From Bacteroidota bacterium (GTDB taxonomy: Bacteria > Bacteroidota > Bacteroidia > NS11-12g > UBA955), in contig JAEUUL010000001.1 in the NCBI GenBank assembly GCA_016787485.1, positions 62,001-126,000 on the forward strand: 64,000 nucleotides of DNA. Reading direction: 5' to 3'. This document shows, in pieces, positions 1 to 64,000 of this stretch. Positions within the stretch are counted from its first letter, which is position 1. Every line of letters begins with the position of its first letter. The notes under the pieces were generated by a model, which did not search any database, was not told the origin of the DNA, and saw only the letters and a program-made list of their open reading frames with translations. Both the position numbers and the translations under genes were made by a program.

Positions 1-551
1 ATGGATTCCTGAATCATACTGTCCGCGAGTACGCCCATAAAATCATAAATGTACTGATAATATGTTTTGGTTACATATAACCTGTATTGATTCTCATAAC
101 GGGCACTGTCTGCAATGGTTACCCGCATGATAAAACTCCTTCCCACACCGGCCACCAGTCCGGTAGCCGTATCCAGTGCGGGTATCACCACTCTGGAAGG
201 GATCTGCCCATTCACGGTAAAACTGCCCAAAGTATGCTGTACGTTCACCGAAAAACTGTCTCCGGGTTTGAATATTTTCGCAGCCGCATAATTTCCGCTT
301 ACGATGTGATTCATTGTGGCTGCAGAGATACCGTTTTTCATCAATTCAATCTGTGCATCAGAAATAAAAACAGGGTTTTCCAGAATCTGGGAGCTACGCC
401 AGAAAGTGGCTCTGGATGGACTATCCGGATTGATATACATATGAAAAACCGGCACCGGATTCATCTTTGTTTTCGGCGTGAAGGGTACCTCCCGCACACA
501 GGCTGAAATCAAGATAAAAAAAGGAAACAATATGAATATTCTGTTCTTCAA
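1..551 (-). CDS. DUF4249-type lipoprotein, 3' part outside window
   Basis: The minus strand reads from a TTG at 551-549 without a stop to the left edge, giving about 183 residues. The start is inferred: the TTG overlaps the TGA of the upstream TonB receptor as TTGA, and the next residues form a lipoprotein signal peptide (hydrophobic FILFPFFILI, then the lipobox I-S-A-C with the cysteine at about residue 18). The first in-frame ATG lies after that cysteine and would destroy the signal. After the lipobox come the features of DUF4249 proteins: a short proline-rich linker, a beta-rich domain with an 'isdAqIelmknG' stretch, and a 'Y.NqYrLyvt' strand. Family knowledge: DUF4249 lipoproteins are encoded next to Bacteroidota TonB receptors and are thought to sit on the outer surface as a receptor lid or substrate-capture subunit. 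The substrate is unknown. Confidence 0.8.
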   Translation of the reverse strand, partial: MKNRIFILFPFFILISACVREVPFTPKTKMNPVPVFHMYINPDSPSRATFWRSSQILENPVFISDAQIELMKNGISAATMNHIVSGNYAAAKIFKPGDSFSVNVQHTLGSFTVNGQIPSRVVIPALDTATGLVAGVGRSFIMRVTIADSARYENQYRLYVTKTYYQYIYDFMGVLADSMIQES

Positions 552-3181
552 AAAGCAATTTTAAAACTGATGTTTGGCAACAATGGCAACATACTGGTTT
601 GAAACAATTTCCGGTTGCCCTGTTTGTCGTATCCCAGAGTCAGATAAAAAGGATTCAGCCGGTTGTAAACATTAAATAAACCTACGGTCCAGGTGCGGGT
701 ATACTGCACTTTACTTTTTACAAAAGACACTGCTATATCGAGCCGGTGATTGTCTCTGGAACGGGCAATATTCCGGTCGCCATAAATAAATATTTCCCGA
801 TAAGGGTCACTGGGTGTGCCCGAGATATAGGAACCCACAGGCAGCGTAAATGCAAATCCGGAATTATACATCCACGAAAGAGAGCCTTGTATTCCCTTTG
901 CCAACTGATATACGGCCGCCACATAAAGGTTGTGTCTCCGGTCATACCTTGCCGGAAATGTTTTACCCTGATTGAGGCCGGCAAACTGCCGCTGATTCCA
1001 CATGAGTGTGTAGGCAAGCCAGCCAGTAAGCCTGCCACGGTGCTTTTCCGCCAGTAATTCCATGCCCCAGGCCTCTCCTTTTCCCTGGGTTACAGCATCT
1101 TCCCAGTTGATGGCTGAGGTTACATATCCTGCATTGTCTTTGTACTCCAGCAGGTGATTCAGTTTTTTGTAAAAAACCTCAGACCCCAGCTGCCAGTAGC
1201 GAAATTCATGGGTATGCCCCAGACTGATCTGGTCGCACTGACTGGGTTTGAAATTCACACTGGACGGCACCCACAAATCGCTGGGCAAACCCAGAGTCAG
1301 ATTGGTAAGTAAATGAAAAAACTGGCGGGTGCGGGTGGCAGATGCCCTGACCCAATCATTTTTACCCAGATGAAATTTGCCCTGCAATCTCGGCTCGGGC
1401 AAATAATAGCGCTTTGAGGCATCAATAAAAAACACCGCCATACGAATACCTGCTGTCCCAAACCACCTTTCTCCCCATTGCCCCTGAATTTCGCCATAAC
1501 CTGCCACCTCGTAATTCAACACATTCGGATCATTAAAAATAACTTCATTTTCCGTGCTGTCTATGCGGCTAAGCAGGCTGCGGTTTCCTGGTATAAACTG
1601 ATGGCGGGTGGCAGACAATCCAAACTCTGCTGCCATCCCATTTGTGATGCGGTGAATCAATCCTGCAGAAACTTCTGCATCCAGTATCCCATTGCGCAAC
1701 CTGTATTGCGTAAAATCGTTGATGCCATTGCCGGGAGTGTTTTTCTGTGTTTTTTCAAAGCGATAATTCTGGCGGAATGAATAATTGTAACCTGTGGTGT
1801 GTGCCTTGATGAGTATCCCTGTTCGCTTGTCCGGCTGATACTGCCAGCGAAGGGTTGCCACGGTATTGCCCCAATTGGACAATTGCTGACGTCTCTCATT
1901 GATGCGTATTTCTGCATTTTCCGAATGTGCTTTTTCATCCAGGCCTATTACATCGCGGCCTGTATACGCAGAGAGAGTAAGGCGGCTGCGGTTGCTAAAC
2001 CTGTGGGTCACAGAGGCATTGGCATCCCAGAAATAATAAACATTGTTTTTCAGGCTATCGTCAAGCAGAACCATGCGGGCAGCAGGTTGAACCAAAAAAT
2101 CGAGATAACTGCGCCTGAAAGATGCAGTAAACGCAGTGCGGTTTTTAATCAGGGGTCCTTCCAGAAAAAGCCGTGAACTGAGTATATCCAGGTTGACTGA
2201 ACCCTTGATACGGTAGATATTTCCTTCTCTGGATTGTACAGAAATGACACTGCTCAGACGGCCGCCATAACGCGCAGGAAAACTGCCCCGCATGAGGGTG
2301 GCACTTTTTACAACCTCATCATTGAATATGCTGAAAATGCCATACAAATGATAACTGTTAAAAACAGGAACATCATCCAGCAACACCAGATTCTGATCGG
2401 CGGCACCCCCGCGCACATACATCCCCAGCATACCTTCACTGCCTCCCACTACTCCCGGCATCATACTCATGGTACGTATGATATCCGGCTCTCCCAAAAA
2501 ATGTGGAAGCCACCGTATTTTCTGCCTGCTGAGTATATTGTGGTCACCTTGTCCCAGCAACACTGTTTGCAATTCCCTGCCCTTAAATGCCTTTACTTCC
2601 GCGGTTGGCAGTGGGGTTGTTCTTAAATCAAGTGTGTATTTCACCACATAATTCCGGTCACCAATCAAGGTATCCCGGAACAACTCAAAACCCGGATAGG
2701 ATACAATGATAACATTGGTATCTGTGTTCAAAAAAGCAGAGAAAAAACCAGCTTCACTGGTAAAAAAATACCTCCCTGTATTCACGATAAATACCATGGC
2801 ATTCACGAGGTACTCACCGCTTTGTTTTACCGCCACACTACCACTGAGCAAATACTGTTTTTTTGCTTCTGTCAGTGCAAGCTTACTGAGAATGACCGAA
2901 CTCCCTCTCACTGTGTATCCCAAACCATTCTGCTGTAAAAATTCGGTGAGGGCCTGATCCGCACGTATGTTCCGGTAATTGACGGTATAGCGGCGTTTCG
3001 GGGGAAGTAACTGTGCATCGTACTGAAACACCACCCCGGTTTGAGATTCAAATGCAGCCAGTATCTCTTCAAACGATTTTTCTGTGACCGTAAGTGTAAA
3101 GCCCGACTGCAGTCCACTCCCCTGACCACGCAGCGCGTGCAATCCCAGAAACAGTAAACCAAAAAAGAAAAACAACCTCAC
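548..3181 (-). CDS. TonB-dependent outer-membrane receptor with STN and carboxypeptidase-regulatory-like domains
   Basis: 877 residues starting with GTG; no ATG lies upstream before the preceding terminator. Order of parts: signal peptide ending near residue 20; an STN domain at about 25-97 (eilaaFesQTgvvFqYd..., then the 'vs g' half); a carboxypeptidase-regulatory-like beta domain at about 110-190; a plug at about 205-320 containing GEPDIIRTMSMMPGV, YVRGGAADQNLVLLDDVPV and FPARYGGRLSSVI; then a 22-stranded barrel ending in aromatic 'NISFKIAF'. It imports an unknown ligand using TonB/ExbBD energy. The STN domain often signals to a FecR anti-sigma factor, but no FecI/FecR gene is nearby. It is followed by a coupled DUF4249 lipoprotein, as is usual for this receptor class. 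No SusD is present, so it is not a classical polysaccharide-utilization pair. Confidence 0.93.
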   Translation of the reverse strand: MRLFFFFGLLFLGLHALRGQGSGLQSGFTLTVTEKSFEEILAAFESQTGVVFQYDAQLLPPKRRYTVNYRNIRADQALTEFLQQNGLGYTVRGSSVILSKLALTEAKKQYLLSGSVAVKQSGEYLVNAMVFIVNTGRYFFTSEAGFFSAFLNTDTNVIIVSYPGFELFRDTLIGDRNYVVKYTLDLRTTPLPTAEVKAFKGRELQTVLLGQGDHNILSRQKIRWLPHFLGEPDIIRTMSMMPGVVGGSEGMLGMYVRGGAADQNLVLLDDVPVFNSYHLYGIFSIFNDEVVKSATLMRGSFPARYGGRLSSVISVQSREGNIYRIKGSVNLDILSSRLFLEGPLIKNRTAFTASFRRSYLDFLVQPAARMVLLDDSLKNNVYYFWDANASVTHRFSNRSRLTLSAYTGRDVIGLDEKAHSENAEIRINERRQQLSNWGNTVATLRWQYQPDKRTGILIKAHTTGYNYSFRQNYRFEKTQKNTPGNGINDFTQYRLRNGILDAEVSAGLIHRITNGMAAEFGLSATRHQFIPGNRSLLSRIDSTENEVIFNDPNVLNYEVAGYGEIQGQWGERWFGTAGIRMAVFFIDASKRYYLPEPRLQGKFHLGKNDWVRASATRTRQFFHLLTNLTLGLPSDLWVPSSVNFKPSQCDQISLGHTHEFRYWQLGSEVFYKKLNHLLEYKDNAGYVTSAINWEDAVTQGKGEAWGMELLAEKHRGRLTGWLAYTLMWNQRQFAGLNQGKTFPARYDRRHNLYVAAVYQLAKGIQGSLSWMYNSGFAFTLPVGSYISGTPSDPYREIFIYGDRNIARSRDNHRLDIAVSFVKSKVQYTRTWTVGLFNVYNRLNPFYLTLGYDKQGNRKLFQTSMLPLLPNISFKIAF

Positions 3182-3223
3182 TCGCGCAGAAGAAGCGGTA
3201 AATGTACCAAATCCTGTACAAAA

Positions 3224-3252
3224 AAAGTCCGGCTTACGATAAACCGGACTTT
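3224..3252 (-). terminator. Rho-independent terminator after the DUF4197 gene
   Basis: A perfect 9-bp stem (AAAGTCCGG with CCGGACTTT, loop of 11 nt) lies 18 nt after the DUF4197 stop. On the minus strand it runs into seven T. It separates that gene from the downstream receptor gene. Confidence 0.85.
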
Positions 3253-3269
3253 ATTTATGTGGAATGATC

Positions 3270-4025
3270 TTAACTGCCTTTTTGAGAATCGGCGTAGTTA
3301 AATACTTTTTTAAGAATTTCCGTGGTACGTTTTGCGGGATTGGCGCGGATGGCATTTTCCTCTTTTTCGATTTCAGTAAACAAGGCGGTGGTGGCTTTCT
3401 CGGTTACGTACTGATTCAAATCCGGGTTGATATCTGATTTGATTCCCAAAACAGCCTTGGCCAGGGGTTTGTTGATTTCGGTAACCACCGGAGTCCAGTA
3501 TTCACTGATTTTCACTTCGTCGAGTGCGGATTTAATGACCGGCTTAAATGCAGTGTGCAAGGCAGTGGTGGTTGTGCTCTTCAAGTATGAAGTAGCAGCG
3601 CCGTTTCCCCCTTTTAATATACCCATGGCATCCTGAATACTCATACTCATGATGGCATTTTTAAATACAGGAAATGCTTTTGCCATTGCATTCTCAGCAC
3701 CGTCATTCATGGCCTGTATGCATTTGTCCAGTTCACCACCAATGGCGGCATTCAGAAGGGAATTGTTGCGTATTTTGGCCTCTACATCCCGTACTTCCTG
3801 GGGCATCAGGATTTTCAGTGCTGCATTGGTAAAAAAGGCACCCCGCTTGTTCAGATTTCCGGTTCCAGAGCTCACTCCGTTCACCAGGGCTTCTTTCAAA
3901 CCGCTGATGACTTCATCATTGCTGGGAATCAAACTTGTGGCTGCCATTTTTCCGGCCTGCATCAGAACATCACAGGAAGCCAGCAATGTGGCTGTGCTAA
4001 AAAGGATTACTAAGTGTTTTTTCAT
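3270..4025 (-). CDS. DUF4197 domain-containing lipoprotein
   Basis: 251 residues from the ATG at 4025. An in-frame extension to 4070 is rejected because it would put 15 residues before the signal peptide and would include the candidate -7 promoter element. The N-terminus MKKHLVILFSTATLLASC is a lipoprotein signal with a clear lipobox. The rest matches the DUF4197 family: 'NdeVisGLKEALvnGvs', 'LMPQEvrdveakir', 'mnDGAENAmakAfPvFknAI', 'GaaTsYLkstT', 'Ltekattalfteiekeeni' and the closing 'RTTeiLKKVFnYad'. The protein is expected to be helical, periplasmic and lipid-anchored. Function is unknown. It appears to be monocistronic, with a promoter at 4045-4052 and a terminator at 3224-3252. Confidence 0.9.
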   Translation of the reverse strand: MKKHLVILFSTATLLASCDVLMQAGKMAATSLIPSNDEVISGLKEALVNGVSSGTGNLNKRGAFFTNAALKILMPQEVRDVEAKIRNNSLLNAAIGGELDKCIQAMNDGAENAMAKAFPVFKNAIMSMSIQDAMGILKGGNGAATSYLKSTTTTALHTAFKPVIKSALDEVKISEYWTPVVTEINKPLAKAVLGIKSDINPDLNQYVTEKATTALFTEIEKEENAIRANPAKRTTEILKKVFNYADSQKGS

Positions 4026-4044
4026 TGTTCTCTTCTTACCCAGA

Positions 4045-4052
4045 CAAAAGTA
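4045..4052 (-). promoter_or_regulatory. Candidate -7 element (TACTTTTG) for the DUF4197 gene
   Basis: The minus strand reads TACTTTTG, an exact TAnnTTTG match, 19 nt upstream of the ATG. I found no TTG at the expected -33 spacing, so confidence is moderate. Confidence 0.4.
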
Positions 4053-4160
4053 ATACCAAATTGAATGCACATCCTATAAAATCCCGTTTCACGTCCTTCC
4101 TCGCAAAAGCTGCGGACATTTGTCACAAAACCGGATGGGTTTCCTGTGTTCATTTGCACT

Positions 4161-4898
4161 ATGATTCAAAAGTCCCTGCTTTTCATCCTGGCTTCAGGCA
4201 TTGCATTTGCGGCCTGTTCGCAGAAAACTTCCAGCTCAGAAGAGACACAAACTCCGGTGTCACATGTATCCACCGCAGATTTTGAAAAATCGCTTGCATC
4301 CACTCCAAAACGCATCATACTGGATGTACGCACCCCTGAAGAATTTGCTCAGAATCACCTGGAAGGGGCCATCAATATGAATGTGAATGCCGATGATTTT
4401 TATCAGCAGATTTCCCGGCTGGATACCGCACAGCCTGTATTCGTTTATTGCCTGGCAGGCAGCCGCAGTGCCCGTGCAGCAGATATTCTGGCAGAAAAAG
4501 GTTTCCCCGCCATTTATGACATGCTGGGTGGTATGAGCCGGTGGAGTGCAGAAAACCGTGCGGTGGTTTCACCCGAGGGAGAAGCACAAAAAGGCATGTC
4601 CAAAGCCAGTTTTGAAAGCATGCTCCAGGCCGGAGACAGTCTTGTATTGGTCGATGTTTATGCCAAATGGTGTGCGCCGTGTAAGAAAATCATGGCCTAT
4701 CTGCCCGATCTTGAAAAGGAATACAACGGCAAACTGAAAGTGGTGAAGGTGAATTACGATGACAATCCCAAACTCATCCGCGAACTGGGGCTTGACAATG
4801 TACCCTTTCTGCTGGTGTACAGGAACAAGCAGCAGGTATGGAAACACAGCGGCTTTGCAGAAAAAGCGGCAGTACTTGCTGCACTGAAAAGCCTGTAA
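4161..4898 (+). CDS. Rhodanese-thioredoxin fusion lipoprotein
   Basis: 245 residues. The ATG at 4161 is preferred over an in-frame GTG at 4146 because it directly begins the lipoprotein signal (lipobox F-A-A-C, Cys19). Residues 36-133 form a rhodanese domain with 'RIILDVRTPEEF..GHLEGAINM'-like sequence and the active-site loop Y-C97-LAGSRSA. Residues 145-245 form a thioredoxin domain with W-C171-A-P-C174 and the cis-proline segment 'DNVPFLLVY'. Both catalytic centres are intact. Inference: a periplasmic, membrane-anchored protein that handles sulfane sulfur on Cys97 and could reduce or release it through the CxxC pair. It may equally be a general periplasmic disulfide reductase or chaperone. 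The following acyltransferase gene starts 44 nt downstream and need not be functionally linked. Confidence 0.9.
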   Translation: MIQKSLLFILASGIAFAACSQKTSSSEETQTPVSHVSTADFEKSLASTPKRIILDVRTPEEFAQNHLEGAINMNVNADDFYQQISRLDTAQPVFVYCLAGSRSARAADILAEKGFPAIYDMLGGMSRWSAENRAVVSPEGEAQKGMSKASFESMLQAGDSLVLVDVYAKWCAPCKKIMAYLPDLEKEYNGKLKVVKVNYDDNPKLIRELGLDNVPFLLVYRNKQQVWKHSGFAEKAAVLAALKSL

Positions 4899-4942
4899 AA
4901 CGAATATAAAAGAGCAAATCATTTGGTCCTATTTTCGCCGGG

Positions 4943-6022
4943 TTGAACAATACCCATCTGCGATTTGATGCCTTAACCGGAATCCGCTGTATTGCCGCCA
5001 GCATGGTATTTGTATACCACAACCGTAAGTACTGGCGTGGGTTTATGCCTCAACCTCTGTTGCAATGGGTGAATGAATGGCATATGGGGGTTTCTCTTTT
5101 CTTCGTTCTCAGCGGTTTTCTTATCGCATGGACTTATGGCCGGCAACCCCTGCAATCCGGCAAAGATTACCTGCGGTATTTTTTGCAGCGCATGGCCCGT
5201 ATACTGCCCGTTTACTGGCTGGTGCTCAGCGCACTGTATCTGGATTTTGGTGTGCCTAAAAATGTGAGTCTGCTGCAAACCTATTCCCTCTTTCATGCAT
5301 TCAGCGGCCAAAACAATCTGGATGGCATCAGTCAGGCCTGGACCCTCAATATTGAACTCTGTTTTTATGCACTGGCACCCATTCTGTTTCTGCTGGCACT
5401 TCAAAGACCACTGCGGTTGCTTTTGCTTATGATTACCCTTCCGCTTGCTGCAGCCGGACTGGGCTGGCTCTGGCATGTGATCAACGGAAATCCGCAGGAA
5501 TTTCTGTATCCACCCCGCTTTGTTCTTACCGCCACCTTTTTTGGCCGTAGTTTCGAATTTGTAGCAGGTATGGCCCTGGTTCTCCATCTCAGGCACGGCA
5601 AATTTGTCTGGTTGCAAAAGGTACCACACAAGACCATTTTGGGTGGAATCTCAGTGGCGCTTTGCCTCTATGCCATTGGTCTGTTTGAACCCGACATCTT
5701 TCACCATGGTGCAGATCGTACCGGCGGTTTGATTTTAAGTCTGTTTGTTTTTCCCATATGTACCGCTTTATGGTTGCTGGGACTGATACAGGAAAAAACG
5801 GGGTTGCAGCGCTTCCTCTCCACCCGGTTTATGGTACTGCTGGGCAACGCTTCATTCGCATTTTATCTGCTGCACCTCAGTTATGCCAATATCAGGCTGC
5901 GTGGTTGGGTTCTGTGGGCAGACCGTAATTTTCTCCTGTTGTGGGTTCTTTCTGTTGTTGTATATCTTTTGTTTGAAAAACCCGTCTATAACCGCATCCG
6001 TCATTGGTTAAAGGCAATGTAA
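4943..6022 (+). CDS. Acyltransferase 3 (OafA/YrhL-type) membrane O-acyltransferase
   Basis: 359 residues starting at TTG 4943. A stop at 4907 and the absence of any ATG before TM1 leave this as the only sensible start, and it gives the family N-terminus 'RFDALTGIRCIAASMVFVYH', with the conserved His at the end of TM1. About ten hydrophobic helices follow; 'MGVSLFFVLSGFLIAW' (second helix) and 'LLGNASFAFYLLHLSY' near the C-terminus are family hallmarks. Enzymes of this family move acyl groups, usually acetyl, across or on to envelope glycans such as O-antigen, capsule or peptidoglycan. No sugar-nucleotide or glycosyltransferase genes are nearby, so the acceptor is unknown. The 3' end precedes the ferritin-VIT1 start by 20 nt. 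Confidence 0.9.
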   Translation: MNNTHLRFDALTGIRCIAASMVFVYHNRKYWRGFMPQPLLQWVNEWHMGVSLFFVLSGFLIAWTYGRQPLQSGKDYLRYFLQRMARILPVYWLVLSALYLDFGVPKNVSLLQTYSLFHAFSGQNNLDGISQAWTLNIELCFYALAPILFLLALQRPLRLLLLMITLPLAAAGLGWLWHVINGNPQEFLYPPRFVLTATFFGRSFEFVAGMALVLHLRHGKFVWLQKVPHKTILGGISVALCLYAIGLFEPDIFHHGADRTGGLILSLFVFPICTALWLLGLIQEKTGLQRFLSTRFMVLLGNASFAFYLLHLSYANIRLRGWVLWADRNFLLLWVLSVVVYLLFEKPVYNRIRHWLKAM

Positions 6023-6042
6023 ATGGTACATTTGTTCTGGCA

Positions 6043-7131
6043 ATGGCAGAGAGCAAAAACATACAAACTGAAGTGGATGCCGCTTACCTGTATCAGGTAC
6101 TGGCCGACAATGAAAATGACACGGCAGTAAAAACCATTTTCCTTCAGATGGCAGAAATAGAAAGACAACATGCGCAGACTTTTGCGGACGCTTCAGGTCT
6201 TTCATTGCCCAAACCATCCGGGCGTGCCCGTGTGCTGCATACCATTGGTCGCTTAATGGGCTACGATTATGTGCTGGGGGTGCTGCTTGATACGGAAAAG
6301 AGTGTGAGCCATGCCCTGCAAAAGGCCCGCCGTGGAAAAGGGATGGAAGCCCAGGCTGCAGACACAAACCATGTCCGCATATTGCGCAATATTCTTGACA
6401 ACCAAACCCAGGTAACCGGGCCGGGGATGGCCCGTTTTGAAAAAAGACACCGCAGTGTGGGGGGAAATGCACTGCGTGCTGCAGTGCTGGGCGGAAATGA
6501 CGGATTGGTATCCAATTTCAGCCTCGTGATGGGTGTGGCAGGCGCGGCAGAAAACAACCAGATTATAGTACTCACCGGCATAGCAGGATTACTTGCCGGT
6601 GCGCTATCCATGGCATTGGGTGAATGGATTTCGGTTAAAAGTTCACAGGAATTGTACGAAAATCAGATGCAGCTGGAAATGGAGGAACTGGAAGTGAATC
6701 CAGCCGGGGAAGAGAAAGAAATTGCACTCATCTACATGTCAAAAGGAATACCTGAGGCCCAGGCCCGCAGTATGGCTGCAGAGCTGATGAAAGATAAGAA
6801 TCAGGCACATACCCTGCTGGTGCAGGAAGAACTTGGAATAAAACCCGAAGAATTGAAAGGCAGTGCATGGGAAGCCGCCATTTCTTCTTTTGTGCTGTTT
6901 GCGGTTGGTGCCATTTTACCTGTGATTCCCTTTTTGCTCAGCAGTGGTTACTCTGCCATCATTGCAAGTGCCGTATTATCGGGCGCAGGATTGTTCCTTA
7001 TCGGTGCGGCCATCACTTTATTCACCGGCAAATCTGTGTGGTACTCAGGATTTCGTCAGGTTGTATTTGGTTTGCTGGCAGCCGCAATCACCTTTGGTAT
7101 TGGCAAGCTCATTGGCGTGAGTGTGGGCTGA
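6043..7131 (+). CDS. Ferritin-like/VIT1 (CCC1) fusion, MbfA-type iron or manganese exporter
   Basis: 362 residues from ATG 6043; an in-frame TTG at 6004 lies inside the preceding gene. Residues 1-135 are a ferritin/rubrerythrin-like four-helix domain with metal-ligand candidates Glu10, Glu38, Glu40 and His43 (E-R-Q-H), and 'DYVLGVLLDTEKSVSHAL'. Residues 145-362 are a VIT1/CCC1 transporter: 'GGNDGLVSNFSLVMGVAGA', 'GLLAGALSMALGEWISVKSSQEL' and three C-terminal helices. Family knowledge: MbfA-type fusions export iron, with the ferritin-like domain loading or sensing metal on the cytoplasmic side. I see no Fur or Irr operator nearby. The upstream acyltransferase is close (20 nt) and may be co-transcribed by chance. 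A hairpin overlaps its stop codon. Confidence 0.93.
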   Translation: MAESKNIQTEVDAAYLYQVLADNENDTAVKTIFLQMAEIERQHAQTFADASGLSLPKPSGRARVLHTIGRLMGYDYVLGVLLDTEKSVSHALQKARRGKGMEAQAADTNHVRILRNILDNQTQVTGPGMARFEKRHRSVGGNALRAAVLGGNDGLVSNFSLVMGVAGAAENNQIIVLTGIAGLLAGALSMALGEWISVKSSQELYENQMQLEMEELEVNPAGEEKEIALIYMSKGIPEAQARSMAAELMKDKNQAHTLLVQEELGIKPEELKGSAWEAAISSFVLFAVGAILPVIPFLLSSGYSAIIASAVLSGAGLFLIGAAITLFTGKSVWYSGFRQVVFGLLAAAITFGIGKLIGVSVG

Positions 7132-7142
7132 CAAGCCCACAC
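7121..7142. terminator. Stop-codon-overlapping hairpin between convergent genes
   Basis: A perfect 9-bp stem GTGTGGGCT / AGCCCACAC with a 4-nt loop covers the TGA of the VIT1 gene, 13 nt before the end of the convergent methyltransferase gene. No T-run follows on either strand, so it is a weak intrinsic terminator or a 3'-end stabilizer. Confidence 0.45.
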
Positions 7143-7155
7143 CTGATATCACGGA

Positions 7156-7962
7156 TCAGGCAGTTTTTTCTGCCGGTTTTACAATGTAATACATTCCCAT
7201 CGTAAAGAAATCCCGCAGCCGGGGAATACCTGCCACCAGCTTGTTTTGCAGCCTGGGACGGATTCCGAATTTGAATTTATAAATGGGATTGAACAGATAA
7301 AACCGGCGTGACTCTATTGCAAATCCGCTGTTGCGGCAAATTTTCTCAAACCGCTGAATACTGATTCCGGTGCTTCGGATTTCGAGCATGGTGGCAATGC
7401 TGTTGGCGGGCATGCCCAGTAATTTCAGCATACCCGGATACATGGGACCTGGTAAAAGATGATACCAGGGCAGGCGGCTGGCGGCCTTTCCGGGCAGTAC
7501 CTGCTGGTGACCCCCGTAGGGCATATACCAGGGCGGAAAGGCAAAGAAAACCCTCCCTCCGGGTTTCAGCAGTTTGTGCAACTGAGGCATAAACTTCGCC
7601 TGATCGGGAATATGTTCAATCACATCTTTCAGTATCACCAAATCAAATGCTTCACCTATATCTGTCTGCACATTCACATCGTAAATGTCCTTGTTCAGAA
7701 ACTGCACCTTACCGGCCTTCAATTCTTCGGCCATAAACTGCCGGGCAAATTCCAGACGGCTCTCTTCGAGTTCAATCCCGAAAGTCTGGCAGCCCAGGTC
7801 TGTAAACGCTTTCAGCACACCGGCTTCGCCGCAGCCAATCTCCAGCACCCGGGTTTCCGGTGATAGCGGGAAAGATTCTTTCAGGTACGGAATGATGTAT
7901 TCTTCCGTCACCTGCCTGGTCATATCAAAATACCTGCGCTTATCGCCGTGAAACTCGTACAT
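7156..7962 (-). CDS. Class I SAM-dependent methyltransferase
   Basis: 268 residues from the ATG at 7962. A TTG at 7971 would lie inside the -7 promoter element and is rejected. Residues 39-47 are motif I, VLEIGCGEAG, followed by the acidic end of strand 2 ('FGIELEES'), motif II/III 'FDLVILKDVIEHIPD' and 'LLKPGGRVFFAFPPWYMPYGG'. This is the Methyltransf_11/23 pattern. The C-terminal third ('RRFYLFNPIYKFKFGIRPR') resembles methyltransferases found in Bacteroidota surface-polysaccharide or lipid clusters, but no such cluster is adjacent, so the substrate is not assignable. It is probably cytosolic and transcribed alone from the element at 7969-7976. Confidence 0.88.
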   Translation of the reverse strand: MYEFHGDKRRYFDMTRQVTEEYIIPYLKESFPLSPETRVLEIGCGEAGVLKAFTDLGCQTFGIELEESRLEFARQFMAEELKAGKVQFLNKDIYDVNVQTDIGEAFDLVILKDVIEHIPDQAKFMPQLHKLLKPGGRVFFAFPPWYMPYGGHQQVLPGKAASRLPWYHLLPGPMYPGMLKLLGMPANSIATMLEIRSTGISIQRFEKICRNSGFAIESRRFYLFNPIYKFKFGIRPRLQNKLVAGIPRLRDFFTMGMYYIVKPAEKTA

Positions 7963-7968
7963 GCGATG

Positions 7969-7976
7969 CAAAGGTA
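7969..7976 (-). promoter_or_regulatory. Candidate -7 element (TACCTTTG) six nucleotides before the methyltransferase ATG
   Basis: The minus strand reads TACCTTTG, an exact TAnnTTTG match, ending 6 nt before the ATG. The nearest upstream TTG is 22 nt away, slightly longer than the usual spacing. If used, the transcript would be leaderless or nearly so. Confidence 0.45.
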
Positions 7977-8084
7977 GGAAAGTGAATGAGTCTTAAGGCA
8001 ACGAAGCCAGTCATAATATAGATAATCTAAACTGTATCTTAGTATACATCTCAAGAAGGATAAAATACATATTTAATTACACAA

Positions 8085-8825
8085 TCATTCTCCATCAGCT
8101 TTCATTTCTTTCTCTTTCTGCAAATTCAACATATATCGCACTCCCACTGAAAAGCCGATAATCGGGCCTTTTTCGATCAGGTTATCTCCGTTAATATTAA
8201 AATCCTGACAACCGAAACGGCATCCCGTCCAAAGCTTTTCAAAATATACCTGTGAGTAAATGGCTAACCCATGAAACCGCAAAGGCGAATAAATATAACC
8301 CAGTCCAATCCGTACACCATCGCCAACAATTAAATTATCACTGTAATTGGTTGAAAGCAAGGTGTCATTTCTGTATATTCTATGCTTTTTATGGTGGGTA
8401 ACAAATCCACCAGAATAACCAATGAATAAACTCAAAGTATGTCTGTTCTGGTAACTATGATAAATACTTTTACCAATTGTAATACTTAATTGTCTAATTG
8501 GGAAAGTTACTTCTGATCTATATGTATTATTCTTTATATCTGTCCGTGATGTATTAGAATGCATCAAAAAACGCTGATAACCAATAGCAATACTGCTGTT
8601 CATAAACTGATAGCCCAATTTAAATTCTTTGCCCAGTCCTATTCTTTGATTCATTCCATACGCATACGGTTGATTTCCACCATTTTTAATTCCTATAAAA
8701 CAATTCCCGCTGATTTGAAAAACAATCCCACCAATATCTCCGTGCTTCAAACTGTCTCTACTATTTCCCGTTGATTTTGTAATAAATAATAATATAAACA
8801 ATATGAATGTTGGACACTTAATCAT
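8085..8825 (-). CDS. Predicted secreted beta-barrel protein, unknown family
   Basis: 246 residues, ATG at 8825, overlapping the previous gene by 8 nt. An N-terminal hydrophobic signal (about 20 residues, ending near STGNS) precedes a chain of alternating hydrophobic/polar strands rich in Tyr and Gly ('GLGYIYSPLRFHGLAIYSQVYF', 'GPIIGFSVGVRYML'), which suggests a small outer-membrane barrel. Two cysteines lie close together in 'WTGCRFGCQDF'. I do not recognise a family. It is the last gene of the AT-rich GH16 cluster, and its overlap with its neighbour indicates translational coupling. The charged tail KEKEMKADGE after the last strand is unusual for a barrel and could be periplasmic. Confidence 0.7.
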   Translation of the reverse strand: MIKCPTFILFILLFITKSTGNSRDSLKHGDIGGIVFQISGNCFIGIKNGGNQPYAYGMNQRIGLGKEFKLGYQFMNSSIAIGYQRFLMHSNTSRTDIKNNTYRSEVTFPIRQLSITIGKSIYHSYQNRHTLSLFIGYSGGFVTHHKKHRIYRNDTLLSTNYSDNLIVGDGVRIGLGYIYSPLRFHGLAIYSQVYFEKLWTGCRFGCQDFNINGDNLIEKGPIIGFSVGVRYMLNLQKEKEMKADGE

Positions 8826-9504
8826 AGTTAAATGTATATTTTACTCCTAACGCAGCACCTAAAGTAATTCTTGCCAACTTCACATTTGGGTTTAATTCTT
8901 CCGCTTCTTTAAAGGGAATAAACACTACATCAGAATATACCGCGATAAATATGTTACATTTTCTCTGCATCACGGACACATTCAAATTCAGCTGTTGTCT
9001 CATACTGCCTGATTTGCCCAAAACAGATCCATTATAAGTAGAATCTATTCTGGAACCATCCCTGGCTGTGGCTATATATCTGGTATTCTTCATCCGGCTT
9101 TGAACCAATCCTGTATAATAGTCCAATTCGATTTTTTTGTAATGAATCAGGTTTAATCCCAAGAGAATATATCTATTGCCAACTTTTGAATTATAATATG
9201 TATTCGCAACAGCCCAGCTTGGAAGATTGTTCAGTGTATTGTTTTCTGCATACCTCTGAGTAAACAGTTGTAAACCAGCTGACATTCTATATTTCTTCAA
9301 TTTTAAAGTTAGCTCTGATCCAAGACCGGCATTTTTGAAGTTTGAAACGCGTTTAAAATGTACTTCAGGTCTGTCTTCCCAAAAGTATACAGGATAATTT
9401 CCATAAATTGAAAGTGCTAAAACTGGTGGTTTAATCATGGTAGAATATCCGGGCGACACCCCAATCAATGTCACTAATCCAGCAAAAATACTTTTTAATG
9501 ACAT
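8818..9504 (-). CDS. Predicted outer-membrane beta-barrel-like protein, unknown family
   Basis: 228 residues, ATG at 9504, overlapping the GH16 gene by 10 nt. It has a probable signal peptide (MSLKSIFAGLVTLIGVSPGYS) followed by amphipathic strands with periodic aromatic residues ('VGNRYILLGLNLIHYKKIELDYYTGLV', 'MRQQLNLNVSVMQRKCNIFIAVYSDVVF') and a final strand 'LGAALGVKYTFNYD'. The pattern fits a small outer-membrane barrel similar in size to its downstream neighbour, so the two may be distant paralogues. No known family is recognised. Its position between GH16 and another barrel-like gene suggests an envelope role tied to the glycosidase, which is inference only. Confidence 0.7.
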   Translation of the reverse strand: MSLKSIFAGLVTLIGVSPGYSTMIKPPVLALSIYGNYPVYFWEDRPEVHFKRVSNFKNAGLGSELTLKLKKYRMSAGLQLFTQRYAENNTLNNLPSWAVANTYYNSKVGNRYILLGLNLIHYKKIELDYYTGLVQSRMKNTRYIATARDGSRIDSTYNGSVLGKSGSMRQQLNLNVSVMQRKCNIFIAVYSDVVFIPFKEAEELNPNVKLARITLGAALGVKYTFNYD

Positions 9505-11318
9505 ATGATAGCTTTATCAGTTACAGTTCTATTTGAATCCAAATTTTTTAATGTCACAATATAGATTCCAGATTTAAGGTTCTCCGTTGAAACTGAATAA
9601 TTCAATTTATTAAATACATTTGTCCGCAAATGTACATTTCCCATACAATCCGTAATTGTAATTAAAGTATTTCCTTTAAGACAAGCCGCAATGGGAATAT
9701 TCAATTTCTCAGATACTGGATTGGGGTATAAATTCAAAACACATTCTTGAGCACGTACTTGTAATGTTGAATTTGATGATGGGGCATCAATTGGAGGTGG
9801 TTCATTGCCAAATGGTGCGCATAAGTTTGAGTTTGTTTCAATCCTGAAATATGCCTGTTTATCCACTGAAAATACACTTGATTTGTTTATAGTGAACCTC
9901 TTTGACACAATAGTTTTCACGGCACAATCATTTGGGATGGTTTTTAAAGAATAGCAATTGCCAATACTGGTCAGAGAAGTTCTTTCAGGAACATTAACAT
10001 TCACTTGTTCCCCTGTAATCACATTAAATAATTTAGGATCCGCAATCAGGGCACTCAAATCGGAAATCGTCAAATAACCAGTGCACGGCTTTTGCTGAAA
10101 AACCTTTACCCAATCCACTTCCATAGTTCTTGGAAAAGTCCCCGCGCTTGGAGCAAAGTTATCGCAGGATTGAACAGCCATATTAAAAATTATTCTCATT
10201 GGTGTTTCCGGATATCGAAGTTGTTTCCTAGACCATTTATTGCCTTTAACTGTGCAATCGTCAGCATTTGTACCAAAGTAATGCTTATAAATCCATAATA
10301 ACCTCTCATTACTGCCATTTTCATCTTTAATTGACATGGTTATTGCATAGGGTGTCCAGTAACAGGTGTAAATGTGAAATTTTTGAAAAAACTGAGGATC
10401 GGATGGATGAAATGACTGTTGACATTGTCTATGTTCGTTATCAACCTGACCGTGAATGGTCATTTTCATGTCTCGGTCATTATTATCCCAAAATTCAAAA
10501 ATATCAATTTCATTCCACACATTGGGTGTACTGCCATACAACCAAAATGCAGGCCACATTCCGTGCATATCTGGTAGTTTTATTTTTGCATGAAACATGC
10601 CATATTGAAATTCATATTTCATATCTATTCTGCCACTTTCGTACTTAAATTCCTCACCATAATGATCAAAATAGGTTTCCTCCCACCTATCCCAATAATG
10701 CATTGGATAATGCAAAGTGCCATTGTTAATGAATGCGCTATTTTGTAATGCTTTAATATTCAACAAACCATCAGTTGTATATGCATTATCATGGTTGTAC
10801 CATTGCCAAGTTCGTGATAGATCTCGATATTTATAACTCGAATTGCTATTAACTTGTTTTTGAGTAGCATGTTCATCAAATTCATTCGAAAGACATGACT
10901 TATGAGGATCACTATCAGTTGTGCCGTCCGGATATAAGTATTGACAGTCGGATTTTCTTAATTGATCCCATGCATTATGCCAAATTCCTTTCTGTAATTT
11001 GCTTTTAAAATCATCATAAAACACCTGTATATAGGGATTGTTTGAACAGAGATTAATGTCGGATGTGGGTTTAATTTTGACTATATCGCTTCTGCAGGTT
11101 TGCATTCTTAGCATTCTGTTCAATTGTGTGAACGCAGTATTAGAGCTTACCAAGCTGTCTTCCACGTCATCCAATGAATCATCGTAATTGATTATGGCAA
11201 TTATTGAATCTGGAAAACTTTTCTGGATTCCTTGTGCGTACCCCAAATTTACATTTAGCAATATAAATAATGCTCCTATCCAACTGAACAATCTTTGGAA
11301 ACTTATACGAATCTTCAT
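9495..11318 (-). CDS. Secreted GH16 family glycoside hydrolase with T9SS sorting domain
   Basis: 607 residues. A signal peptide ends at about residue 29 (LGYAQ). Residues 95-425 form the GH16 catalytic jelly-roll: 'YESGRIDMKYEFQYGMFHAKIKLP' leads to the catalytic E270-I-D272-I-F-E275 (nucleophile and acid/base in the ExDxxE motif), followed by 'MRIIFNMAVQ' and 'MEVDWVKVFQ'. An insert of about 60 residues (about 120-180) with cysteines precedes the core. Residues about 530-607 form a type A T9SS sorting domain ('LNLYPNPVSEKLNI...GIYIVTL'), so the enzyme is exported and attached to the surface or released. GH16 enzymes cleave beta-1,3/1,4-glucans, agarose, carrageenan or related polymers; the exact substrate cannot be read here. 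No SusCD or other CAZyme gene accompanies it. It starts 7 nt after the G-tract gene. Confidence 0.92.
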   Translation of the reverse strand: MKIRISFQRLFSWIGALFILLNVNLGYAQGIQKSFPDSIIAIINYDDSLDDVEDSLVSSNTAFTQLNRMLRMQTCRSDIVKIKPTSDINLCSNNPYIQVFYDDFKSKLQKGIWHNAWDQLRKSDCQYLYPDGTTDSDPHKSCLSNEFDEHATQKQVNSNSSYKYRDLSRTWQWYNHDNAYTTDGLLNIKALQNSAFINNGTLHYPMHYWDRWEETYFDHYGEEFKYESGRIDMKYEFQYGMFHAKIKLPDMHGMWPAFWLYGSTPNVWNEIDIFEFWDNNDRDMKMTIHGQVDNEHRQCQQSFHPSDPQFFQKFHIYTCYWTPYAITMSIKDENGSNERLLWIYKHYFGTNADDCTVKGNKWSRKQLRYPETPMRIIFNMAVQSCDNFAPSAGTFPRTMEVDWVKVFQQKPCTGYLTISDLSALIADPKLFNVITGEQVNVNVPERTSLTSIGNCYSLKTIPNDCAVKTIVSKRFTINKSSVFSVDKQAYFRIETNSNLCAPFGNEPPPIDAPSSNSTLQVRAQECVLNLYPNPVSEKLNIPIAACLKGNTLITITDCMGNVHLRTNVFNKLNYSVSTENLKSGIYIVTLKNLDSNRTVTDKAIICH

Positions 11319-11325
11319 AATTGTA

Positions 11326-12586
11326 CTATTTCTTAACCCGTTGTTGTTTCAATTCGGCAAGTTCCAATGCTTGACGTTCCAGAGTATGGTTGACCTGCTC
11401 ATATTTCACTTTCAATTCTGATATTTGAACATTTTGATTTATCAGTAATAAAGTAAGTTCTTCTATTTTCAATTGCTGGAGTCTCTGCAATTGAGGCACA
11501 TCTTGTCCTTGAGACAAAACATCTTCTCTGGAAGGCATTCCTGGTAAATGATGATAGCGATTGATAAAACGTGAAACACTATCTAAAGAAAGAATTGTGT
11601 AGCCTTTTTCAAAAACAAAATCAGGCCACCATTGTGGTTCACATGTGAAACCGTTACATCGCAATTCTCCCTGTAACTCCAGCTGCCCTTTAATGAGTAC
11701 GTTTCCAGTCGCATCCATTCTTAATCCGCCTCCACTCCCGTTCATGGGCACAATGGCCAATCCTGCGCTGGCATTGGTTCCGTTATAGGCAGGTCCTGCT
11801 CCTGGTCCGCTGCTTACGGTGGTCTGCCCTTGCCCGTCGGTATAGCTAATCACCAAATCTCCCTGCTGGGTTAGGCTGCTTACCGTTCCGGCGGTTACGC
11901 CACTGTACAATGCAATATGCCTGCTGTAAAAATGATCCATGGGTATAGTGTTGGGTGCGGTGCCAACTGTTAAGCTCACGTACCTTGACTTTTGCCCAAA
12001 AATGGCGGTGGGTTTGTTTGTGCTTCCTCCCATTACATCAAGTATGGCACGGGGGTTTGCACTGTTCACGCCAGTGCTGCCATCCGGCAATACAATAAAC
12101 CGCGCATTGTCCATGGCAGGCGTGGGATTGGGCATAATATTTCCCGGTGCAGTAAGGTCTCTTATCAGAAAAAGGGGTTCGCCTTTGTTCACTGTACCAT
12201 AACCCATACCCGCAGGTAGAATGACCGGCAAGGATGGCAATGATGCAGAAATGGGTATATACGGTGCATCCCCACCAGAACCCGGGCCGCCTATATCGCC
12301 TCCCAGTGTGCCACCACCCGGAGGGCCGCCAGAACCACAATGGTCTGTGGCGGTTACCACCAGTCCCTTTACAGGTACCAGTGCATTGCAAAACCGTATT
12401 TCCTGCCAGCCGGCGGGTATGCCGATGCCTATACCCAACGCACTGTTTGTTGCTGTGGTTACATCGGTGCCCGAAAGCGACCAATTACCCACAACCTGAG
12501 CTTTAAGCCCCCCCCCCCGCAAGGGTTATGCCAAAGGCAATAAAAAGGTGTTTTCCTCTTCTCAATGGTAAAAATTTGCTTTTCAT
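11326..12586 (-). CDS. Surface protein with C-terminal coiled coil; reading frame broken by an 11-G run in the signal peptide
   Basis: The long frame (11326-12522) lacks a credible start. An ATG at 12586 begins a signal peptide (MKSKFLPLRRGKHLFIAFG...), which meets an uninterrupted run of eleven G (12518-12508) and, as written, stops two codons later. With ten G the frames join to '...ITLAGGGLKAQ|VVGNW', a normal signal-peptidase site, giving 419 residues. The mature protein has a Gly/Pro-rich N-terminal part, 'NPRAILDVMGG' and 'GLRMDATGNVLIKGQLEL' beta segments, then the common Bacteroidota module 'WWPDFVFEKGYTILSLDSVSRFI..HHLPGMPS' and a C-terminal coiled coil (about the last 70 residues), which probably trimerizes. 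It starts 1 nt after the small Cys gene and ends 7 nt before GH16. The sequence is either phase-off or carries a homopolymer error. Confidence 0.8.
12508..12518 (-). repeat. Poly-G tract of 11 within a signal-peptide coding region
   Basis: Eleven consecutive C on the plus strand (G on the coding strand). Only ten, or a number differing from it by a multiple of three, restores the reading frame of the surrounding gene. It is the longest G/C homopolymer I noticed in the window. Confidence 0.95.
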
Positions 12587-12587
12587 A

Positions 12588-12821
12588 TCAATTTTGAATA
12601 AGAAATACGAAGTAAACAAGCAAATCTGAGAAAAACATGAGTATAAAATACCATGCCCGCAATTTGGAATCATTCAAATTTACATGATATATCAGTTGAT
12701 TCATCTGCACTTTCATCTTACAATCCGAGCACAGTGGCTTATTTGCTTCACTGCCCATTTGCAAAATTTGACACCGGAGTTGAAAACAATCCAGCCATAC
12801 ACAGTTCATAGCTTCCCACAT
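12588..12821 (-). CDS. Small cysteine-rich protein with C-terminal membrane helix
   Basis: 77 residues, ATG at 12821. Two cysteine pairs, C-F-Q-L-R-C near residues 12-17 and C-S-D-C near 31-34, could bind a metal or form disulfides. A hydrophobic helix (about 56-75, 'AWYFILMFFSDLLVYFVFLI') ends the protein. No family is recognised. The evidence that it is a real gene is positional: its TGA is separated from the ATG of the G-tract gene by a single nucleotide, making it the probable first gene of the five-gene cluster. The long cytosolic or periplasmic head with paired cysteines might serve as a redox or zinc sensor, but that is speculation. Confidence 0.5.
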   Translation of the reverse strand: MWEAMNCVWLDCFQLRCQILQMGSEANKPLCSDCKMKVQMNQLIYHVNLNDSKLRAWYFILMFFSDLLVYFVFLIQN

Positions 12822-13047
12822 TTAAACATTTGACAAGGTACGGGCTACAAAGTATCCATACCATGCGTTACAAACTCTTTACCTAACATATTCTCAGCTT
12901 CCAGAACTGATTAAATCCCACCTGCCCCCATCATTTTCTATCCCGGCTGCTTTTAAAAGAATGGAAATTTTGCCTTATCCGCTAGTTAATCCATTTACAT
13001 CAATTAAACGGTAGCGTGCAACACTAGCCAATGTCTGTCTACAGCAA
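12822..13047. other. Intergenic region without recognised gene
   Basis: 226 nt between the small Cys gene and the propeller gene, both on the minus strand. It should hold the promoter of the five-gene cluster, but I found no convincing TAnnTTTG element, terminator hairpin or RNA. Confidence 0.6.
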
Positions 13048-14202
13048 TCAATCCTTCCACATTGGATGCCGCGGTACCCGAACCTTTGGCCGGGTGTTGG
13101 GAGGAGTTGGTTTTACCGGCGGTTGAATGGCCTTGGGCGGTGTAGGCGCCTGATACCGGTCTTCATATAGCGGTGCTTTCAACCGGTCCCTGGCCGTTTG
13201 CACCGAACACAAAACATAAATACCATGATGCCATGTGGCCACCCATATGCTTCCGTCTTCTGCCCGCCGCACCTGCTGGATTCCATCAAACTGCCCGTGG
13301 GGAATGGGGACCGGGTAAGATTTCCAGTTGGAATCCCGCCCGACAATTAAATAAGAACCAAATTGTGTTGCAGCTACAATTCGGTTGTCGGGCAAAGCCA
13401 GCAACCGGTGCAAACACACTTTCAGGGTTCCGTTATAATCATATTGGGATTCTACTGGCAAACCAGTCTGCAGCACCCAGTCTTCTCCTTTACGGTAATA
13501 CAACTGCATATCCGGAAACGCAGAACCCCATAATACACCCTGTGCGTCTTCAACCATATCATAGAAACACAGTGCTGTTTGTTTTTGGGGTTTGGGTTTG
13601 AAAGAGCCATCCGGTTTAACATGAAAGAGATATGTACCCTTCCTGGCCGAAATAAGTACATTGCCATCCTTGTCAAACCAGAAGCTGAACGCATCTTCCA
13701 GACTGTCGCAAAGCAATGTAAATGTGCCATTGCTGTAAGTATAAATGGAGCTTTGTGAATTGAGGGATGTGCCGAGCAAAACCACTCCCTTCGGACTCAG
13801 GGTCGCTTTCCATACCTGCTTGCCTCCTGGCGTGGTCTGATACACCCAGCGATTGGTGCTGGGATGGAAAAACACAAGTTTGCCGGGAAAACCGGTAATC
13901 AGTATGCGTCCATCTGGCAATTTCAGCGTTTCATTCAGCCAACCCGATTCTTCTGCCAGGGGCACCCTGCCTTTTACGGGGCTCCATTTGCCCTTCTCAA
14001 AACGGCTTAATGCCAGTCCGTCGGTTGTAGCAAATGTCAAATCTTTGCTTTCAAAATGGATATCACGCACATGGTTCCCTGTCAGCGCACTGTTCAGCGT
14101 ATCCCAATGCACCCAGCGGAATGTGTCGAAATTCTGTGCATGGCCGGAAAGGCTGAGCATGAGCAACATGACTAAAGAAGAATATTTAACACGGGATACC
14201 AT
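13048..14202 (-). CDS. Secreted beta-propeller-like protein with proline-rich tail
   Basis: 384 residues. The ATG at 14202 is chosen because it begins a standard signal peptide (MVSRVKYSSLVMLLMLSLSGHAQ); the frame extends 27 residues upstream without signal-like features. The mature part contains repeated blade-like units ('DIHFESKDLTFATTDGLALSRFEKGKW', 'EDAQGVLWGSAFPDMQLYYRKGEDW', 'RRAEDGSIWVATWHHGIYVL') resembling the sensor propellers of Bacteroidota two-component regulators ('ligand_beta' repeats), but there is no kinase or response-regulator domain. A proline-rich C-terminal tail (about 40 residues, 'PTPPKAIQPPVKPTPP') with basic residues follows. It is probably periplasmic or outer-membrane associated. 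The binding partner is unknown, and it lacks a T9SS domain. Confidence 0.78.
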   Translation of the reverse strand: MVSRVKYSSLVMLLMLSLSGHAQNFDTFRWVHWDTLNSALTGNHVRDIHFESKDLTFATTDGLALSRFEKGKWSPVKGRVPLAEESGWLNETLKLPDGRILITGFPGKLVFFHPSTNRWVYQTTPGGKQVWKATLSPKGVVLLGTSLNSQSSIYTYSNGTFTLLCDSLEDAFSFWFDKDGNVLISARKGTYLFHVKPDGSFKPKPQKQTALCFYDMVEDAQGVLWGSAFPDMQLYYRKGEDWVLQTGLPVESQYDYNGTLKVCLHRLLALPDNRIVAATQFGSYLIVGRDSNWKSYPVPIPHGQFDGIQQVRRAEDGSIWVATWHHGIYVLCSVQTARDRLKAPLYEDRYQAPTPPKAIQPPVKPTPPNTRPKVRVPRHPMWKD

Positions 14203-14364
14203 GATATGCAGCAAATGTAGAACCCGCAGGAGTAACGTATTTATGTATTGTGTAAAATTGACACTGCGGATGGCAAAATACACCCTGCACTGTACAAATG
14301 TGACAGTTTACAGAATGAAACGTCCGTTTCACAAAAGGTAAGTAAGCACACAGGCGGGTTTCAT

Positions 14365-14372
14365 TATTTTTG
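14365..14372 (+). promoter_or_regulatory. Candidate -7 element (TATTTTTG)
   Basis: An exact TAnnTTTG match 19 nt upstream of the ATG at 14392. No TTG occurs at the expected -33 position. Confidence 0.4.
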
Positions 14373-14391
14373 TAACAGTATATAACCTACT

Positions 14392-16098
14392 ATGAAACAC
14401 ATCATTTTCTTTGCTGCCTTTCTTCTGGCAACAGTTGGAGCCATCCAGGCCCAAAAATCTGAAGACTGCAAAATCGAATCCATTTCAACGGTTTACATCA
14501 GCAAATCAGGATCTGAAAAGACCGCCGCAATTGTTATTGCGCTGAACACTTCCAAAGAAGACAAATCGGTCCCCCTGGCCACAGCGCTTGAAACTGAGGA
14601 ATTAAGCTCGGTGAGTTATCTGGTAGCCAGCAACGGAAAATATACCTTTACGCTGGAAGCGAAGCTGGAAGATAACAGCAAAGAAGGTCGGCTGGAATAC
14701 CGCTTTGCCCTGCCCGATGACGACGGAAAAACACCCTGGGAATGGACTAGCAGCAACCTGATTCTGAGGACCCAATGCGGAACACGAACTGTTTACGCCA
14801 TTCAGAATAAAAAGAAAAATGCACTCAGTTCCAACTGGAATGCATACGATGCCACACCCCAGGAAAAAAGCAATGACAATAGCAATTTCAAGGTTGAGTA
14901 TCTGAATATACAGCCATCCTCATTTGAGATCAGCGGTGGTAATATCGTTTTTCAGGACAACTCAACAGTAACGATGCGCAGTTCAGTGATTACAAACGGC
15001 AATCCACCGGCTGCAGTCTGGTTTATTCTCACCGGCACAGACCGCAAGGGCCAGGCCTTATATCACAGGGCACGGGCCACTTATTACAAAAGTTCACGAG
15101 AATACCGTGCAGATTCTAAATTTGACAATGCCTTTATTCTGGGCGAAACAAACTGCAGCCTTATGAATTTATATGAAGATACCACCACATTTACCGGCAC
15201 CTATGGCAAGGCGGATAAGAAAACCAGTTTTGCTGTTTTGTTATACGGGAAAAACCGTCCGGCGAAATATGGCCAATGCTGGGTATTCAGCAAATCAACA
15301 GGAAAAAATGATTCGTTTGTGAATATCGGCGACATTGAAACCGTTACCACCAATACCGTGAACAAAGAAAAAGGGAATTATAACACTACAATTGAACTTG
15401 ATTTTCCCGGCAAAAAGGACAACCCGTCTAAAATGCAAGAACTGCTTATATGGGATGAAGTAAAAGTATATTTCGAGGCCGAATTGTCTGATAAAGACGG
15501 CAAATTATTTACAGCCACGCTTAAGCAGAAATTTGATGAGAAAAGAGGAAATGTGATTTTGTACTATAGCGGCACAAGCAACAATCCGGTGTGGATACAG
15601 TCTCTGTATATGAAAAGGGCAGATTATTGTGGTACCGGCACTGCGCAAACCGTAGACACCGATCTTAAAACAGGTACCGATGCAGGTGACAGCCGCACAG
15701 AAATATGGAAAGCCCTTCAGGAAACCGGAGACGGCTGCAGCAACCAGATGCAGATTGAAGATGCTACTGCCTCAGCCAAAAGAGTGAGTGGGGTTTATGC
15801 CCTGAATTTTGAACTGACACCGGGTAAAAAGTTCGATGCCAATGGCTACATTGTTGTGAATCTGAAAATGGTGAATTGCAAAGGAACCACAGAGTATGTG
15901 GATGTGAAACTGAGTTACAATAAATCCACCGGAACATTTACAGGCAATGTGGGCTTTTACGATGAAAAAGATTGTAAATGGAATTGTGAAGACCTGAGTC
16001 TAAGAACCTACAATGCATGTGGTGAATTGTTGAAAAAGGGCGGTTTTCCTGCACTGATCACTAAAATGAAAGATAAAATTGCCAAAGGAGACGTGTAA
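14392..16098 (+). CDS. Secreted protein of unknown function, 568 aa
   Basis: A signal peptide (MKHIIFFAAFLLATVGAIQAQ) is followed by 547 mainly beta, lysine- and threonine-rich residues. Cysteines fall in pairs or clusters ('SEDCKIES', 'RTQCGTRT', 'RADYCGTG', 'DGCSNQ', 'KDCKWNCEDLSLRTYNACGE'). Two segments look alike, 'EWTSSNLILRTQCGTRTVY' near residue 125 and 'NCEDLSLRTYNACGELL' near the C-terminus, so the protein may contain a duplicated beta domain. No family or T9SS domain is recognised, so it is probably periplasmic or loosely surface bound. It is monocistronic: candidate promoter at 14365, strong terminator at 16119. Its upstream neighbour is divergent. Confidence 0.85.
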   Translation: MKHIIFFAAFLLATVGAIQAQKSEDCKIESISTVYISKSGSEKTAAIVIALNTSKEDKSVPLATALETEELSSVSYLVASNGKYTFTLEAKLEDNSKEGRLEYRFALPDDDGKTPWEWTSSNLILRTQCGTRTVYAIQNKKKNALSSNWNAYDATPQEKSNDNSNFKVEYLNIQPSSFEISGGNIVFQDNSTVTMRSSVITNGNPPAAVWFILTGTDRKGQALYHRARATYYKSSREYRADSKFDNAFILGETNCSLMNLYEDTTTFTGTYGKADKKTSFAVLLYGKNRPAKYGQCWVFSKSTGKNDSFVNIGDIETVTTNTVNKEKGNYNTTIELDFPGKKDNPSKMQELLIWDEVKVYFEAELSDKDGKLFTATLKQKFDEKRGNVILYYSGTSNNPVWIQSLYMKRADYCGTGTAQTVDTDLKTGTDAGDSRTEIWKALQETGDGCSNQMQIEDATASAKRVSGVYALNFELTPGKKFDANGYIVVNLKMVNCKGTTEYVDVKLSYNKSTGTFTGNVGFYDEKDCKWNCEDLSLRTYNACGELLKKGGFPALITKMKDKIAKGDV

Positions 16099-16118
16099 AT
16101 AAATCCTCCATTTATAGG

Positions 16119-16147
16119 ATAAATGCCGGTGTTCATCCGGCATTTAT
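16119..16147 (+). terminator. Rho-independent terminator
   Basis: A perfect 11-bp stem ATAAATGCCGG / CCGGCATTTAT with a 7-nt loop, followed by TTT, 20 nt after the stop of the 568-aa gene. Being AT-flanked on both sides, it can also serve the convergent gene ending at 16231. Confidence 0.85.
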
Positions 16148-16230
16148 TTTGAATGTACCACAGGTGTTTTAAACCGGGTGTAAAACTACTGTTAATGAAG
16201 GATATATGTGAGCTGAAAGCGGTTTAAGAA

Positions 16231-16560
16231 TCACCAATACTCTTCTGGATGTTTGCGTTTAAATTCCTGTATTTCTGACAGAAATTCGTCAGCCGAACGC
16301 GAATCTGTGGCGGGCAATTCTGTTTTATCCACAGCATCCAGGGCATGATAATCAGCATCTCCATCCGCATCTGTCCATTCATACAATACAGGAAGACCCA
16401 ATACATCTGGCACAAAAAACTCACCTCCGATTAAATATTTTTTTAACTCGGTGGCAAACCAACGGGCAGATTTGTTTTCAGGATTATGAAAAATGACAGA
16501 ACCATAAACGTCTGTTTTCTCATCGGGTTGCCAGGAGTAGTTCATTCGCAGATTTTCCAT
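16231..16560 (-). CDS. Small cytosolic hypothetical protein, 109 aa
   Basis: ATG at 16560, TGA at 16231. The protein has no signal or membrane segment. It is acidic and looks compact: 'DVYGSVIFHNPENKSARWFATELKKYLIGGEFFVPDVLGLPVLYEW' followed by an acidic linker 'TDADGDADYHALDAVDK' and a helical end. I do not recognise the family. The amino-acid mix and codon use look normal for the window, unlike the antisense shadows, and it fills an otherwise empty gap between a terminator and the divergent ABC operon. Confidence 0.65.
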   Translation of the reverse strand: MENLRMNYSWQPDEKTDVYGSVIFHNPENKSARWFATELKKYLIGGEFFVPDVLGLPVLYEWTDADGDADYHALDAVDKTELPATDSRSADEFLSEIQEFKRKHPEEYW

Positions 16561-16632
16561 TGTGCAGGGTACTGCAACAATAGCAATAAAATACCGGTTG
16601 AAGATTACTGTTATAAATCACGGACAGCCATG

Positions 16633-16662
16633 TTGTTAAATGACCTGATATACCGACCTTTG
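16633..16662 (+). promoter_or_regulatory. Promoter of the ABC export operon (TTG-n19-GACCTTTG)
   Basis: TTG at 16633-16635 and GACCTTTG at 16655-16662 are exactly 19 nt apart, the canonical Bacteroidota spacing. The -7 element differs from TAnnTTTG only at its first base. The start codon lies 11 nt downstream. Confidence 0.6.
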
Positions 16663-16673
16663 TGCCACAGTTT

Positions 16674-17759
16674 ATGAAACAAGGTCTTTGTGCCTTCTCC
16701 ACCGCAGTCTTTGCGGTGATATTGCTGCTCCCGGGCTGCAGCAGTAAAAAAAATACCATATCCCCTGAATTTACGGACATTGTTGAATCGGTATATGCCA
16801 GTGCCACAATAGCTGCAGCAGACCAATATATGGTGATCGCCCCGGTAACCGGCTTGCTTGAGGCCAACCTTGTGCAGGAGGGAGACAGTGTAACAGCCGG
16901 GCAGGTTATAGCCCGCATAGACAATACCAATCCTGCACTGAATGCAGAGAATGCAAGGCTGGCCATGGAACTGAGCCGCCGCAATCTGAACAACCTGGAT
17001 GAGATAGCGGCACAAATACAGACAGCCCGCAGGCAGTTGGTGCAGGATTCGGTGAACTATACACGTCAGCAGGAGTTGTGGAGACAAGAGATAGGCACAC
17101 GGGCCCAATTGGAGAGCCGTCAACTGGCATGGGAAGTTTCGAAAAATACAGTTCGTGCCCTGCAGGTGCGGTATAACCAAACTCGGATTCAATTGCTGAC
17201 CGCAGAACAGCAGGCTGCCAATACTGCGGCCATTACTGCCCGCAGCAGCAACGATTTTGTCATTCGCAGTCTCATCGCCGGCCGGGTATACACGCTGAAT
17301 TACAAACCCGGGGAAATGGTGGTGCCGCAGCAGCCGGTAGCCATGCTGGGACGGGCTGGTCAGTTTATATTAAAACTGGAAGTGGACGAAGTAGACATTG
17401 CGCGCCTGAAACCCGGGCAAAAAGCACTTGTGAGCATGGAAGCCTGGCAGGGAAAAGTGTTTGAAGCCCGTATATCCCGCATATTGCCGAATATGGATTC
17501 ACGATCGCAAACCTTCAGGGTGGAAGCCGAATTCATGCAACAACCTCCTGCGCTTTACCCCGGAATGTCTGCTGAAGTGAATGTGGTAATCAGCGAAAAG
17601 AAAAATGCAATGGTCATTCCGCTGGATTATTTGAAAGGCGGCGATAAAGTATACACAGCGCAAGGGAAAAAAACGGTAAAAACCGGATTGCGCAGCCTGG
17701 AAAAGATTGAAATTCTTGAGGGGATTTCCAAAGAAACCGAACTGAAAAAACCGGAATGA
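16674..17759 (+). CDS. MacA/HlyD-type periplasmic adaptor lipoprotein
   Basis: 361 residues from ATG 16674; an in-frame GTG at 16662 overlaps the -7 element. A lipoprotein signal (VILLLPGC) anchors it. Order: beta-barrel/lipoyl half 'VIAPVTGLLEANLVQEGDSVTAGQVIARID', a long alpha-helical hairpin (about 90-190), the second lipoyl half 'FVIRSLIAGRVYTLNYKPGEMVVPQQPVAMLG', a beta-barrel 'LKLEVDEVDIARLKPGQKALV' and the membrane-proximal domain 'LYPGMSAEVNVVISEKKNAMVIPLDYL'. It links an inner-membrane ABC permease to an outer-membrane channel. The next two genes supply permease and ATPase with ATGA-type overlaps. No TolC homologue is present, so the exit channel must be encoded elsewhere. The exported substrate is unknown. 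Confidence 0.92.
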   Translation: MKQGLCAFSTAVFAVILLLPGCSSKKNTISPEFTDIVESVYASATIAAADQYMVIAPVTGLLEANLVQEGDSVTAGQVIARIDNTNPALNAENARLAMELSRRNLNNLDEIAAQIQTARRQLVQDSVNYTRQQELWRQEIGTRAQLESRQLAWEVSKNTVRALQVRYNQTRIQLLTAEQQAANTAAITARSSNDFVIRSLIAGRVYTLNYKPGEMVVPQQPVAMLGRAGQFILKLEVDEVDIARLKPGQKALVSMEAWQGKVFEARISRILPNMDSRSQTFRVEAEFMQQPPALYPGMSAEVNVVISEKKNAMVIPLDYLKGGDKVYTAQGKKTVKTGLRSLEKIEILEGISKETELKKPE

Positions 17760-19015
17760 ACAGCCGGGTACTGCTGAAAATCGCGAAAACCCATTTGCTG
17801 GCCCGTAAAAGGCAGTCGGCAATTGCTGCACTGGGTGTTACCTTTGGCATAGGTACATTTGTCATACTGGTCAGTTTTATGACCGGATTGAACAACCTTC
17901 TCGACGGGTTGCTCATGAACCGCACTCCACATATACGGGTGTATAATGAAATCAAACCGAGTGCACTTCAGCCTGCACAGCTGCATACACCTTTTAAAGA
18001 TGCCATGCATGTGATTCACTCAGTAAAACCCAGAAACACACTGCTAAAGATTCACAATGCACGGGCACTGATGGATGCCCTGCGCAGGGATTCCCGCATA
18101 AAAGGTGTAACTCCTCAGGTAGCTTCCAGGGTTTTTTATGCCTCCGGCAGTGTGCGGCTGAATGGCACTGTGACCGGTATAGATGCCCTGAATGAATCAC
18201 GCCTGTACAACTTTCATGAATACGTTTTGCAGGGAAAACCCCAGGATCTGGAACACAATGATAACGGGATTATACTCGGAATAGGTGTTGCAAGAAAACT
18301 CTCAATCGCTGTGGGAGACTATGTGCAATTGATAGGAACAGCAGGAAATGTGGTGCGGTTGAAAGTGGAAGGGTTTTTTCAAAGCGGACTGGCCGATATT
18401 GACAATGTTCAGAGCTATGTAAATGTGAAAACTGCACAACGGCTGGCTGGAGAATCAGCCAGTTACATTACCGACCTCAGCATTAAACTGTATGATGTAA
18501 AACTTGCCCCTTCTATTGCCGCAGATTTGCGCCGGCGCTATGGCTTCAATGCCATTGACCTTCAAAAAGCCAATGCCCAGTTTGAAACCGGAACCAAAGT
18601 GCGCAACATGATTACCTATGCGGTAAGTATAACACTGCTGGTTGTTGCCGGATTTGGCATATACAACATACTGAATATGCTCATTTATGAAAAAATGAAT
18701 GACATTGCCATCCTCAAAGCCACCGGTTTCAGCGGAGGAGATGTAAAACGCATATTTCTCTATCAGGCCATGCTGATTGGGGCGGTTGGCGGCGTGCTTG
18801 GTCTTGTTATGGGCTTTCTGGTTTCAGTGGGAATTGACAATGCACCGTTTGAAACCGAGGCCTTACCCACCATCAAAACCTTTCCGGTGAATTTCGATCC
18901 AAAATACTACATCATAGGTACTGTTTTTTCACTCGCCACCACGCTGCTTGCAGGTTATATGCCAGCCCGCAAAGCCAGTAAAATAGATCCGGTGGAAATC
19001 ATTCGCGGACAATGA
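17756..19015 (+). CDS. ABC transporter permease, MacB/LolCE-like (FtsX family)
   Basis: 419 residues, starting inside the stop of the adaptor gene (ATGA). It has one N-terminal helix ('AIAALGVTFGIGTFVILVSFMTGL'), a periplasmic MacB-type core domain (about 50-265) and three C-terminal helices of the FtsX domain, ending 'YMPARKASKIDPVEIIRGQ', the hallmark of this superfamily. The length and topology (4 TM) match LolC/E and the transmembrane half of MacB, but the ATPase is a separate protein. With the adaptor and ATPase it forms a mechanotransmission-type exporter. Both a MacAB-like efflux role and a lipoprotein-related role are possible. The adaptor argues for efflux. Confidence 0.93.
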   Translation: MNSRVLLKIAKTHLLARKRQSAIAALGVTFGIGTFVILVSFMTGLNNLLDGLLMNRTPHIRVYNEIKPSALQPAQLHTPFKDAMHVIHSVKPRNTLLKIHNARALMDALRRDSRIKGVTPQVASRVFYASGSVRLNGTVTGIDALNESRLYNFHEYVLQGKPQDLEHNDNGIILGIGVARKLSIAVGDYVQLIGTAGNVVRLKVEGFFQSGLADIDNVQSYVNVKTAQRLAGESASYITDLSIKLYDVKLAPSIAADLRRRYGFNAIDLQKANAQFETGTKVRNMITYAVSITLLVVAGFGIYNILNMLIYEKMNDIAILKATGFSGGDVKRIFLYQAMLIGAVGGVLGLVMGFLVSVGIDNAPFETEALPTIKTFPVNFDPKYYIIGTVFSLATTLLAGYMPARKASKIDPVEIIRGQ

Positions 19016-19698
19016 ACCCACCCATCATCGAAGCCAAAAATATCGGAAAAATTTTTCATGATCCTGCCGGGGATCTGGCTGTGCTGAAAAACGTAAGTTT
19101 CAATATCGGACACGGGGAATTTGTATCCATTATGGGTAAATCAGGTTGCGGAAAAAGCACCCTGCTGTATATCCTCAGCACCATGGACAGCGATTATACA
19201 GGCGAATTATACCTGCATGGAGAAAAATTGGGCGACAAAACACCCGACGAACTCGCCGAAGTGCGGAACCGGCGTATAGGGTTTGTGTTTCAGTTTCACT
19301 ATCTGCTGCCGGAATTCACCGTGCTTGAAAACGTAATGTTACCAGGGCTGAAACTGGGCAACCGGAGCCGCGAAGAGGTTGAACATGACGCCATGGAGAG
19401 CCTTAAATTGCTGGGCATGGAAGACCAGGCGCTGAAACTGGCCACGCGCATTTCCGGCGGACAGAAGCAGCGGGTGGCCATTGCGAGGGCTCTTATCAAC
19501 CAGCCCGATCTGATTATGGGAGATGAGCCTACCGGAAACCTGGACAGCCGCAACGCAGGGATTGTTTTTGATATTCTGAAAGATCTCACCAGAGAAGGGC
19601 ACCACAGTATGCTCATCGTAACCCACGATGCGGATTTTGCTGCCAAAACAGACCGCACCATTACCATGGCAGACGGGCAAATCGTGGGTGGAATCTGA
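19012..19698 (+). CDS. ABC transporter ATP-binding protein, LolD/MacB-type
   Basis: 228 residues, overlapping the permease stop by 4 nt. Walker A is GKSGCGKST (42-50), the Q-loop is 'GFVFQFHYLLPEFTVLENVMLP', the signature is ISGGQKQR, Walker B is LIMGDEP followed by TGNLDS, and the H-loop is 'LIVTHD'. All are intact, so the ATPase should be active. The sequence falls in the LolD/MacB/FtsE group, which powers FtsX-fold permeases. It is the third gene of the adaptor-permease-ATPase operon. The next gene has its own candidate promoter. Confidence 0.95.
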   Translation: MNPPIIEAKNIGKIFHDPAGDLAVLKNVSFNIGHGEFVSIMGKSGCGKSTLLYILSTMDSDYTGELYLHGEKLGDKTPDELAEVRNRRIGFVFQFHYLLPEFTVLENVMLPGLKLGNRSREEVEHDAMESLKLLGMEDQALKLATRISGGQKQRVAIARALINQPDLIMGDEPTGNLDSRNAGIVFDILKDLTREGHHSMLIVTHDADFAAKTDRTITMADGQIVGGI

Positions 19699-19786
19699 TT
19701 CCGGAAATCGAAAAAGCAGGCAATATTGTCCGGCAGGGCAACGTTTATACAGCGGAGAGGGTCTGTATCCTGAATTAAAAAAAGTG

Positions 19787-19794
19787 TATATTTG
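19787..19794 (+). promoter_or_regulatory. Candidate -7 element (TATATTTG) for the envelope gene run
   Basis: An exact TAnnTTTG match, 16 nt upstream of the ATG at 19811. The -33 region has CTG rather than TTG near the expected spacing. Confidence 0.45.
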
Positions 19795-19810
19795 CCGTTT
19801 AACCGAATTT

Positions 19811-20722
19811 ATGAAATCCCTGAAGGTAGTGTTACTCTGTGTTGTGGCTTGTGCAAGCATCCCGCTTTCGGCGCAGAAAAAACTGTTTAAAGGAAAACCC
19901 CTGGAGGTGGGCTTAACCCTGGGTGCCAGCAACTATATGGGAGACCTGAGTAAGCTGGTGGCTGTGAATGAGACCCATCCTATGGGTGGCCTCATCTGCC
20001 GATTCAACATGAACGACTGGATCACATTGAGGGGGAATGCCGTTTTTGGCACCATCAGCGCAGATGACAAAAACTTTGACAGCGATGCATTCCGCAAACA
20101 GCGGAACCTGAATTTCCGTTCCAATCTGGTGGAATTCAGTGGTTGTATTGAGTACAATCTTCTTGGGTTTGAAGAAACGCAGCGGGGAACCCCGAGCACA
20201 CCTTATTTGTTTGCCGGAATCGGGGTGTTCAAGTACAACCCCAAAACCCAATTTCATTATTTGGCCACAGACCCTAACGGACTGGCACTGCATGATGCGG
20301 CACTGAAAAAGTACGACAACCAGTGGATTGAGTTGCAAACGCTGGGAACCGAAGGGCAGGAAACCACAAAGTTCAACGATCGCAAGCGGTATCCACTTAC
20401 ACAAATCAGCATACCGCTGGGTGTGGGTTATAAAAAGCAATGGGATGATGTGTGGGCCTGGGGCGTGGAATTTGGAATGCGCAAAACTTTTACAGATTAT
20501 CTGGATGACGTAAGCAAAGATTACGTAGACAACCAGATTGTGGGCGGAGCCAATGGTCTGCTCGCCGCTGCACTGAAAGACCGGGGACCTGAACTGGGAT
20601 ATGCACCTTTTGACAATGGCATGGGCCGTGGCAATTCATCCAATAAAGACTGGTATATGTTTCTGAACTTTACGATTACAAGGAAAATCGTGGGTGGCAA
20701 AACTGTCTGCTTCCAGTTTTAA
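19811..20722 (+). CDS. DUF6089 family outer-membrane protein (first copy)
   Basis: 303 residues from ATG 19811; the frame is open back to 19628, but only this start gives a signal peptide (MKSLKVVLLCVVACASIPLSAQ). Family features: 'EVGLTLGASNYMGDLS' at the N-terminus, alternating barrel strands, 'NLLGFEETQRGTPSTPYLFAGIGVF', 'PLTQISIPLGVGYK' and the diagnostic 'WGVEFGMRKTFTDYLDDVS.DY'. Members are predicted small outer-membrane barrels, commonly located just before uppS-bamA in Bacteroidota genomes. It is followed by a paralogue that overlaps its 3' end by 29 nt. Confidence 0.9.
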   Translation: MKSLKVVLLCVVACASIPLSAQKKLFKGKPLEVGLTLGASNYMGDLSKLVAVNETHPMGGLICRFNMNDWITLRGNAVFGTISADDKNFDSDAFRKQRNLNFRSNLVEFSGCIEYNLLGFEETQRGTPSTPYLFAGIGVFKYNPKTQFHYLATDPNGLALHDAALKKYDNQWIELQTLGTEGQETTKFNDRKRYPLTQISIPLGVGYKKQWDDVWAWGVEFGMRKTFTDYLDDVSKDYVDNQIVGGANGLLAAALKDRGPELGYAPFDNGMGRGNSSNKDWYMFLNFTITRKIVGGKTVCFQF

Positions 20723-21548
20723 ACAGCAAGCCAAAATTGTATTGGCTGCGGGTACCACCCTGGTATACTGCGGCTACACCCATGCCCAAAAATACTTCAG
20801 CGGTCGCTATGAGCTGGGCATAACTGCCGGTAGCAGCAATTACCATGGTGATTTGAGCCATGGGAACCCATTGCCGTTTTTTCACCCTTCCGGCGGGGCA
20901 TTTTTCAAATATAACTTCAACGGGTATTTCGGTTACAGGCTTCAGGCCTCATATCTGCGTGCCTCGGGAACGGATAAGGATGACCCAACCTACAAAGTCC
21001 GCAACCTGAGTTTTGCCACAGACATTTATGAGATGGGCAATTTGTTCGAGTTCAATTTCCGGTCGTTTGGCACCAATGTAAATGACAAATACTGGACCCC
21101 ATATTTTTATACCGGACTGAACCTGTTTCTGTTTGAGCCCACACGCATGGAGAACAGCGACATCAAACTCCGCAACCTGTATACAGAGGGGCAGAAGCGC
21201 AGGTACAGCCGTCTGCAACCCTCAGTACCTATTGGTTTTGGGATTAAAACCATGCTGCAACCCCAGAAAAACCGGGGAGTATGGATACTGGGAGTGGAAG
21301 GCTGCTGGCGCAAAACCTTTACAGATTACCTTGATGACGTAAAAGGCAGCTACCCCGACTATGCCGCTATGGTGGATCAGCACGGACTGGGCAGTGCAGA
21401 ATACAGTCATCCCGAAACCAAAAACGGGCTTGCACCCTATGCCGCAGGCACCATGCGGGGTGATACCCACCTCCGAGATTATTACTACTATCTTGGCTTT
21501 ACGGTATCTTACCGATTTACTCCGCTAATTTGCACACGACTCCACTGA
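20694..21548 (+). CDS. DUF6089 family outer-membrane protein (second copy)
   Basis: 284 residues with a GTG start at 20694 inside the end of the first copy. The signal segment is 'AKIVLAAGTTLVYCGYTHAQ'. It shares with its neighbour 'YELGITAGSSNYHGDLS', 'LRNLYTEGQKRRYSRLQPSVPIGFGIK' and 'GVEGCWRKTFTDYLDDVKGSYPDY', so the two arose by tandem duplication and have since diverged well beyond recent gene conversion. The C-terminus ('FTVSYRFTPLICTRLH') has extra residues after the last strand, unusual for a barrel. It is co-transcribed with uppS and bamA by proximity (43 nt to uppS). Confidence 0.88.
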   Translation: MAKLSASSFKQQAKIVLAAGTTLVYCGYTHAQKYFSGRYELGITAGSSNYHGDLSHGNPLPFFHPSGGAFFKYNFNGYFGYRLQASYLRASGTDKDDPTYKVRNLSFATDIYEMGNLFEFNFRSFGTNVNDKYWTPYFYTGLNLFLFEPTRMENSDIKLRNLYTEGQKRRYSRLQPSVPIGFGIKTMLQPQKNRGVWILGVEGCWRKTFTDYLDDVKGSYPDYAAMVDQHGLGSAEYSHPETKNGLAPYAAGTMRGDTHLRDYYYYLGFTVSYRFTPLICTRLH

Positions 21549-21591
21549 TAACGGGAATTTAACCCTTACTTTGCAGGTTCATTTATAAAGG

Positions 21592-22350
21592 GTGGCGAAT
21601 AGCGCAGACAAATCACAAATAGACCCCGACCGCATACCCCGGCACGTGGCTATCATTATGGATGGAAACGGACGCTGGGCGAGGCAAAAGGGCCATTTGC
21701 GCATATTTGGCCACAAACATGGTGTGCGCACCGTTCGCAATGTCATTGAGGCTGCTGTTGAACTCGGTATTCAGTATCTCACCCTCTACGCTTTTTCCAC
21801 TGAAAACTGGAACCGGCCCGAAGCAGAGGTAAATGCACTGATGGAACTGCTGGTGCAAACCATAAAGGGTGAAACTCCCACCATGATGGAAAACGGAATA
21901 CGCCTGCAGGCCATAGGGAATATTGAAAAACTACCACCTGGCTGTAACAAACAACTGCAGGAAACCGTAAATACCACCAAAGACAACAAACGCATGACTC
22001 TGATTCTGGCACTGAGTTACAGTGGCCGCTGGGACATCATTGAGGCAGTGCGTAAAATAGCAGACCAGGTGAAAAGCGGAACCATTCAACCGGAAGAGAT
22101 CAACGAGGAAGTGCTTGGCGCTGCGCTGAATACCGCTGCTTACCCCAATCCGGATTTGTTGATACGAACCAGTGGTGAGCACCGCATCAGCAACTTCCTG
22201 CTGTGGGAAATCGCCTATTCAGAATTTCATTTTACACCGGTACTCTGGCCGGATTTTACACCCGACGATTTATACAAAGCAGTGCTCGATTACCAGGGAC
22301 GGCAACGCCGATTTGGCAAAACCGGAGAGCAAATACAACCCGTACATTGA
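21592..22350 (+). CDS. uppS: Undecaprenyl diphosphate synthase (isoprenyl transferase)
   Basis: 252 residues. The GTG at 21592 is the only start: an in-frame TAA lies at 21586, and AAAGGG just upstream could act as a ribosome site. Catalytic motif HVAIIMDGNGRWARQKG with Asp24, followed by 'GHKHGVRTVRNVIEAAVELGI', 'LTLYAFSTENWNRP' and the RTSGEHRISNFLLWEIAYSEFHF signature. It condenses eight isopentenyl units on to farnesyl diphosphate to make the C55 lipid carrier for peptidoglycan and surface glycans. Its stop overlaps the bamA start by one base (TGATG), so the two are translationally coupled, as is usual in this phylum. Confidence 0.97.
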   Translation: MANSADKSQIDPDRIPRHVAIIMDGNGRWARQKGHLRIFGHKHGVRTVRNVIEAAVELGIQYLTLYAFSTENWNRPEAEVNALMELLVQTIKGETPTMMENGIRLQAIGNIEKLPPGCNKQLQETVNTTKDNKRMTLILALSYSGRWDIIEAVRKIADQVKSGTIQPEEINEEVLGAALNTAAYPNPDLLIRTSGEHRISNFLLWEIAYSEFHFTPVLWPDFTPDDLYKAVLDYQGRQRRFGKTGEQIQPVH

Positions 22351-24908
22351 TGAAACGACTTCTTCTCCTGTTACTTACCAGCGTTGTTCCGCTGTTTTCT
22401 TTTGCCCAGGGTACGGTAAAAGACAGCCTGTATACCTGGTTTTCATACAATTTTACAGAGCCCGGTGAATATACCATCCGCAATATTCTGGTAGAAGAAG
22501 TAGATAAAAAACCCGTGCAAAAAGCACTTGTGGTGATTTACTCCGGACTTTCTATCGGACAGAAAATAAAAATACCGGGGAATGAAATTCCACAGGCCAT
22601 AGAAAACCTTTGGAAACAGCACTATTTCAGCGATATACAGGTGTTTATGAAGCCTGTTGGTGATGGTGCCATCGTTGTTAATTTCGTGGTAAAAGAGCAA
22701 CCCCGGCTGTACTTGTTTCGTTTTCACGGAGTAACAACATCACAAGCCAAAACGCTGAAGGAAGAAACCGGATTAAAACGGGGATTGTATATCACCCCGA
22801 ATATGATTAACCGCAACAAATCCAGGCTACTGAAACATTTCCAGGAAAAAGGATATTACAATTGTCAGGTGCAAATCAAACGCATACCTGCGGTGGATTT
22901 AAAATCAGGAATGAATGTTCCGAATTATGAAACATTTGAAATTTACATAGAAAAAGGACCGAAAGTAAAAGTGTATGATTTTGTATTTGCAGGCAACGAG
23001 AATATGGAAGACGGGCAACTCCGTAAGTCTATTAAGAAATTAAAACGCCGTAAAAATAAAATCAACATTTTTAGCAGTAGCAAATATATCGCCAGCAAAT
23101 TTGATGAGGAAAAACAGAATATTGTAACCAAATACCAGAGCAAAGGTTTCCGTGATATGCGGCTTGTTTCAGACAGTGTGCATCAGATCAACCCGAGACG
23201 GATAAATGTGCATGTTTCTGTGTATGAAGGTCACAAATATTTTATCCGCAGTATCACCTGGAAAGGAAATATAAAATTCCGCACAAGTCTGCTGGATACT
23301 TTACTGGGTATTCGCAAAGGTGATGTTTTCAACCAGTCTCTGCTGGATGAACGCTTGTTCAGCAATCCTGGTGGTTTTGATGTGCAGAGTCTGTATATGG
23401 ATGACGGGTATTTGTTTTTTAACATGACCCCGGTAGAAACAGGTGTATTCAACGACAGTATTGATCTGGAAATCCGCATCAACGAAGGGCCACAGGCCCG
23501 AGTGGGCGGGGTACACTGGGTGGGCAATACCAAAACATCAGACAAAGTGATTCTGCGGGAAATACGCACCAAACCCGGAGACATTTTCAGCCGCAGCGAA
23601 ATACAGCGCACCATGCGGGATTTGGCAGCCATCGGACTCTTCGATCCCGCGCAAATGAATGTGAATCCCAAGCCGAATCCTGCGGATGGAACGGTAGATA
23701 TTGAATACAAACTGGCAGAAAAACCCAGCGACCAGATTGAACTTTCCGGTGGATGGGGCGGCGCCGGTTTCAGCCGCAGAGCTTCGCTGATCGGGACCGC
23801 TGGTGTGGTTCTTAACAATTTCAGTACCCGCAAACTGCTGCACCCCAAATTGTGGAATCCGGTTCCCACCGGTGATGGTCAGAAACTCACATTGCGTGCG
23901 CAGAGCAATGGCAGCAATTACCAGGGATATACATTCTCATTTACCGAACCCTGGTTTGGAGGGAAAAAGCCCAATTCCCTTTCCGTTTCCATATTTCACA
24001 CTGTAAACAGTTTCGATTTCAGGCAGCGAAATGACCCTGCCCGCCAGGTGTTTTTCAATACAGGAGCTACACTGTCCATGGGCAAACGGCTGAAATGGCC
24101 CGACGACTTTTTCAGCATACAATATTCACTGAGTTTCCAGCGGTACAAAATGCAGAACATGGATGGCGGATTCTACGGCTTCCCTTCCGGGTTTAAAGGC
24201 ATCAGCTACAACCCGTCTGCGCAGATTATTTTGTCGCGCAGTTCTGTAAGCGACCCCATTTTCCCCACCTCAGGAAGCAATATTTCCCTGTCTGTGCAAG
24301 GAACTCCCCCTTTCTCCCTGCTGAATGGCAAGGATTACACGAAGCTTACCCTGAATGAAAAATACAAATGGGCTGAGTTCTACAAATGGAAGCTGGATGC
24401 AGAATGGTATACCCCGCTGAAGAAAAAACTGGTACTGATGACCCGGGCCCGATTCGGCTTTCTGGGCTACTACAACAAGGATCTGGGATATACTTTCTTT
24501 GAACGTTTTCAGGTGGGTGGTGCAGGTATGTTCGGATTCAATATCGCGGCTACGGAAATCATCAGTCAGCGGGGGTACGACAACTATACCATTTCGCAAA
24601 CGGCCATGGGTAGTCAGCAGGGTGCACCTATTTATAACAAGTTTACCACAGAATTGCGGTATGCCATTACCACCGGACAAACAGCCACCGTGTATGCACT
24701 TGCCTTTGCCGAGGCTGGTGATGCATGGCAGAGCATGAAGAGCTACAACCCCTTCCAGTTGAAACGGTCCGTAGGTGTGGGTGTGCGTTTGTTCATGCCC
24801 ATGTTTGGCCTTATCGGTCTGGATTACGGCTACGGATTTGACTATAAAAACGTACCTGCCAGTGGCAAAGCCGGTCAAATTCACTTCTTCATAGGTCAGC
24901 AGTTTTAG
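22350..24908 (+). CDS. bamA: Outer-membrane protein assembly factor BamA
   Basis: 852 residues. The start at 22350 is chosen over upstream in-frame codons within uppS because it begins the signal peptide MKRLLLLLLTSVVPLFSFAQ. Several POTRA domains occupy about 30-440 ('PGEYTIRNILVEEV', 'KVYDFVFAGNENMEDGQLRKSIKK', 'GHKYFIRSITWKGN', 'ARVGGVHWVGNTKTSDKVILREI'). The Omp85 barrel follows from about 460, with 'ELSGGWGGAGFSRRASLIGT', the 'EPWFGGKKPNSL' strand and the C-terminal 'GFDYKNVPASGKAGQIHFFIGQQF', ending in the phenylalanine expected of the family. It inserts barrel proteins, and presumably the many receptors of this organism, into the outer membrane. OmpH/Skp genes, often next in line, are absent here. 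Confidence 0.97.
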   Translation: MKRLLLLLLTSVVPLFSFAQGTVKDSLYTWFSYNFTEPGEYTIRNILVEEVDKKPVQKALVVIYSGLSIGQKIKIPGNEIPQAIENLWKQHYFSDIQVFMKPVGDGAIVVNFVVKEQPRLYLFRFHGVTTSQAKTLKEETGLKRGLYITPNMINRNKSRLLKHFQEKGYYNCQVQIKRIPAVDLKSGMNVPNYETFEIYIEKGPKVKVYDFVFAGNENMEDGQLRKSIKKLKRRKNKINIFSSSKYIASKFDEEKQNIVTKYQSKGFRDMRLVSDSVHQINPRRINVHVSVYEGHKYFIRSITWKGNIKFRTSLLDTLLGIRKGDVFNQSLLDERLFSNPGGFDVQSLYMDDGYLFFNMTPVETGVFNDSIDLEIRINEGPQARVGGVHWVGNTKTSDKVILREIRTKPGDIFSRSEIQRTMRDLAAIGLFDPAQMNVNPKPNPADGTVDIEYKLAEKPSDQIELSGGWGGAGFSRRASLIGTAGVVLNNFSTRKLLHPKLWNPVPTGDGQKLTLRAQSNGSNYQGYTFSFTEPWFGGKKPNSLSVSIFHTVNSFDFRQRNDPARQVFFNTGATLSMGKRLKWPDDFFSIQYSLSFQRYKMQNMDGGFYGFPSGFKGISYNPSAQIILSRSSVSDPIFPTSGSNISLSVQGTPPFSLLNGKDYTKLTLNEKYKWAEFYKWKLDAEWYTPLKKKLVLMTRARFGFLGYYNKDLGYTFFERFQVGGAGMFGFNIAATEIISQRGYDNYTISQTAMGSQQGAPIYNKFTTELRYAITTGQTATVYALAFAEAGDAWQSMKSYNPFQLKRSVGVGVRLFMPMFGLIGLDYGYGFDYKNVPASGKAGQIHFFIGQQF

Positions 24909-24948
24909 AACCTGTTGATGTTTGCATAGCAAACTGCTTACAGGTTCT
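24907..24948 (+). terminator. Nested hairpin overlapping the bamA stop codon
   Basis: The outer stem AGAACCTGT / ACAGGTTCT (9 bp, perfect) encloses an inner stem GTTTGC / GCAAAC. It begins at the bamA TAG. There is no T-run, so it may be a 3'-end stabilizer or a weak terminator. Confidence 0.5.
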
Positions 24949-24954
24949 TGAATC

Positions 24955-25009
24955 CCCGACGCTTCGGTCGTGGACACGCCCCGATCGCAGCGTCAGCGGA
25001 GCATCGGGG
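24955..25009. repeat. GC-rich palindromic element, possibly REP-like
   Basis: A CGAC-loop-GTCG mini-hairpin (about 24957-24970) is followed by CCCCGAT (24979-24985) pairing with ATCGGGG (25003-25009) around a GC-rich loop that itself contains inverted CGC/GCG segments. The composition is GC-rich against its AT-rich surroundings. It lies between bamA and a convergent gene, a typical REP site. Only one copy is present in the window. Confidence 0.4.
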
Positions 25010-25070
25010 TTCCTATGATCTATGAATCAATCAGAATGGGATGAATGATTGAAGCTATTTCGGATTCTCC

Positions 25071-25379
25071 TCAACCCATAATATACACCAGGCCTGCAAA
25101 GGCTATACTGATTCCTACGAGTGTGCCTCCGTATAAAACCGGCACATTGTGACCGACAAGGAATGTGTACATCATGGCCGCTAAACAGATGAATGCACCA
25201 ATGAACAGCAGCGTCATGCCGCGGTTTGTATTTCTTTTGCGTATGGCCAGACGCACTTGGTTTACGGTTTGTTCCGCAACATCCGATTCGGTTCCTTCAT
25301 TGATTAACTGCTCACTGATTTCATTCCACAGGTAACCCTTACTGCGCAGTTCCTGTATTTTCTGGATGAGTTGTTCCAT
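25071..25379 (-). CDS. Small membrane protein of unknown function
   Basis: 102 residues from ATG 25379 (a GTG at 25388 would add three residues). The N-terminal 55 residues are helical and charged ('MEQLIQKIQELRSKGYLWNEISEQLINEGTESDVAEQTVNQVRLAIRKR'); the spacing resembles a short helix-turn-helix or dimerization element. Two transmembrane helices (about 57-77 and 82-102) end the protein, with only Gly after the second. No family is recognised. It is convergent with bamA and followed upstream by an aldehyde dehydrogenase gene on the same strand 97 nt away. Confidence 0.65.
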   Translation of the reverse strand: MEQLIQKIQELRSKGYLWNEISEQLINEGTESDVAEQTVNQVRLAIRKRNTNRGMTLLFIGAFICLAAMMYTFLVGHNVPVLYGGTLVGISIAFAGLVYIMG

Positions 25380-25475
25380 ATCCGGCACAATTTGTCTTAC
25401 TTGCTAATTTGCAAGTAAGAAACACCGGAATGCAATTCCAAGTTTTGGATATAATACAGATTGATTCTAAGAAAC

Positions 25476-27011
25476 TCAGATATCAAACTGGATACCCTGC
25501 GCCAGTGGCAGAGACTTACCGTAATTGATGGTGTTGGTTTGCCGCCGCATATAGGCTTTCCAGGCATCGCTGCCACTTTCTCTGCCGCCGCCGGTTTCTT
25601 TTTCACCACCAAATGCACCGCCTATTTCCGCACCGCTTGTGCCTATATTGATGTTGGCAATGCCACAGTCGCTTCCGGCATAACTGAGGAAGTACTCGCT
25701 TTCCTGCAGATTGTCTGTAAACAGGCTGCTGCTGAGTCCCTGTTTTACATCATTTTGCATAGCCACAGCTTCTGACAATTCGTTGTATTGCATGATATAA
25801 AGTATAGGCGCGAACGTTTCCTGCTGCACAATGGGGTAATGATTCATGGCTTCACAAACAGTGGGCATCACGTAGCAACCACTTTCGTATTCCTTGCCGG
25901 TAAGTACTTTGCCTCCGAAGAGAACCTTTCCTCCCTGGGCTTTCAGTTGAGCCAGCGCTTCTTCGTAATTGGCTACTGCCTGCTTGTCTATCAACGGCCC
26001 CATCAGGTTCGTTTCTTCCAGTGGATTGCCAATGGTGATTTGCTTATAGGCTGCAAGCAACTTTTTGGTAAATTCTTTATAAACGCTGCTATGGACAATA
26101 ACCCGCCGGGTAGTGGTGCATCGCTGCCCGGCTGTGCCTGCAGCTCCGAAAACCACAGCCCGCAGTGCCAGATCCAGATTGGCGTGCTTGCTTACAATAA
26201 TGGCATTGTTCCCGCCCAACTCCAGCAAACTTTTTCCCAAGCGTGCCGCAACCGCTTGTGCCACATGCCTGCCCATCCTGGTGCTGCCGGTGGCACTTAT
26301 CAGGGCTACACGTTCATCTTCAGCCATTCGCTGTCCGGTTTCTGCATCTCCCTGCAGCAGTGTAAAAATTCCCTCGGGCAATTTGTTTGCCACCAATACC
26401 TTTTTCAGAATATTCTGCACAGCCACTGCACTAGCGGGGGTTTTCTCACTGGGTTTCCACACACATACATTGCCACATACAGCCGCAAGCATGGCATTCC
26501 AACTCCACACGGCAACCGGAAAATTGAAAGCCGAAATGATACCTACAATTCCCAGAGGGTGGTATTGTTCAAACATGCGGTGATCCGGCCTCTCACTGTG
26601 CATGCTGAGACCGTACAACTGCCTGCTGAGACCGGTGGCAAAATCACAGATGTCTATCATCTCCTGCACTTCACCCAAGCCTTCCTGCAGACTTTTTCCC
26701 ATCTCGTAACTCACAAGCGTGCCAAGATTCTTCTTTTGCTCGCGGAGGGCATCGCCAATCTGACGCACAATCTCACCGCGGGCAGGAGCCGGCTTTTGCC
26801 GCCAGATTTCGAAGGCAGCAGCAGCCCTCTTGATTACGGCTTCATATTCGGTCTCGCCGGCAAACACCACTGTGGCGATTTTCTTACCATCAACTGGCGA
26901 AACTATATCACGGCTGCGGGTACCAAGGGCTGTAATCCAGTTCGTTCCGGTGCTGGCCGATTCAAGGCGGGCAGGAACCGCCAGTTCTTTCAGTATTTTT
27001 TTGGTGTCCAT
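25476..27011 (-). CDS. Aldehyde dehydrogenase, ALDH7 (aminoadipate-semialdehyde) type
   Basis: 511 residues from ATG 27011; upstream in-frame TTG codons fall in or near the -7 element. Catalytic residues are in place: Glu264 in LLELGGNNAIIV and Cys298 in GQRCTTTRR. The NAD-binding segment is 'HPLGIVGIISAFNFPVAVWSWNAMLAAVCGN' and 'WKPSEKTPASA'. 'NNAIIV' together with 'GQRCTTTRR' is characteristic of ALDH7, whose members oxidize alpha-aminoadipic semialdehyde in lysine breakdown, although some act on other aldehydes. No other lysine-degradation gene is in the window. It is probably transcribed alone from an element 9 nt before the ATG. Confidence 0.9.
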   Translation of the reverse strand: MDTKKILKELAVPARLESASTGTNWITALGTRSRDIVSPVDGKKIATVVFAGETEYEAVIKRAAAAFEIWRQKPAPARGEIVRQIGDALREQKKNLGTLVSYEMGKSLQEGLGEVQEMIDICDFATGLSRQLYGLSMHSERPDHRMFEQYHPLGIVGIISAFNFPVAVWSWNAMLAAVCGNVCVWKPSEKTPASAVAVQNILKKVLVANKLPEGIFTLLQGDAETGQRMAEDERVALISATGSTRMGRHVAQAVAARLGKSLLELGGNNAIIVSKHANLDLALRAVVFGAAGTAGQRCTTTRRVIVHSSVYKEFTKKLLAAYKQITIGNPLEETNLMGPLIDKQAVANYEEALAQLKAQGGKVLFGGKVLTGKEYESGCYVMPTVCEAMNHYPIVQQETFAPILYIMQYNELSEAVAMQNDVKQGLSSSLFTDNLQESEYFLSYAGSDCGIANINIGTSGAEIGGAFGGEKETGGGRESGSDAWKAYMRRQTNTINYGKSLPLAQGIQFDI

Positions 27012-27020
27012 TTGGATTTG

Positions 27021-27028
27021 CAAAATTA
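27021..27028 (-). promoter_or_regulatory. Candidate -7 element (TAATTTTG) for the aldehyde dehydrogenase gene
   Basis: An exact TAnnTTTG match on the minus strand, 9 nt before the ATG. No TTG at the -33 spacing was found. Confidence 0.4.
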
Positions 27029-27113
27029 GGGAAGTGCGGCCATTTGCAGCGTGCGTCGGGTCACATGGGAGAGTATTTGATTTGCAATGTACCCATGTGA
27101 AAACAAAGCAGTG

Positions 27114-28100
27114 TTATTCGGTAAATTCCTTTAATTCTTCCATATCATCTGCCGTGCGTGGCGGGTGATTGTCCTTGCGCATAATGAGATACACCGCGCC
27201 CAGAGAAAGCAGCAACCCCACAAACATATTCCAGGTTAGGGTTTCCTTGTCGAACAAACCCCACATGACCGCAACAACGGGGATAATGAATGTATTGGTA
27301 CTTGCCACCAGTGCGCTGGTATAACGAATGAGGTAATTGAACAGAATCATGCTCACTGCACTGCCCAGCACGCCCAGTATGCACAGAAATCCAAATGATT
27401 TCCAGGCTTGTGCATTGTCTGCTACCCAGGCCTGATCTACACGCGTACCACCCAGAATAAATGCGCACAAAATGCCCATAAAGAAAAAGGGATAAGCCGT
27501 TTTTATCATCCCGGGCAAATGATGCAGCCGATGCTTGATAAGGTTGATATTGTAACCGTATAAAAGGGCTGCAAACAAAACCATTATAATAGACAGAGGA
27601 TCGGCCTGTGCACCGCTGCCTCCGCTGAGAGCCTGATAAACCGCCGGGCCAAAAAGGAAAATGGCGCCAGATATACCGCATAATACCCCAAGGAACCCGT
27701 TGCGGGTGAGTCTGTCGCGAAACAGCCAGATTCCTACAAGCAGGGTAAACATAGGTGTAAATGCATTAAGGATGCCACTGAGTCCGCTGGGAATGCGGGT
27801 GCCGGCATAGCTGAATAGAAAGGCAGGAATTCCGTTGCCCAGCAGTCCGCTGAGGAAAAGGTTGATATAGTCTTTTCTAAGCAGTTTGGGATTGTGGGTG
27901 TTTTGCTTATTAACTCCCCGCTTTATAAATGAATACCGGATAACCCAGGGTGTAAGAATTAGGCCTGCCAGAAACAACCGCCATCCTGCCACCTGCACCG
28001 GCTCAAACGCGAGTAAGCCGCGCTTGATGAGTATAAACGAAGAACCCCAGATGCAGCCCAATAAGAGGATCAGAGCTGCCGGCCACCAACTTTTTTTCAA
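27114..28100 (-). CDS. EamA/DMT-family transporter
   Basis: 328 residues if translation starts at TTG 28100; a TTG at 28109 adds three residues but lies inside the -7 element TACCTTTG. There is no ATG. Ten hydrophobic helices fall in two EamA repeats: 'LGCIWGSSFILIKRGLLAFEPVQVAGWRLFLAGLIL' opens the first and 'LYGYNINLIKHRL' the second, with 'FNYLIRYTSALVASTNTFIIPVVAVMWG' in the second half. Members move metabolites such as amino acids or nucleotide sugars out of, or across, the inner membrane; the substrate cannot be inferred. The C-terminus is short and charged. It is divergent from the M1 peptidase operon, with a 96-nt shared promoter region. Confidence 0.9.
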   Translation of the reverse strand: MKKSWWPAALILLLGCIWGSSFILIKRGLLAFEPVQVAGWRLFLAGLILTPWVIRYSFIKRGVNKQNTHNPKLLRKDYINLFLSGLLGNGIPAFLFSYAGTRIPSGLSGILNAFTPMFTLLVGIWLFRDRLTRNGFLGVLCGISGAIFLFGPAVYQALSGGSGAQADPLSIIMVLFAALLYGYNINLIKHRLHHLPGMIKTAYPFFFMGILCAFILGGTRVDQAWVADNAQAWKSFGFLCILGVLGSAVSMILFNYLIRYTSALVASTNTFIIPVVAVMWGLFDKETLTWNMFVGLLLSLGAVYLIMRKDNHPPRTADDMEELKEFTE

Positions 28101-28106
28101 TGACAG

Positions 28107-28114
28107 CAAAGGTA
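28107..28114 (-). promoter_or_regulatory. Candidate -7 element (TACCTTTG) for the EamA gene
   Basis: An exact TAnnTTTG match ending 6 nt before the preferred TTG start, the same spacing as for the methyltransferase gene. Confidence 0.45.
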
Positions 28115-28161
28115 CCCTTGTCCAGCGATTGTAAAAAAGAAGTTCCCCTTCTTTTTAAGCG

Positions 28162-28191
28162 TTGGATTCGGACTCAGAGGGCCGACCTTTG
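28162..28191 (+). promoter_or_regulatory. Promoter of the M1 peptidase-MbnP-MbnH operon (TTG-n19-GACCTTTG)
   Basis: TTG at 28162-28164 and GACCTTTG at 28184-28191 are exactly 19 nt apart, the same arrangement as at 16633. The ATG is only 5 nt after the element, so the transcript may be leaderless. Confidence 0.6.
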
Positions 28192-28196
28192 CACCT

Positions 28197-30119
28197 ATGC
28201 GGTTTGCAATCCTTTTCGGTTTGTTTTTGACGCAACAAGTGCAGGCACAAGTGCCAGATGAATTGTTGTGCGCCGAAAAAACCCGGTTGGACGCCCGCTT
28301 GCGAAACCGTGCAGCCAACGCCACGTTTTATGGGTATGATGTGCTTCACTACCGCTGTTTCTGGCGGGTAAATCCGCAGCGAAACGGCTACCTGAAAGGT
28401 TCTGTTTACAGCAAATTTGTGATTACAACAACCACCGATTCCGTGGGTATGGATTTGCGGGCAGGCATGAATGTGGACAGCGTGCTGTGGCAGGGGAAAC
28501 CCATTTCTTTCAACCGCATCAATCACTCGCTATACTGTTACAAGCCCGGAGGCTGGACAGCGGGAAGCACTGACAGCCTTACCGTATACTATCAGGGCAA
28601 TGCGGCTGTAGTTTCAGGAGGTACGGGATATTTTACCTGGGACCGGCATATGACGGGTCCTATTTTGTCGACACTGAGTCAGCCCTATGGTGCACACTAT
28701 TGGTGGCCCTGCAAGCAAACGCTGAATGACAAAGCGGACAGCATGGATCTGTTCATCAGCACAGATACAGCAACCCGTGCTGCCTCAAACGGCATTCTTG
28801 TCTCGGATAGAATACTGAACGATACCACCCGTGTTTTTCACTGGAAACACCGCTACCCCATTGCCATTTATCTGGTAGCCATTGCAGTGAGTAATTACAA
28901 GGATTTTACCCTGCAGGCCAGGTTCCATAACCGCCCTGATTCGCTGCCGGTGCTGAACTTTGTTTTCCCTCAGACTCTGGCAGAAGCACAGCGCGATGTG
29001 CCTGCCATTCTGCCCATGCTTCGCCTGTTTGACAGTCTTTTCGGTACCTATCCCTTCATGCAGGAAAAATACGGACATGCCCAGTTCACTGCTGGCGGAG
29101 GCATGGAACATCAAACCATGAGCTTTATGGTAAACTTTAGCTGGGACCTGCAGGCCCACGAGCTGGCCCATATGTGGTTTGGTGATAAAGTAACCTGCGG
29201 CTCATGGCAGGACCTTTGGCTGAATGAAGGATTTGCGACTTACCTCAATGCCCTGTGTTACGAGTACCTGAAACCCCGTGAGCAATGGCTGAACCGGCTC
29301 ACATCTATGCGCAACGATATTACCGGCGCGGATGACGGCAGTGTCTTTCCCAGAGATACGGTAGCCGTGAACAAACTCTTCAGCGGAAGGCTTACCTATA
29401 ATAAAGGTGCTTTTGTACTTCACATGCTGCGGCGCAAAGTGGGCGAAGCCGCCTTTTACAATGCACTGCGGAAATACCTGAATCAGCCCCCCAGAGAATA
29501 TGGATTTGCCCGCACCCGGGACTTGCGGTTACTTATGGAACAGGAATCCGGACTGAAGCTGGATACATTTTTTCAAACCTGGTATATTGGTGAGGGCTTC
29601 CCGTATTTGCAGATTTCCTGGTTGCAAAGAGGTGCTACGGTGACTATACAGGCCCGGCAGAAACCCTCCCATTTCAGCACACCTTTTTTCGGCATTCCAT
29701 TGCCTCTGTTGTTCCGGGGGGAAACCCGTGATAGTTTGTTTACATTTATAATGAACAAACCCGACGAAACTTACACCATACAGTTGCCTTTTTCGGCAGA
29801 TACTGCGCTGTGGGACCCCGAAGTAACTGTACTTGCAAAAACTTCATTGGGCGGAATCAACGCAGATAAGCAACAGAAACAGGCATTTCTGATTGCTCCG
29901 AATCCTGTAAAAGATGCATTGATGCTGTATTGCAAAAACCAACTCCCCGAAAAAGTAGAGGTTTTTTCATGCACAGGTAAAAAAGCAGGAGAATTTGTTC
30001 CATCAGGCAACAATACAGGGACTCAATTTGTTATACCCGTGAAGCTGAGTGCCGGAACTTATGTTACAAAAGTATTCAGCGCGGGTAGTGTATATTCGCT
30101 TAAATTTATCAAACTATGA
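28197..30119 (+). CDS. Secreted M1-family aminopeptidase with T9SS sorting domain
   Basis: 640 residues. A signal peptide (LFGLFLTQQVQAQ) is followed by the N-terminal beta-saddle domain, where 'AHYWWPCKQTLNDKADSMDLFI' marks the M1 fold. The exopeptidase motif appears as GGGMEHQ. The zinc site is H321-E-L-A-H325 with Glu344 in 'WLNEGFATYL', 18 residues after the motif. All catalytic positions are intact. The C-terminal helical ERAP-like domain is absent; instead residues about 560-640 form a type A T9SS sorting domain ('LIAPNPVKDALML...AGTYVTKVF'), so the enzyme works at the cell surface. It trims N-terminal residues from peptides. The following MbnP-like gene overlaps it by 4 nt, so both are co-translated. 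Confidence 0.94.
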   Translation: MRFAILFGLFLTQQVQAQVPDELLCAEKTRLDARLRNRAANATFYGYDVLHYRCFWRVNPQRNGYLKGSVYSKFVITTTTDSVGMDLRAGMNVDSVLWQGKPISFNRINHSLYCYKPGGWTAGSTDSLTVYYQGNAAVVSGGTGYFTWDRHMTGPILSTLSQPYGAHYWWPCKQTLNDKADSMDLFISTDTATRAASNGILVSDRILNDTTRVFHWKHRYPIAIYLVAIAVSNYKDFTLQARFHNRPDSLPVLNFVFPQTLAEAQRDVPAILPMLRLFDSLFGTYPFMQEKYGHAQFTAGGGMEHQTMSFMVNFSWDLQAHELAHMWFGDKVTCGSWQDLWLNEGFATYLNALCYEYLKPREQWLNRLTSMRNDITGADDGSVFPRDTVAVNKLFSGRLTYNKGAFVLHMLRRKVGEAAFYNALRKYLNQPPREYGFARTRDLRLLMEQESGLKLDTFFQTWYIGEGFPYLQISWLQRGATVTIQARQKPSHFSTPFFGIPLPLLFRGETRDSLFTFIMNKPDETYTIQLPFSADTALWDPEVTVLAKTSLGGINADKQQKQAFLIAPNPVKDALMLYCKNQLPEKVEVFSCTGKKAGEFVPSGNNTGTQFVIPVKLSAGTYVTKVFSAGSVYSLKFIKL

Positions 30120-30883
30120 GGTATGTGATTTCCGGAATGGCATTGATGATGCTGCTTACCGTTTCCTGCTGCAAGAAACCTGTTGAAAAACCAACAGATA
30201 CCGGCAAAGGAATCACCATTTTGTTCAAACCCATGTGGGACGGACAAGATTTGGTATTCAATTCAAAAAGCTACACCAAACCGGACAAAGAGGTGATGAC
30301 GTATACAAACTGGGCCTGGATTATCAGCAAACTGGCGCTGGTGAAAACGGACAACAGTGAAGTACTTCTGGGTGACGGATACCAATACATTGAATTCAAA
30401 GCAGGCAGGGTAAAGTTTAACTACGCCGCTGCCCCCGCAGGCGACTACAAAGCCATTACCTTTCAACTGGGTCTGGATTCCGCCATCAACCACGGCGACC
30501 CGAATATCTGGCCGTCGGACCATCCGTTGAATGCGAATCTCACCGGACTGCACTGGGGATGGGCTGGTGGTTACATTTTCCAGGCCATGGACGGTATCTG
30601 GTTTGATTCAGCCACTTCTTCCAATCAGAAAGCATTCAGTTTTCACACTGCAACCGACCCATTCAAGCGCAAATTCACGCTTCCCATGAATTTTACACTG
30701 CAGGCAGATGGAATGAAGACTGCAACCATTGAAGTGTGGGCCGACGAATTTTTCAAAACCCCCAATTCACTTTCGCTTAGCGCAGGTGCAATGTCACATA
30801 CATTGGGCAGCACAGAAATTGCACTGATGCAAAAAATCATTGACAATTCCGCTGAAGTTTATAAACTGAAATCTGTGCAATAA
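30116..30883 (+). CDS. MbnP-like copper-binding lipoprotein
   Basis: 255 residues, starting in the stop of the peptidase gene (ATGA). Lipoprotein signal with 'LLTVSC'. The mature part shows the MbnP beta-sandwich pattern: 'ILFKPMWDGQDLVFNSKSYT', 'ISKLALVKTDN', 'DYKAITFQLGLDSAINHGDP', 'NANLTGLHWGWAGGYIFQAMDG', 'FSFHTATDPFKRKFTLPMNFTL' and 'IEVWADEFF'. Family knowledge: MbnP partners the di-haem enzyme MbnH, which oxidizes a tryptophan of MbnP to kynurenine, creating a copper site. Here an MbnH-like gene starts 3 nt downstream, as expected. Tryptophans and histidines suited to such chemistry occur in 'HWGWAGGY', but which one is modified, if any, cannot be read from the sequence. Confidence 0.85.
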   Translation: MRYVISGMALMMLLTVSCCKKPVEKPTDTGKGITILFKPMWDGQDLVFNSKSYTKPDKEVMTYTNWAWIISKLALVKTDNSEVLLGDGYQYIEFKAGRVKFNYAAAPAGDYKAITFQLGLDSAINHGDPNIWPSDHPLNANLTGLHWGWAGGYIFQAMDGIWFDSATSSNQKAFSFHTATDPFKRKFTLPMNFTLQADGMKTATIEVWADEFFKTPNSLSLSAGAMSHTLGSTEIALMQKIIDNSAEVYKLKSVQ

Positions 30884-30886
30884 AGC

Positions 30887-31999
30887 ATGCTGAAAAAACT
30901 CAGGTTCCAATGGATATTTGCAGCACTGGCCTTGTTGCCGGCTTGTAAAAAAGATCCCAAACAGCCTGCAGATGCCACAGGCTACGCACCTCATTATATC
31001 AATCCTGCACTGCTGTTTCCCTCTATTTTTGGCATGCCGGATTTGCCCAAAAACAATCCATTGACCGAAGAGGGTGTGTTTCTGGGACGCATGTTGTTTT
31101 ACGACCCTGTATTGTCTTTCGACAGCAGTATCAGCTGCTCTTCCTGTCATGATCAGAAACATGCATTTGCCGACCCCCGTAAATTCAGTACGGGTGTTTT
31201 TGGGCTGAAAACAGGCAGGAATGCACCGCCGCTGATGAACATGGCCTACAGCCGTGTTTTCTTTTGGGACGCACGCCAGAAAACCCTGCAGGAACAAGCA
31301 CTGGAACCTATTCAGGCGCACAACGAAATGGCCATGACACTGCCATTGCTTGAGAAAAAACTAAAGCAGATTGCACGGTACAAACTCTGGTTTAAAAAGG
31401 CCTTCAATTCCGAACCGGATGTTTTCAATACTGCCAAGGCCCTTGAGCAGTTTCAACTCACCATGGTAAGTGCTGGCAGCCGTTTTAATCAGTTCTTTCC
31501 CAAAAACTGGGATGTGCTCACTCCGGATGAAAGAAAGGGGGCCATCCTTTTCAACAATACAGTGGATTTTGTAGGAGGCGTTGCCACCGGTGCCGATTGT
31601 TTTCATTGCCACGGCGGACAATTAACCCAGCAGAACAATCCGAATCAGGGTGGCATTTCCAGCAATGGACTGGATAGTGTGCTTACTGACAAAGGATTTG
31701 GCGGCATTTCGGGTGGCCCGTTGGATATGGGAACTTTTAAAACGCCGTCTCTGCTGAACATTGCACTGACCGCGCCCTACATGCACGATGGACGCTTTGC
31801 CACACTGGATGAGGTCATTGACCATTACAGCGACCATATGCTCTACAATGCACCCAACCTGCACCCGTCCATTAAGGTGCATGCGCCGGAACAGATTCGC
31901 CTGAGCCCGGCCCAGAAAGCCCAGTTAAAAGCCTTTCTTCTGTCGATGACCGATACCGCATTTATAAACGACCCGGCTTTCGGGAATCCTTTCAGGTAA
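30887..31999 (+). CDS. Di-haem cytochrome c peroxidase/MauG family protein, MbnH-like
   Basis: 370 residues. Lipoprotein signal 'LALLPAC'. Two haem c sites, C84-S-S-C-H88 and C238-F-H-C-H242, separated as in the CcpA/MauG family, plus 'RNAPPLMNMAYSRVFFWDARQKTLQEQALEPI', 'GTFKTPSLLNIALTAPYMHDGRFATLDEVIDHY' and a distal-ligand region typical of the family. It lies immediately after the MbnP-like gene, which is the arrangement of the MbnH/MbnP pair, so the likely role is oxidation of the partner protein rather than simple peroxide removal. It ends 3 nt before the convergent metH, so termination must occur within metH or rely on other signals. Confidence 0.93.
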   Translation: MLKKLRFQWIFAALALLPACKKDPKQPADATGYAPHYINPALLFPSIFGMPDLPKNNPLTEEGVFLGRMLFYDPVLSFDSSISCSSCHDQKHAFADPRKFSTGVFGLKTGRNAPPLMNMAYSRVFFWDARQKTLQEQALEPIQAHNEMAMTLPLLEKKLKQIARYKLWFKKAFNSEPDVFNTAKALEQFQLTMVSAGSRFNQFFPKNWDVLTPDERKGAILFNNTVDFVGGVATGADCFHCHGGQLTQQNNPNQGGISSNGLDSVLTDKGFGGISGGPLDMGTFKTPSLLNIALTAPYMHDGRFATLDEVIDHYSDHMLYNAPNLHPSIKVHAPEQIRLSPAQKAQLKAFLLSMTDTAFINDPAFGNPFR

Positions 32000-32002
32000 G
32001 AT

Positions 32003-34702
32003 TTAATACCCCAGCACAGGACTGAGCCATCGTTCTGCCTGTTCAAGGCTCATACCCTTCCGTTCCGCATAATCGGCAACCTGGTCTTTCCCTATTTTAC
32101 CCAGTCCGAAATAACGGGCCGAAGGATGCGCAAAGTACCAGCCTGAAACGGATGCAGCCGGCCACATGGCCATACTCTCAGTAAGACTGATGCCTGTATT
32201 GGCTTCCACATTCAGCCACCTGAACAATTCGCTTTTTTCAGTATGGTCCGGGCAGGCCGGGTAGCCCGGGGCAGGCCTGATTCCCCTGTATTTCTCTCGT
32301 ATCAGCGCTTCATTGTCCAGGTTCTCATCCTGCGCATATCCCCAGATATTCACCCGCACTTCCCTGTGTAAATATTCAGCAAAGGCTTCTGCCAGCCGAT
32401 CGGCCAGGGCTTTGGCCATGATGCTCTGGTAATCGTCATGCTCACGGTCAAACTGCTGTACGAGTTTGTCCAGACCAATTCCGGCAGTTACTGCAAAGCC
32501 ACCCAGGTAATCCATGAATCCGCTTTCAGCAGGGGCAATAAAATCAACCAGAGACAGGTTGGGCAATCCCGCAGACATTTGTCGCTGTTGCCTCAGAAAG
32601 TGAAACTTAGCTGCCACCTGCTGGTGGTTTTCAAGGTCAAAAACCAGTACATCTTCACCCATGCGTTGCGCAGGGTAAATGCCCATCACCCCTTTTGCAC
32701 ACAACCAGCGGTTTTCGATTATTTTATCGAGCAGTGCGTTCGCATCATGGTATAATTGGGCCGCTTCCGCACCCACAATTTTATCTTCAAAAATATCGGG
32801 GTACCTCCCACTTAGCTCCCATGTTTGAAAGAAGGGAGTCCAATCTATGAATTCCCTGAGCACATTCAGATCCATATCGTCCAGCACCCGTATTCCGGTG
32901 AATGCAGGTGTGGCCATCAGAGCCGGATTATCCCAGGTTATTTTTTCACCCCTTGCGCACGCCTCGGCAAACGGCAGCAAGTTTTTGGCCTCCTGGCGTT
33001 TTGCATGGTCACTGGCCAGTGCAGTATACTCTTCGCGGATTTTCTCAGCAAACGTGTCAGCAGATTCTTCACTCAGCAGGCTGCCGGCCACCGGAACACT
33101 GCGGCTTGCATCCAGCACATGCACAACGGGAGAGGATATCTTAGGTGCAATCTTCACAGCGGTATGTACACGGCTCGTAGTGGCCCCACCTATTAGCAGC
33201 GGGGTGCGTATGCCCTGTCGTTCCATTACGCTGGCCACATGCACCATTTCATCCAGGCTGGGAGTAATAAGCCCCGAAAGGCCAATGATATCAGCGCCCC
33301 ACTCTTTGGCCCGGGCCAGAATTTTGTCTGCCGGTACCATTACACCCATATCTTCTATTTCATAATTGTTGCAGGCAAGAACCACACCTACAATGTTTTT
33401 GCCAATATCGTGTACATCCCCTTTTACAGTTGCGAGCAGGATGCGTCCGTTTGCCCGTGTAGCCGGATTGGCCTGTTTCTGGGCTTCCAGGTAGGGTTGT
33501 AACCAGGCCACGGCTTTTTTCATCACCCTTGCACTTTTTACCACCTGGGGCAAAAACATTTTGCCGGCACCGAACAGGTCACCCACCACATTCATACCAT
33601 CCATCAGCGGACCTTCAATCACCTTGATGGGTTCACCCAGCTTCAGCCGGGCCTCTTCGGTATCCTGGTCTATAAATTCGGTTATTCCCTTTACCAGACT
33701 GTGCGCAAGTCTTTCTTCAACTGTGCCCTTCCGCCATTCAGCCTCTTCTGCTTCTTCCGTTTTTTTCCCTTTGACTGTATCTGCAAAGGTTACCAACCTC
33801 TCTGTTGCGTCCGGTCTGCGATTGAGCAGTACATCCTCCACTCGTTCCAGCAGGTCTTTCGGAATTTCATCGTACACCTCAATCATTCCTGCATTCACAA
33901 TACCCATATCCAGTCCGGCACGGATGGCATGAAACAGAAAGGCGCTGTGCATGGCTTCGCGGACAGGATCATTTCCACGGAATGAAAATGAAATATTGCT
34001 GATACCTCCGCTTACCCGAGCTCCGGGCAAATGTTGCTTTATCCAGCGTGTGGCCTCGATAAAATCTACAGCATAATTGTTGTGCTCATCTATACCTGTA
34101 GCTACGGTGAGAATGTTGGGGTCGAATATGATATCAGACGGCGGAAATCCAATCTTTTTTGTGAGCAGATCATAGCTGCGCTTACATACTTCTATTTTGC
34201 GCTGAAAGGAATCCGCCTGACCATGCTCATCAAAAGCCATGACCACAGTGGCAGCACCATACCTGCGAATCAATTTTGCCTTGCGCAGAAACTCCTCCTC
34301 TCCGTCTTTGAGACTGATGGAATTCACGATGCCTTTGCCCTGCAAACACTTAAGGCCTGCTTCTATCACCTCCCATTTACTGCTGTCAATCATTACCGGC
34401 ACACGGCTTATATCCGGTTCGCTGGCGAGCAGATTCAGAAAATCTACCATTGCCTTCTTACCGTCCAGCATGCCCTCATCCATATTTACATCGATAACCT
34501 GAGCACCATTTTCTACCTGCTGCCGGGCAATATCCAGCGCCGCATTGTAATCTCCGTTCAGTATCAGTTTGGCAAATTTTCTGCTACCGGTAATATTCGT
34601 GCGTTCCCCAATGTTTACAAAATTCGTTTCACGCGTAAGGGTAAAAGGTTCCAGTCCGCTGAGACGAAGGGTGTTGGTGAGAAAATGTGATTCTGTTGTC
34701 AA
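32003..34702 (-). CDS. metH: Cobalamin-dependent methionine synthase, lacking the homocysteine module
   Basis: 899 residues with a TTG start at 34702; no ATG is available and the frame ahead has none within reach. Order: pterin-binding/methyltetrahydrofolate domain ('[20 protein letters not shown]', '[13 protein letters not shown]', '[14 protein letters not shown]'); helical cap (about 310-410); B12-binding domain with D429-V-H431-D-I-G434, where His431 is the lower cobalt ligand, and '[11 protein letters not shown]', 'IGGATTS'; AdoMet reactivation domain with '[15 protein letters not shown]' and '[20 protein letters not shown]'. The N-terminal zinc homocysteine-methyltransferase domain of full-length MetH is missing. 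Split MetH is common in Bacteroidota, with the homocysteine module encoded elsewhere. The giant gene's terminator lies directly upstream, so that module is not adjacent. Confidence 0.96.
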
Positions 34703-34754
34703 AACGGTTGCAAATTTCGGTAAAGGCCAGATACATTCACCACCGTCTTAAAAA

Positions 34755-34784
34755 GAAAAGGCTACCCATTCAGGCAGCCTTTTC
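34755..34784 (-). terminator. Rho-independent terminator of the giant surface-protein gene
   Basis: A 9-bp stem GAAAAGGCT / AGCCTTTTC around a 12-nt loop, followed on the minus strand by TTTTT, 18 nt after the stop codon at 34803. Confidence 0.85.
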
Positions 34785-34802
34785 TTTTGGTTATTCAGAA
34801 TG

Positions 34803-35060
34803 TTATTTTCTCAGTTTCACCAGTTTTTCGGTGTGCTGTATCATACCACCTGCAGATATCTCAAGGTGATAAGTGCCTTCTGGCAGAGTCGCGGTTTGCA
34901 AACTCAACTCGCTGGCGCCTGAGAGGGTACCGCTGTTGCGTTCAATCACCACACGGCCGGCAGCATCGAATACCTTTATGTTAACAGGCGCTGCCTGAAG
35001 CAGATCCAGCTGCACTTTCAACACATCGCTGAACGGATTGGGCAACACCTGCACAGAGCC
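34803..35060 (-). other. Type A T9SS C-terminal sorting domain of the giant protein
   Basis: The last about 85 residues contain 'VLPNPFSDVLKVQ', 'VNIKVFDAAGRVVI', 'LPEGTYHLEIS' and a lysine/arginine end, the classical sorting signal recognised at the outer membrane by the type IX secretion system. It is cleaved when the protein is attached or released. Confidence 0.9.
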
Positions 35061-38000
35061 TGCATTGACCATAACATGGCGGGTTTTCACGCCCCAGGTT
35101 GTCATACCTACACCAAATTGTCCGAATCCTGCAACTTTCAACCGTTCTGCATAGCCGCCTGCAACAATGCCGCCTATGTACTGACTTGCTGTAGGTGGCA
35201 ATTTCCAATCCACAGCATTGCTGCTGCCATTGTTACGGTTAAGTATGCTGAACTTGTTGTCCTCAAGGTTGAGTTCGAATGCATTGTCACCACTGAAATA
35301 AGTTCTGAGGTCAAAATCACCGGATGTAGGTGAGGCATTGCCGTTGATGTACCAAACTCCACCGTTGTTTACTCCGGTATAATAGGTACCACCTTCACTT
35401 ACAAACAAGCCGGCATCGGTTCCGGGTTTGGGTCCGAAGGAAGCGGAAATGTTGCTCACACCTGCGAGGTTATGGTTCTGTAAGCGGGCATTGTGTCCAA
35501 AGAAGGCGTCACCAACCGGGAAGTTGTAGACGCTGTCGTTGGTTTGGAAGCTACGCACAAGGATTCCATTCACCCATGACTGGGTAAAGTCCGTGTTGCC
35601 TGCACCCGCCGTGATGGAAGAAGCCAGACCATTGTTCACAAACAGGGTATCACCGGAGGTGCTGATCGTACCTTTAATCAGGTGAAGGTTTCCGGATACG
35701 TACACAGAACCATTGAGATCTGCTACGCCACCACCCTGTACCCACAGATTGCGAACTGCGAGTCTGTCTATGGTCGCATTCACATTGTTGTTCAGGCGCA
35801 GTGTTCCGTTTCCGTTAAAGCTACCCTTGCGGCTGAAGCTACCATACAGATCCAGTGTCATGTTGCTGTTCAGTCCCAGGGATGCTCCACTTTGCAGATC
35901 GATGTTATGGGCTTTGGCCAAACCGGCATAAATCACAGGCATGAATTTGGTGCCCGATGGGATGATCACATTCGTGGTCGCTGTGGGGATTCCACCGCAC
36001 CAGTTGTCTTCATCATGCCAGTTGTTGTTTTTAATACCCACCCAGGTACCGGTAGCATAAGGCAGTACAGTAATGTACTTGGCAAGACTGTTGCTGCTGA
36101 AGCACTGATTCTCTGTGCGCACATACACCAGTTGTGAAGTTGCCAATGTGGCATAGGCAGTATCACCGCTGCCAATCGAAGTGAGAACACCCGGCGTAAG
36201 GTATATATACCAGTTCCATTTCTCATTGCTCAACAGCTTGGGTCCGTTCAGCCAGAATTTCACTCGGGTTCCAGTGCAAACGGTATCATAATTTGAGAAG
36301 ATGGCTGTAGGACCGGCAGGGCGGCGAATTACATTCACCTTCATGCTTCGGCAAGAGCTCACGTTGCAATCCCCTTCAGCGCGTACATAGTAAGTAGTGG
36401 TATCTGTGGGAGATACAGTAAGCGTGAGGCCACGGTGCACCAATGTGCCACCACAGGCGTCTTTGTACCATGCCCATTCTGCACCTGTTCCCAGTTTGCC
36501 ACCGATAGGCTGCATACTCACACTGGCTCCCAGACACAAATCTGTAGTAGTAGGTGTTGGTTGAGAAGTGGTGGTGGAAATACCGGTGGGTGTAGTGCTG
36601 GTATCCTTTATAGATACAGTTACAGGTATACAAAGGGTTGAATTACAGGTGCCCTGGGCACGAACATAATAGGTAGTGGCTGTTGTGGGTGAAACATTCA
36701 CCGCGGCTCCCAGCTGAATAGGTGTTCCACCACAACTGCCCTGATACCAGTACCACAAAGCACCTGCTCCCAGTTTACCGCCAGCTACAGTCAATGTAGT
36801 GGTTTGTCCTGAGCAAATGGCTGTTGTGCCGGTTATTGCACCCGCAGGTTTAGAAGTATCATTCACGGTCACAATAACCCCAACACATGCGGTGGTGTTG
36901 CAGGTGCCTTCAGCACGAACGCTGTAAGAATAGGTTCCTGCAGTGGTGGGTGTTACGGTAAGTGTATTGCCGGTAGAAATAGCTGTACCTCCGCAATTGC
37001 CACTGTACCATTTCCATGCAGCACCAGCTCCAAGATTGCCTCCGTTCACTGTAAGCGTAGTGCTTTGTCCCAGACAGATGGTGGCGTTGCCCGAGATAGT
37101 AAGGGCAGGACGTGAAGAGTCACGCACATTCACCACCATGGTGCGGCAAAGGGTATTGTTACATGTGCCTTCGGCGCGCACATAGTAAGTGATGGTTGCA
37201 GCCGTTCCAGGGGTAACAGTTACTGTTGAACCCGTGCCAACCAAAGTTCCGCCGCAACTGCTTGTATACCATTTCCAGCTGGCACCTGCACCCAGGCTTC
37301 CGCCGTTTACAGTAAGCGTAGCTGGCTTACCCAGGCAGATGGTGTTTGTACCAAAGGTTGAAATGGCTGGTTTTGATGTATCACGAACAGTCAGCAAAGT
37401 GCTCACGCAACTGGTTTTGTTGCAGGTGCCTTCAGCCCTTGCATAGATGTTGTAGGTGCCGGCCTGTGCCATGTTCACCACAATGCTGCTGCCTGTACCC
37501 AGGAATGTACCACCGCAAGATCCGCGGTACCAGTTCCAGGTTGCACCCGCCGCCAGGCTGCCACCGCTTACACTCAGCGTTGTGCTCTGACCCAGACAAA
37601 CTGTGGTTGTGCCTGTAATTGAAGTAGCCGGACGGCTTGTATCGGTAACCGTAACATTCATGGATACGCATTTTGTGGTGTTACAAGTGCCTTCGGCCCG
37701 CACATAATATGTAATGGTACCTGCTGAAGTGGGTGATATGTTCAGAACAGGTCCTGTGCCGGCCAGGGTGCCACCGCAACTGCCTGTGTACCAGCGCCAG
37801 CTTCCGCCCACTCCCAGTTGTCCGCCATTTACAGACAAGGTGGTGGATTTGCCCAGACAGATGGTGCTCACACCATTGATCGAGTTTGCAGGAACAGATG
37901 TATCCTGAACGGTAATTGTTACACTGCGGCAAAGTGTTGTGTTGCAATTGCCTTCTGCACGCAGGTAATAGGTATAAACCCCTGCAAGAGACGGTTTGAC

Positions 38001-41000
38001 GGTAAGGCTGTTGCCTGTACCTTCCAAAGTAGCCCCGCAATTGCCAGAATACCATTTCCAGCTGGCTCCTGTTCCCAGACTGCCACCACTGGGGGTAAGC
38101 GTGCTGCTCTGGCCCAGACAAATGGTGGTGGTTCCGCTGATGGAAGTCGCAGGCCTTGAAGAATCCTGAACGGTAAGGGTTATACTGCGGCAGGCCGTGT
38201 TGTTGCATGTTCCTTCTGCGCGCAGCCAGTAAGTAATGGTACCAGCAGTGGTCGGTGCCACAGTGAGGGTGCTGCCAGTGCCCACATTTGTGCCACCACA
38301 GCTACCTGTATACCATCTCCAGCTGGCTCCTGTACCCAGACTGCCACCGTTTACAGAGAAAGTATTGCTCCTGCCCAGGCATATTGTTGTGTTGCCACTA
38401 ATGCTGGTTGCAGGTACAGATGTATCGCGCACCGTAACTACAACACTGCGGCATACTGTGCTATTGCAAGTGCCTACAGCACGAACAAAGTAGGTATAAG
38501 TACCACCGGGTTTGGGGCTAACAACAAGCGATGCACCGCTGCCCAGATTCGTGCCACCGCAGGAGCCACTGTACCAGAACCAGTTTGCACCGGTACCCAG
38601 ATTTCCACCAGTTACACTAAGCGTGGTGCTTTGACCTACACAAAGGGTTGTACTGGTTGCATTGGCAGTGGTTGCGGGGCGGGATGTGTCACGCACAGTA
38701 ATCGTATAGCTGCGGCAGATGGTACTGTTGCAAGTGCCTTCCGCACGGACATAGTAAGTATAGTTGCCTGCAACGGTTGGTGTCACTGAAAGGCTGCTTC
38801 CCGCGCCTGCTGCTGTGCCTCCGCAACTTCCCAGATACCATTTCCAGGTTGCTCCTGTGCCCAGACTACCTCCGGTGAGGCTTAAGGTTGTGCTTTGACC
38901 CAGACAGAAAGTGGTATTTGTTGCTGTTACAGAAGTTGCAGGTCTGCTGGTATCATTTACCGTTAATGTAAATACCACGCAGGGAGTAGTGTTACAACTG
39001 CCTTCAGCTCTCAGATAATAGGTTGTAGTTCCGGCAGTCTTTGGAGAAGCAGGGAAACTTGTACCAGTATATACCAGCGTGTTTCCGCAACTACCGGTAT
39101 ACCATTTCCAGCTGGCACCAGTGCCCAGACTGCCACCATTTGGTGTCAGTGTGCTGGTTTGGCCCAAACAGATAACTGATGTACCGTTAACCGATGTTGC
39201 GGCCCTTGAAGTATCGCGCACTGTTACAACTACACTGCGGCATACTGTTGTATTGCAACTTCCTTCGGCACGTACAAAGTATGTGGTGGTAACCGCCGGG
39301 GATACAGCCACTGTGCTGCCGGTTCCTGCTGCACTGCCTCCGCATGAGCCGCTGTACCATTTCCAACTTGCACCTGCACCCAGAGAACCGCCTGTTATTC
39401 CCAGATTCGTGGATTGTCCTGCACAAATAGTCGCATTGGAAACTGTAGCTGTAGCAGCTGGCAGTGAGGTATCATTTACCGTTATGGTTCTGCTCACGCA
39501 GGGGCTCATATGACAGCTGTTTTCAGCACGCAGATAATACGTTGTGGTTACAGCAGGACTTACCACCAGGCTTGAGCCCGTTCCTACAGGAGTTCCGCTA
39601 CAACTTGCACTATACCATTTCCAGCTTGCACCGGTACCTAAACTTCCACCGTTCGGACTCAAAGTTGTGCTTTGACCTTTACAGATAGTTCCGGCAGTTG
39701 CATTGATGCTTGTAGCTATAACAGAAGTATCATTTACTGTAATTGTGCGGCTTACGCAAGCAGTGTTATTGCAGGCGCCTTCTGCCCGCAGATAATAAGT
39801 GGTAGTAACTGAGGGGGAAACCGCAATGGATGAGCCCGTTCCGACCGAAGTCCCGCCGCAACTAGTACTATACCATTTCCAGCTTGCGCCGGTACCCAGA
39901 CTACCACCGTTGGGAGACAGTGTTGTGCTCTGACCTTTACAGATAGTGGTTGCTGTGGCATTGATGGCGTTGGCTGGTACAGAAGTATCCTGAACAGTAA
40001 TCGTACGACTCACACAGGCTGTTGTATTGCATGTGCCTTCTGCACGCAGATAGTATGTGGTTGTAACTGATGGGGAGACAGTTGCAGATGCACCAGTAGT
40101 AACCGGTGTACCGCCGCAACTTCCTGCAAACCACTTCCATACTCCTCCATTGCCCAAACTGCCTCCATTGGGTGTCAAAGTAGTGCTTTGACCTTTGCAG
40201 ATGGTAGCCGATGTGGCATTAACAGAGGTTGCAGGAACCGAGGTGTCCAGAACAGTTATTGTGCGGCTTACACAAAGCGTATTGTTGCAAGTGCCTTCTG
40301 CCCGCAGATAATAGGTGGTGGTGGCAGCCGGACTCACAGTCAGTGAAGTGCCTGCACCGGCAGCAGTTCCGCCACATGAAGAAGTATACCATTTCCAGCT
40401 GGCTCCTGTACCCAGGCTACCGCCGCTAACACTCAACGTAGAATTTCTGCCTTTGCATATAGTGGTGGCTGTTGCATTAATTGACGTGGCAGGCACGGAT
40501 GTATCACGGACTGTAATGGCAATGCTGGCGCAGGTGGTGATGTTACATGCGCCTTCCGCACGAACAAAATAATTTGCACTGCTGCCAGGCATTATGCTCA
40601 CACTTGCACCTGTGCCTATTGCAGTGCCACCGCAACTGCCACGATACCATTTCCAGGAAGCCCCTGTTCCCAGAGTGCCACCGTTTACAGAAAGGGTAAT
40701 TCCCTGACCCAGACAAATGGTTGTTGCTGTGGCTGTGATGCCCGTAGCCGGCACAGATGTGTCCTGAACAGTAATGGTTTTGCTCAAACATACTGTGTTG
40801 TTGCAGGTACCTTCTGCACGCAAATAATACGTGGTTGTAGCAACCGGATTCACAGTCAAAGTATTGCTTGTACCAATCGGATTTCCGCCGCATACCCCTT
40901 CATACCAATACCATCCTGCACCATGTCCGAGTTTGCCACCCGAGAAGGAAAGTGTTGTGCTTTGACCTTTACAAATGGTAGCAGCGGTTGCATTGATTGC

Positions 41001-44000
41001 CGATGCAGGAACTGAACTGTCGCGAACCGTAACAACCACTGTTTTGCACACGGTACTGTTACAGAATCCGTCAGCTCTACCATAATAGGTGTATGTACCT
41101 GCTTTAGGATAAATGGTAGCCGGACTACCCGTAGCAACAAATCCACTTCCACAACTGTTCTGATACCAGTTCCAGTTCGCCTGGTATCCCAGGTTTCCTC
41201 CGGATACACTTAAGGTGGTTGACTGACCCTCACAAATAGTGGTGGCAGTGGCCGATGCTGAAGTCGCAGGACTGGACGAATCGTACACTGTGATTGTATA
41301 GCTCCGGCAGATTGTATTGTTGCAGGTGCCCTCAGCCCGCACATAATATGTGTAGGTGCCCGCAAACGCTGGACTCACTGTGAGGCTGTCTCCCGGGCCA
41401 TAACCGGAACCTCCGCAGGATCCCAGATACCAGTACCAGCTGGCTCCTGAGCCCAGATGTCCGCCTACTGGATAAAGCGTGGTAGACTGCCCCAGACAAA
41501 TTTGCGTATTTGATACGGTAATATGATTGGCTGCTATACTGCTGTCACGGATAACAACAGATACAGATACACACGGGGTTGTATTGCAAATTCCCTCTGC
41601 ACGCACCCAATATGTTGTATTGGCAACCGGGTTAACAGAAATCGATGATCCACTGTCAATCAGCGTACCACCGCAGCTTCCGGTGTACCATTTCCATTTG
41701 GCTCCGGTTCCCAGTGCACCACCGCTTACGCTAAGGGTCGTACCTGCACCGTTGCAAATAATGGTGTTACCTGAAATGCCTGAAGCTTTTACTGAACTGT
41801 CTCTTACAGTTACCACTGCAGAAACACAATTGGTATTGCCGCAGGCATCTTCACCCCGAACATAATAGGTGGTGGTGCTGGCAGGTGATACGGTTATACT
41901 GGTACCGCTGCCTTCAAAAGTACCACCGCAACTTCCGCTGTACCAATCCCAGGCACCGCCGGCTCCGAGGGTTCCGCCAGTCAGCGTAAGGGTAGCTGTT
42001 CCTCCTGCGCAGATTACCGCAGGGCTTGCACTTGCAGAGGATGGTGTGGTGCTGGTGGTGCGCAGTTTGATAAACTTCACTGCACATGGGGTGGTATTAC
42101 ATACTCCCTCAGCGCGAACGTAATAATTTGTAGAGGCTGAAACCGCGAAAGTAATGCTGGTGCCGCTGCCCATTGCGGTTCCACCGCAACTTCCTTCATA
42201 CCATTTCCAGGAAGCACCGGTTCCCAGACTTCCGCCACTCAGACTCAGTGTGGTATTCACTCCCAAACATCCGCTGTCAAGCGTTGCTGATACAAATGTG
42301 GCAGCGTTGCTGGTGTCTTTTACTCCAATCAGCTTGCTTACGCAGGGGGTTGTGTTACATGTACCTTCCGCACGAACCCAGTATGTTGTAGGAGCACCGG
42401 GAGTAATGATTAATGTTGAACCGCTGCCTGCCAGTGTGCCTCCGCAACTTGCAGTGTACCATTTCCAGCTGGCTCCGGCACCCAGTGAACCTCCGTTTAC
42501 ACTCAGTGTTGCATTTGCATTGCGACACACTGAATCAGCCGTTGTGGTGACAGAGGTCGCTGCAACGCTTGTATCATTCACAGTAATGGTGCGGCTTACG
42601 CAGATGGTGTTGTTACAGGTACCTTCTGCACGCAGATAATAGGTGGTTGTCACTGTGGGGCTCACTGTAATGCTGGTTCCTGTGCCTGCTGCAGTACCTC
42701 CGCAACTTGCAGTGTACCATTTCCAGCTGGCTCCGGTACCCAGACTGCCTCCGCTGAAGCTCAGCGTGGTGCTCTGACCTTTGCATATGGTGCTGGCAGT
42801 GGCATTCAGTGATGTGGCAGGTACGGATGTATCCTGCACTGTGATTGTCCTGCTTACACACAGCGTTGTGTTGCAGGTGCCTTCCGCACGCAGATAATAG
42901 GTGGTTGTCGCTGTGGGGCTCACGGTAAGGCTGTTGCCTGTGCCCGCTGCAGTGCCTCCGCAACTTGCAGTGTACCATTTCCAGCTGGCTCCGGTGCCCA
43001 GACTGCCTCCGCTTGCACTCAGAGTCGTGCTCTGGCCCTTACAGATGGTAGATGCTGTAGCGTTGATAGCTGTTGCAGCCACAGATGTATCCTGAACTGT
43101 GATGGTGCGGCTTACGCAGATGGTATTGTTGCATGTGCCTTCCGCACGCAGGTAATAGGTGGTTGTCGCTGTGGGGCTAACTGTAATGCTGGTTCCTGTG
43201 CCTGCTGCAGTACCTCCGCAACTTGCAGTGTACCATTTCCAGCTGCCTCCGTGTCCAAGACTACCGCCGCTGAAGCTCAGTGTGGTGCTTTGGCCTTTGC
43301 AGATGGTGCTGGCCGTAGCATTCAGTGCGGTTGCAGGTACCGAAGTGTCTCTCACTGTGATTACCATGTTTGCACAAGTGGTGGTATTGCAGGTGCCTTC
43401 CGCACGCACATAGTAATTGTCTGTAATTGTCGGACTGATGGTTATGCTGGTGCCGGTTCCAACAGCGATTCCGCCACAGGTATTTTTATACCATTTCCAG
43501 CTGGCTCCGGTGCCCAGACTGCCGCCACCTACACTCAGTGTGGTGGACACGCCTTTGCAGAATACCGTACCCGCTGTTGAACTGATGCCTCCGGCGGGTA
43601 CTGAAGTATCCTGAACCGTAATGGTACGGCTTACACAAATGGTATTGTTGCAGGTGCCTTCCGCACGCAGGTAGTAAGTCGTTGTTGCAGTGGGGTTCAC
43701 CGCAATGCTGGTGCCCGTGCCCGCTGCGGTGCCTCCGCAACTGCCGCTGTACCATTTCCAACTGGCTCCGGTGCCCAGGCTGCCGCCGCTGAAGCTCAGC
43801 GTGGTGCTCTGACCTTTGCAGATGGTGCTGGCAGTGGCATTCAGAGATGTGGCAGGTACGGATGTATCCTGCACTGTGATTGTCCTGCTTACGCACAGAG
43901 TTGTGTTGCAGGTGCCTTCCGCACGCAAATAATAGGTGGTTGTCGCTGTGGGGCTCACGGTAATGCTGTTGCCTGTGCCCGCGGCAGTACCTCCGCAACT

Positions 44001-47000
44001 TGTAGTGTACCATTTCCAGCTGGCTCCGGTGCCGAGACTGCCGCCGCTTGCACTCAGAGTTGTGCTCTGGCCCTTACAGATGGTAGATGCTGTAGCGTTG
44101 ATTCCGGTTGCTTGATTGCTGGTGTCCCTCACTGTGAGAACTATGGATTTGCACACTGTGGTGTTGCAGGTACCCACCGCCCTCACATAATAATTAAATA
44201 TACCGGAACTGGCTGGAATAACCGTTTTTGAAGTTCCGGTTCCCAATCCAGTTCCGCCGCAACTGCCACTGTACCATTCCCAGGTTGCTCCGTGACCCAG
44301 ACTGCCGCCTGAAATGCCGAATGTGTTGCTCTGACCCAGACAGATGGTCGTGTTGCCAGTAATGTTGTTCACAGGTACTGAAGTATCGCGAACTGTCACG
44401 GTGGTGCTCACACAGGTTGTGGTGTTGCATGAACCTTCAGCACGGACAAAATACGTTGTATTGCCTGCCGGGCTTACACTGATGCTGCTTCCTGTGCCCA
44501 CGGCTGTGCCACCGCAACTGCCGCTGTACCATTTCCAGGTTCCACCGCCTATGCTTCCGCCACTCACACTGAGTGTTGTACTCTGGCCCTTGCAGATGGT
44601 CGTTGTTCCTGTGATACCTGTTGCCGGAACACTGGTGTCATTTACCACCAGGGTTACAGTGCGGCAAATGGTGTTGTTGCACGTACCTTCAGCACGCAGG
44701 AAAATGTTATATGTTCCGGGGGTTGTTCCTATCCAGAGGGTGCTTGTTCCGGTAGCAAAAAGCGACCCGCCACAGCTGCCGGTATACCATTTCCAGCCGG
44801 CTCCTGTGCCCAGGCTGCCGCCATTTACACTGAGTGTAGTGCTTTGTCCTTTGCAAATAGAGGTAGTACCGGATATTGATGTTGCAGGTACTGAAGTATC
44901 CTGAACCGTAATGGTGCGGCTTACACAGATTGTGGTGTTGCACGTGCCTTCTGCACGCAGGTAATATGTGGTGGTTGCGGTTGGGCTTACGATAAGACTG
45001 CTGCCTGTGCCGGCCGCGGTACCTCCGCAACTGGCGGTATACCATTTCCAGCTGGCCCCGGTGCCCAGGCTGCCACCATTGGGTGTAAGCGTTGTGCTCT
45101 GGCCTTTGCAGATGGTGGTGGCTGTTGCATTAATCGCTGTGGCCGGAACGGATGTGTCGTTTACAGTGATGGTTGTGCTCGCACAGGATGTGGTGTTACA
45201 GGTACCCTGAGCACGCACAAAATAGGTAGTTGTAGTTGTGGGATTGACAGTGATGCTGCTGCCCGAACCAACAAATGTTCCGCCGCAGCTACCATGGTAC
45301 CAGTTCCAACTGGCACCCGATCCCAGAGAACCGCCGTTCACACTCAGGGTAGAACTCTGTCCCTTGCAGATGGTACCTGCGGTTACACTCAGAGAAGTGG
45401 GTGCAGTTGAAGCAGGTAAAACAGTAATGGTAACCGTCTTACACACAGTTGTGTTGCAGGTGCCCTCCGCACGGACATAATACGTAGTGGTAACAGAAGG
45501 TACTACATTGATAAAGCTTCCTGAGCCTTCAAGAGTTCCACCGCAACTGCCGCTGTACCATTTCCATGTGGCTCCGTGACCCAATGATCCACCAGTGAGG
45601 TAAATCTGGGTTCCAACTCCCTGACAAACTGTATATGCATTTGCCTGAGCAGTGCTGGCAGGCACACTGGTATCCCTCACGGTGAGGGTTGTGCTGGCGC
45701 AAACGGTATTGCCTCCCGGACCTTCTGCACGCACAAAATAATTGGTCGCACCGGCAGTGGTTGGGGTTATGCTGATAGATGATCCGGTTCCGGCCGCAGT
45801 ACCTCCGCAACTGCCGGTATACCATTTCCAGCTGTATCCGCTGCCCAGGCTGCCGCCCACAACTGAAAGTGTGGTGCTGCCTCCCAAACAGAATGTATTG
45901 GTTCCGCTGATTCCGGTAGGAGCAGCTGAAGTATCATTGACCGTAATCACGATGGAACGGCAAATGGTGGTGTTGCAAGTCCCTTGAGCCCGCACATACA
46001 CCGTTTTGGTTCCGATTGAAGCAGGTGAATAACTGAAAGGATTGCTGCCGGTATTAAGCAAAGTACCACCGCAACTTCCTTCATACCAGTACCAGTTGGC
46101 CCCGGCACCCAGGCTGCCGCCATTGCGGGTAAGGCTTGTGCTCTGGCCCAGGTTGATGGTGGATGTTCCTGTAATGGATGTAGCCGGCGCCGAAGTATCT
46201 CGTACCACTATACGTTTTTTCACGCAACCGGTAGAGTCGCAAATGCCCTTGGCCCGAACAAAGAAGCTGTCGCTGATTGTCGGGTTCACCGTTATACTGT
46301 TGCCTGTTCCAACATAGGTGCCGCTGCCAAAGCCGCAACCGCTGCGGAACCACATCCATACAGAACCTACACCCAATGATCCACCATTTACAGTGAGTGT
46401 TACTGCAGAACCACGGCAAACTGTATCAGCCGATGCTGTAATGCTTGTGGCTATGGTTGAGGATGTTCCCACATTCAGATGAGCAAATGTGGTGTATACT
46501 GTATCGATGCCATTGCAATTGATTATACGGAGACGATAATCACCTGTATCACTCACAGATACACTGCTTAATACAAGGGAATCGCTTGTAGCACCGCTGA
46601 TGTTGCCACCATTGCTCAGTGCTGAGCTGCCCTTAAACCATTGATAATCGGCAGCCGGCGAAGCCTTGCCTTTGAAATTCACATCCACACCCGGACACAC
46701 ATTTTGTGCAACCGGATTTTGTGTGATTTTGGGTTTCACATTGAATTCGTCTGCACCAATATCTGGTTTTGACAGCATACGGCTTTCACCCCAATAATCT
46801 GCAGTTACAGAAGGTGAGCTGCTCACTCTGCCAGCGCCGTTCAGTGCACAGTTGGCAGCTGTTGTAGTATCTATTTGCAGGTGATTGGTTACTGACGGAT
46901 TGGTCGAATCGCGGAATACAGGACGATAGCTGATGGAACTGCCCTCTGCACCAGTATAGGCTGTAAAGGGGTATCCGCTGTAGCTGTTCGTTCCGTCGAA

Positions 47001-50000
47001 GAAGAGGTATTTATTGGTACCCACGCCCACATAGCAGTTGTTGCCGCTGTTGCTGTTATACAGTGTCGCATTGGCTGAGCTGCTGCGGCGCAGAGCCGCT
47101 GATATGGCGCTGCCCGTGGGTGTGGTTGCATTTACAATCAGGTTGTTCCTGAAAATGTTGCTATAGGTTCCGGAATGATAAATTCCGTTCATACCAAACC
47201 CGGTTCCTGAACTGGTGCCAGACAGATAAATGCTGTTGTGCTGGAATGTGCTGGGACCATTGTTGTAAATGCCATAAGACAGCGTAGTGGAAGCCGGTGC
47301 TTTCAGATTTGAAATGATATTATTGTTATACTCCGTTGTATCAGTGCCCGAACTATATATACCGTAAACCTGATATCCTGCCCCTGTAGTAGAAAGATTG
47401 CCAATTTTATTGTTATTGTACTTCCAGGCTGCTGAGCTGGTGCTGTAAATACCATAAACTGTATATGGAGCCGATACAGTATAAATTACATTATCACAAA
47501 CCGAATCAGGACGGGTTGCATTTGCCAGATTTGCATATACCCCATAGATTGTACCAGCCGTTGCAGAACTACTCAGATATAAATTTGATACCTTGTTCCC
47601 ATTAACCGATTTGGCAGGAGTACCACCATTGTTCTCAAAAATGCCATAAATGTACTGTCCACCTGCACCAGTTCCTGCAAAATAGAAACTGTCCACGGTA
47701 TTACCACTGGTCTTAACTACCTGATTCACAGAGGCTGTACCATTGCTGTATGTTCCATATATGTATCCGTATGCATTGTTATGATAGAATCTGCGCAGGG
47801 TGTTGTTGTTCATAATGTAGTTGGTGCCCGAGGTTCCTGCGCTGGTAAACAATCCATAAATATATCCCGTGCCGGATGCGTAGGTATTTTTAAACCCTTC
47901 CAGGTTGTTACCTACCAGGTAATTGTCTGTAGCTGCATTCGGAGTGTTGTATATGCCATAGATATAGTACAGACCATTGAAGTTTTTCAATGTGTTGTTA
48001 GTGTAATACATCTTTGCACCAGTAGTGCCTGAGCCATAAATTCCGTACAATGTATATCCTGAACCATTGGTTACGTTCAGGTTATTCAGTTGATTGCCGG
48101 TAAAGGTTTTAACTGAATTTACGCTGCTTCCATCATAAATACCGTACAAACTTCCCTGAACCCAAAGATTGGAAATGGTATTGTTCTGGTAAGTCATATT
48201 GGTGCCGGTGGTTGCAAATCCGTATATCCCATAGATTGAATAACCTGCTATATTGCTTATCAACGAATCGATGGTATTTCCGTTGAAGGTTTTGCTCAAT
48301 CCTGAACTGCTCTGTTCATATATTCCATAGATTTGGCCATCACCTACAATTTTTCGCAGGGTATTGTTGTTTATCGTCATAACAGCATTCGTGCCGCCGG
48401 ATGTCAGAATTGCGTAGATATAAGCGCCTGAATAATTATGGCTCAGATTGTATAATGTATTTCCTGAGATATTCTTTGTCGTTCCCTGTGCAGAAACATC
48501 ATAAATCGCATAGATATAATACCCGTTTGAAATGTTTTTCAGGATATTATTTTGCACGGACATGGTTCCATTTACCCCGGTATTCAGATACATCACAAAC
48601 ATAGAGCTTCCGGCATAGTATAGGTTTCGGAAATTCTCAATCCGGTTGCCATTTACCGTAAGTGAAACTGTGGGTGATGTTGCTGCATATATGCCATAAA
48701 TAGTGCTGCTGTAATATTGGGTATCGTTCAGTATGTTGTTGTTTGATACATTTACCACATTGCAAGTTGTGGCGATATAAATGGGATAATTCGCTACATT
48801 CAGTGAAAGATTGCTGGCAAAATCCAGCAAACTGTTCCGGGTCACATTGATTGTTCCTGTACCTCCGATCTGGGTATAAATTCCATAGAAGGTAGAAGTT
48901 GAATTGGGACGAAGGCGCAGGGTATTGCTGTCCACGGTCACTTTTGCATTGACTGCACTACCGTTGTAGATACCCATCACCTGGTAAATGGTGCGCACTC
49001 CACCGTTGGCCTGCGGGTCTATATAGTTACCACCAATGGTGATATCCGTATTGTACTGCTGGTATACCCCGTAGGTAGTGCTACTGGACGCCAGGTTGCC
49101 AAAGTTGGTGATGCTGTTGCCCATGCTGGCACGACCCAGGTTATTGCCTTTGTCATATAATGCATAAGGTGATGGCGCATTGTAACCCTGAGCCCGAATT
49201 CCAATGTTTACACCGGAGATATTATTGCTCAGGAGGCTATTGTAACTATTAGTACCATTGGTGTCTGTGGTAATCACCTGATTGGTAGGGTCATTGTACA
49301 GCGTAGGCATTATAACCATACCGGTGTTACCCACACCAAAATAGGTTCCACTGAAATTGCTGTTGATCCTGTTCAGCTGAATATTACAATTCTTAATGGT
49401 CACATTGCGGGTACCATTTAATCTGCTGGCTTTAAACAATCCTACACCATATTCCATAGTTGCAGGATTCAGGCTGTTGGTATCCAGCATGTCAAATCCG
49501 TCGAAGGTTACCCAGTCGGTTCCTGCAATGGTAAGAATACCATCCAGTGCGCGACCTGCAGTAGAGGGCAGGGCAGAGCCACCTGCAGCACCATATAATA
49601 TCGGATTGCTGCCGGATCCGGATTTTTTAAAGATCACCTGCCTGTTGATATTGGTGGTATCTCCGCAGGTGTTTTGATTCAATATCACGATACCCGGGCC
49701 AAGCGGTACGGATTCCACATGGCCAGCGGCCACATTAAAGGTCACATGACCACTCACACCGCGACTGTTCAAATCCAGTGCTGCAGCATTCACTGTGGTG
49801 TAATCTGCTGGTATGCCATAAGTGCCGTTCAGAGGTCCCACCAGGGATCTGGCACCTGCAGGTGCCGGGCTGGAAGGTGTGTAGTTTGTGCTGTTTATGG
49901 TGACAGTGTCGCAGGTTCCATCGATCAGGTTGCTCAGGGTTGACCCGCAGTTCACATCATATGCAAGCCAGAAATACACAGTAGCTCCGGCACAGGCAGA

Positions 50001-53000
50001 TGCAGTTCCATTGAATACCATGCGGCCATTGGGGTTGTTCACAGAATCTCCGAACCGAACAGCGGTGGAGAAAGCAGAACTGCTGCCGGTAAAGTACAAT
50101 TTTGCCTTATCCAGATCTGCCACATTGGTGGTCCCGGCGGTTGACAATACAAAACGACTAATGTTCAACGCTTTGCCTGCTCCGGATGTGCTCACTGCTA
50201 TGCGCAATACATGCTGATTTGCTCCACGGCCTGTTTGACCGGTTACCTGGGTTACCGCCAGACTGGGCGTGCCCGAACTCGCAGGAGTAAAGCTACCCTC
50301 ATCCGCACCTAAATCCGGTGTGCTGCTGCTGCGGGTTTGGCCATCAATGTCTTTGGTTACCGATGCAATCGGGCCGCCGCCATTCTCAACAGTTGTCGCA
50401 ACACTGGGGTCCACATGCATAAAGTTGGAAGAGTTCGGTGAAAGGCTCAGGAAGGCCACATCTTCACTCACAGCCCCTGTTTCCCTTGTGGGACCCAGCA
50501 GGTTGATATAATCACAGATGGTTCCGGCAGTAACTGCACCTGCATCGCTGAATATCAGGTTGCCAGATGACGGAGTACCTGCATAAATCAGGTTGTTGTT
50601 GCAGGTGCTGGCCATGGTTGCCAATGCATTGGTTCCATTTCTCCACACTCCCACGGCAGTCCCTTTTGAAGTGTTGGACTCGTTGATCAGGATATTGTTC
50701 CGCAAGTCCAGGGTGGGGGCGGTAGAGCTGCTGTACAACGCGGCAGAACCAAACAGGGTGCTTACAGTTCCTGGTGAACCATTCAGGTACACGCTGTTAT
50801 GGTATACATTCTGCAATTGTCCGGCAGTTGTAGAAGCCAAATATATCCCTACGATGGAATTGCTGAAGCTGGCGCCTTTGGCTTCCAGATTGGCAACCAC
50901 GTTGTTGTTCATATTCAGGGTACCTACAGAACCGGCATAGATTCCCATCATGCCAGCTCCGGTTGCGGTGTGGGTCAAATTGCCCACCCTGTTGCCAGAG
51001 TAATCCACTGTTGTTTGTCCAAGGCATAGTATTCCATAGGAGGTTCCTCCACTCGCACCCCTCAGTGTAATATTCCGCACAGTATTGTTGCGCAGGCTGA
51101 GATAGGTTTGGTTATCGCAACGCATACCATACATGGAGGTAAACGTATCATCTTCTGTGGTGTTGTTTTCTACCCATGTGGAATCGCCACCGATAATATA
51201 CATTCCTCCCCCAAAACTTGAGGAGGCAGTTGGACTGTTGAAAAATCCGGTGTGCAGATTGCCGGTGATGATCCTCTTATGAAGTACGGACGTGCTGACG
51301 TTGTCATAAACTCCATAGCATGAGGTACTGTTTATATAGGAGGGGATGGAACCCAAAGCCCTGTAATTTCTGAAAATGTTATTGGCAATGCGGCTTATGC
51401 CGGTATTTACCGCAATGCTGCGGTATATGCCATAGGTAACATACCCTGAAACCGAAGTAGCCGCAATACTTGTAACACTGTCAAACCGGTTGTTGTCAAT
51501 GACTTCAAACGGGCAATTGGTTTGGTGGTAAATGCCATAAATACTTCCATACCCAAACAGTGTATCCATTGCAATGGCATTGCCGCTGATGGTATCGGAT
51601 GAAGGGGCGGCAGCAAGCCAGATGCCGGCAAATGTCTGACCTAAGAAGTTCTGCACTTTGCAGTCACGGATATTGTTGTCCAGGATTCTTACCACACCTC
51701 CACTGGCTGAATAAATGGGATAGGTGCTGATATTGGAAGTTTGAATCGAAATGGTATTTCCGCTGATGGTGGCATTTGCATTGCCCGACACTTCAGTGTA
51801 AATACCATATCCACCGCCTGAGCCCATGCTTCCTCCATTGGCCACATTGTTCAGGTAGTTTCCAGAAATCTGCACGTTGTGCTGGTCATCGGCATAAATA
51901 CCATGATACCTGGCCGAAGATCCTCCCCAATAGGTAAGGCTGTTATTGCGTATTGTATTCATCCTGTCCGATGTATACAGGGATCCGTTATAGCCTTCCA
52001 GCCACACCGGATTGTATGTATTTCTTACATCGTTGGATGCAAACGTATTGTAGCTGTTCAACCCAAAGGTATCGGTGGGCATCAGTTCTGTGCCGAGATC
52101 ATTGTACCAGCTCGGGCCAATGTAAAAGGCTTTACTGCCTGCGCCAAACAAGGCAGAACCGGCGATGTTGTTCAGGGTGCTGGCGGTAATGGCACAATTC
52201 TTTACAGTCACAAACCGGGTACCGTTGGTGGCAGATTTCTTAAAGAGACCCACCATATACTCCATGCGGCGGTTGCCAATGGTATTTGTATCCCGCATAT
52301 CCAGGCTGTCTATGGTAATCCAGTCAGTTCCCAAGACAGTAAACAATCCATCCAGCCGTGTGCCTGAAGTTGTGGTTGCAGGGGTTGCATTTCCGTTGCT
52401 TTGTGCATAGAAAACCGGTCGGCCGCCTCCTGCAGTTTTTATGATGATTTTTCTTCCGGCCGAAGTGGTATCCCAGCATCCGGTAACATCAATCAGGTAT
52501 CCGTTGTTTGGTGCCTGCTCAGTATGTGTGCTGGCTATATTAAAGGTAACAGTGCTGGAAAGTCCTTTGTAATTCAAATCGCGGATGGCACTGTCCAGTG
52601 TAGGATAAGCAGAGGGAATGCCATACGAACCGGCCAAAGCGGAGGGAGTGGCAATGCTCTGTGTTCCGGTAGGGTTGGTGGTAGAAGGAGTAATGGAACC
52701 ACCTGTATAATCAACTGATGATACCTCTGCATCCAGCACATCGGTGCTCAGTGCACCGCATTTCACATCATACATCAGCCAGAAGTAGTAATCTTTCTGG
52801 CAACTCAGGTTTTCATTGCCAGATACCGTGTAGGATCCGTTAGGATTGGCTACATCACTTCCATACTGTGCAGCAGTTTGCAGATTCAGGTTACTGTCAA
52901 GTGCTGTATAAAATACACGGGCTTTGGAAATATCCCGGGTAGGATTGGTGGTACCTGTTGTATTCAGGGTGAATTTCGTTACCGTCGTTCCGGATGCTGT

Positions 53001-56000
53001 TGAGGGTGTGACTTTTATACGCAGCGCTTTGCTGTTGATTTCACCTGCTTTGGGATTGTTGGTTTGCTGGGTAAGAACCACCGTAGCGGTGCCAGTAGAG
53101 CCGGCAGTGAATGCATCTTCATAACTGCCTATATCCGGTGTGGTGGTGCTGCGATTGGTACCTGTAACATCCTGAGCAGCTATTGCCACGTAGTTGCCCC
53201 CGTTTTCAATGGCAGAAGCCACGCTGGTACTGCCTTTGAGGAATACTGAAGATGCAGGATTTAGAGACTGGAAGCTGATATCTTCACTCTTGCTGCCAGC
53301 TTCCTTGCCCAGTTTCAGGGAATCAATCATTACACACAAGCTGGTTACACTGGTACTGCTGTCTCTGTACATGGCATATCCGGTGCCTGTGGGGGTGTAG
53401 ATAATGTTTTTATTAGAAGCCAGGGCATGTGAGTTTTTAAAGCGGGTAGCCCTGTGGAACGCGATGGTCTTACCACTGGAACCGGGTACTGTTTTATTGA
53501 TAAGGATATTGTTGCGCAGGTCCGTAATGGGGTTGCGGGCAACAAACAAGGCTGCACTGCTGTGGAATGCGGGTTTGGTTAAGCCATTGTCAAGTAATAC
53601 GGTGTTATGGTAAATCTGATTTGTAAATCCGGTAACATTTCCGGCAAACTGCATTCCATATACATTGAATGCATTCACACCGGGGTCGGCAGTACCCAAT
53701 CTGGGTGCGGCTATATCATATATCAGGTTATTGTAAACAGTAGATGCATTGCCTGCACTATAGATACCATATGCATTGCCATTGGTAGACCAGTTGGAAA
53801 GGTCGGCAATCCTATTGTTGTAAATTCTCAATGGAGTGGCGGTGCCACCGTTGAATATGCCAGCCACGGAAACGGAATTGACGGTATTTATTCCGGCAGC
53901 AACATTGTTAATGTTGTTGTTGTAAACAAACTTGCGGTTACCCGAGGTGAGATAAATTCCATAGACCAGTCCCAGTGTACTGGAATCATTACTGATGGTA
54001 TTGTCGCTTATATAGGCAGAATCACCGGAGAGATTATAGATGCCATACAAAGTACCCCCTGTGCGGATTTTATCCAGGGTGTTGCCCTGTATCCATACAT
54101 CAGCATTGGTGCTTACCTGATTCTGTATTGCCGTTAGAGGCCGTGCAATAAATATACTGCTGGCCTGTACATTGCGGAATGTGTTGTTCAGCACATAGTC
54201 CCGGCTGTTGGCTGACGGGCTGCCAGCATTGTAATACAGCGTTGCCTGGGTTGAGGACAATGGGTATGTGATGTCCAATGTGTCAATTACATTATTCGCA
54301 AAATAACTCAGGTTGGAACTGTTGTTCATGTAGTACCCGTAAATGGTGCTGTTTACCTGAACCACATTGTTCCGGATGGCATTGTTATACATGGAATCAT
54401 AGGCTCCTGTATTGGCCGAGGCCTGAAAGATTGCATAAAACAAACTTGAATTCAATGTATGGAATGGTTTGTAACAATCCCGTACTGTATTGCCACGCAC
54501 GGATACTGTTCCGGTACCTGACGGATTGAAATAGATCCCATACATGGCGCCAGACGAAGGCAAACTTTTCAGTGAAACAAGGTTGCCATGAATTTTCAGA
54601 TTGCTGTTGGGTGAGCTGTTAATATAAATACCATTGATCTGGTTTTGGGCAAAGGGGTACGAACCAGTGGCATTGATCACCCGGTTGTTGGCAATCACAT
54701 GATCTCCTGTTTGCGAGGTGGTATAAATGCCGGTGAGCACACCAGCCATAGGACCACCGAAATTGGCTATGTCATTGCCGCGTATAACGTTGTTGCGGTC
54801 CATGAGGGTATAGGGAGAACCTACACTTATACCTATCAATGTTATAGGGGTACCTCCGCAATTGCGGATTGTGTTGTTCTCAAAGCGGTTGTAGCTGTTG
54901 GTTCCGTTGGTATCAAAAGGCGTGTACATGGTGCCAATCGTGTCATACATATTGCCGCCCATATAAATACCTTTAGAGCCAGCAAGGAAATTGGTGGATC
55001 CATCCTGCCGGTTGCCTTCGAACATGGTGATGTTGCAGTTCTGAATGTTTACACCTTTCACCCCATTGCTGCTCCAGCGTTTGAAGAGACCGTATCCATA
55101 TTCAGCCGCATCTACTGTATTGGTATTGTTGTCTTTTATGTCAATTCGGTCGAAAGTGATATAATCCATACCACTTACGGTTACCACACCATCCAGAGGC
55201 ACACCTGCTGTGGCAAAAATGGGAGAATTGCCACCCATGTTGGCATTCAGCACAGGGTTTGCGCCGCTACCGGATTTCTGTATGGTGAGTGTACGGGTAG
55301 GTGTGGTATAGGTTGCTCCGCAGGTATTGTTGGCACGAATCAATATGCCACCGGGACTTGCAGGAACAACTTCTGAATGGTTGGCGGCCACGTTAAAGGT
55401 TACCGAAGCAGAAATTCCCCTTGTATTGAATGCGTTCACGGCATCTGCCAATGTGGCAAAAGGAGTCCCGGGAATGCTGTAAGTGCCACTCAGGGCGCCC
55501 TGCACGGTCATTCCACCACTTGCACTGCCGGGGGTGAGAATTCCGCCATTGTAATAAATGGTATCCAGGGAGGCGTCTTCAATGTTTCCGGCGGCGGCAG
55601 TGCACTTCAAATCATACACAACCCAGAAATACTGGGTTCCTGTAAATAACGGACGGGATACATTCACTGCAAAACTTCCGCTGGGATTATTCACCGTGCT
55701 CAGCAAGGTAGCGGTCGTAAAGTTGAGTGCAGAACTGCTGCCTGTGGCATATATCCTGGCCTGTGAAATATCGGAAGCACTTGTGCTTCCTGTGGTACTG
55801 AACACAAGCCTGGAAATACTGTCTGGACAATTGCGGTTGAAACCCATGGTTACCGATGCTCTCAGTGCAATCTGGTCTTTTGCCCCGGGGCCGGTATGCA
55901 GGGTGGGGTGAGCCACTGCAGCTGTAACAGTGTTGCTGATGGAATTGGGCGAATAACCATCTTCAAAAGCTCCAATATCGGGTGTGGTGTTGCTACGTGC

Positions 56001-59000
56001 GGCAGAATCAAAGTCAAATTCAAAACCGCTGATAACCTGTGCATTGTTCTCTGCAAAAGTGGGTGTTGAGAGGGAAGGATGCAGGTAACTGGAGCTGGTT
56101 GGATTCGTGCTGATAAAATCCATTCTCTCTGTATACGAGTTTGTATCTCTGGGAGAAACCAATGCCTGATACTGGCACCAGGTCTGAAGGTTATTGGTCA
56201 CATCAAAATACAGAATATTCCGAGGACTTGGCATTCCAGCATACAGGATATTGTTGTTGCTGGTGGTCGTCCATTGGCTCAAGGGCGTACCCGATGTGGT
56301 TGTGCCCCGCGCAATGGCAATTGTTTTGCCGGTGTATGTGACATTCGATGTAGGCGAACTTTCGTTGATGATTAAGTTATTGCGGACATCTATATTGTAA
56401 CCACTGGTTACGGTATTCTGATATATGCCGGCTGTAATGTTGGCCCCGTTACCATTGTTGGTTACGTTGTTCAGATAAACCGTGTTGTAATAAATATTGG
56501 TGGTTGTTACTGAGGTTGTCAATATGCCGGCAATCATTACCGCATTCGCATTGGATGATGCGCCGGAAGTAGCAAACAGTCCCCCCACCAGGTTGTTGTG
56601 GATATTTGCTGTGGTACCAGCCGCGCAATAAATGCCTACCAATTGGGTTCCTGTGGTCGTAAAATTCGACAACAAATACAATTCACCGATTTTGTTGCGG
56701 TGTATTTGCACCGTCGGAGAACTGCTGGCATGGTATATACCGTATGAAGTGGTACTGAAGTTGATGATGTTGCGAATGGTGTTTTTGTAAACCTGCCAAC
56801 TGCTGCCGGTGCCCGTTGCACTGTATCCATAGATACCGTAAAATGTTCCGTTGACTGTGTCATTGTATATCTCGTTGTGCGACACAATATTGTTAAGCCC
56901 GCTGAGACTGTAGACACCATAAAAGGTCCCAGCCCTGTTGTCATGCACTTTATTGTACTGCATCTTTCTGGAATGCCCTGCTGCTGTATTGCAATACATG
57001 GGGTAGAAAGTACCAAATGTGCGGTTGTAACGGTACAGGTTGGCAATCAGATTTTCATTTCCTGAAGTAGGGCTGCCCAGGTTATAATACCCGTACCAGG
57101 TTCCGGACGACAGGTTCTGGTTCTTCTCTATCAGGTTGTTGGCATAATACACGTTGGTACTGGTGGAACTGTTATAGAAAAAATAGGCAGTTCCACTGTG
57201 GTACCAAAGGTTATTGGCCAATGTGTTGTTCGTAATGGAATCACTTGTTGCTGTGGAAGCATGGTAAAACAGATATGTTGTTCCTGATACTGTGCCATAG
57301 GTAGCTGTAGCCAACAGGCTGTTCACCCAGCTGTTATTGCGAACCTTAATATTTCCGGTGGCTCCATTGTATAATCCATACAGTGTTCCTGTAGACATCT
57401 GCCGGAAGGTAAATGTATTGCCAATGTAATTTGCATTGATTGAGGTTCCCGATATGAACATACCATAAGTTGCACCCGAGCTCCGCATGGTAATGTTGAC
57501 CACATTGTTGGTATACTGAACCGGAACGGTGGTGGTCGTCAATGTGGAATAAATACCATACGTTGTGGAAGTATGCTGCACATCCAATATCACCGTGTTG
57601 TTGTTCACAATCAGGTTTGCATTGGCTACGTTCATATTGAACGGATAGATTCCATAGGTTAATCCTGTCGTAGACACACCTCCGTTCTCCATATTCGCCA
57701 CGCGGTTACCGGTGATGATCATGTTCAACTGGTACTGCGTAACGATACCATTTACTGTAGTTGTTGATCCACCCCCAAATGCACTGATGTAATTGGAAAT
57801 GATGGTATTTCCTGTTCCGTAGTAGGTTGTAGTAGTGCTACCCAATATACCGATACCGGAAACCACATTCTGTATGGTATCCTGAAAGAACTGACAAAAA
57901 CTGTTGATACCCGTTGCATTGGTAGGCGTGACAGCGGTTCCGCTGGTGGCACTGTGCTGTCCCATCCAGATTCCGTAGTTGCCGTTGGTGGCAGTATTGG
58001 CGCGGTTCAGAATAACTGTACAGTTGCGGATCGTGTCGTAACGGCATCCATCAGTTGCACTGGTGGTGGACAGGTGAAACCCGAACTCAGCCATGGTGGT
58101 ACTGGTGGTATTCGTAGAACTTTCACGCAATTCCAACCCATCAATGGTAATATAATCTGCTCCGTTTATCTTGAATATTGCATCCTGCCCGCCTGTTGCC
58201 ACTGTAGAAGTTTGGGTGCCTGCACCTGCATTGATCCTGGGTTTATTGCCAACCCCAATTCTGCGAAAGACTATAGGATTAGAGGCAGTTCCGGTTTTGG
58301 TAAGCAGGATACCACCACCAGCTGCTGTTTCTGTGTGACCGGCCTGCACCAGCAGGGTCACCGGACCAGTTACAGTACCGCCGTTTAAGGCGGTGACAAA
58401 TGATGCCACAGTAGCATAACAACTGGAAGGAACCAGGTAGGCACCGGTGAAGTTTGTACCAGAAGCCACGGTGTAGCTGTAATTGCTGCCGCCGTTGTTG
58501 TTGATATTCAGCACAGCCATGTCGTGTGCATCCTGTCCGTTTGTGCCAATACTGGCTGTCAACTGAGCAGGTGTAAGGCTGGAAGTGTAAACATAATAAT
58601 ATACGGTTGTGCTGGCGGAGTAGCAAGGTATGGCGGCTTCACCTCTGGTGCCGTTCATGGCAACCTGCACCCAGCTGCTGCTGCTGAAGGTAGAGGAAGT
58701 GGAGTAACGCAAATACACGTATTCACCCGCTGCCGGAGCAGCACCAGTAGTCACCTGCACAAAACCTGCGTTGTTTTGATACACGGTAGACGGATTAAGG
58801 GTAACGGAGGAAATGGAAACCGGATTGAACGATGTTTCAAGTACTGCCAAATTCTCATTGGCCGGAGTTCCACTGGTACTTTTCTCCGAAATATTAAATG
58901 TATAGTACCTTCCGCTGGTCACTGCCGGAAGTGTGCCACTTACACCACCTGAACTGCTGTTCGTGGTTGCAGAGCCATAGCTTGGAGGCGAACCGGATGC

Positions 59001-59309
59001 CGGACCAATAAACTGGTTGAACGCGGGTATCATTACCTGCGATCCTGAACCGCTGACCGGTCTCCAGTTTGTGGTAAACGAAGGAGAACCCACGGAACCC
59101 GTTCCGAATTCCCAGGTTCTGCCAGCGGAACCTGAACTGCTTGCCTGAATGCGCACCTGCCGGAAAGTGCCATAGTCTGTAAGGGCACTTACTGATGCAC
59201 TGCCAGAGGCAGTCTGACTGTTCAATACGGTAGCCTGTCCTGAAAGATTCAGGATGTTGAGGGTGGCGGCAATAAACAGGCTGAGGGAGAGTTTGTAGTG
59301 GTTTGTCAT
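34803..59309 (-). CDS. Giant 8168-residue T9SS-secreted surface protein: beta-helix modules plus 39 Cys-rich Ig-like repeats
   Basis: One uninterrupted frame of 24.5 kb. Parts in order: signal peptide (MTNHYKLSLSLFIAATLNIL); a beta-rich N-terminal region to about residue 283; four parallel beta-helix modules (about 285-1120, 1277-2065, 2225-3005, 3160-4190), each opening with a 'Y.IP..Y.T...A...L..RG.SG.VTF.V..GH.E' segment and closing with 'TPDIG..E'; three intervening domains resembling the BNR-associated N-terminal domain ('LRI.VSTSG...FVLSTAGTTN..D...AK.Y'); an I-set-like Ig domain (about 4191-4287); 39 Ig-like repeats (4288-7667) and a degenerate fortieth; a 'W.....NW..G.IP....VIIPSG' domain; and a type A T9SS sorting domain (about 8085-8168). 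The beta-helix parts look like carbohydrate-binding or adhesive surfaces; no lyase active site is recognised. Expected role: a long disulfide-stiffened adhesin or gliding/biofilm filament. Function is inferred, not known. Confidence 0.93.
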   Translation of the reverse strand: MTNHYKLSLSLFIAATLNILNLSGQATVLNSQTASGSASVSALTDYGTFRQVRIQASSSGSAGRTWEFGTGSVGSPSFTTNWRPVSGSGSQVMIPAFNQFIGPASGSPPSYGSATTNSSSGGVSGTLPAVTSGRYYTFNISEKSTSGTPANENLAVLETSFNPVSISSVTLNPSTVYQNNAGFVQVTTGAAPAAGEYVYLRYSTSSTFSSSSWVQVAMNGTRGEAAIPCYSASTTVYYYVYTSSLTPAQLTASIGTNGQDAHDMAVLNINNNGGSNYSYTVASGTNFTGAYLVPSSCYATVASFVTALNGGTVTGPVTLLVQAGHTETAAGGGILLTKTGTASNPIVFRRIGVGNKPRINAGAGTQTSTVATGGQDAIFKINGADYITIDGLELRESSTNTTSTTMAEFGFHLSTTSATDGCRYDTIRNCTVILNRANTATNGNYGIWMGQHSATSGTAVTPTNATGINSFCQFFQDTIQNVVSGIGILGSTTTTYYGTGNTIISNYISAFGGGSTTTVNGIVTQYQLNMIITGNRVANMENGGVSTTGLTYGIYPFNMNVANANLIVNNNTVILDVQHTSTTYGIYSTLTTTTVPVQYTNNVVNITMRSSGATYGMFISGTSINANYIGNTFTFRQMSTGTLYGLYNGATGNIKVRNNSWVNSLLATATYGTVSGTTYLFYHASTATSDSITNNTLANNLWYHSGTAYFFYNSSTSTNVYYANNLIEKNQNLSSGTWYGYYNLGSPTSGNENLIANLYRYNRTFGTFYPMYCNTAAGHSRKMQYNKVHDNRAGTFYGVYSLSGLNNIVSHNEIYNDTVNGTFYGIYGYSATGTGSSWQVYKNTIRNIINFSTTSYGIYHASSSPTVQIHRNKIGELYLLSNFTTTGTQLVGIYCAAGTTANIHNNLVGGLFATSGASSNANAVMIAGILTTSVTTTNIYYNTVYLNNVTNNGNGANITAGIYQNTVTSGYNIDVRNNLIINESSPTSNVTYTGKTIAIARGTTTSGTPLSQWTTTSNNNILYAGMPSPRNILYFDVTNNLQTWCQYQALVSPRDTNSYTERMDFISTNPTSSSYLHPSLSTPTFAENNAQVISGFEFDFDSAARSNTTPDIGAFEDGYSPNSISNTVTAAVAHPTLHTGPGAKDQIALRASVTMGFNRNCPDSISRLVFSTTGSTSASDISQARIYATGSSSALNFTTATLLSTVNNPSGSFAVNVSRPLFTGTQYFWVVYDLKCTAAAGNIEDASLDTIYYNGGILTPGSASGGMTVQGALSGTYSIPGTPFATLADAVNAFNTRGISASVTFNVAANHSEVVPASPGGILIRANNTCGATYTTPTRTLTIQKSGSGANPVLNANMGGNSPIFATAGVPLDGVVTVSGMDYITFDRIDIKDNNTNTVDAAEYGYGLFKRWSSNGVKGVNIQNCNITMFEGNRQDGSTNFLAGSKGIYMGGNMYDTIGTMYTPFDTNGTNSYNRFENNTIRNCGGTPITLIGISVGSPYTLMDRNNVIRGNDIANFGGPMAGVLTGIYTTSQTGDHVIANNRVINATGSYPFAQNQINGIYINSSPNSNLKIHGNLVSLKSLPSSGAMYGIYFNPSGTGTVSVRGNTVRDCYKPFHTLNSSLFYAIFQASANTGAYDSMYNNAIRNNVVQVNSTIYGYYMNNSSNLSYFANNVIDTLDITYPLSSTQATLYYNAGSPSANSRDYVLNNTFRNVQASSIFIARPLTAIQNQVSTNADVWIQGNTLDKIRTGGTLYGIYNLSGDSAYISDNTISNDSSTLGLVYGIYLTSGNRKFVYNNNINNVAAGINTVNSVSVAGIFNGGTATPLRIYNNRIADLSNWSTNGNAYGIYSAGNASTVYNNLIYDIAAPRLGTADPGVNAFNVYGMQFAGNVTGFTNQIYHNTVLLDNGLTKPAFHSSAALFVARNPITDLRNNILINKTVPGSSGKTIAFHRATRFKNSHALASNKNIIYTPTGTGYAMYRDSSTSVTSLCVMIDSLKLGKEAGSKSEDISFQSLNPASSVFLKGSTSVASAIENGGNYVAIAAQDVTGTNRSTTTPDIGSYEDAFTAGSTGTATVVLTQQTNNPKAGEINSKALRIKVTPSTASGTTVTKFTLNTTGTTNPTRDISKARVFYTALDSNLNLQTAAQYGSDVANPNGSYTVSGNENLSCQKDYYFWLMYDVKCGALSTDVLDAEVSSVDYTGGSITPSTTNPTGTQSIATPSALAGSYGIPSAYPTLDSAIRDLNYKGLSSTVTFNIASTHTEQAPNNGYLIDVTGCWDTTSAGRKIIIKTAGGGRPVFYAQSNGNATPATTTSGTRLDGLFTVLGTDWITIDSLDMRDTNTIGNRRMEYMVGLFKKSATNGTRFVTVKNCAITASTLNNIAGSALFGAGSKAFYIGPSWYNDLGTELMPTDTFGLNSYNTFASNDVRNTYNPVWLEGYNGSLYTSDRMNTIRNNSLTYWGGSSARYHGIYADDQHNVQISGNYLNNVANGGSMGSGGGYGIYTEVSGNANATISGNTISIQTSNISTYPIYSASGGVVRILDNNIRDCKVQNFLGQTFAGIWLAAAPSSDTISGNAIAMDTLFGYGSIYGIYHQTNCPFEVIDNNRFDSVTSIAATSVSGYVTYGIYRSIAVNTGISRIANNIFRNYRALGSIPSYINSTSCYGVYDNVSTSVLHKRIITGNLHTGFFNSPTASSSFGGGMYIIGGDSTWVENNTTEDDTFTSMYGMRCDNQTYLSLRNNTVRNITLRGASGGTSYGILCLGQTTVDYSGNRVGNLTHTATGAGMMGIYAGSVGTLNMNNNVVANLEAKGASFSNSIVGIYLASTTAGQLQNVYHNSVYLNGSPGTVSTLFGSAALYSSSTAPTLDLRNNILINESNTSKGTAVGVWRNGTNALATMASTCNNNLIYAGTPSSGNLIFSDAGAVTAGTICDYINLLGPTRETGAVSEDVAFLSLSPNSSNFMHVDPSVATTVENGGGPIASVTKDIDGQTRSSSTPDLGADEGSFTPASSGTPSLAVTQVTGQTGRGANQHVLRIAVSTSGAGKALNISRFVLSTAGTTNVADLDKAKLYFTGSSSAFSTAVRFGDSVNNPNGRMVFNGTASACAGATVYFWLAYDVNCGSTLSNLIDGTCDTVTINSTNYTPSSPAPAGARSLVGPLNGTYGIPADYTTVNAAALDLNSRGVSGHVTFNVAAGHVESVPLGPGIVILNQNTCGDTTNINRQVIFKKSGSGSNPILYGAAGGSALPSTAGRALDGILTIAGTDWVTFDGFDMLDTNSLNPATMEYGVGLFKASRLNGTRNVTIKNCNIQLNRINSNFSGTYFGVGNTGMVIMPTLYNDPTNQVITTDTNGTNSYNSLLSNNISGVNIGIRAQGYNAPSPYALYDKGNNLGRASMGNSITNFGNLASSSTTYGVYQQYNTDITIGGNYIDPQANGGVRTIYQVMGIYNGSAVNAKVTVDSNTLRLRPNSTSTFYGIYTQIGGTGTINVTRNSLLDFASNLSLNVANYPIYIATTCNVVNVSNNNILNDTQYYSSTIYGIYAATSPTVSLTVNGNRIENFRNLYYAGSSMFVMYLNTGVNGTMSVQNNILKNISNGYYIYAIYDVSAQGTTKNISGNTLYNLSHNYSGAYIYAILTSGGTNAVMTINNNTLRKIVGDGQIYGIYEQSSSGLSKTFNGNTIDSLISNIAGYSIYGIYGFATTGTNMTYQNNTISNLWVQGSLYGIYDGSSVNSVKTFTGNQLNNLNVTNGSGYTLYGIYGSGTTGAKMYYTNNTLKNFNGLYYIYGIYNTPNAATDNYLVGNNLEGFKNTYASGTGYIYGLFTSAGTSGTNYIMNNNTLRRFYHNNAYGYIYGTYSNGTASVNQVVKTSGNTVDSFYFAGTGAGGQYIYGIFENNGGTPAKSVNGNKVSNLYLSSSATAGTIYGVYANLANATRPDSVCDNVIYTVSAPYTVYGIYSTSSAAWKYNNNKIGNLSTTGAGYQVYGIYSSGTDTTEYNNNIISNLKAPASTTLSYGIYNNGPSTFQHNSIYLSGTSSGTGFGMNGIYHSGTYSNIFRNNLIVNATTPTGSAISAALRRSSSANATLYNSNSGNNCYVGVGTNKYLFFDGTNSYSGYPFTAYTGAEGSSISYRPVFRDSTNPSVTNHLQIDTTTAANCALNGAGRVSSSPSVTADYWGESRMLSKPDIGADEFNVKPKITQNPVAQNVCPGVDVNFKGKASPAADYQWFKGSSALSNGGNISGATSDSLVLSSVSVSDTGDYRLRIINCNGIDTVYTTFAHLNVGTSSTIATSITASADTVCRGSAVTLTVNGGSLGVGSVWMWFRSGCGFGSGTYVGTGNSITVNPTISDSFFVRAKGICDSTGCVKKRIVVRDTSAPATSITGTSTINLGQSTSLTRNGGSLGAGANWYWYEGSCGGTLLNTGSNPFSYSPASIGTKTVYVRAQGTCNTTICRSIVITVNDTSAAPTGISGTNTFCLGGSTTLSVVGGSLGSGYSWKWYTGSCGGTAAGTGSSISITPTTAGATNYFVRAEGPGGNTVCASTTLTVRDTSVPASTAQANAYTVCQGVGTQIYLTGGSLGHGATWKWYSGSCGGTLEGSGSFINVVPSVTTTYYVRAEGTCNTTVCKTVTITVLPASTAPTSLSVTAGTICKGQSSTLSVNGGSLGSGASWNWYHGSCGGTFVGSGSSITVNPTTTTTYFVRAQGTCNTTSCASTTITVNDTSVPATAINATATTICKGQSTTLTPNGGSLGTGASWKWYTASCGGTAAGTGSSLIVSPTATTTYYLRAEGTCNTTICVSRTITVQDTSVPATSISGTTSICKGQSTTLSVNGGSLGTGAGWKWYTGSCGGSLFATGTSTLWIGTTPGTYNIFLRAEGTCNNTICRTVTLVVNDTSVPATGITGTTTICKGQSTTLSVSGGSIGGGTWKWYSGSCGGTAVGTGSSISVSPAGNTTYFVRAEGSCNTTTCVSTTVTVRDTSVPVNNITGNTTICLGQSNTFGISGGSLGHGATWEWYSGSCGGTGLGTGTSKTVIPASSGIFNYYVRAVGTCNTTVCKSIVLTVRDTSNQATGINATASTICKGQSTTLSASGGSLGTGASWKWYTTSCGGTAAGTGNSITVSPTATTTYYLRAEGTCNTTLCVSRTITVQDTSVPATSLNATASTICKGQSTTLSFSGGSLGTGASWKWYSGSCGGTAAGTGTSIAVNPTATTTYYLRAEGTCNNTICVSRTITVQDTSVPAGGISSTAGTVFCKGVSTTLSVGGGSLGTGASWKWYKNTCGGIAVGTGTSITISPTITDNYYVRAEGTCNTTTCANMVITVRDTSVPATALNATASTICKGQSTTLSFSGGSLGHGGSWKWYTASCGGTAAGTGTSITVSPTATTTYYLRAEGTCNNTICVSRTITVQDTSVAATAINATASTICKGQSTTLSASGGSLGTGASWKWYTASCGGTAAGTGNSLTVSPTATTTYYLRAEGTCNTTLCVSRTITVQDTSVPATSLNATASTICKGQSTTLSFSGGSLGTGASWKWYTASCGGTAAGTGTSITVSPTVTTTYYLRAEGTCNNTICVSRTITVNDTSVAATSVTTTADSVCRNANATLSVNGGSLGAGASWKWYTASCGGTLAGSGSTLIITPGAPTTYWVRAEGTCNTTPCVSKLIGVKDTSNAATFVSATLDSGCLGVNTTLSLSGGSLGTGASWKWYEGSCGGTAMGSGTSITFAVSASTNYYVRAEGVCNTTPCAVKFIKLRTTSTTPSSASASPAVICAGGTATLTLTGGTLGAGGAWDWYSGSCGGTFEGSGTSITVSPASTTTYYVRGEDACGNTNCVSAVVTVRDSSVKASGISGNTIICNGAGTTLSVSGGALGTGAKWKWYTGSCGGTLIDSGSSISVNPVANTTYWVRAEGICNTTPCVSVSVVIRDSSIAANHITVSNTQICLGQSTTLYPVGGHLGSGASWYWYLGSCGGSGYGPGDSLTVSPAFAGTYTYYVRAEGTCNNTICRSYTITVYDSSSPATSASATATTICEGQSTTLSVSGGNLGYQANWNWYQNSCGSGFVATGSPATIYPKAGTYTYYGRADGFCNSTVCKTVVVTVRDSSVPASAINATAATICKGQSTTLSFSGGKLGHGAGWYWYEGVCGGNPIGTSNTLTVNPVATTTYYLRAEGTCNNTVCLSKTITVQDTSVPATGITATATTICLGQGITLSVNGGTLGTGASWKWYRGSCGGTAIGTGASVSIMPGSSANYFVRAEGACNITTCASIAITVRDTSVPATSINATATTICKGRNSTLSVSGGSLGTGASWKWYTSSCGGTAAGAGTSLTVSPAATTTYYLRAEGTCNNTLCVSRTITVLDTSVPATSVNATSATICKGQSTTLTPNGGSLGNGGVWKWFAGSCGGTPVTTGASATVSPSVTTTYYLRAEGTCNTTACVSRTITVQDTSVPANAINATATTICKGQSTTLSPNGGSLGTGASWKWYSTSCGGTSVGTGSSIAVSPSVTTTYYLRAEGACNNTACVSRTITVNDTSVIATSINATAGTICKGQSTTLSPNGGSLGTGASWKWYSASCSGTPVGTGSSLVVSPAVTTTYYLRAENSCHMSPCVSRTITVNDTSLPAATATVSNATICAGQSTNLGITGGSLGAGASWKWYSGSCGGSAAGTGSTVAVSPAVTTTYFVRAEGSCNTTVCRSVVVTVRDTSRAATSVNGTSVICLGQTSTLTPNGGSLGTGASWKWYTGSCGNTLVYTGTSFPASPKTAGTTTYYLRAEGSCNTTPCVVFTLTVNDTSRPATSVTATNTTFCLGQSTTLSLTGGSLGTGATWKWYLGSCGGTAAGAGSSLSVTPTVAGNYTYYVRAEGTCNSTICRSYTITVRDTSRPATTANATSTTLCVGQSTTLSVTGGNLGTGANWFWYSGSCGGTNLGSGASLVVSPKPGGTYTYFVRAVGTCNSTVCRSVVVTVRDTSVPATSISGNTTICLGRSNTFSVNGGSLGTGASWRWYTGSCGGTNVGTGSTLTVAPTTAGTITYWLRAEGTCNNTACRSITLTVQDSSRPATSISGTTTICLGQSSTLTPSGGSLGTGASWKWYSGNCGATLEGTGNSLTVKPSLAGVYTYYLRAEGNCNTTLCRSVTITVQDTSVPANSINGVSTICLGKSTTLSVNGGQLGVGGSWRWYTGSCGGTLAGTGPVLNISPTSAGTITYYVRAEGTCNTTKCVSMNVTVTDTSRPATSITGTTTVCLGQSTTLSVSGGSLAAGATWNWYRGSCGGTFLGTGSSIVVNMAQAGTYNIYARAEGTCNKTSCVSTLLTVRDTSKPAISTFGTNTICLGKPATLTVNGGSLGAGASWKWYTSSCGGTLVGTGSTVTVTPGTAATITYYVRAEGTCNNTLCRTMVVNVRDSSRPALTISGNATICLGQSTTLTVNGGNLGAGAAWKWYSGNCGGTAISTGNTLTVTPTTAGTYSYSVRAEGTCNTTACVGVIVTVNDTSKPAGAITGTTAICSGQTTTLTVAGGKLGAGALWYWYQGSCGGTPIQLGAAVNVSPTTATTYYVRAQGTCNSTLCIPVTVSIKDTSTTPTGISTTTSQPTPTTTDLCLGASVSMQPIGGKLGTGAEWAWYKDACGGTLVHRGLTLTVSPTDTTTYYVRAEGDCNVSSCRSMKVNVIRRPAGPTAIFSNYDTVCTGTRVKFWLNGPKLLSNEKWNWYIYLTPGVLTSIGSGDTAYATLATSQLVYVRTENQCFSSNSLAKYITVLPYATGTWVGIKNNNWHDEDNWCGGIPTATTNVIIPSGTKFMPVIYAGLAKAHNIDLQSGASLGLNSNMTLDLYGSFSRKGSFNGNGTLRLNNNVNATIDRLAVRNLWVQGGGVADLNGSVYVSGNLHLIKGTISTSGDTLFVNNGLASSITAGAGNTDFTQSWVNGILVRSFQTNDSVYNFPVGDAFFGHNARLQNHNLAGVSNISASFGPKPGTDAGLFVSEGGTYYTGVNNGGVWYINGNASPTSGDFDLRTYFSGDNAFELNLEDNKFSILNRNNGSSNAVDWKLPPTASQYIGGIVAGGYAERLKVAGFGQFGVGMTTWGVKTRHVMVNAGSVQVLPNPFSDVLKVQLDLLQAAPVNIKVFDAAGRVVIERNSGTLSGASELSLQTATLPEGTYHLEISAGGMIQHTEKLVKLRK
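36309..46448 (-). repeat. Tandem array of 39 Ig-like repeats, about 258 bp each
   Basis: I counted 39 full units by the marker 'C.G.S.TL....GG.LG.GA.W.WY.GSCGGT...G......P....TYY.RAEG.CN.T.C.....V.V.DTS.PA'. Each unit has four cysteines: one in the first strand ('IC.GQ'), one in 'SCGG' and two in 'GTCNTTxC'. Unit 2 has Asn-Leu in place of the first cysteine and unit 3 lacks the third. A degenerate fortieth unit follows (residues 7668 to about 7755). All units are in phase, with lengths of 84-93 residues. Confidence 0.95.
42558..44108 (-). repeat. Recently duplicated two-unit block inside the Ig array
   Basis: Units 10-11 (44108-43593) and units 14-15 (43073-42558) are near-identical 516-bp blocks offset by 1035 bp. 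Comparing units 10 and 14 by eye I found about a dozen differences in 258 positions. Unit 13 is also close to units 11 and 15. Confidence 0.85.
46740..58455 (-). other. Four parallel beta-helix modules with three BNR-associated-like spacers
   Basis: Each module consists of many short 'N.I.NN.....G.IYGIY' rungs, the pattern of right-handed parallel beta-helices of the pectin-lyase type. Spacers of about 140 residues lie near 55945-55530, 53110-52680 and 50285-49860. The fourth module is the longest (about 1030 residues against 780-830 for the others). Confidence 0.85.
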
Positions 59310-59366
59310 ACGCAGTGACGTGTAGGTTTGTTTGTTTTTTAATCGACAGTTTTGTCAATAATTCGT

Positions 59367-59397
59367 CAAACATATTCTATGCATCTGTCATTTCCAA
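59367..59397 (-). promoter_or_regulatory. Promoter of the giant surface-protein gene (TTG-n20-TATGTTTG)
   Basis: On the minus strand TTG (59397-59395) is followed after 20 nt by TATGTTTG (59374-59367), an exact TAnnTTTG match, leaving a leader of about 55 nt. Just downstream of the -7 element, TTGAC occurs twice 11 bp apart (TTGAC-GAATTA-TTGAC), one helical turn, a possible operator. A related TTTGACAATTCGACA sequence is seen farther upstream on the other strand. Confidence 0.55.
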
Positions 59398-59477
59398 CAA
59401 TCGTGTGGATAACTTTCATCAAATCCACTTGTTTTTGACAATTCGACACAACTAACTACCGTTTGTTAATGAATAAA

Positions 59478-59505
59478 AAAGCCGGGGCGTATACACCCCG
59501 GCTTT
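59478..59505 (-). terminator. Rho-independent terminator of the pheT-rny operon
   Basis: A perfect 10-bp stem AAAGCCGGGG / CCCCGGCTTT with an 8-nt loop, followed on the minus strand by TTTATTC after the stem's own T-run, 24 nt past the rny stop. Confidence 0.92.
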
Positions 59506-59529
59506 GCCGTTTAAACTTATAAATGCCAA

Positions 59530-61071
59530 TTACTTGGCAATACCTACAGACCGTTTTTCACGAATCACCGTAATCTTTACCTGACCCGGATAGCGCATTT
59601 CTGTCATAATCCGGTTGCTGATTTCAAAAGCCAGTGTATCGGCCTGCTCATCATTGGTTTTCTCTGCACTCATGATGATGCGCAGTTCCCGTCCTGCTTG
59701 TATGGCAAAAGCTTTCTCCACGCCAGGGTATCCAAGTGCCATATTCTCCATCTCCTTGATGCGTTCCACATACTGGTCGTCTCCGCGGCGGGCACCGGGT
59801 CGTGAACCCGAAATGGCATCACAGGCCTGAATAACAGGTGCCAGCAGACAATTCATTTCTATTTCGTCGTGGTGCGCACCTACGGCATTGATGACATCCG
59901 GGTGTTCCCCGAATTTCTCAACCAGCTTCATACCCAGCAACGCGTGTGGGGTTTCCTCGTCATTGTCGGGGCATTTGCCTATGTCGTGCAGCAAGCCTGC
60001 GCGTTTGGCCAACTTCACATTCAGCCCCATCTCTGCTGCCATGGTAGCGCACAAACGGGCAACCTCCCGGCTGTGTTTCAACAGATTTTGTCCGTAGGAA
60101 CTGCGGAAACGCATGCGACCCACATAGCGGATCAGCTCAGGGTGCAGCCCGGTTATACCCAGGTCTACCACGGTGCGTTCGCCCCACTCCACCACTTCTT
60201 CTTCAATTTGTTTGCGGGTCTTGTCCACCACTTCTTCTATCCGTGCGGGGTGAATACGTCCATCTTTAATGAGACGTTCCAGAGATACCCGGGCTATCTC
60301 TCTGCGAATAGGGTCATAGCAGCTCAGCACAATGGTTTCAGGTGTGTCGTCTATCAGAATCTCCACGCCTGTTGCAGCTTCAAAGGCCTTGATATTCCGG
60401 CCTTCACGGCCAATGATACGTCCTTTTACATCGTCATTTTCAAGCGGGAAAGACGTTACTGTATTGTCAATGGCCGTCTCAGCCGCTGTGCGCTGTATGG
60501 TTTGCAGTACGATGCGCTTGGCCTCTCTTGTAGCACCAAGTTTGGCCTCTTCAATGATGTTTTTGGCAATCTGTAATCCGTCGGTGTGCGACTTTACCCG
60601 AATGTTTTCCAGCATTTGCTCCTTGGCTTCTGCAGCACTCAGTCCTGCCACCTTCTCCAGCTGGGTCAGCTGTTGATCGCGCAGGGAATCCACTTCCCGC
60701 TGTTTCAGTTTCAAAGCCTCCACCTGCGCTTCAAAAGTCTGGCGGGCCCGGCTCAATTCCTCTTCTTTGTTGCGGTTGTCTTTCAGCTTCTGATCCAGAG
60801 ACTGCTCTTTCTGCTTCATGCGGTTTTCCGCCTGATTCAATTCCTGGTTTCGCCTGGATACCTCTTTCTCATGCTCGGATTTGAGGTTGTGGAATTTCTC
60901 CGTTGCCTCCATAATCCTGTCCTTTTTAATGTTCTCTCCCTGAAGTCTGGCTTCCTCCAGCAATGCGGCCTTTTGCTGGTCCAGCTGCTTTTTGCGCATA
61001 ATCACAAAAAACAGATAACCCAGTGCCACTCCGGCAAGAATGCCAGCCAAACCGAATACTACGATTTCCAT
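59530..61071 (-). CDS. rny: Ribonuclease Y
   Basis: 513 residues, ATG at 61071. N-terminal membrane anchor (MEIVVFGLAGILAGVALGYLFFVIM), then a long charged coiled coil (about 30-185), a KH domain with 'GRIIGREGRNIKAFEAATGVEILIDDTPE' and an HD hydrolase domain with 'RAGLLHDIGKCPDNDEETPHALLG' (the HD pair) and 'AVGAHHDE'. The length and order match RNase Y exactly. It is an endonuclease that starts bulk mRNA decay at the inner membrane. It is the last gene of the pheT operon, 70 nt after zapA, and is followed by a strong terminator. Confidence 0.97.
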   Translation of the reverse strand: MEIVVFGLAGILAGVALGYLFFVIMRKKQLDQQKAALLEEARLQGENIKKDRIMEATEKFHNLKSEHEKEVSRRNQELNQAENRMKQKEQSLDQKLKDNRNKEEELSRARQTFEAQVEALKLKQREVDSLRDQQLTQLEKVAGLSAAEAKEQMLENIRVKSHTDGLQIAKNIIEEAKLGATREAKRIVLQTIQRTAAETAIDNTVTSFPLENDDVKGRIIGREGRNIKAFEAATGVEILIDDTPETIVLSCYDPIRREIARVSLERLIKDGRIHPARIEEVVDKTRKQIEEEVVEWGERTVVDLGITGLHPELIRYVGRMRFRSSYGQNLLKHSREVARLCATMAAEMGLNVKLAKRAGLLHDIGKCPDNDEETPHALLGMKLVEKFGEHPDVINAVGAHHDEIEMNCLLAPVIQACDAISGSRPGARRGDDQYVERIKEMENMALGYPGVEKAFAIQAGRELRIIMSAEKTNDEQADTLAFEISNRIMTEMRYPGQVKITVIREKRSVGIAK

Positions 61072-61141
61072 GTGTCTCCTTTTGTTTTCTTTTATTGGTT
61101 GTACAGGAGATGCACCGGTATTGTCCGAAACGCGGGGGGAA

Positions 61142-61429
61142 TCAGCGGCCCTGCAGCAGTTCTTCCAGTCTTTTCAGCTCGTCTTCCACGGCTTCAGTCT
61201 GGTTTTGGCCGGATCTGAGATAACGCACAAGGTCACCTGTAAAATCCAGCGCTGCCCATGCAAGGCGGTCTATGGTCTCACCGGAATTGTAAGTCTTAAA
61301 CTCTTCCATCCGGCGATTTAACATACGCGCTGCCAGGCGTACGTATTCCTCATCTTTTCTGGCCACTTTCAATGGCAACAACCTGTCTGCCACCGGCACC
61401 CGAATCGGAATCATATCATCTGGCTGCAC
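61142..61429 (-). CDS. zapA: Cell division protein ZapA
   Basis: 95 residues from GTG 61429, 7 nt after the preceding stop; an ATG at 61414 would give 90 residues and is a fair alternative. The pattern is 'IPIRVPVADRLLPLKVARKDEEYVRLAARMLNRRMEEFK', the ZapA N-terminal domain, followed by a helix 'RLAWAALDFTGDLVRYLR' and a short C-terminal coiled coil. ZapA binds FtsZ and bundles its filaments at midcell. The gene next to a coiled-coil protein and between pheT and rny is the standard Bacteroidota location, which supports the call despite the weak conservation of this small protein. Confidence 0.85.
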   Translation of the reverse strand: MQPDDMIPIRVPVADRLLPLKVARKDEEYVRLAARMLNRRMEEFKTYNSGETIDRLAWAALDFTGDLVRYLRSGQNQTEAVEDELKRLEELLQGR

Positions 61430-61436
61430 TTTTTCC

Positions 61437-61727
61437 TTATTCGTTCAGCAAATCAATGCATCTGTCTATGTCTCTTACCAACTCATTGATTTTGATTTTC
61501 ATGTCAAAATGGTCTGAACCGGTTAGAGATAAATTCTTTGCAAGTTTAATCATTTTGTTCCGATCTGTCAGGTCGGCAATCGTATTTTTTTGCAGCTCAA
61601 TCGTTTTTTCCAGTTCCTGAATGCGGTCATTCAGTTGTTTTTCCGCTGCCTTCAGTTCATTGTTTTCTGAAAGCAGTCTTTCAACTGCTTCCCTGATGCG
61701 GGTTAAACGTTGCTCTGTGGTTTCCAT
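61437..61727 (-). CDS. Small coiled-coil protein, ZapB-like by position
   Basis: 96 residues, ATG at 61727. The first 60 residues are a continuous coiled coil ('LLSENNELKAAEKQLNDRIQELEKTIELQKNTIADLTDRNKMIKLAKNL') with regular hydrophobic heptads; the rest ends 'KIKINELVRDIDRCIDLLNE', a conserved-looking helical tail. No membrane segment is present. It is placed 2 nt after pheT and 7 nt before zapA, so the three genes are coupled. In Bacteroidota a coiled-coil gene regularly precedes zapA and may be a functional counterpart of ZapB, linking the Z-ring to other division proteins. That role is inference from position and shape. Confidence 0.8.
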   Translation of the reverse strand: METTEQRLTRIREAVERLLSENNELKAAEKQLNDRIQELEKTIELQKNTIADLTDRNKMIKLAKNLSLTGSDHFDMKIKINELVRDIDRCIDLLNE

Positions 61728-61729
61728 GT

Positions 61730-64000
61730 TTACTTCCGTATCACAGCTCCGTTGTTTTGTTCAAACGCTGCCATCAGCCTGGCCATGTCTCCATCTGCTT
61801 CTGCATCCGTGAGTGTGCGGTCTTCCATACCCAGATAAAAGGCTATGGCTATTGCTTTCTTGCCTTCTTCAAGCGGTTTTCCTTCGTATACATCAAATAC
61901 CTGCACCTCTCGAAGCAAGCCGGTTTTTGACTTTGAAATGGTTTTTTCCAGCTCTGCGTAGGGCAGATTTTTATCAACCACCAAACTCAAATCCCGGCGC
62001 ATAAATGGAAATTTCGGGGGAGTCTGTACCCTGAATCCTTCAGATTTCAGCCCTTCTGTGGCTTTGTCCCAATCCAGTTCGGCAAACCAGACTTTGCCTT
62101 CTATGTCCCATTTTTTCAGCACATTGCGGCTCACTTCTTCCATTTTCACATTTTCTGCAGACAGGGAAGTTCCCATGACCTGCAGACACTGCGCCACAAT
62201 TGCCTTGAGATCATAAAATCCGGTTTCTTCTTCTTTTCTCTCCCAGGCTTCCTCATACCGGTTGCCTGCAAGCAGAATCCCTAACCGGTTGTTTTCCCAG
62301 AATCCTTCTCCCCGCCGGCCATACACCCTGCCCATTTCAAAAAAGCGGATGTTCTGCTGTTTGCGGTTGCGGTTCCAAGCCATAGATTCCAGCATGCCGT
62401 GTAAGAGTGAGGCACGCATCACAGCCATATCCGAACTCAGCGGATTGTCCAGCAACACCAGTTGACCTTGTTTCTCTTCAGGATAATGAGATGCCGAGGT
62501 AAGGCTGTTAGTGGCAATTTCGTAAAAACCATTGCTCATCAGAAACCGCCTCACCTTTTGTTCGGTTTGCCGCCTTTTTACACCCGAAAAGCCTGCCAGA
62601 CTAGCCTTCATTTTTCCGGTCAGCGGCACGTGGTCATATCCGTATATCCGCATCACTTCTTCCGCAAGATCGGCAAATCCTTCCACATCATTCCGCCACG
62701 ATGGCACTTTCACCAACCATTCATTTTCCCCTCCCGGCAACAAAGTAAAACCCAGGTTCCTGAGAATGGCAGCCACGGTTTCCGAAGGAATTTCCATACC
62801 GGCAAACCGGTTTATATCTGCTGCCTTCAGCGGTATTTCCCTTAGCCGGGTTTGCACAGGATGATAATCTGTCATGCCCACAGCGCTTCCACCGGCGGTT
62901 TGAATCATCAAATCTGCCGCACGCATCGCCGCAAACAGGCACATCTCAGGATCAGTGCCGCGTTCAAAACGAAAACTCGCATCTGTAGACAATCCATGCC
63001 TTCGGGCCGTTTTCCGCACTGCAGATGCAGAAAAACAGGCGCTTTCAATAAAAACCCGGGTGCTGCTTTCCTGTATGGCAGAAGCCTGTCCACCCAATAC
63101 ACCAGCAAGCGCAACCGGGCCATTTTCAGCGGCTATAATCAAATCCCCGGCTTCGAGTTTGCGTTTTTGCCCATCCAGCGTCTCCAGGGCTTCACCCGAC
63201 ACTGCAAAACGCACAGTAATGTTCCGTCCGATTTTGTCCGCATCAAACGCATGCAGGGGCTGTCCCAACTCATGCATCACATAATTGGTGCAGTCTACCA
63301 CATTGTTCCGCGGCTCTATGCCTATGGTGCGCAATCTGTTTTGCATCCATGCCGGAGACGGGCCCACTTTTATTCCTTCAAGCAGCAATCCGGCATAACG
63401 CTGGCACGTATTCTCCTCTGCCGCAATGCGGTATTCCATTGCTGGAAGTGCATGGGTATTCAGATGTGGCAACCTCACCGGTACTTCAAACAGTGCCGCC
63501 AAATCCCGCGCAACTCCCAGATGACTGGCAGCGTCTCCGCGGTTTGCCGTGAGACCAATTTCCAGCACCTGATCTGATACCACGTGAAAATATTCTGCTG
63601 CAGGCATACCCACCGGTGCTTCAGCAGGCAAAACCAGGATGCCATCATGGCTGTTTCCAAGTCCGCATTCGTCTTCGGCACATATCATACCCCGGCTTAT
63701 TTCTCCCCGGATTTTGGCTTCGCCAATGGTAAAGGTTCCCTTACCCGGCACCGTTACTTCGGTTCCCGGCAGGGCTACTATCACTTTTTGTCCGGCTGCT
63801 ACATTGGGGGCTCCGCACACGATGGGGCTCCAAGTTTCGCCACCGGTATTCACTTTGGTTATACTCAGCTTATCTGCATTCGGGTGTTTGCTGCATTCCA
63901 TCACCTCTCCAACCACAAATCCGCGCAACCCACCCGGCACAGAATCCCAGTTTTCTATGTGTTCCACTTCCAGGCCGGATACCGATAACCGGTCAGCAAG
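61730..64000 (-). CDS. pheT: Phenylalanine--tRNA ligase beta subunit, 5' end outside window
   Basis: 757 residues are visible. The frame continues through the right edge: the last in-window codons before the GTG at 63967 read 'LADRLSVSGLEV', leading straight into 'EHIENW', so the real start lies beyond 64000. Parts: the tRNA-binding EMAP-like domain ('VVGEVMECSKHPNADKLSITKVNTGG...GAPNVAAGQKVIVALPG'), the B3/B4 editing region, the B5 segment ('EIPLKAADINRFAGMEIPSETVAAILRNLGF'), the class II-like core ('RKQQNIRFFEMGRVY') and the C-terminal anticodon-binding domain ('FPFMRRDLSLVVDKNLPYAELEK...EGKKAIAIAFYLGMEDRTLTDAEAD'). With PheS, not in the window, it charges tRNA-Phe. It is the first visible gene of the pheT - coiled-coil - zapA - rny operon. 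Confidence 0.97.
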   Translation of the reverse strand, partial: LADRLSVSGLEVEHIENWDSVPGGLRGFVVGEVMECSKHPNADKLSITKVNTGGETWSPIVCGAPNVAAGQKVIVALPGTEVTVPGKGTFTIGEAKIRGEISRGMICAEDECGLGNSHDGILVLPAEAPVGMPAAEYFHVVSDQVLEIGLTANRGDAASHLGVARDLAALFEVPVRLPHLNTHALPAMEYRIAAEENTCQRYAGLLLEGIKVGPSPAWMQNRLRTIGIEPRNNVVDCTNYVMHELGQPLHAFDADKIGRNITVRFAVSGEALETLDGQKRKLEAGDLIIAAENGPVALAGVLGGQASAIQESSTRVFIESACFSASAVRKTARRHGLSTDASFRFERGTDPEMCLFAAMRAADLMIQTAGGSAVGMTDYHPVQTRLREIPLKAADINRFAGMEIPSETVAAILRNLGFTLLPGGENEWLVKVPSWRNDVEGFADLAEEVMRIYGYDHVPLTGKMKASLAGFSGVKRRQTEQKVRRFLMSNGFYEIATNSLTSASHYPEEKQGQLVLLDNPLSSDMAVMRASLLHGMLESMAWNRNRKQQNIRFFEMGRVYGRRGEGFWENNRLGILLAGNRYEEAWERKEEETGFYDLKAIVAQCLQVMGTSLSAENVKMEEVSRNVLKKWDIEGKVWFAELDWDKATEGLKSEGFRVQTPPKFPFMRRDLSLVVDKNLPYAELEKTISKSKTGLLREVQVFDVYEGKPLEEGKKAIAIAFYLGMEDRTLTDAEADGDMARLMAAFEQNNGAVIRK

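Follow-up and report, generated by a model that had tools for sequence, protein, structure and literature searches.

A giant type IX-secreted surface protein of Bacteroidota with a putative cysteine staple between neighbouring immunoglobulin-like domains

Giant surface proteins that are exported by the type IX secretion system (T9SS) and carry arrays of immunoglobulin-like (Ig) domains are already known. The nearest described system to the locus analysed here is GhpA of Aureispira sp. CCB-QB1 (PDB 9FLP-9FLY and 9G8B), a T9SS-exported single monomer of 5,898 residues that spans its filament (PMC11205867, PMC13319060). This grappling hook protein is, like the protein reported below, a giant single chain, and it carries many Ig-like domains of the ICxG...GCxS type in a long tandem that is homologous to the stalk found here. 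SprB of Flavobacterium johnsoniae is likewise a giant T9SS-exported surface adhesin; it is a cargo of type B, for which SprF acts as the carrier (PMC12635249). Three further families bear on the comparison: Ig_7 (PF19081, CHU_C associated), of which the stalk repeats are members; the parallel beta-helix proteins, including PL6 lyases, AlgE epimerases and phage tailspikes, whose fold is shared by the head modules; and PF14873 (BNR_assoc_N), the carbohydrate-binding family CBM93, which is found together with glycosidases and has been shown to bind sialoglycans in NanH of T. forsythia (PMC9472817). What is new at this locus is the proposed cysteine staple between neighbouring Ig domains. We found no description of inter-domain disulfides in bacterial Ig arrays in the open-access literature, and subscription papers may have one.

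The window, by which we mean the whole 64-kb stretch of DNA analysed, from a freshwater-type Bacteroidota genome, contains a gene for a protein of 8168 residues that sits between rny and metH, all on the same strand, with pheT next beyond (Table 1). An initial annotation had described this gene as a single 24.5-kb frame with its own promoter and terminator. The frame reads from ATG to stop as 8168 amino acids with 0 internal stops, and promoter-like and terminator-like sequences do flank the gene, with the rny terminator before it; in the candidate promoter, TTG stands 20 nt upstream of TATGTTTG (read by eye). The search for RNA families and tRNAs returned none within the window. An assembly artefact is unlikely because the longest exact direct repeat within the gene is 66 bp, because purifying selection on the Ig repeats is strong, with dN/dS at roughly 0.03-0.12 for the nearest repeat pairs, and because other genomes also encode giants of the same order. 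We considered array collapse or misassembly and, given the length of that longest repeat, regarded a wrong frame as unlikely, while the true copy number of the Ig repeats may differ slightly from that assembled. The region of helix module 4 (47000-49000) has a GC content of 0.42, against 0.45-0.55 in the rest of the gene, and its low GC may reflect a separate origin or a recent expansion.

Table 1. Features of the giant gene and its flanks, with residue ranges of the protein and positions in the window.
Feature	Position	Strand	Basis
Complete giant gene, 8168 aa	34803..59309	-	One open frame, ATG to stop, without internal stop
Terminator of upstream rny gene, 12-bp stem	59478..59505	-	Sequence
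Putative Bacteroidota-type promoter	59367..59397	-	TATGTTTG at 59367-59374, TTG at 59395-59397; consensus match only
Putative signal peptide, residues 1-25	59235..59309	-	Hydrophobic N-terminus ending LSGQA, judged by eye
N-terminal domain, residues 26-285, kept in relatives	58455..59234	-	Alignment, profile, cysteine co-presence
Beta-helix module 1, residues 289-1124	55938..58445	-	N-cap profile; similarity to module 2
CBM93-type spacer 1, residues 1125-1274	55488..55937	-	PF14873; profile
Beta-helix module 2, residues 1275-2070	53100..55487	-	AlphaFold2 model with spacer; parallel beta-helix in PDB
CBM93-type spacer 2, residues 2071-2226	52632..53099	-	PF14873; Foldseek to Bacteroidota sialidases
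Beta-helix module 3, residues 2227-3010	50280..52631	-	N-cap profile; module similarity
CBM93-type spacer 3, residues 3011-3161	49827..50279	-	PF14873, best stretch
Beta-helix module 4, residues 3162-4189	46743..49826	-	Ends with conserved NCALN cysteine 4154
I-set type Ig domain, residues 4190-4290	46440..46742	-	Weak PF07679 match; cysteine map
39 four-cysteine Ig_7 repeats, residues 4291-7660	36330..46439	-	PF19081; own profile; AlphaFold2 of repeats 5-7
Sole junction of the array without a predicted staple, residues 4445-4474	45888..45977	-	Repeat 2 without C1, repeat 3 without C3
Degenerate 40th Ig domain, residues 7661-7749	36063..36329	-	C1 and C3 only
Conserved C-terminal region, residues 7750-8090, NWCGG cysteine 7771	35040..36062	-	Relatives
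T9SS type A sorting domain, residues 8091-8168	34806..35039	-	PF18962, TIGR04183
Intrinsic-terminator-like stem-loop and T run past stop codon	34751..34788	-	Read by eye; pattern scan without it

The domain layout given in the initial annotation was also borne out. A Pfam scan of the whole protein, a check suggested there, returned three PF14873 stretches, 40 PF19081 stretches, a weak I-set match and a T9SS sorting domain, and thereby recovered the spacers, the Ig array and the sorting signal. The four beta-helix modules begin at residues 289, 1275, 2227 and 3162 according to the N-cap profile, and each of the three spacer domains follows one of the first three helices and belongs to PF14873 (62.5 bits against a cut-off of 25, in 3 stretches). 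What had been listed simply as an Ig domain ahead of the array is of the I-set type by its weak PF07679 match and carries cysteines resembling C1 and C3 of the stalk repeats, at positions 4205 and 4265. The 39-40 cysteine-rich repeats resolve into 39 of a four-cysteine class, 37 of them with all four cysteines (C1 to C4), and a degenerate two-cysteine 40th. The sorting domain is of type A and lies above both the Pfam and NCBIfam cut-offs (PF18962, 36.3 bits against 27; TIGR04183, 31.2 against 23). The same genome encodes T9SS machinery (SprA, 2227.6 bits; GldM, 301 bits) and holds 125 sorting-domain matches.

As the genome has sprA and gldM, its giant T9SS cargo could be an adhesin that moves along the cell surface during gliding, as SprB does; the initial annotation had named SprB as an example of the large adhesins that T9SS exports, and had inferred a very long rod. 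A T9SS-exported rod of this length, in which beta-helices form the head and Ig domains rich in cysteine the stalk, is supported. We regard a gliding role as very unlikely: the sorting domain is of type A where that of SprB is of type B, the Pfam scan found no SprB repeats (PF13573) at E <= 0.1, and the neighbouring genes are rny, pheT and metH, with no SprF carrier next door.

Other loci in the window and the genome also drew attention. A GH16-family protein with a T9SS sorting domain lies at 8000-11318 in a stretch of low GC content (0.34 against about 0.48) that is possibly acquired DNA, and genes of the MbnP and MauG types adjoin at 30116-31999, a pair known from metal-binding tryptophan-kynurenine chemistry. 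The genome also encodes a second giant T9SS cargo of 3916 residues without an Ig array (L030; contig C41, 225574-237321).

The claim of beta-helices was checked by structure prediction of one module. The AlphaFold2 model of module 2 and its spacer is a parallel beta-helix (pLDDT 83.9) whose closest folds in the PDB are PL6 alginate lyases, AlgE epimerases, GH136 and GH110 enzymes and phage tailspikes, with VIA Z scores of up to 24.0 for the module (24.0 to the Sf6 tailspike, 20-23 to PL6 lyases and 23 to AlgE epimerases). Such folds, together with the company that CBM93 keeps with glycosidases (PMC9472817), would also suit an array of polysaccharide lyases, epimerases or hydrolases displayed on the stalk and positioned by the CBM93 domains. 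We consider enzymatic helices unlikely, because the Pfam and NCBIfam scans placed no enzyme family model on them at E 0.1, and because the modules, 31-36% alike, show conserved Asn and Gly positions of the sort expected in helix coils and no visible catalytic set. The only Pfam match on the helices was the generic PF13229, below threshold, and the PL6-type family signature was not found. Spacer 2 was matched by Foldseek to the N-terminal part of Bacteroidota sialidases (rmsd 3-4 A). Since the spacers belong to a carbohydrate-binding family, the N-terminal half of the protein is a plausible glycan-binding head, whose CBM93-type and helix modules we assign from their family and fold.

The stalk repeats match PF19081 in 40 stretches (1187 bits), and their cysteines are spaced 27/29-32/5 in nearly all 39 repeats. 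Prediction of a three-repeat segment (repeats 5-7) with AlphaFold2, which was likewise meant to check the earlier domain claim, gave a confident Ig fold (pLDDT 96.9), and comparison with the PDB agrees. GhpA is the best match of the stalk in the PDB (repeat profile E 0.003; Foldseek E 1e-10; VIA Z 12.4), and its domains in 9FLW, 9FLU and 9FLY carry the C1 and C3 positions. Eukaryotic Ig tandems also match (titin I67-I69, Z 11.2, rmsd 3.4 over 239 residues), and PDB searches with single Ig repeats gave chance antibody matches only. The plain form of the stalk repeat, an Ig_7 domain with two cysteines, occurs as a run in a 909-residue protein of the same genome (L029; contig C38, 76619-79345).

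We searched 97 related genomes for such giants, and followed the Ig repeat across 70 genomes of the family and 395 of the class. Giants with the helix module occur within the family in three genomes, here labelled G001 (6090 aa), G042 (5778 aa) and G018 (5719 aa, its frame cut by the contig end inside its sorting domain), pieces of such giants were found in G014 and G023, and giants of the same order with helices only are present in G060 and G062. A search for homologues with the same module order, also suggested by the initial annotation, showed that G001, G018 and G042 share it: an N-terminal domain, three helices with two PF14873 spacers, an I-set domain, 20-29 Ig domains and a sorting domain. 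The earlier statement that no described system has exactly this pairing of modules therefore needs revision, as at least three more genomes of the family keep the layout, and among described systems GhpA, not only SprB, comes nearest. Directly upstream of the G018 giant lies a paralogue (L020/L021; contig C4, 17301-25187) of 2629 residues that has 22 Ig repeats and no helices and keeps the same N- and C-terminal regions. The C-terminal region is present in relatives of genus g8 and absent in g2. The four-cysteine Ig repeat occurs in 8 of the 70 family genomes and 61 of the 395 class genomes.

Scans of named genomes with one helix module gave no match, and with the N-terminal domain they gave seven uncultured MAGs, several of them from the series RE-26jul17. 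Related N-terminal domains were seen in 20 of 395 phylum genomes. A repeat architecture of another kind accompanies this domain in the MAG SZAS-60 (L064; 9812-20677), so the N-terminal domain is a mobile unit.

To read the pairing of the cysteines, we compared their losses, relocations and caps in about 390 Ig repeats, from arrays of the family and arrays across the class. Of the 247 family repeats, 230 have all four cysteines. Our starting assumption was a C1-C3 bond inside each domain, and we dropped it on the pattern of losses. Where an internal repeat lacks C1, the next lacks C3, as in repeats 2/3 of the giant, repeats 10/11 of G001 and G014, and domains 1/2 of two further arrays (L104 and L109); the rule holds for every internal loss of C1 that has no replacement cysteine. 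Among adjacent pairs, C1 of one repeat and C3 of the next are both present in 294 cases, both absent in 5 and mixed in 4. On inspection, one of the mixed pairs (G007 C24) proved to be a one-residue misalignment and three to be relocated cysteines; in L077, L093 and L094, C1 is lost and a cysteine is gained at the strand G end of the same domain. Fisher's p on the raw counts, with the shifted case corrected, is 2.7e-9, a value that overstates independence because some losses share descent (G001/G014, probably L104/L109, L077/L093/L094); losses are few, and the distinct lineages number about four.

The ends of the arrays were compared in the same way. Last domains, where no partner follows, lack C1 in G001, G014, L104, L109, L107 and L073. 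Where an array follows a signal peptide or N-terminal domain, an extra cap cysteine stands ahead of repeat 1 in G007, the G018 paralogue, G026 and G034, and a lead-in cap cysteine is also present in the unrelated proteins L039, L044, L055 and L056. The first domain of L041 has C1 and lacks C3, and the array starts of L045, L051, L086, L090 and L100 have no recognisable cap cysteine.

Mean-field direct coupling analysis of 340 adjacent repeat pairs (effective number 246) ranked C1(n)-C3(n+1) first of 6152 inter-domain pairs, with a score of 2.78 that falls to about 0 when partners are shuffled; the shuffled maxima were 1.13-1.19. The other strong inter-domain couplings lead from the strand G end to the B-C loop of the domain that follows; in the first run, linker and F-G loop were coupled as well. 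These couplings would fit a head-to-tail Ig stack with the same contact as the staple. DSSP of the repeats 5-7 model lists isolated bridge residues in the linkers and in the F-G loop of the next domain, which by our own reading of the listing pair as 2/66, 81/152 and 167/239.

These data bear directly on the more conventional possibility of an Ig stalk in which each domain closes its own C1-C3 and C2-C4 bonds. Two-cysteine Ig_7 domains keep exactly C1 and C3, and both cysteines are present in 346 of 365 domains, as such a stalk would have it. We nevertheless hold it to be quite improbable: within one domain, only one of C1 and C3 is present in 17 cases and both are missing in 2, both of these first domains, whereas next-domain partners disappear jointly and inspection left no exception unexplained, and C1-C3 coupling ranks 140 inside the domain against 1 between domains. 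Evolutionary support for a bond from C1 of one Ig domain to C3 of the next is strong, and we judge it probable that covalent staples of this kind join the domains of tandem Ig_7-type arrays in Bacteroidota surface proteins, with overlapping loops that would leave the fibre doubly connected. The disulfide-bonded stalk of the initial annotation is upheld as a cysteine-rich Ig rod, in which the main bonds appear, from losses and coupling, to run from C1(n) to C3(n+1) and not just inside the domains.

The other two cysteines behave differently. C2 and C4 are lost together in the same repeat, their coupling ranks second within the domain, and single four-cysteine domains occur in otherwise different proteins; judging from the alignments, C2 and C4 appear to pair within the same repeat. 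A C2(n)-C4(n+1) bond was rejected on the joint losses within one repeat and on the existence of single four-cysteine domains. The textbook Ig register seems to put C2 and C4 far apart, at odds with an intradomain bond, and their joint loss despite this apparent distance could instead reflect pairing between parallel chains. That would suit a grappling hook of the GhpA kind, a heptameric assembly in GhpA itself, in which several copies lie in register as a multi-stranded rod with a capture tip that catches other cells, and in which C2-C4 bonds might link neighbouring copies. Both profile and Foldseek put GhpA first among PDB matches of the stalk, and GhpA is a T9SS-exported single monomer spanning its filament. 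Against this, the sequence search of residues 1-4199 with all PDB chains, full-length GhpA included, gave nothing at E <= 1, at a level where remote similarity is possible, and single four-cysteine domains in different proteins are more easily explained by an intradomain bond, so that we think a hook of this kind improbable.

One more inter-domain bond is suggested near the N-terminus, where Cys229 (IPC) of the N-terminal domain and Cys297 (SSC) of helix 1 are both present in 8 of the 8 proteins that have both domains; the two proteins without helix 1 lack the IPC cysteine.

Taken as a whole, we read the protein, with a probability of roughly 0.6, as a T9SS type A surface adhesin that is anchored to the cell, binds glycan and has a stapled stalk resistant to nicking and stretching; the surface anchoring, orientation, ligand and mechanical role, and the bonds themselves, are what we infer. 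Export would be followed by removal of the sorting domain and attachment of the C-terminus to the cell surface. With about 40 domains of about 4 nm each, the Ig stalk would then hold the N-terminal half some 150 nm or more off the cell, where the four beta-helices alternating with three CBM93-type domains would form a binding head, most likely for polysaccharide.

In the stalk so proposed, C1 sits at the far end of its domain, in the turn that precedes strand B, and would bond with the C3 that the next domain carries at its near end, in the F-G loop, and C2 and C4 would bond each other inside the same repeat. The chain of staples would run from cysteine 4154 of helix 4 through the I-set domain and the Ig array to cysteine 7771 of the C-terminal region. 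C1 is column 8 and C3 column 64 of the 81-column repeat, and each staple would close a loop from column 8 of one repeat to column 64 of the next, with the following loop opening at column 8 of that next repeat. Because consecutive loops overlap, every position of the stalk would lie in at least one closed loop, and a single backbone cut would leave the stalk joined except at residues 4445-4474, every other peptide bond being inside a loop. A pull on a linker likewise could not part the fibre. This resistance to nicks follows from the pairing by arithmetic rather than from experiment, and the mechanical benefit is a presumed one. The gap between repeats 2 and 3, where one staple would have been lost in the giant, may be a planned weak point or chance decay.

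Giant surface fibres face proteases and mechanical load outside the cell, and a second covalent tie per bead, if the pairing is right, would guard them against single nicks and the stretching of linkers. The motif would be a simple, repeated one that evolution can lengthen or shorten at will, and the giant would be an extreme case of it, a series of about 40 staples that is capped at either end and lacks one junction close to the head. The same cysteine positions occur in arrays across the Bacteroidia-level sample, and C1 and C3 also in GhpA, for which cryo-EM maps are public. The staple could also serve as a rule by which to read the cysteines of many Bacteroidota surface proteins that lack annotation, and by which to construct tough protein fibres.

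Set against the described systems, the protein combines known parts in a different way. SprB is a type B cargo with an SprF carrier and SprB repeats, and neither the carrier (next door) nor the repeats were found here. The three spacers match the sugar-binding N-termini of sialidases such as NanH, but here three CBM93 copies serve as spacers and there is no sialidase domain; the head modules share their fold with PL6 lyases, AlgE epimerases and tailspikes at about 8-16% identity, with no enzymatic signature found. Unlike GhpA, in which the C2/C4 pair is not seen in the parts compared, the giant has this second pair in its stalk and an N-terminal half, of four beta-helices and three CBM93 domains, without sequence match in GhpA. 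In comparison with plain Ig_7 arrays, the stalk is of a four-cysteine subclass and forms an unusually long run of 39 repeats, probably held together by a staple from each domain to the next.
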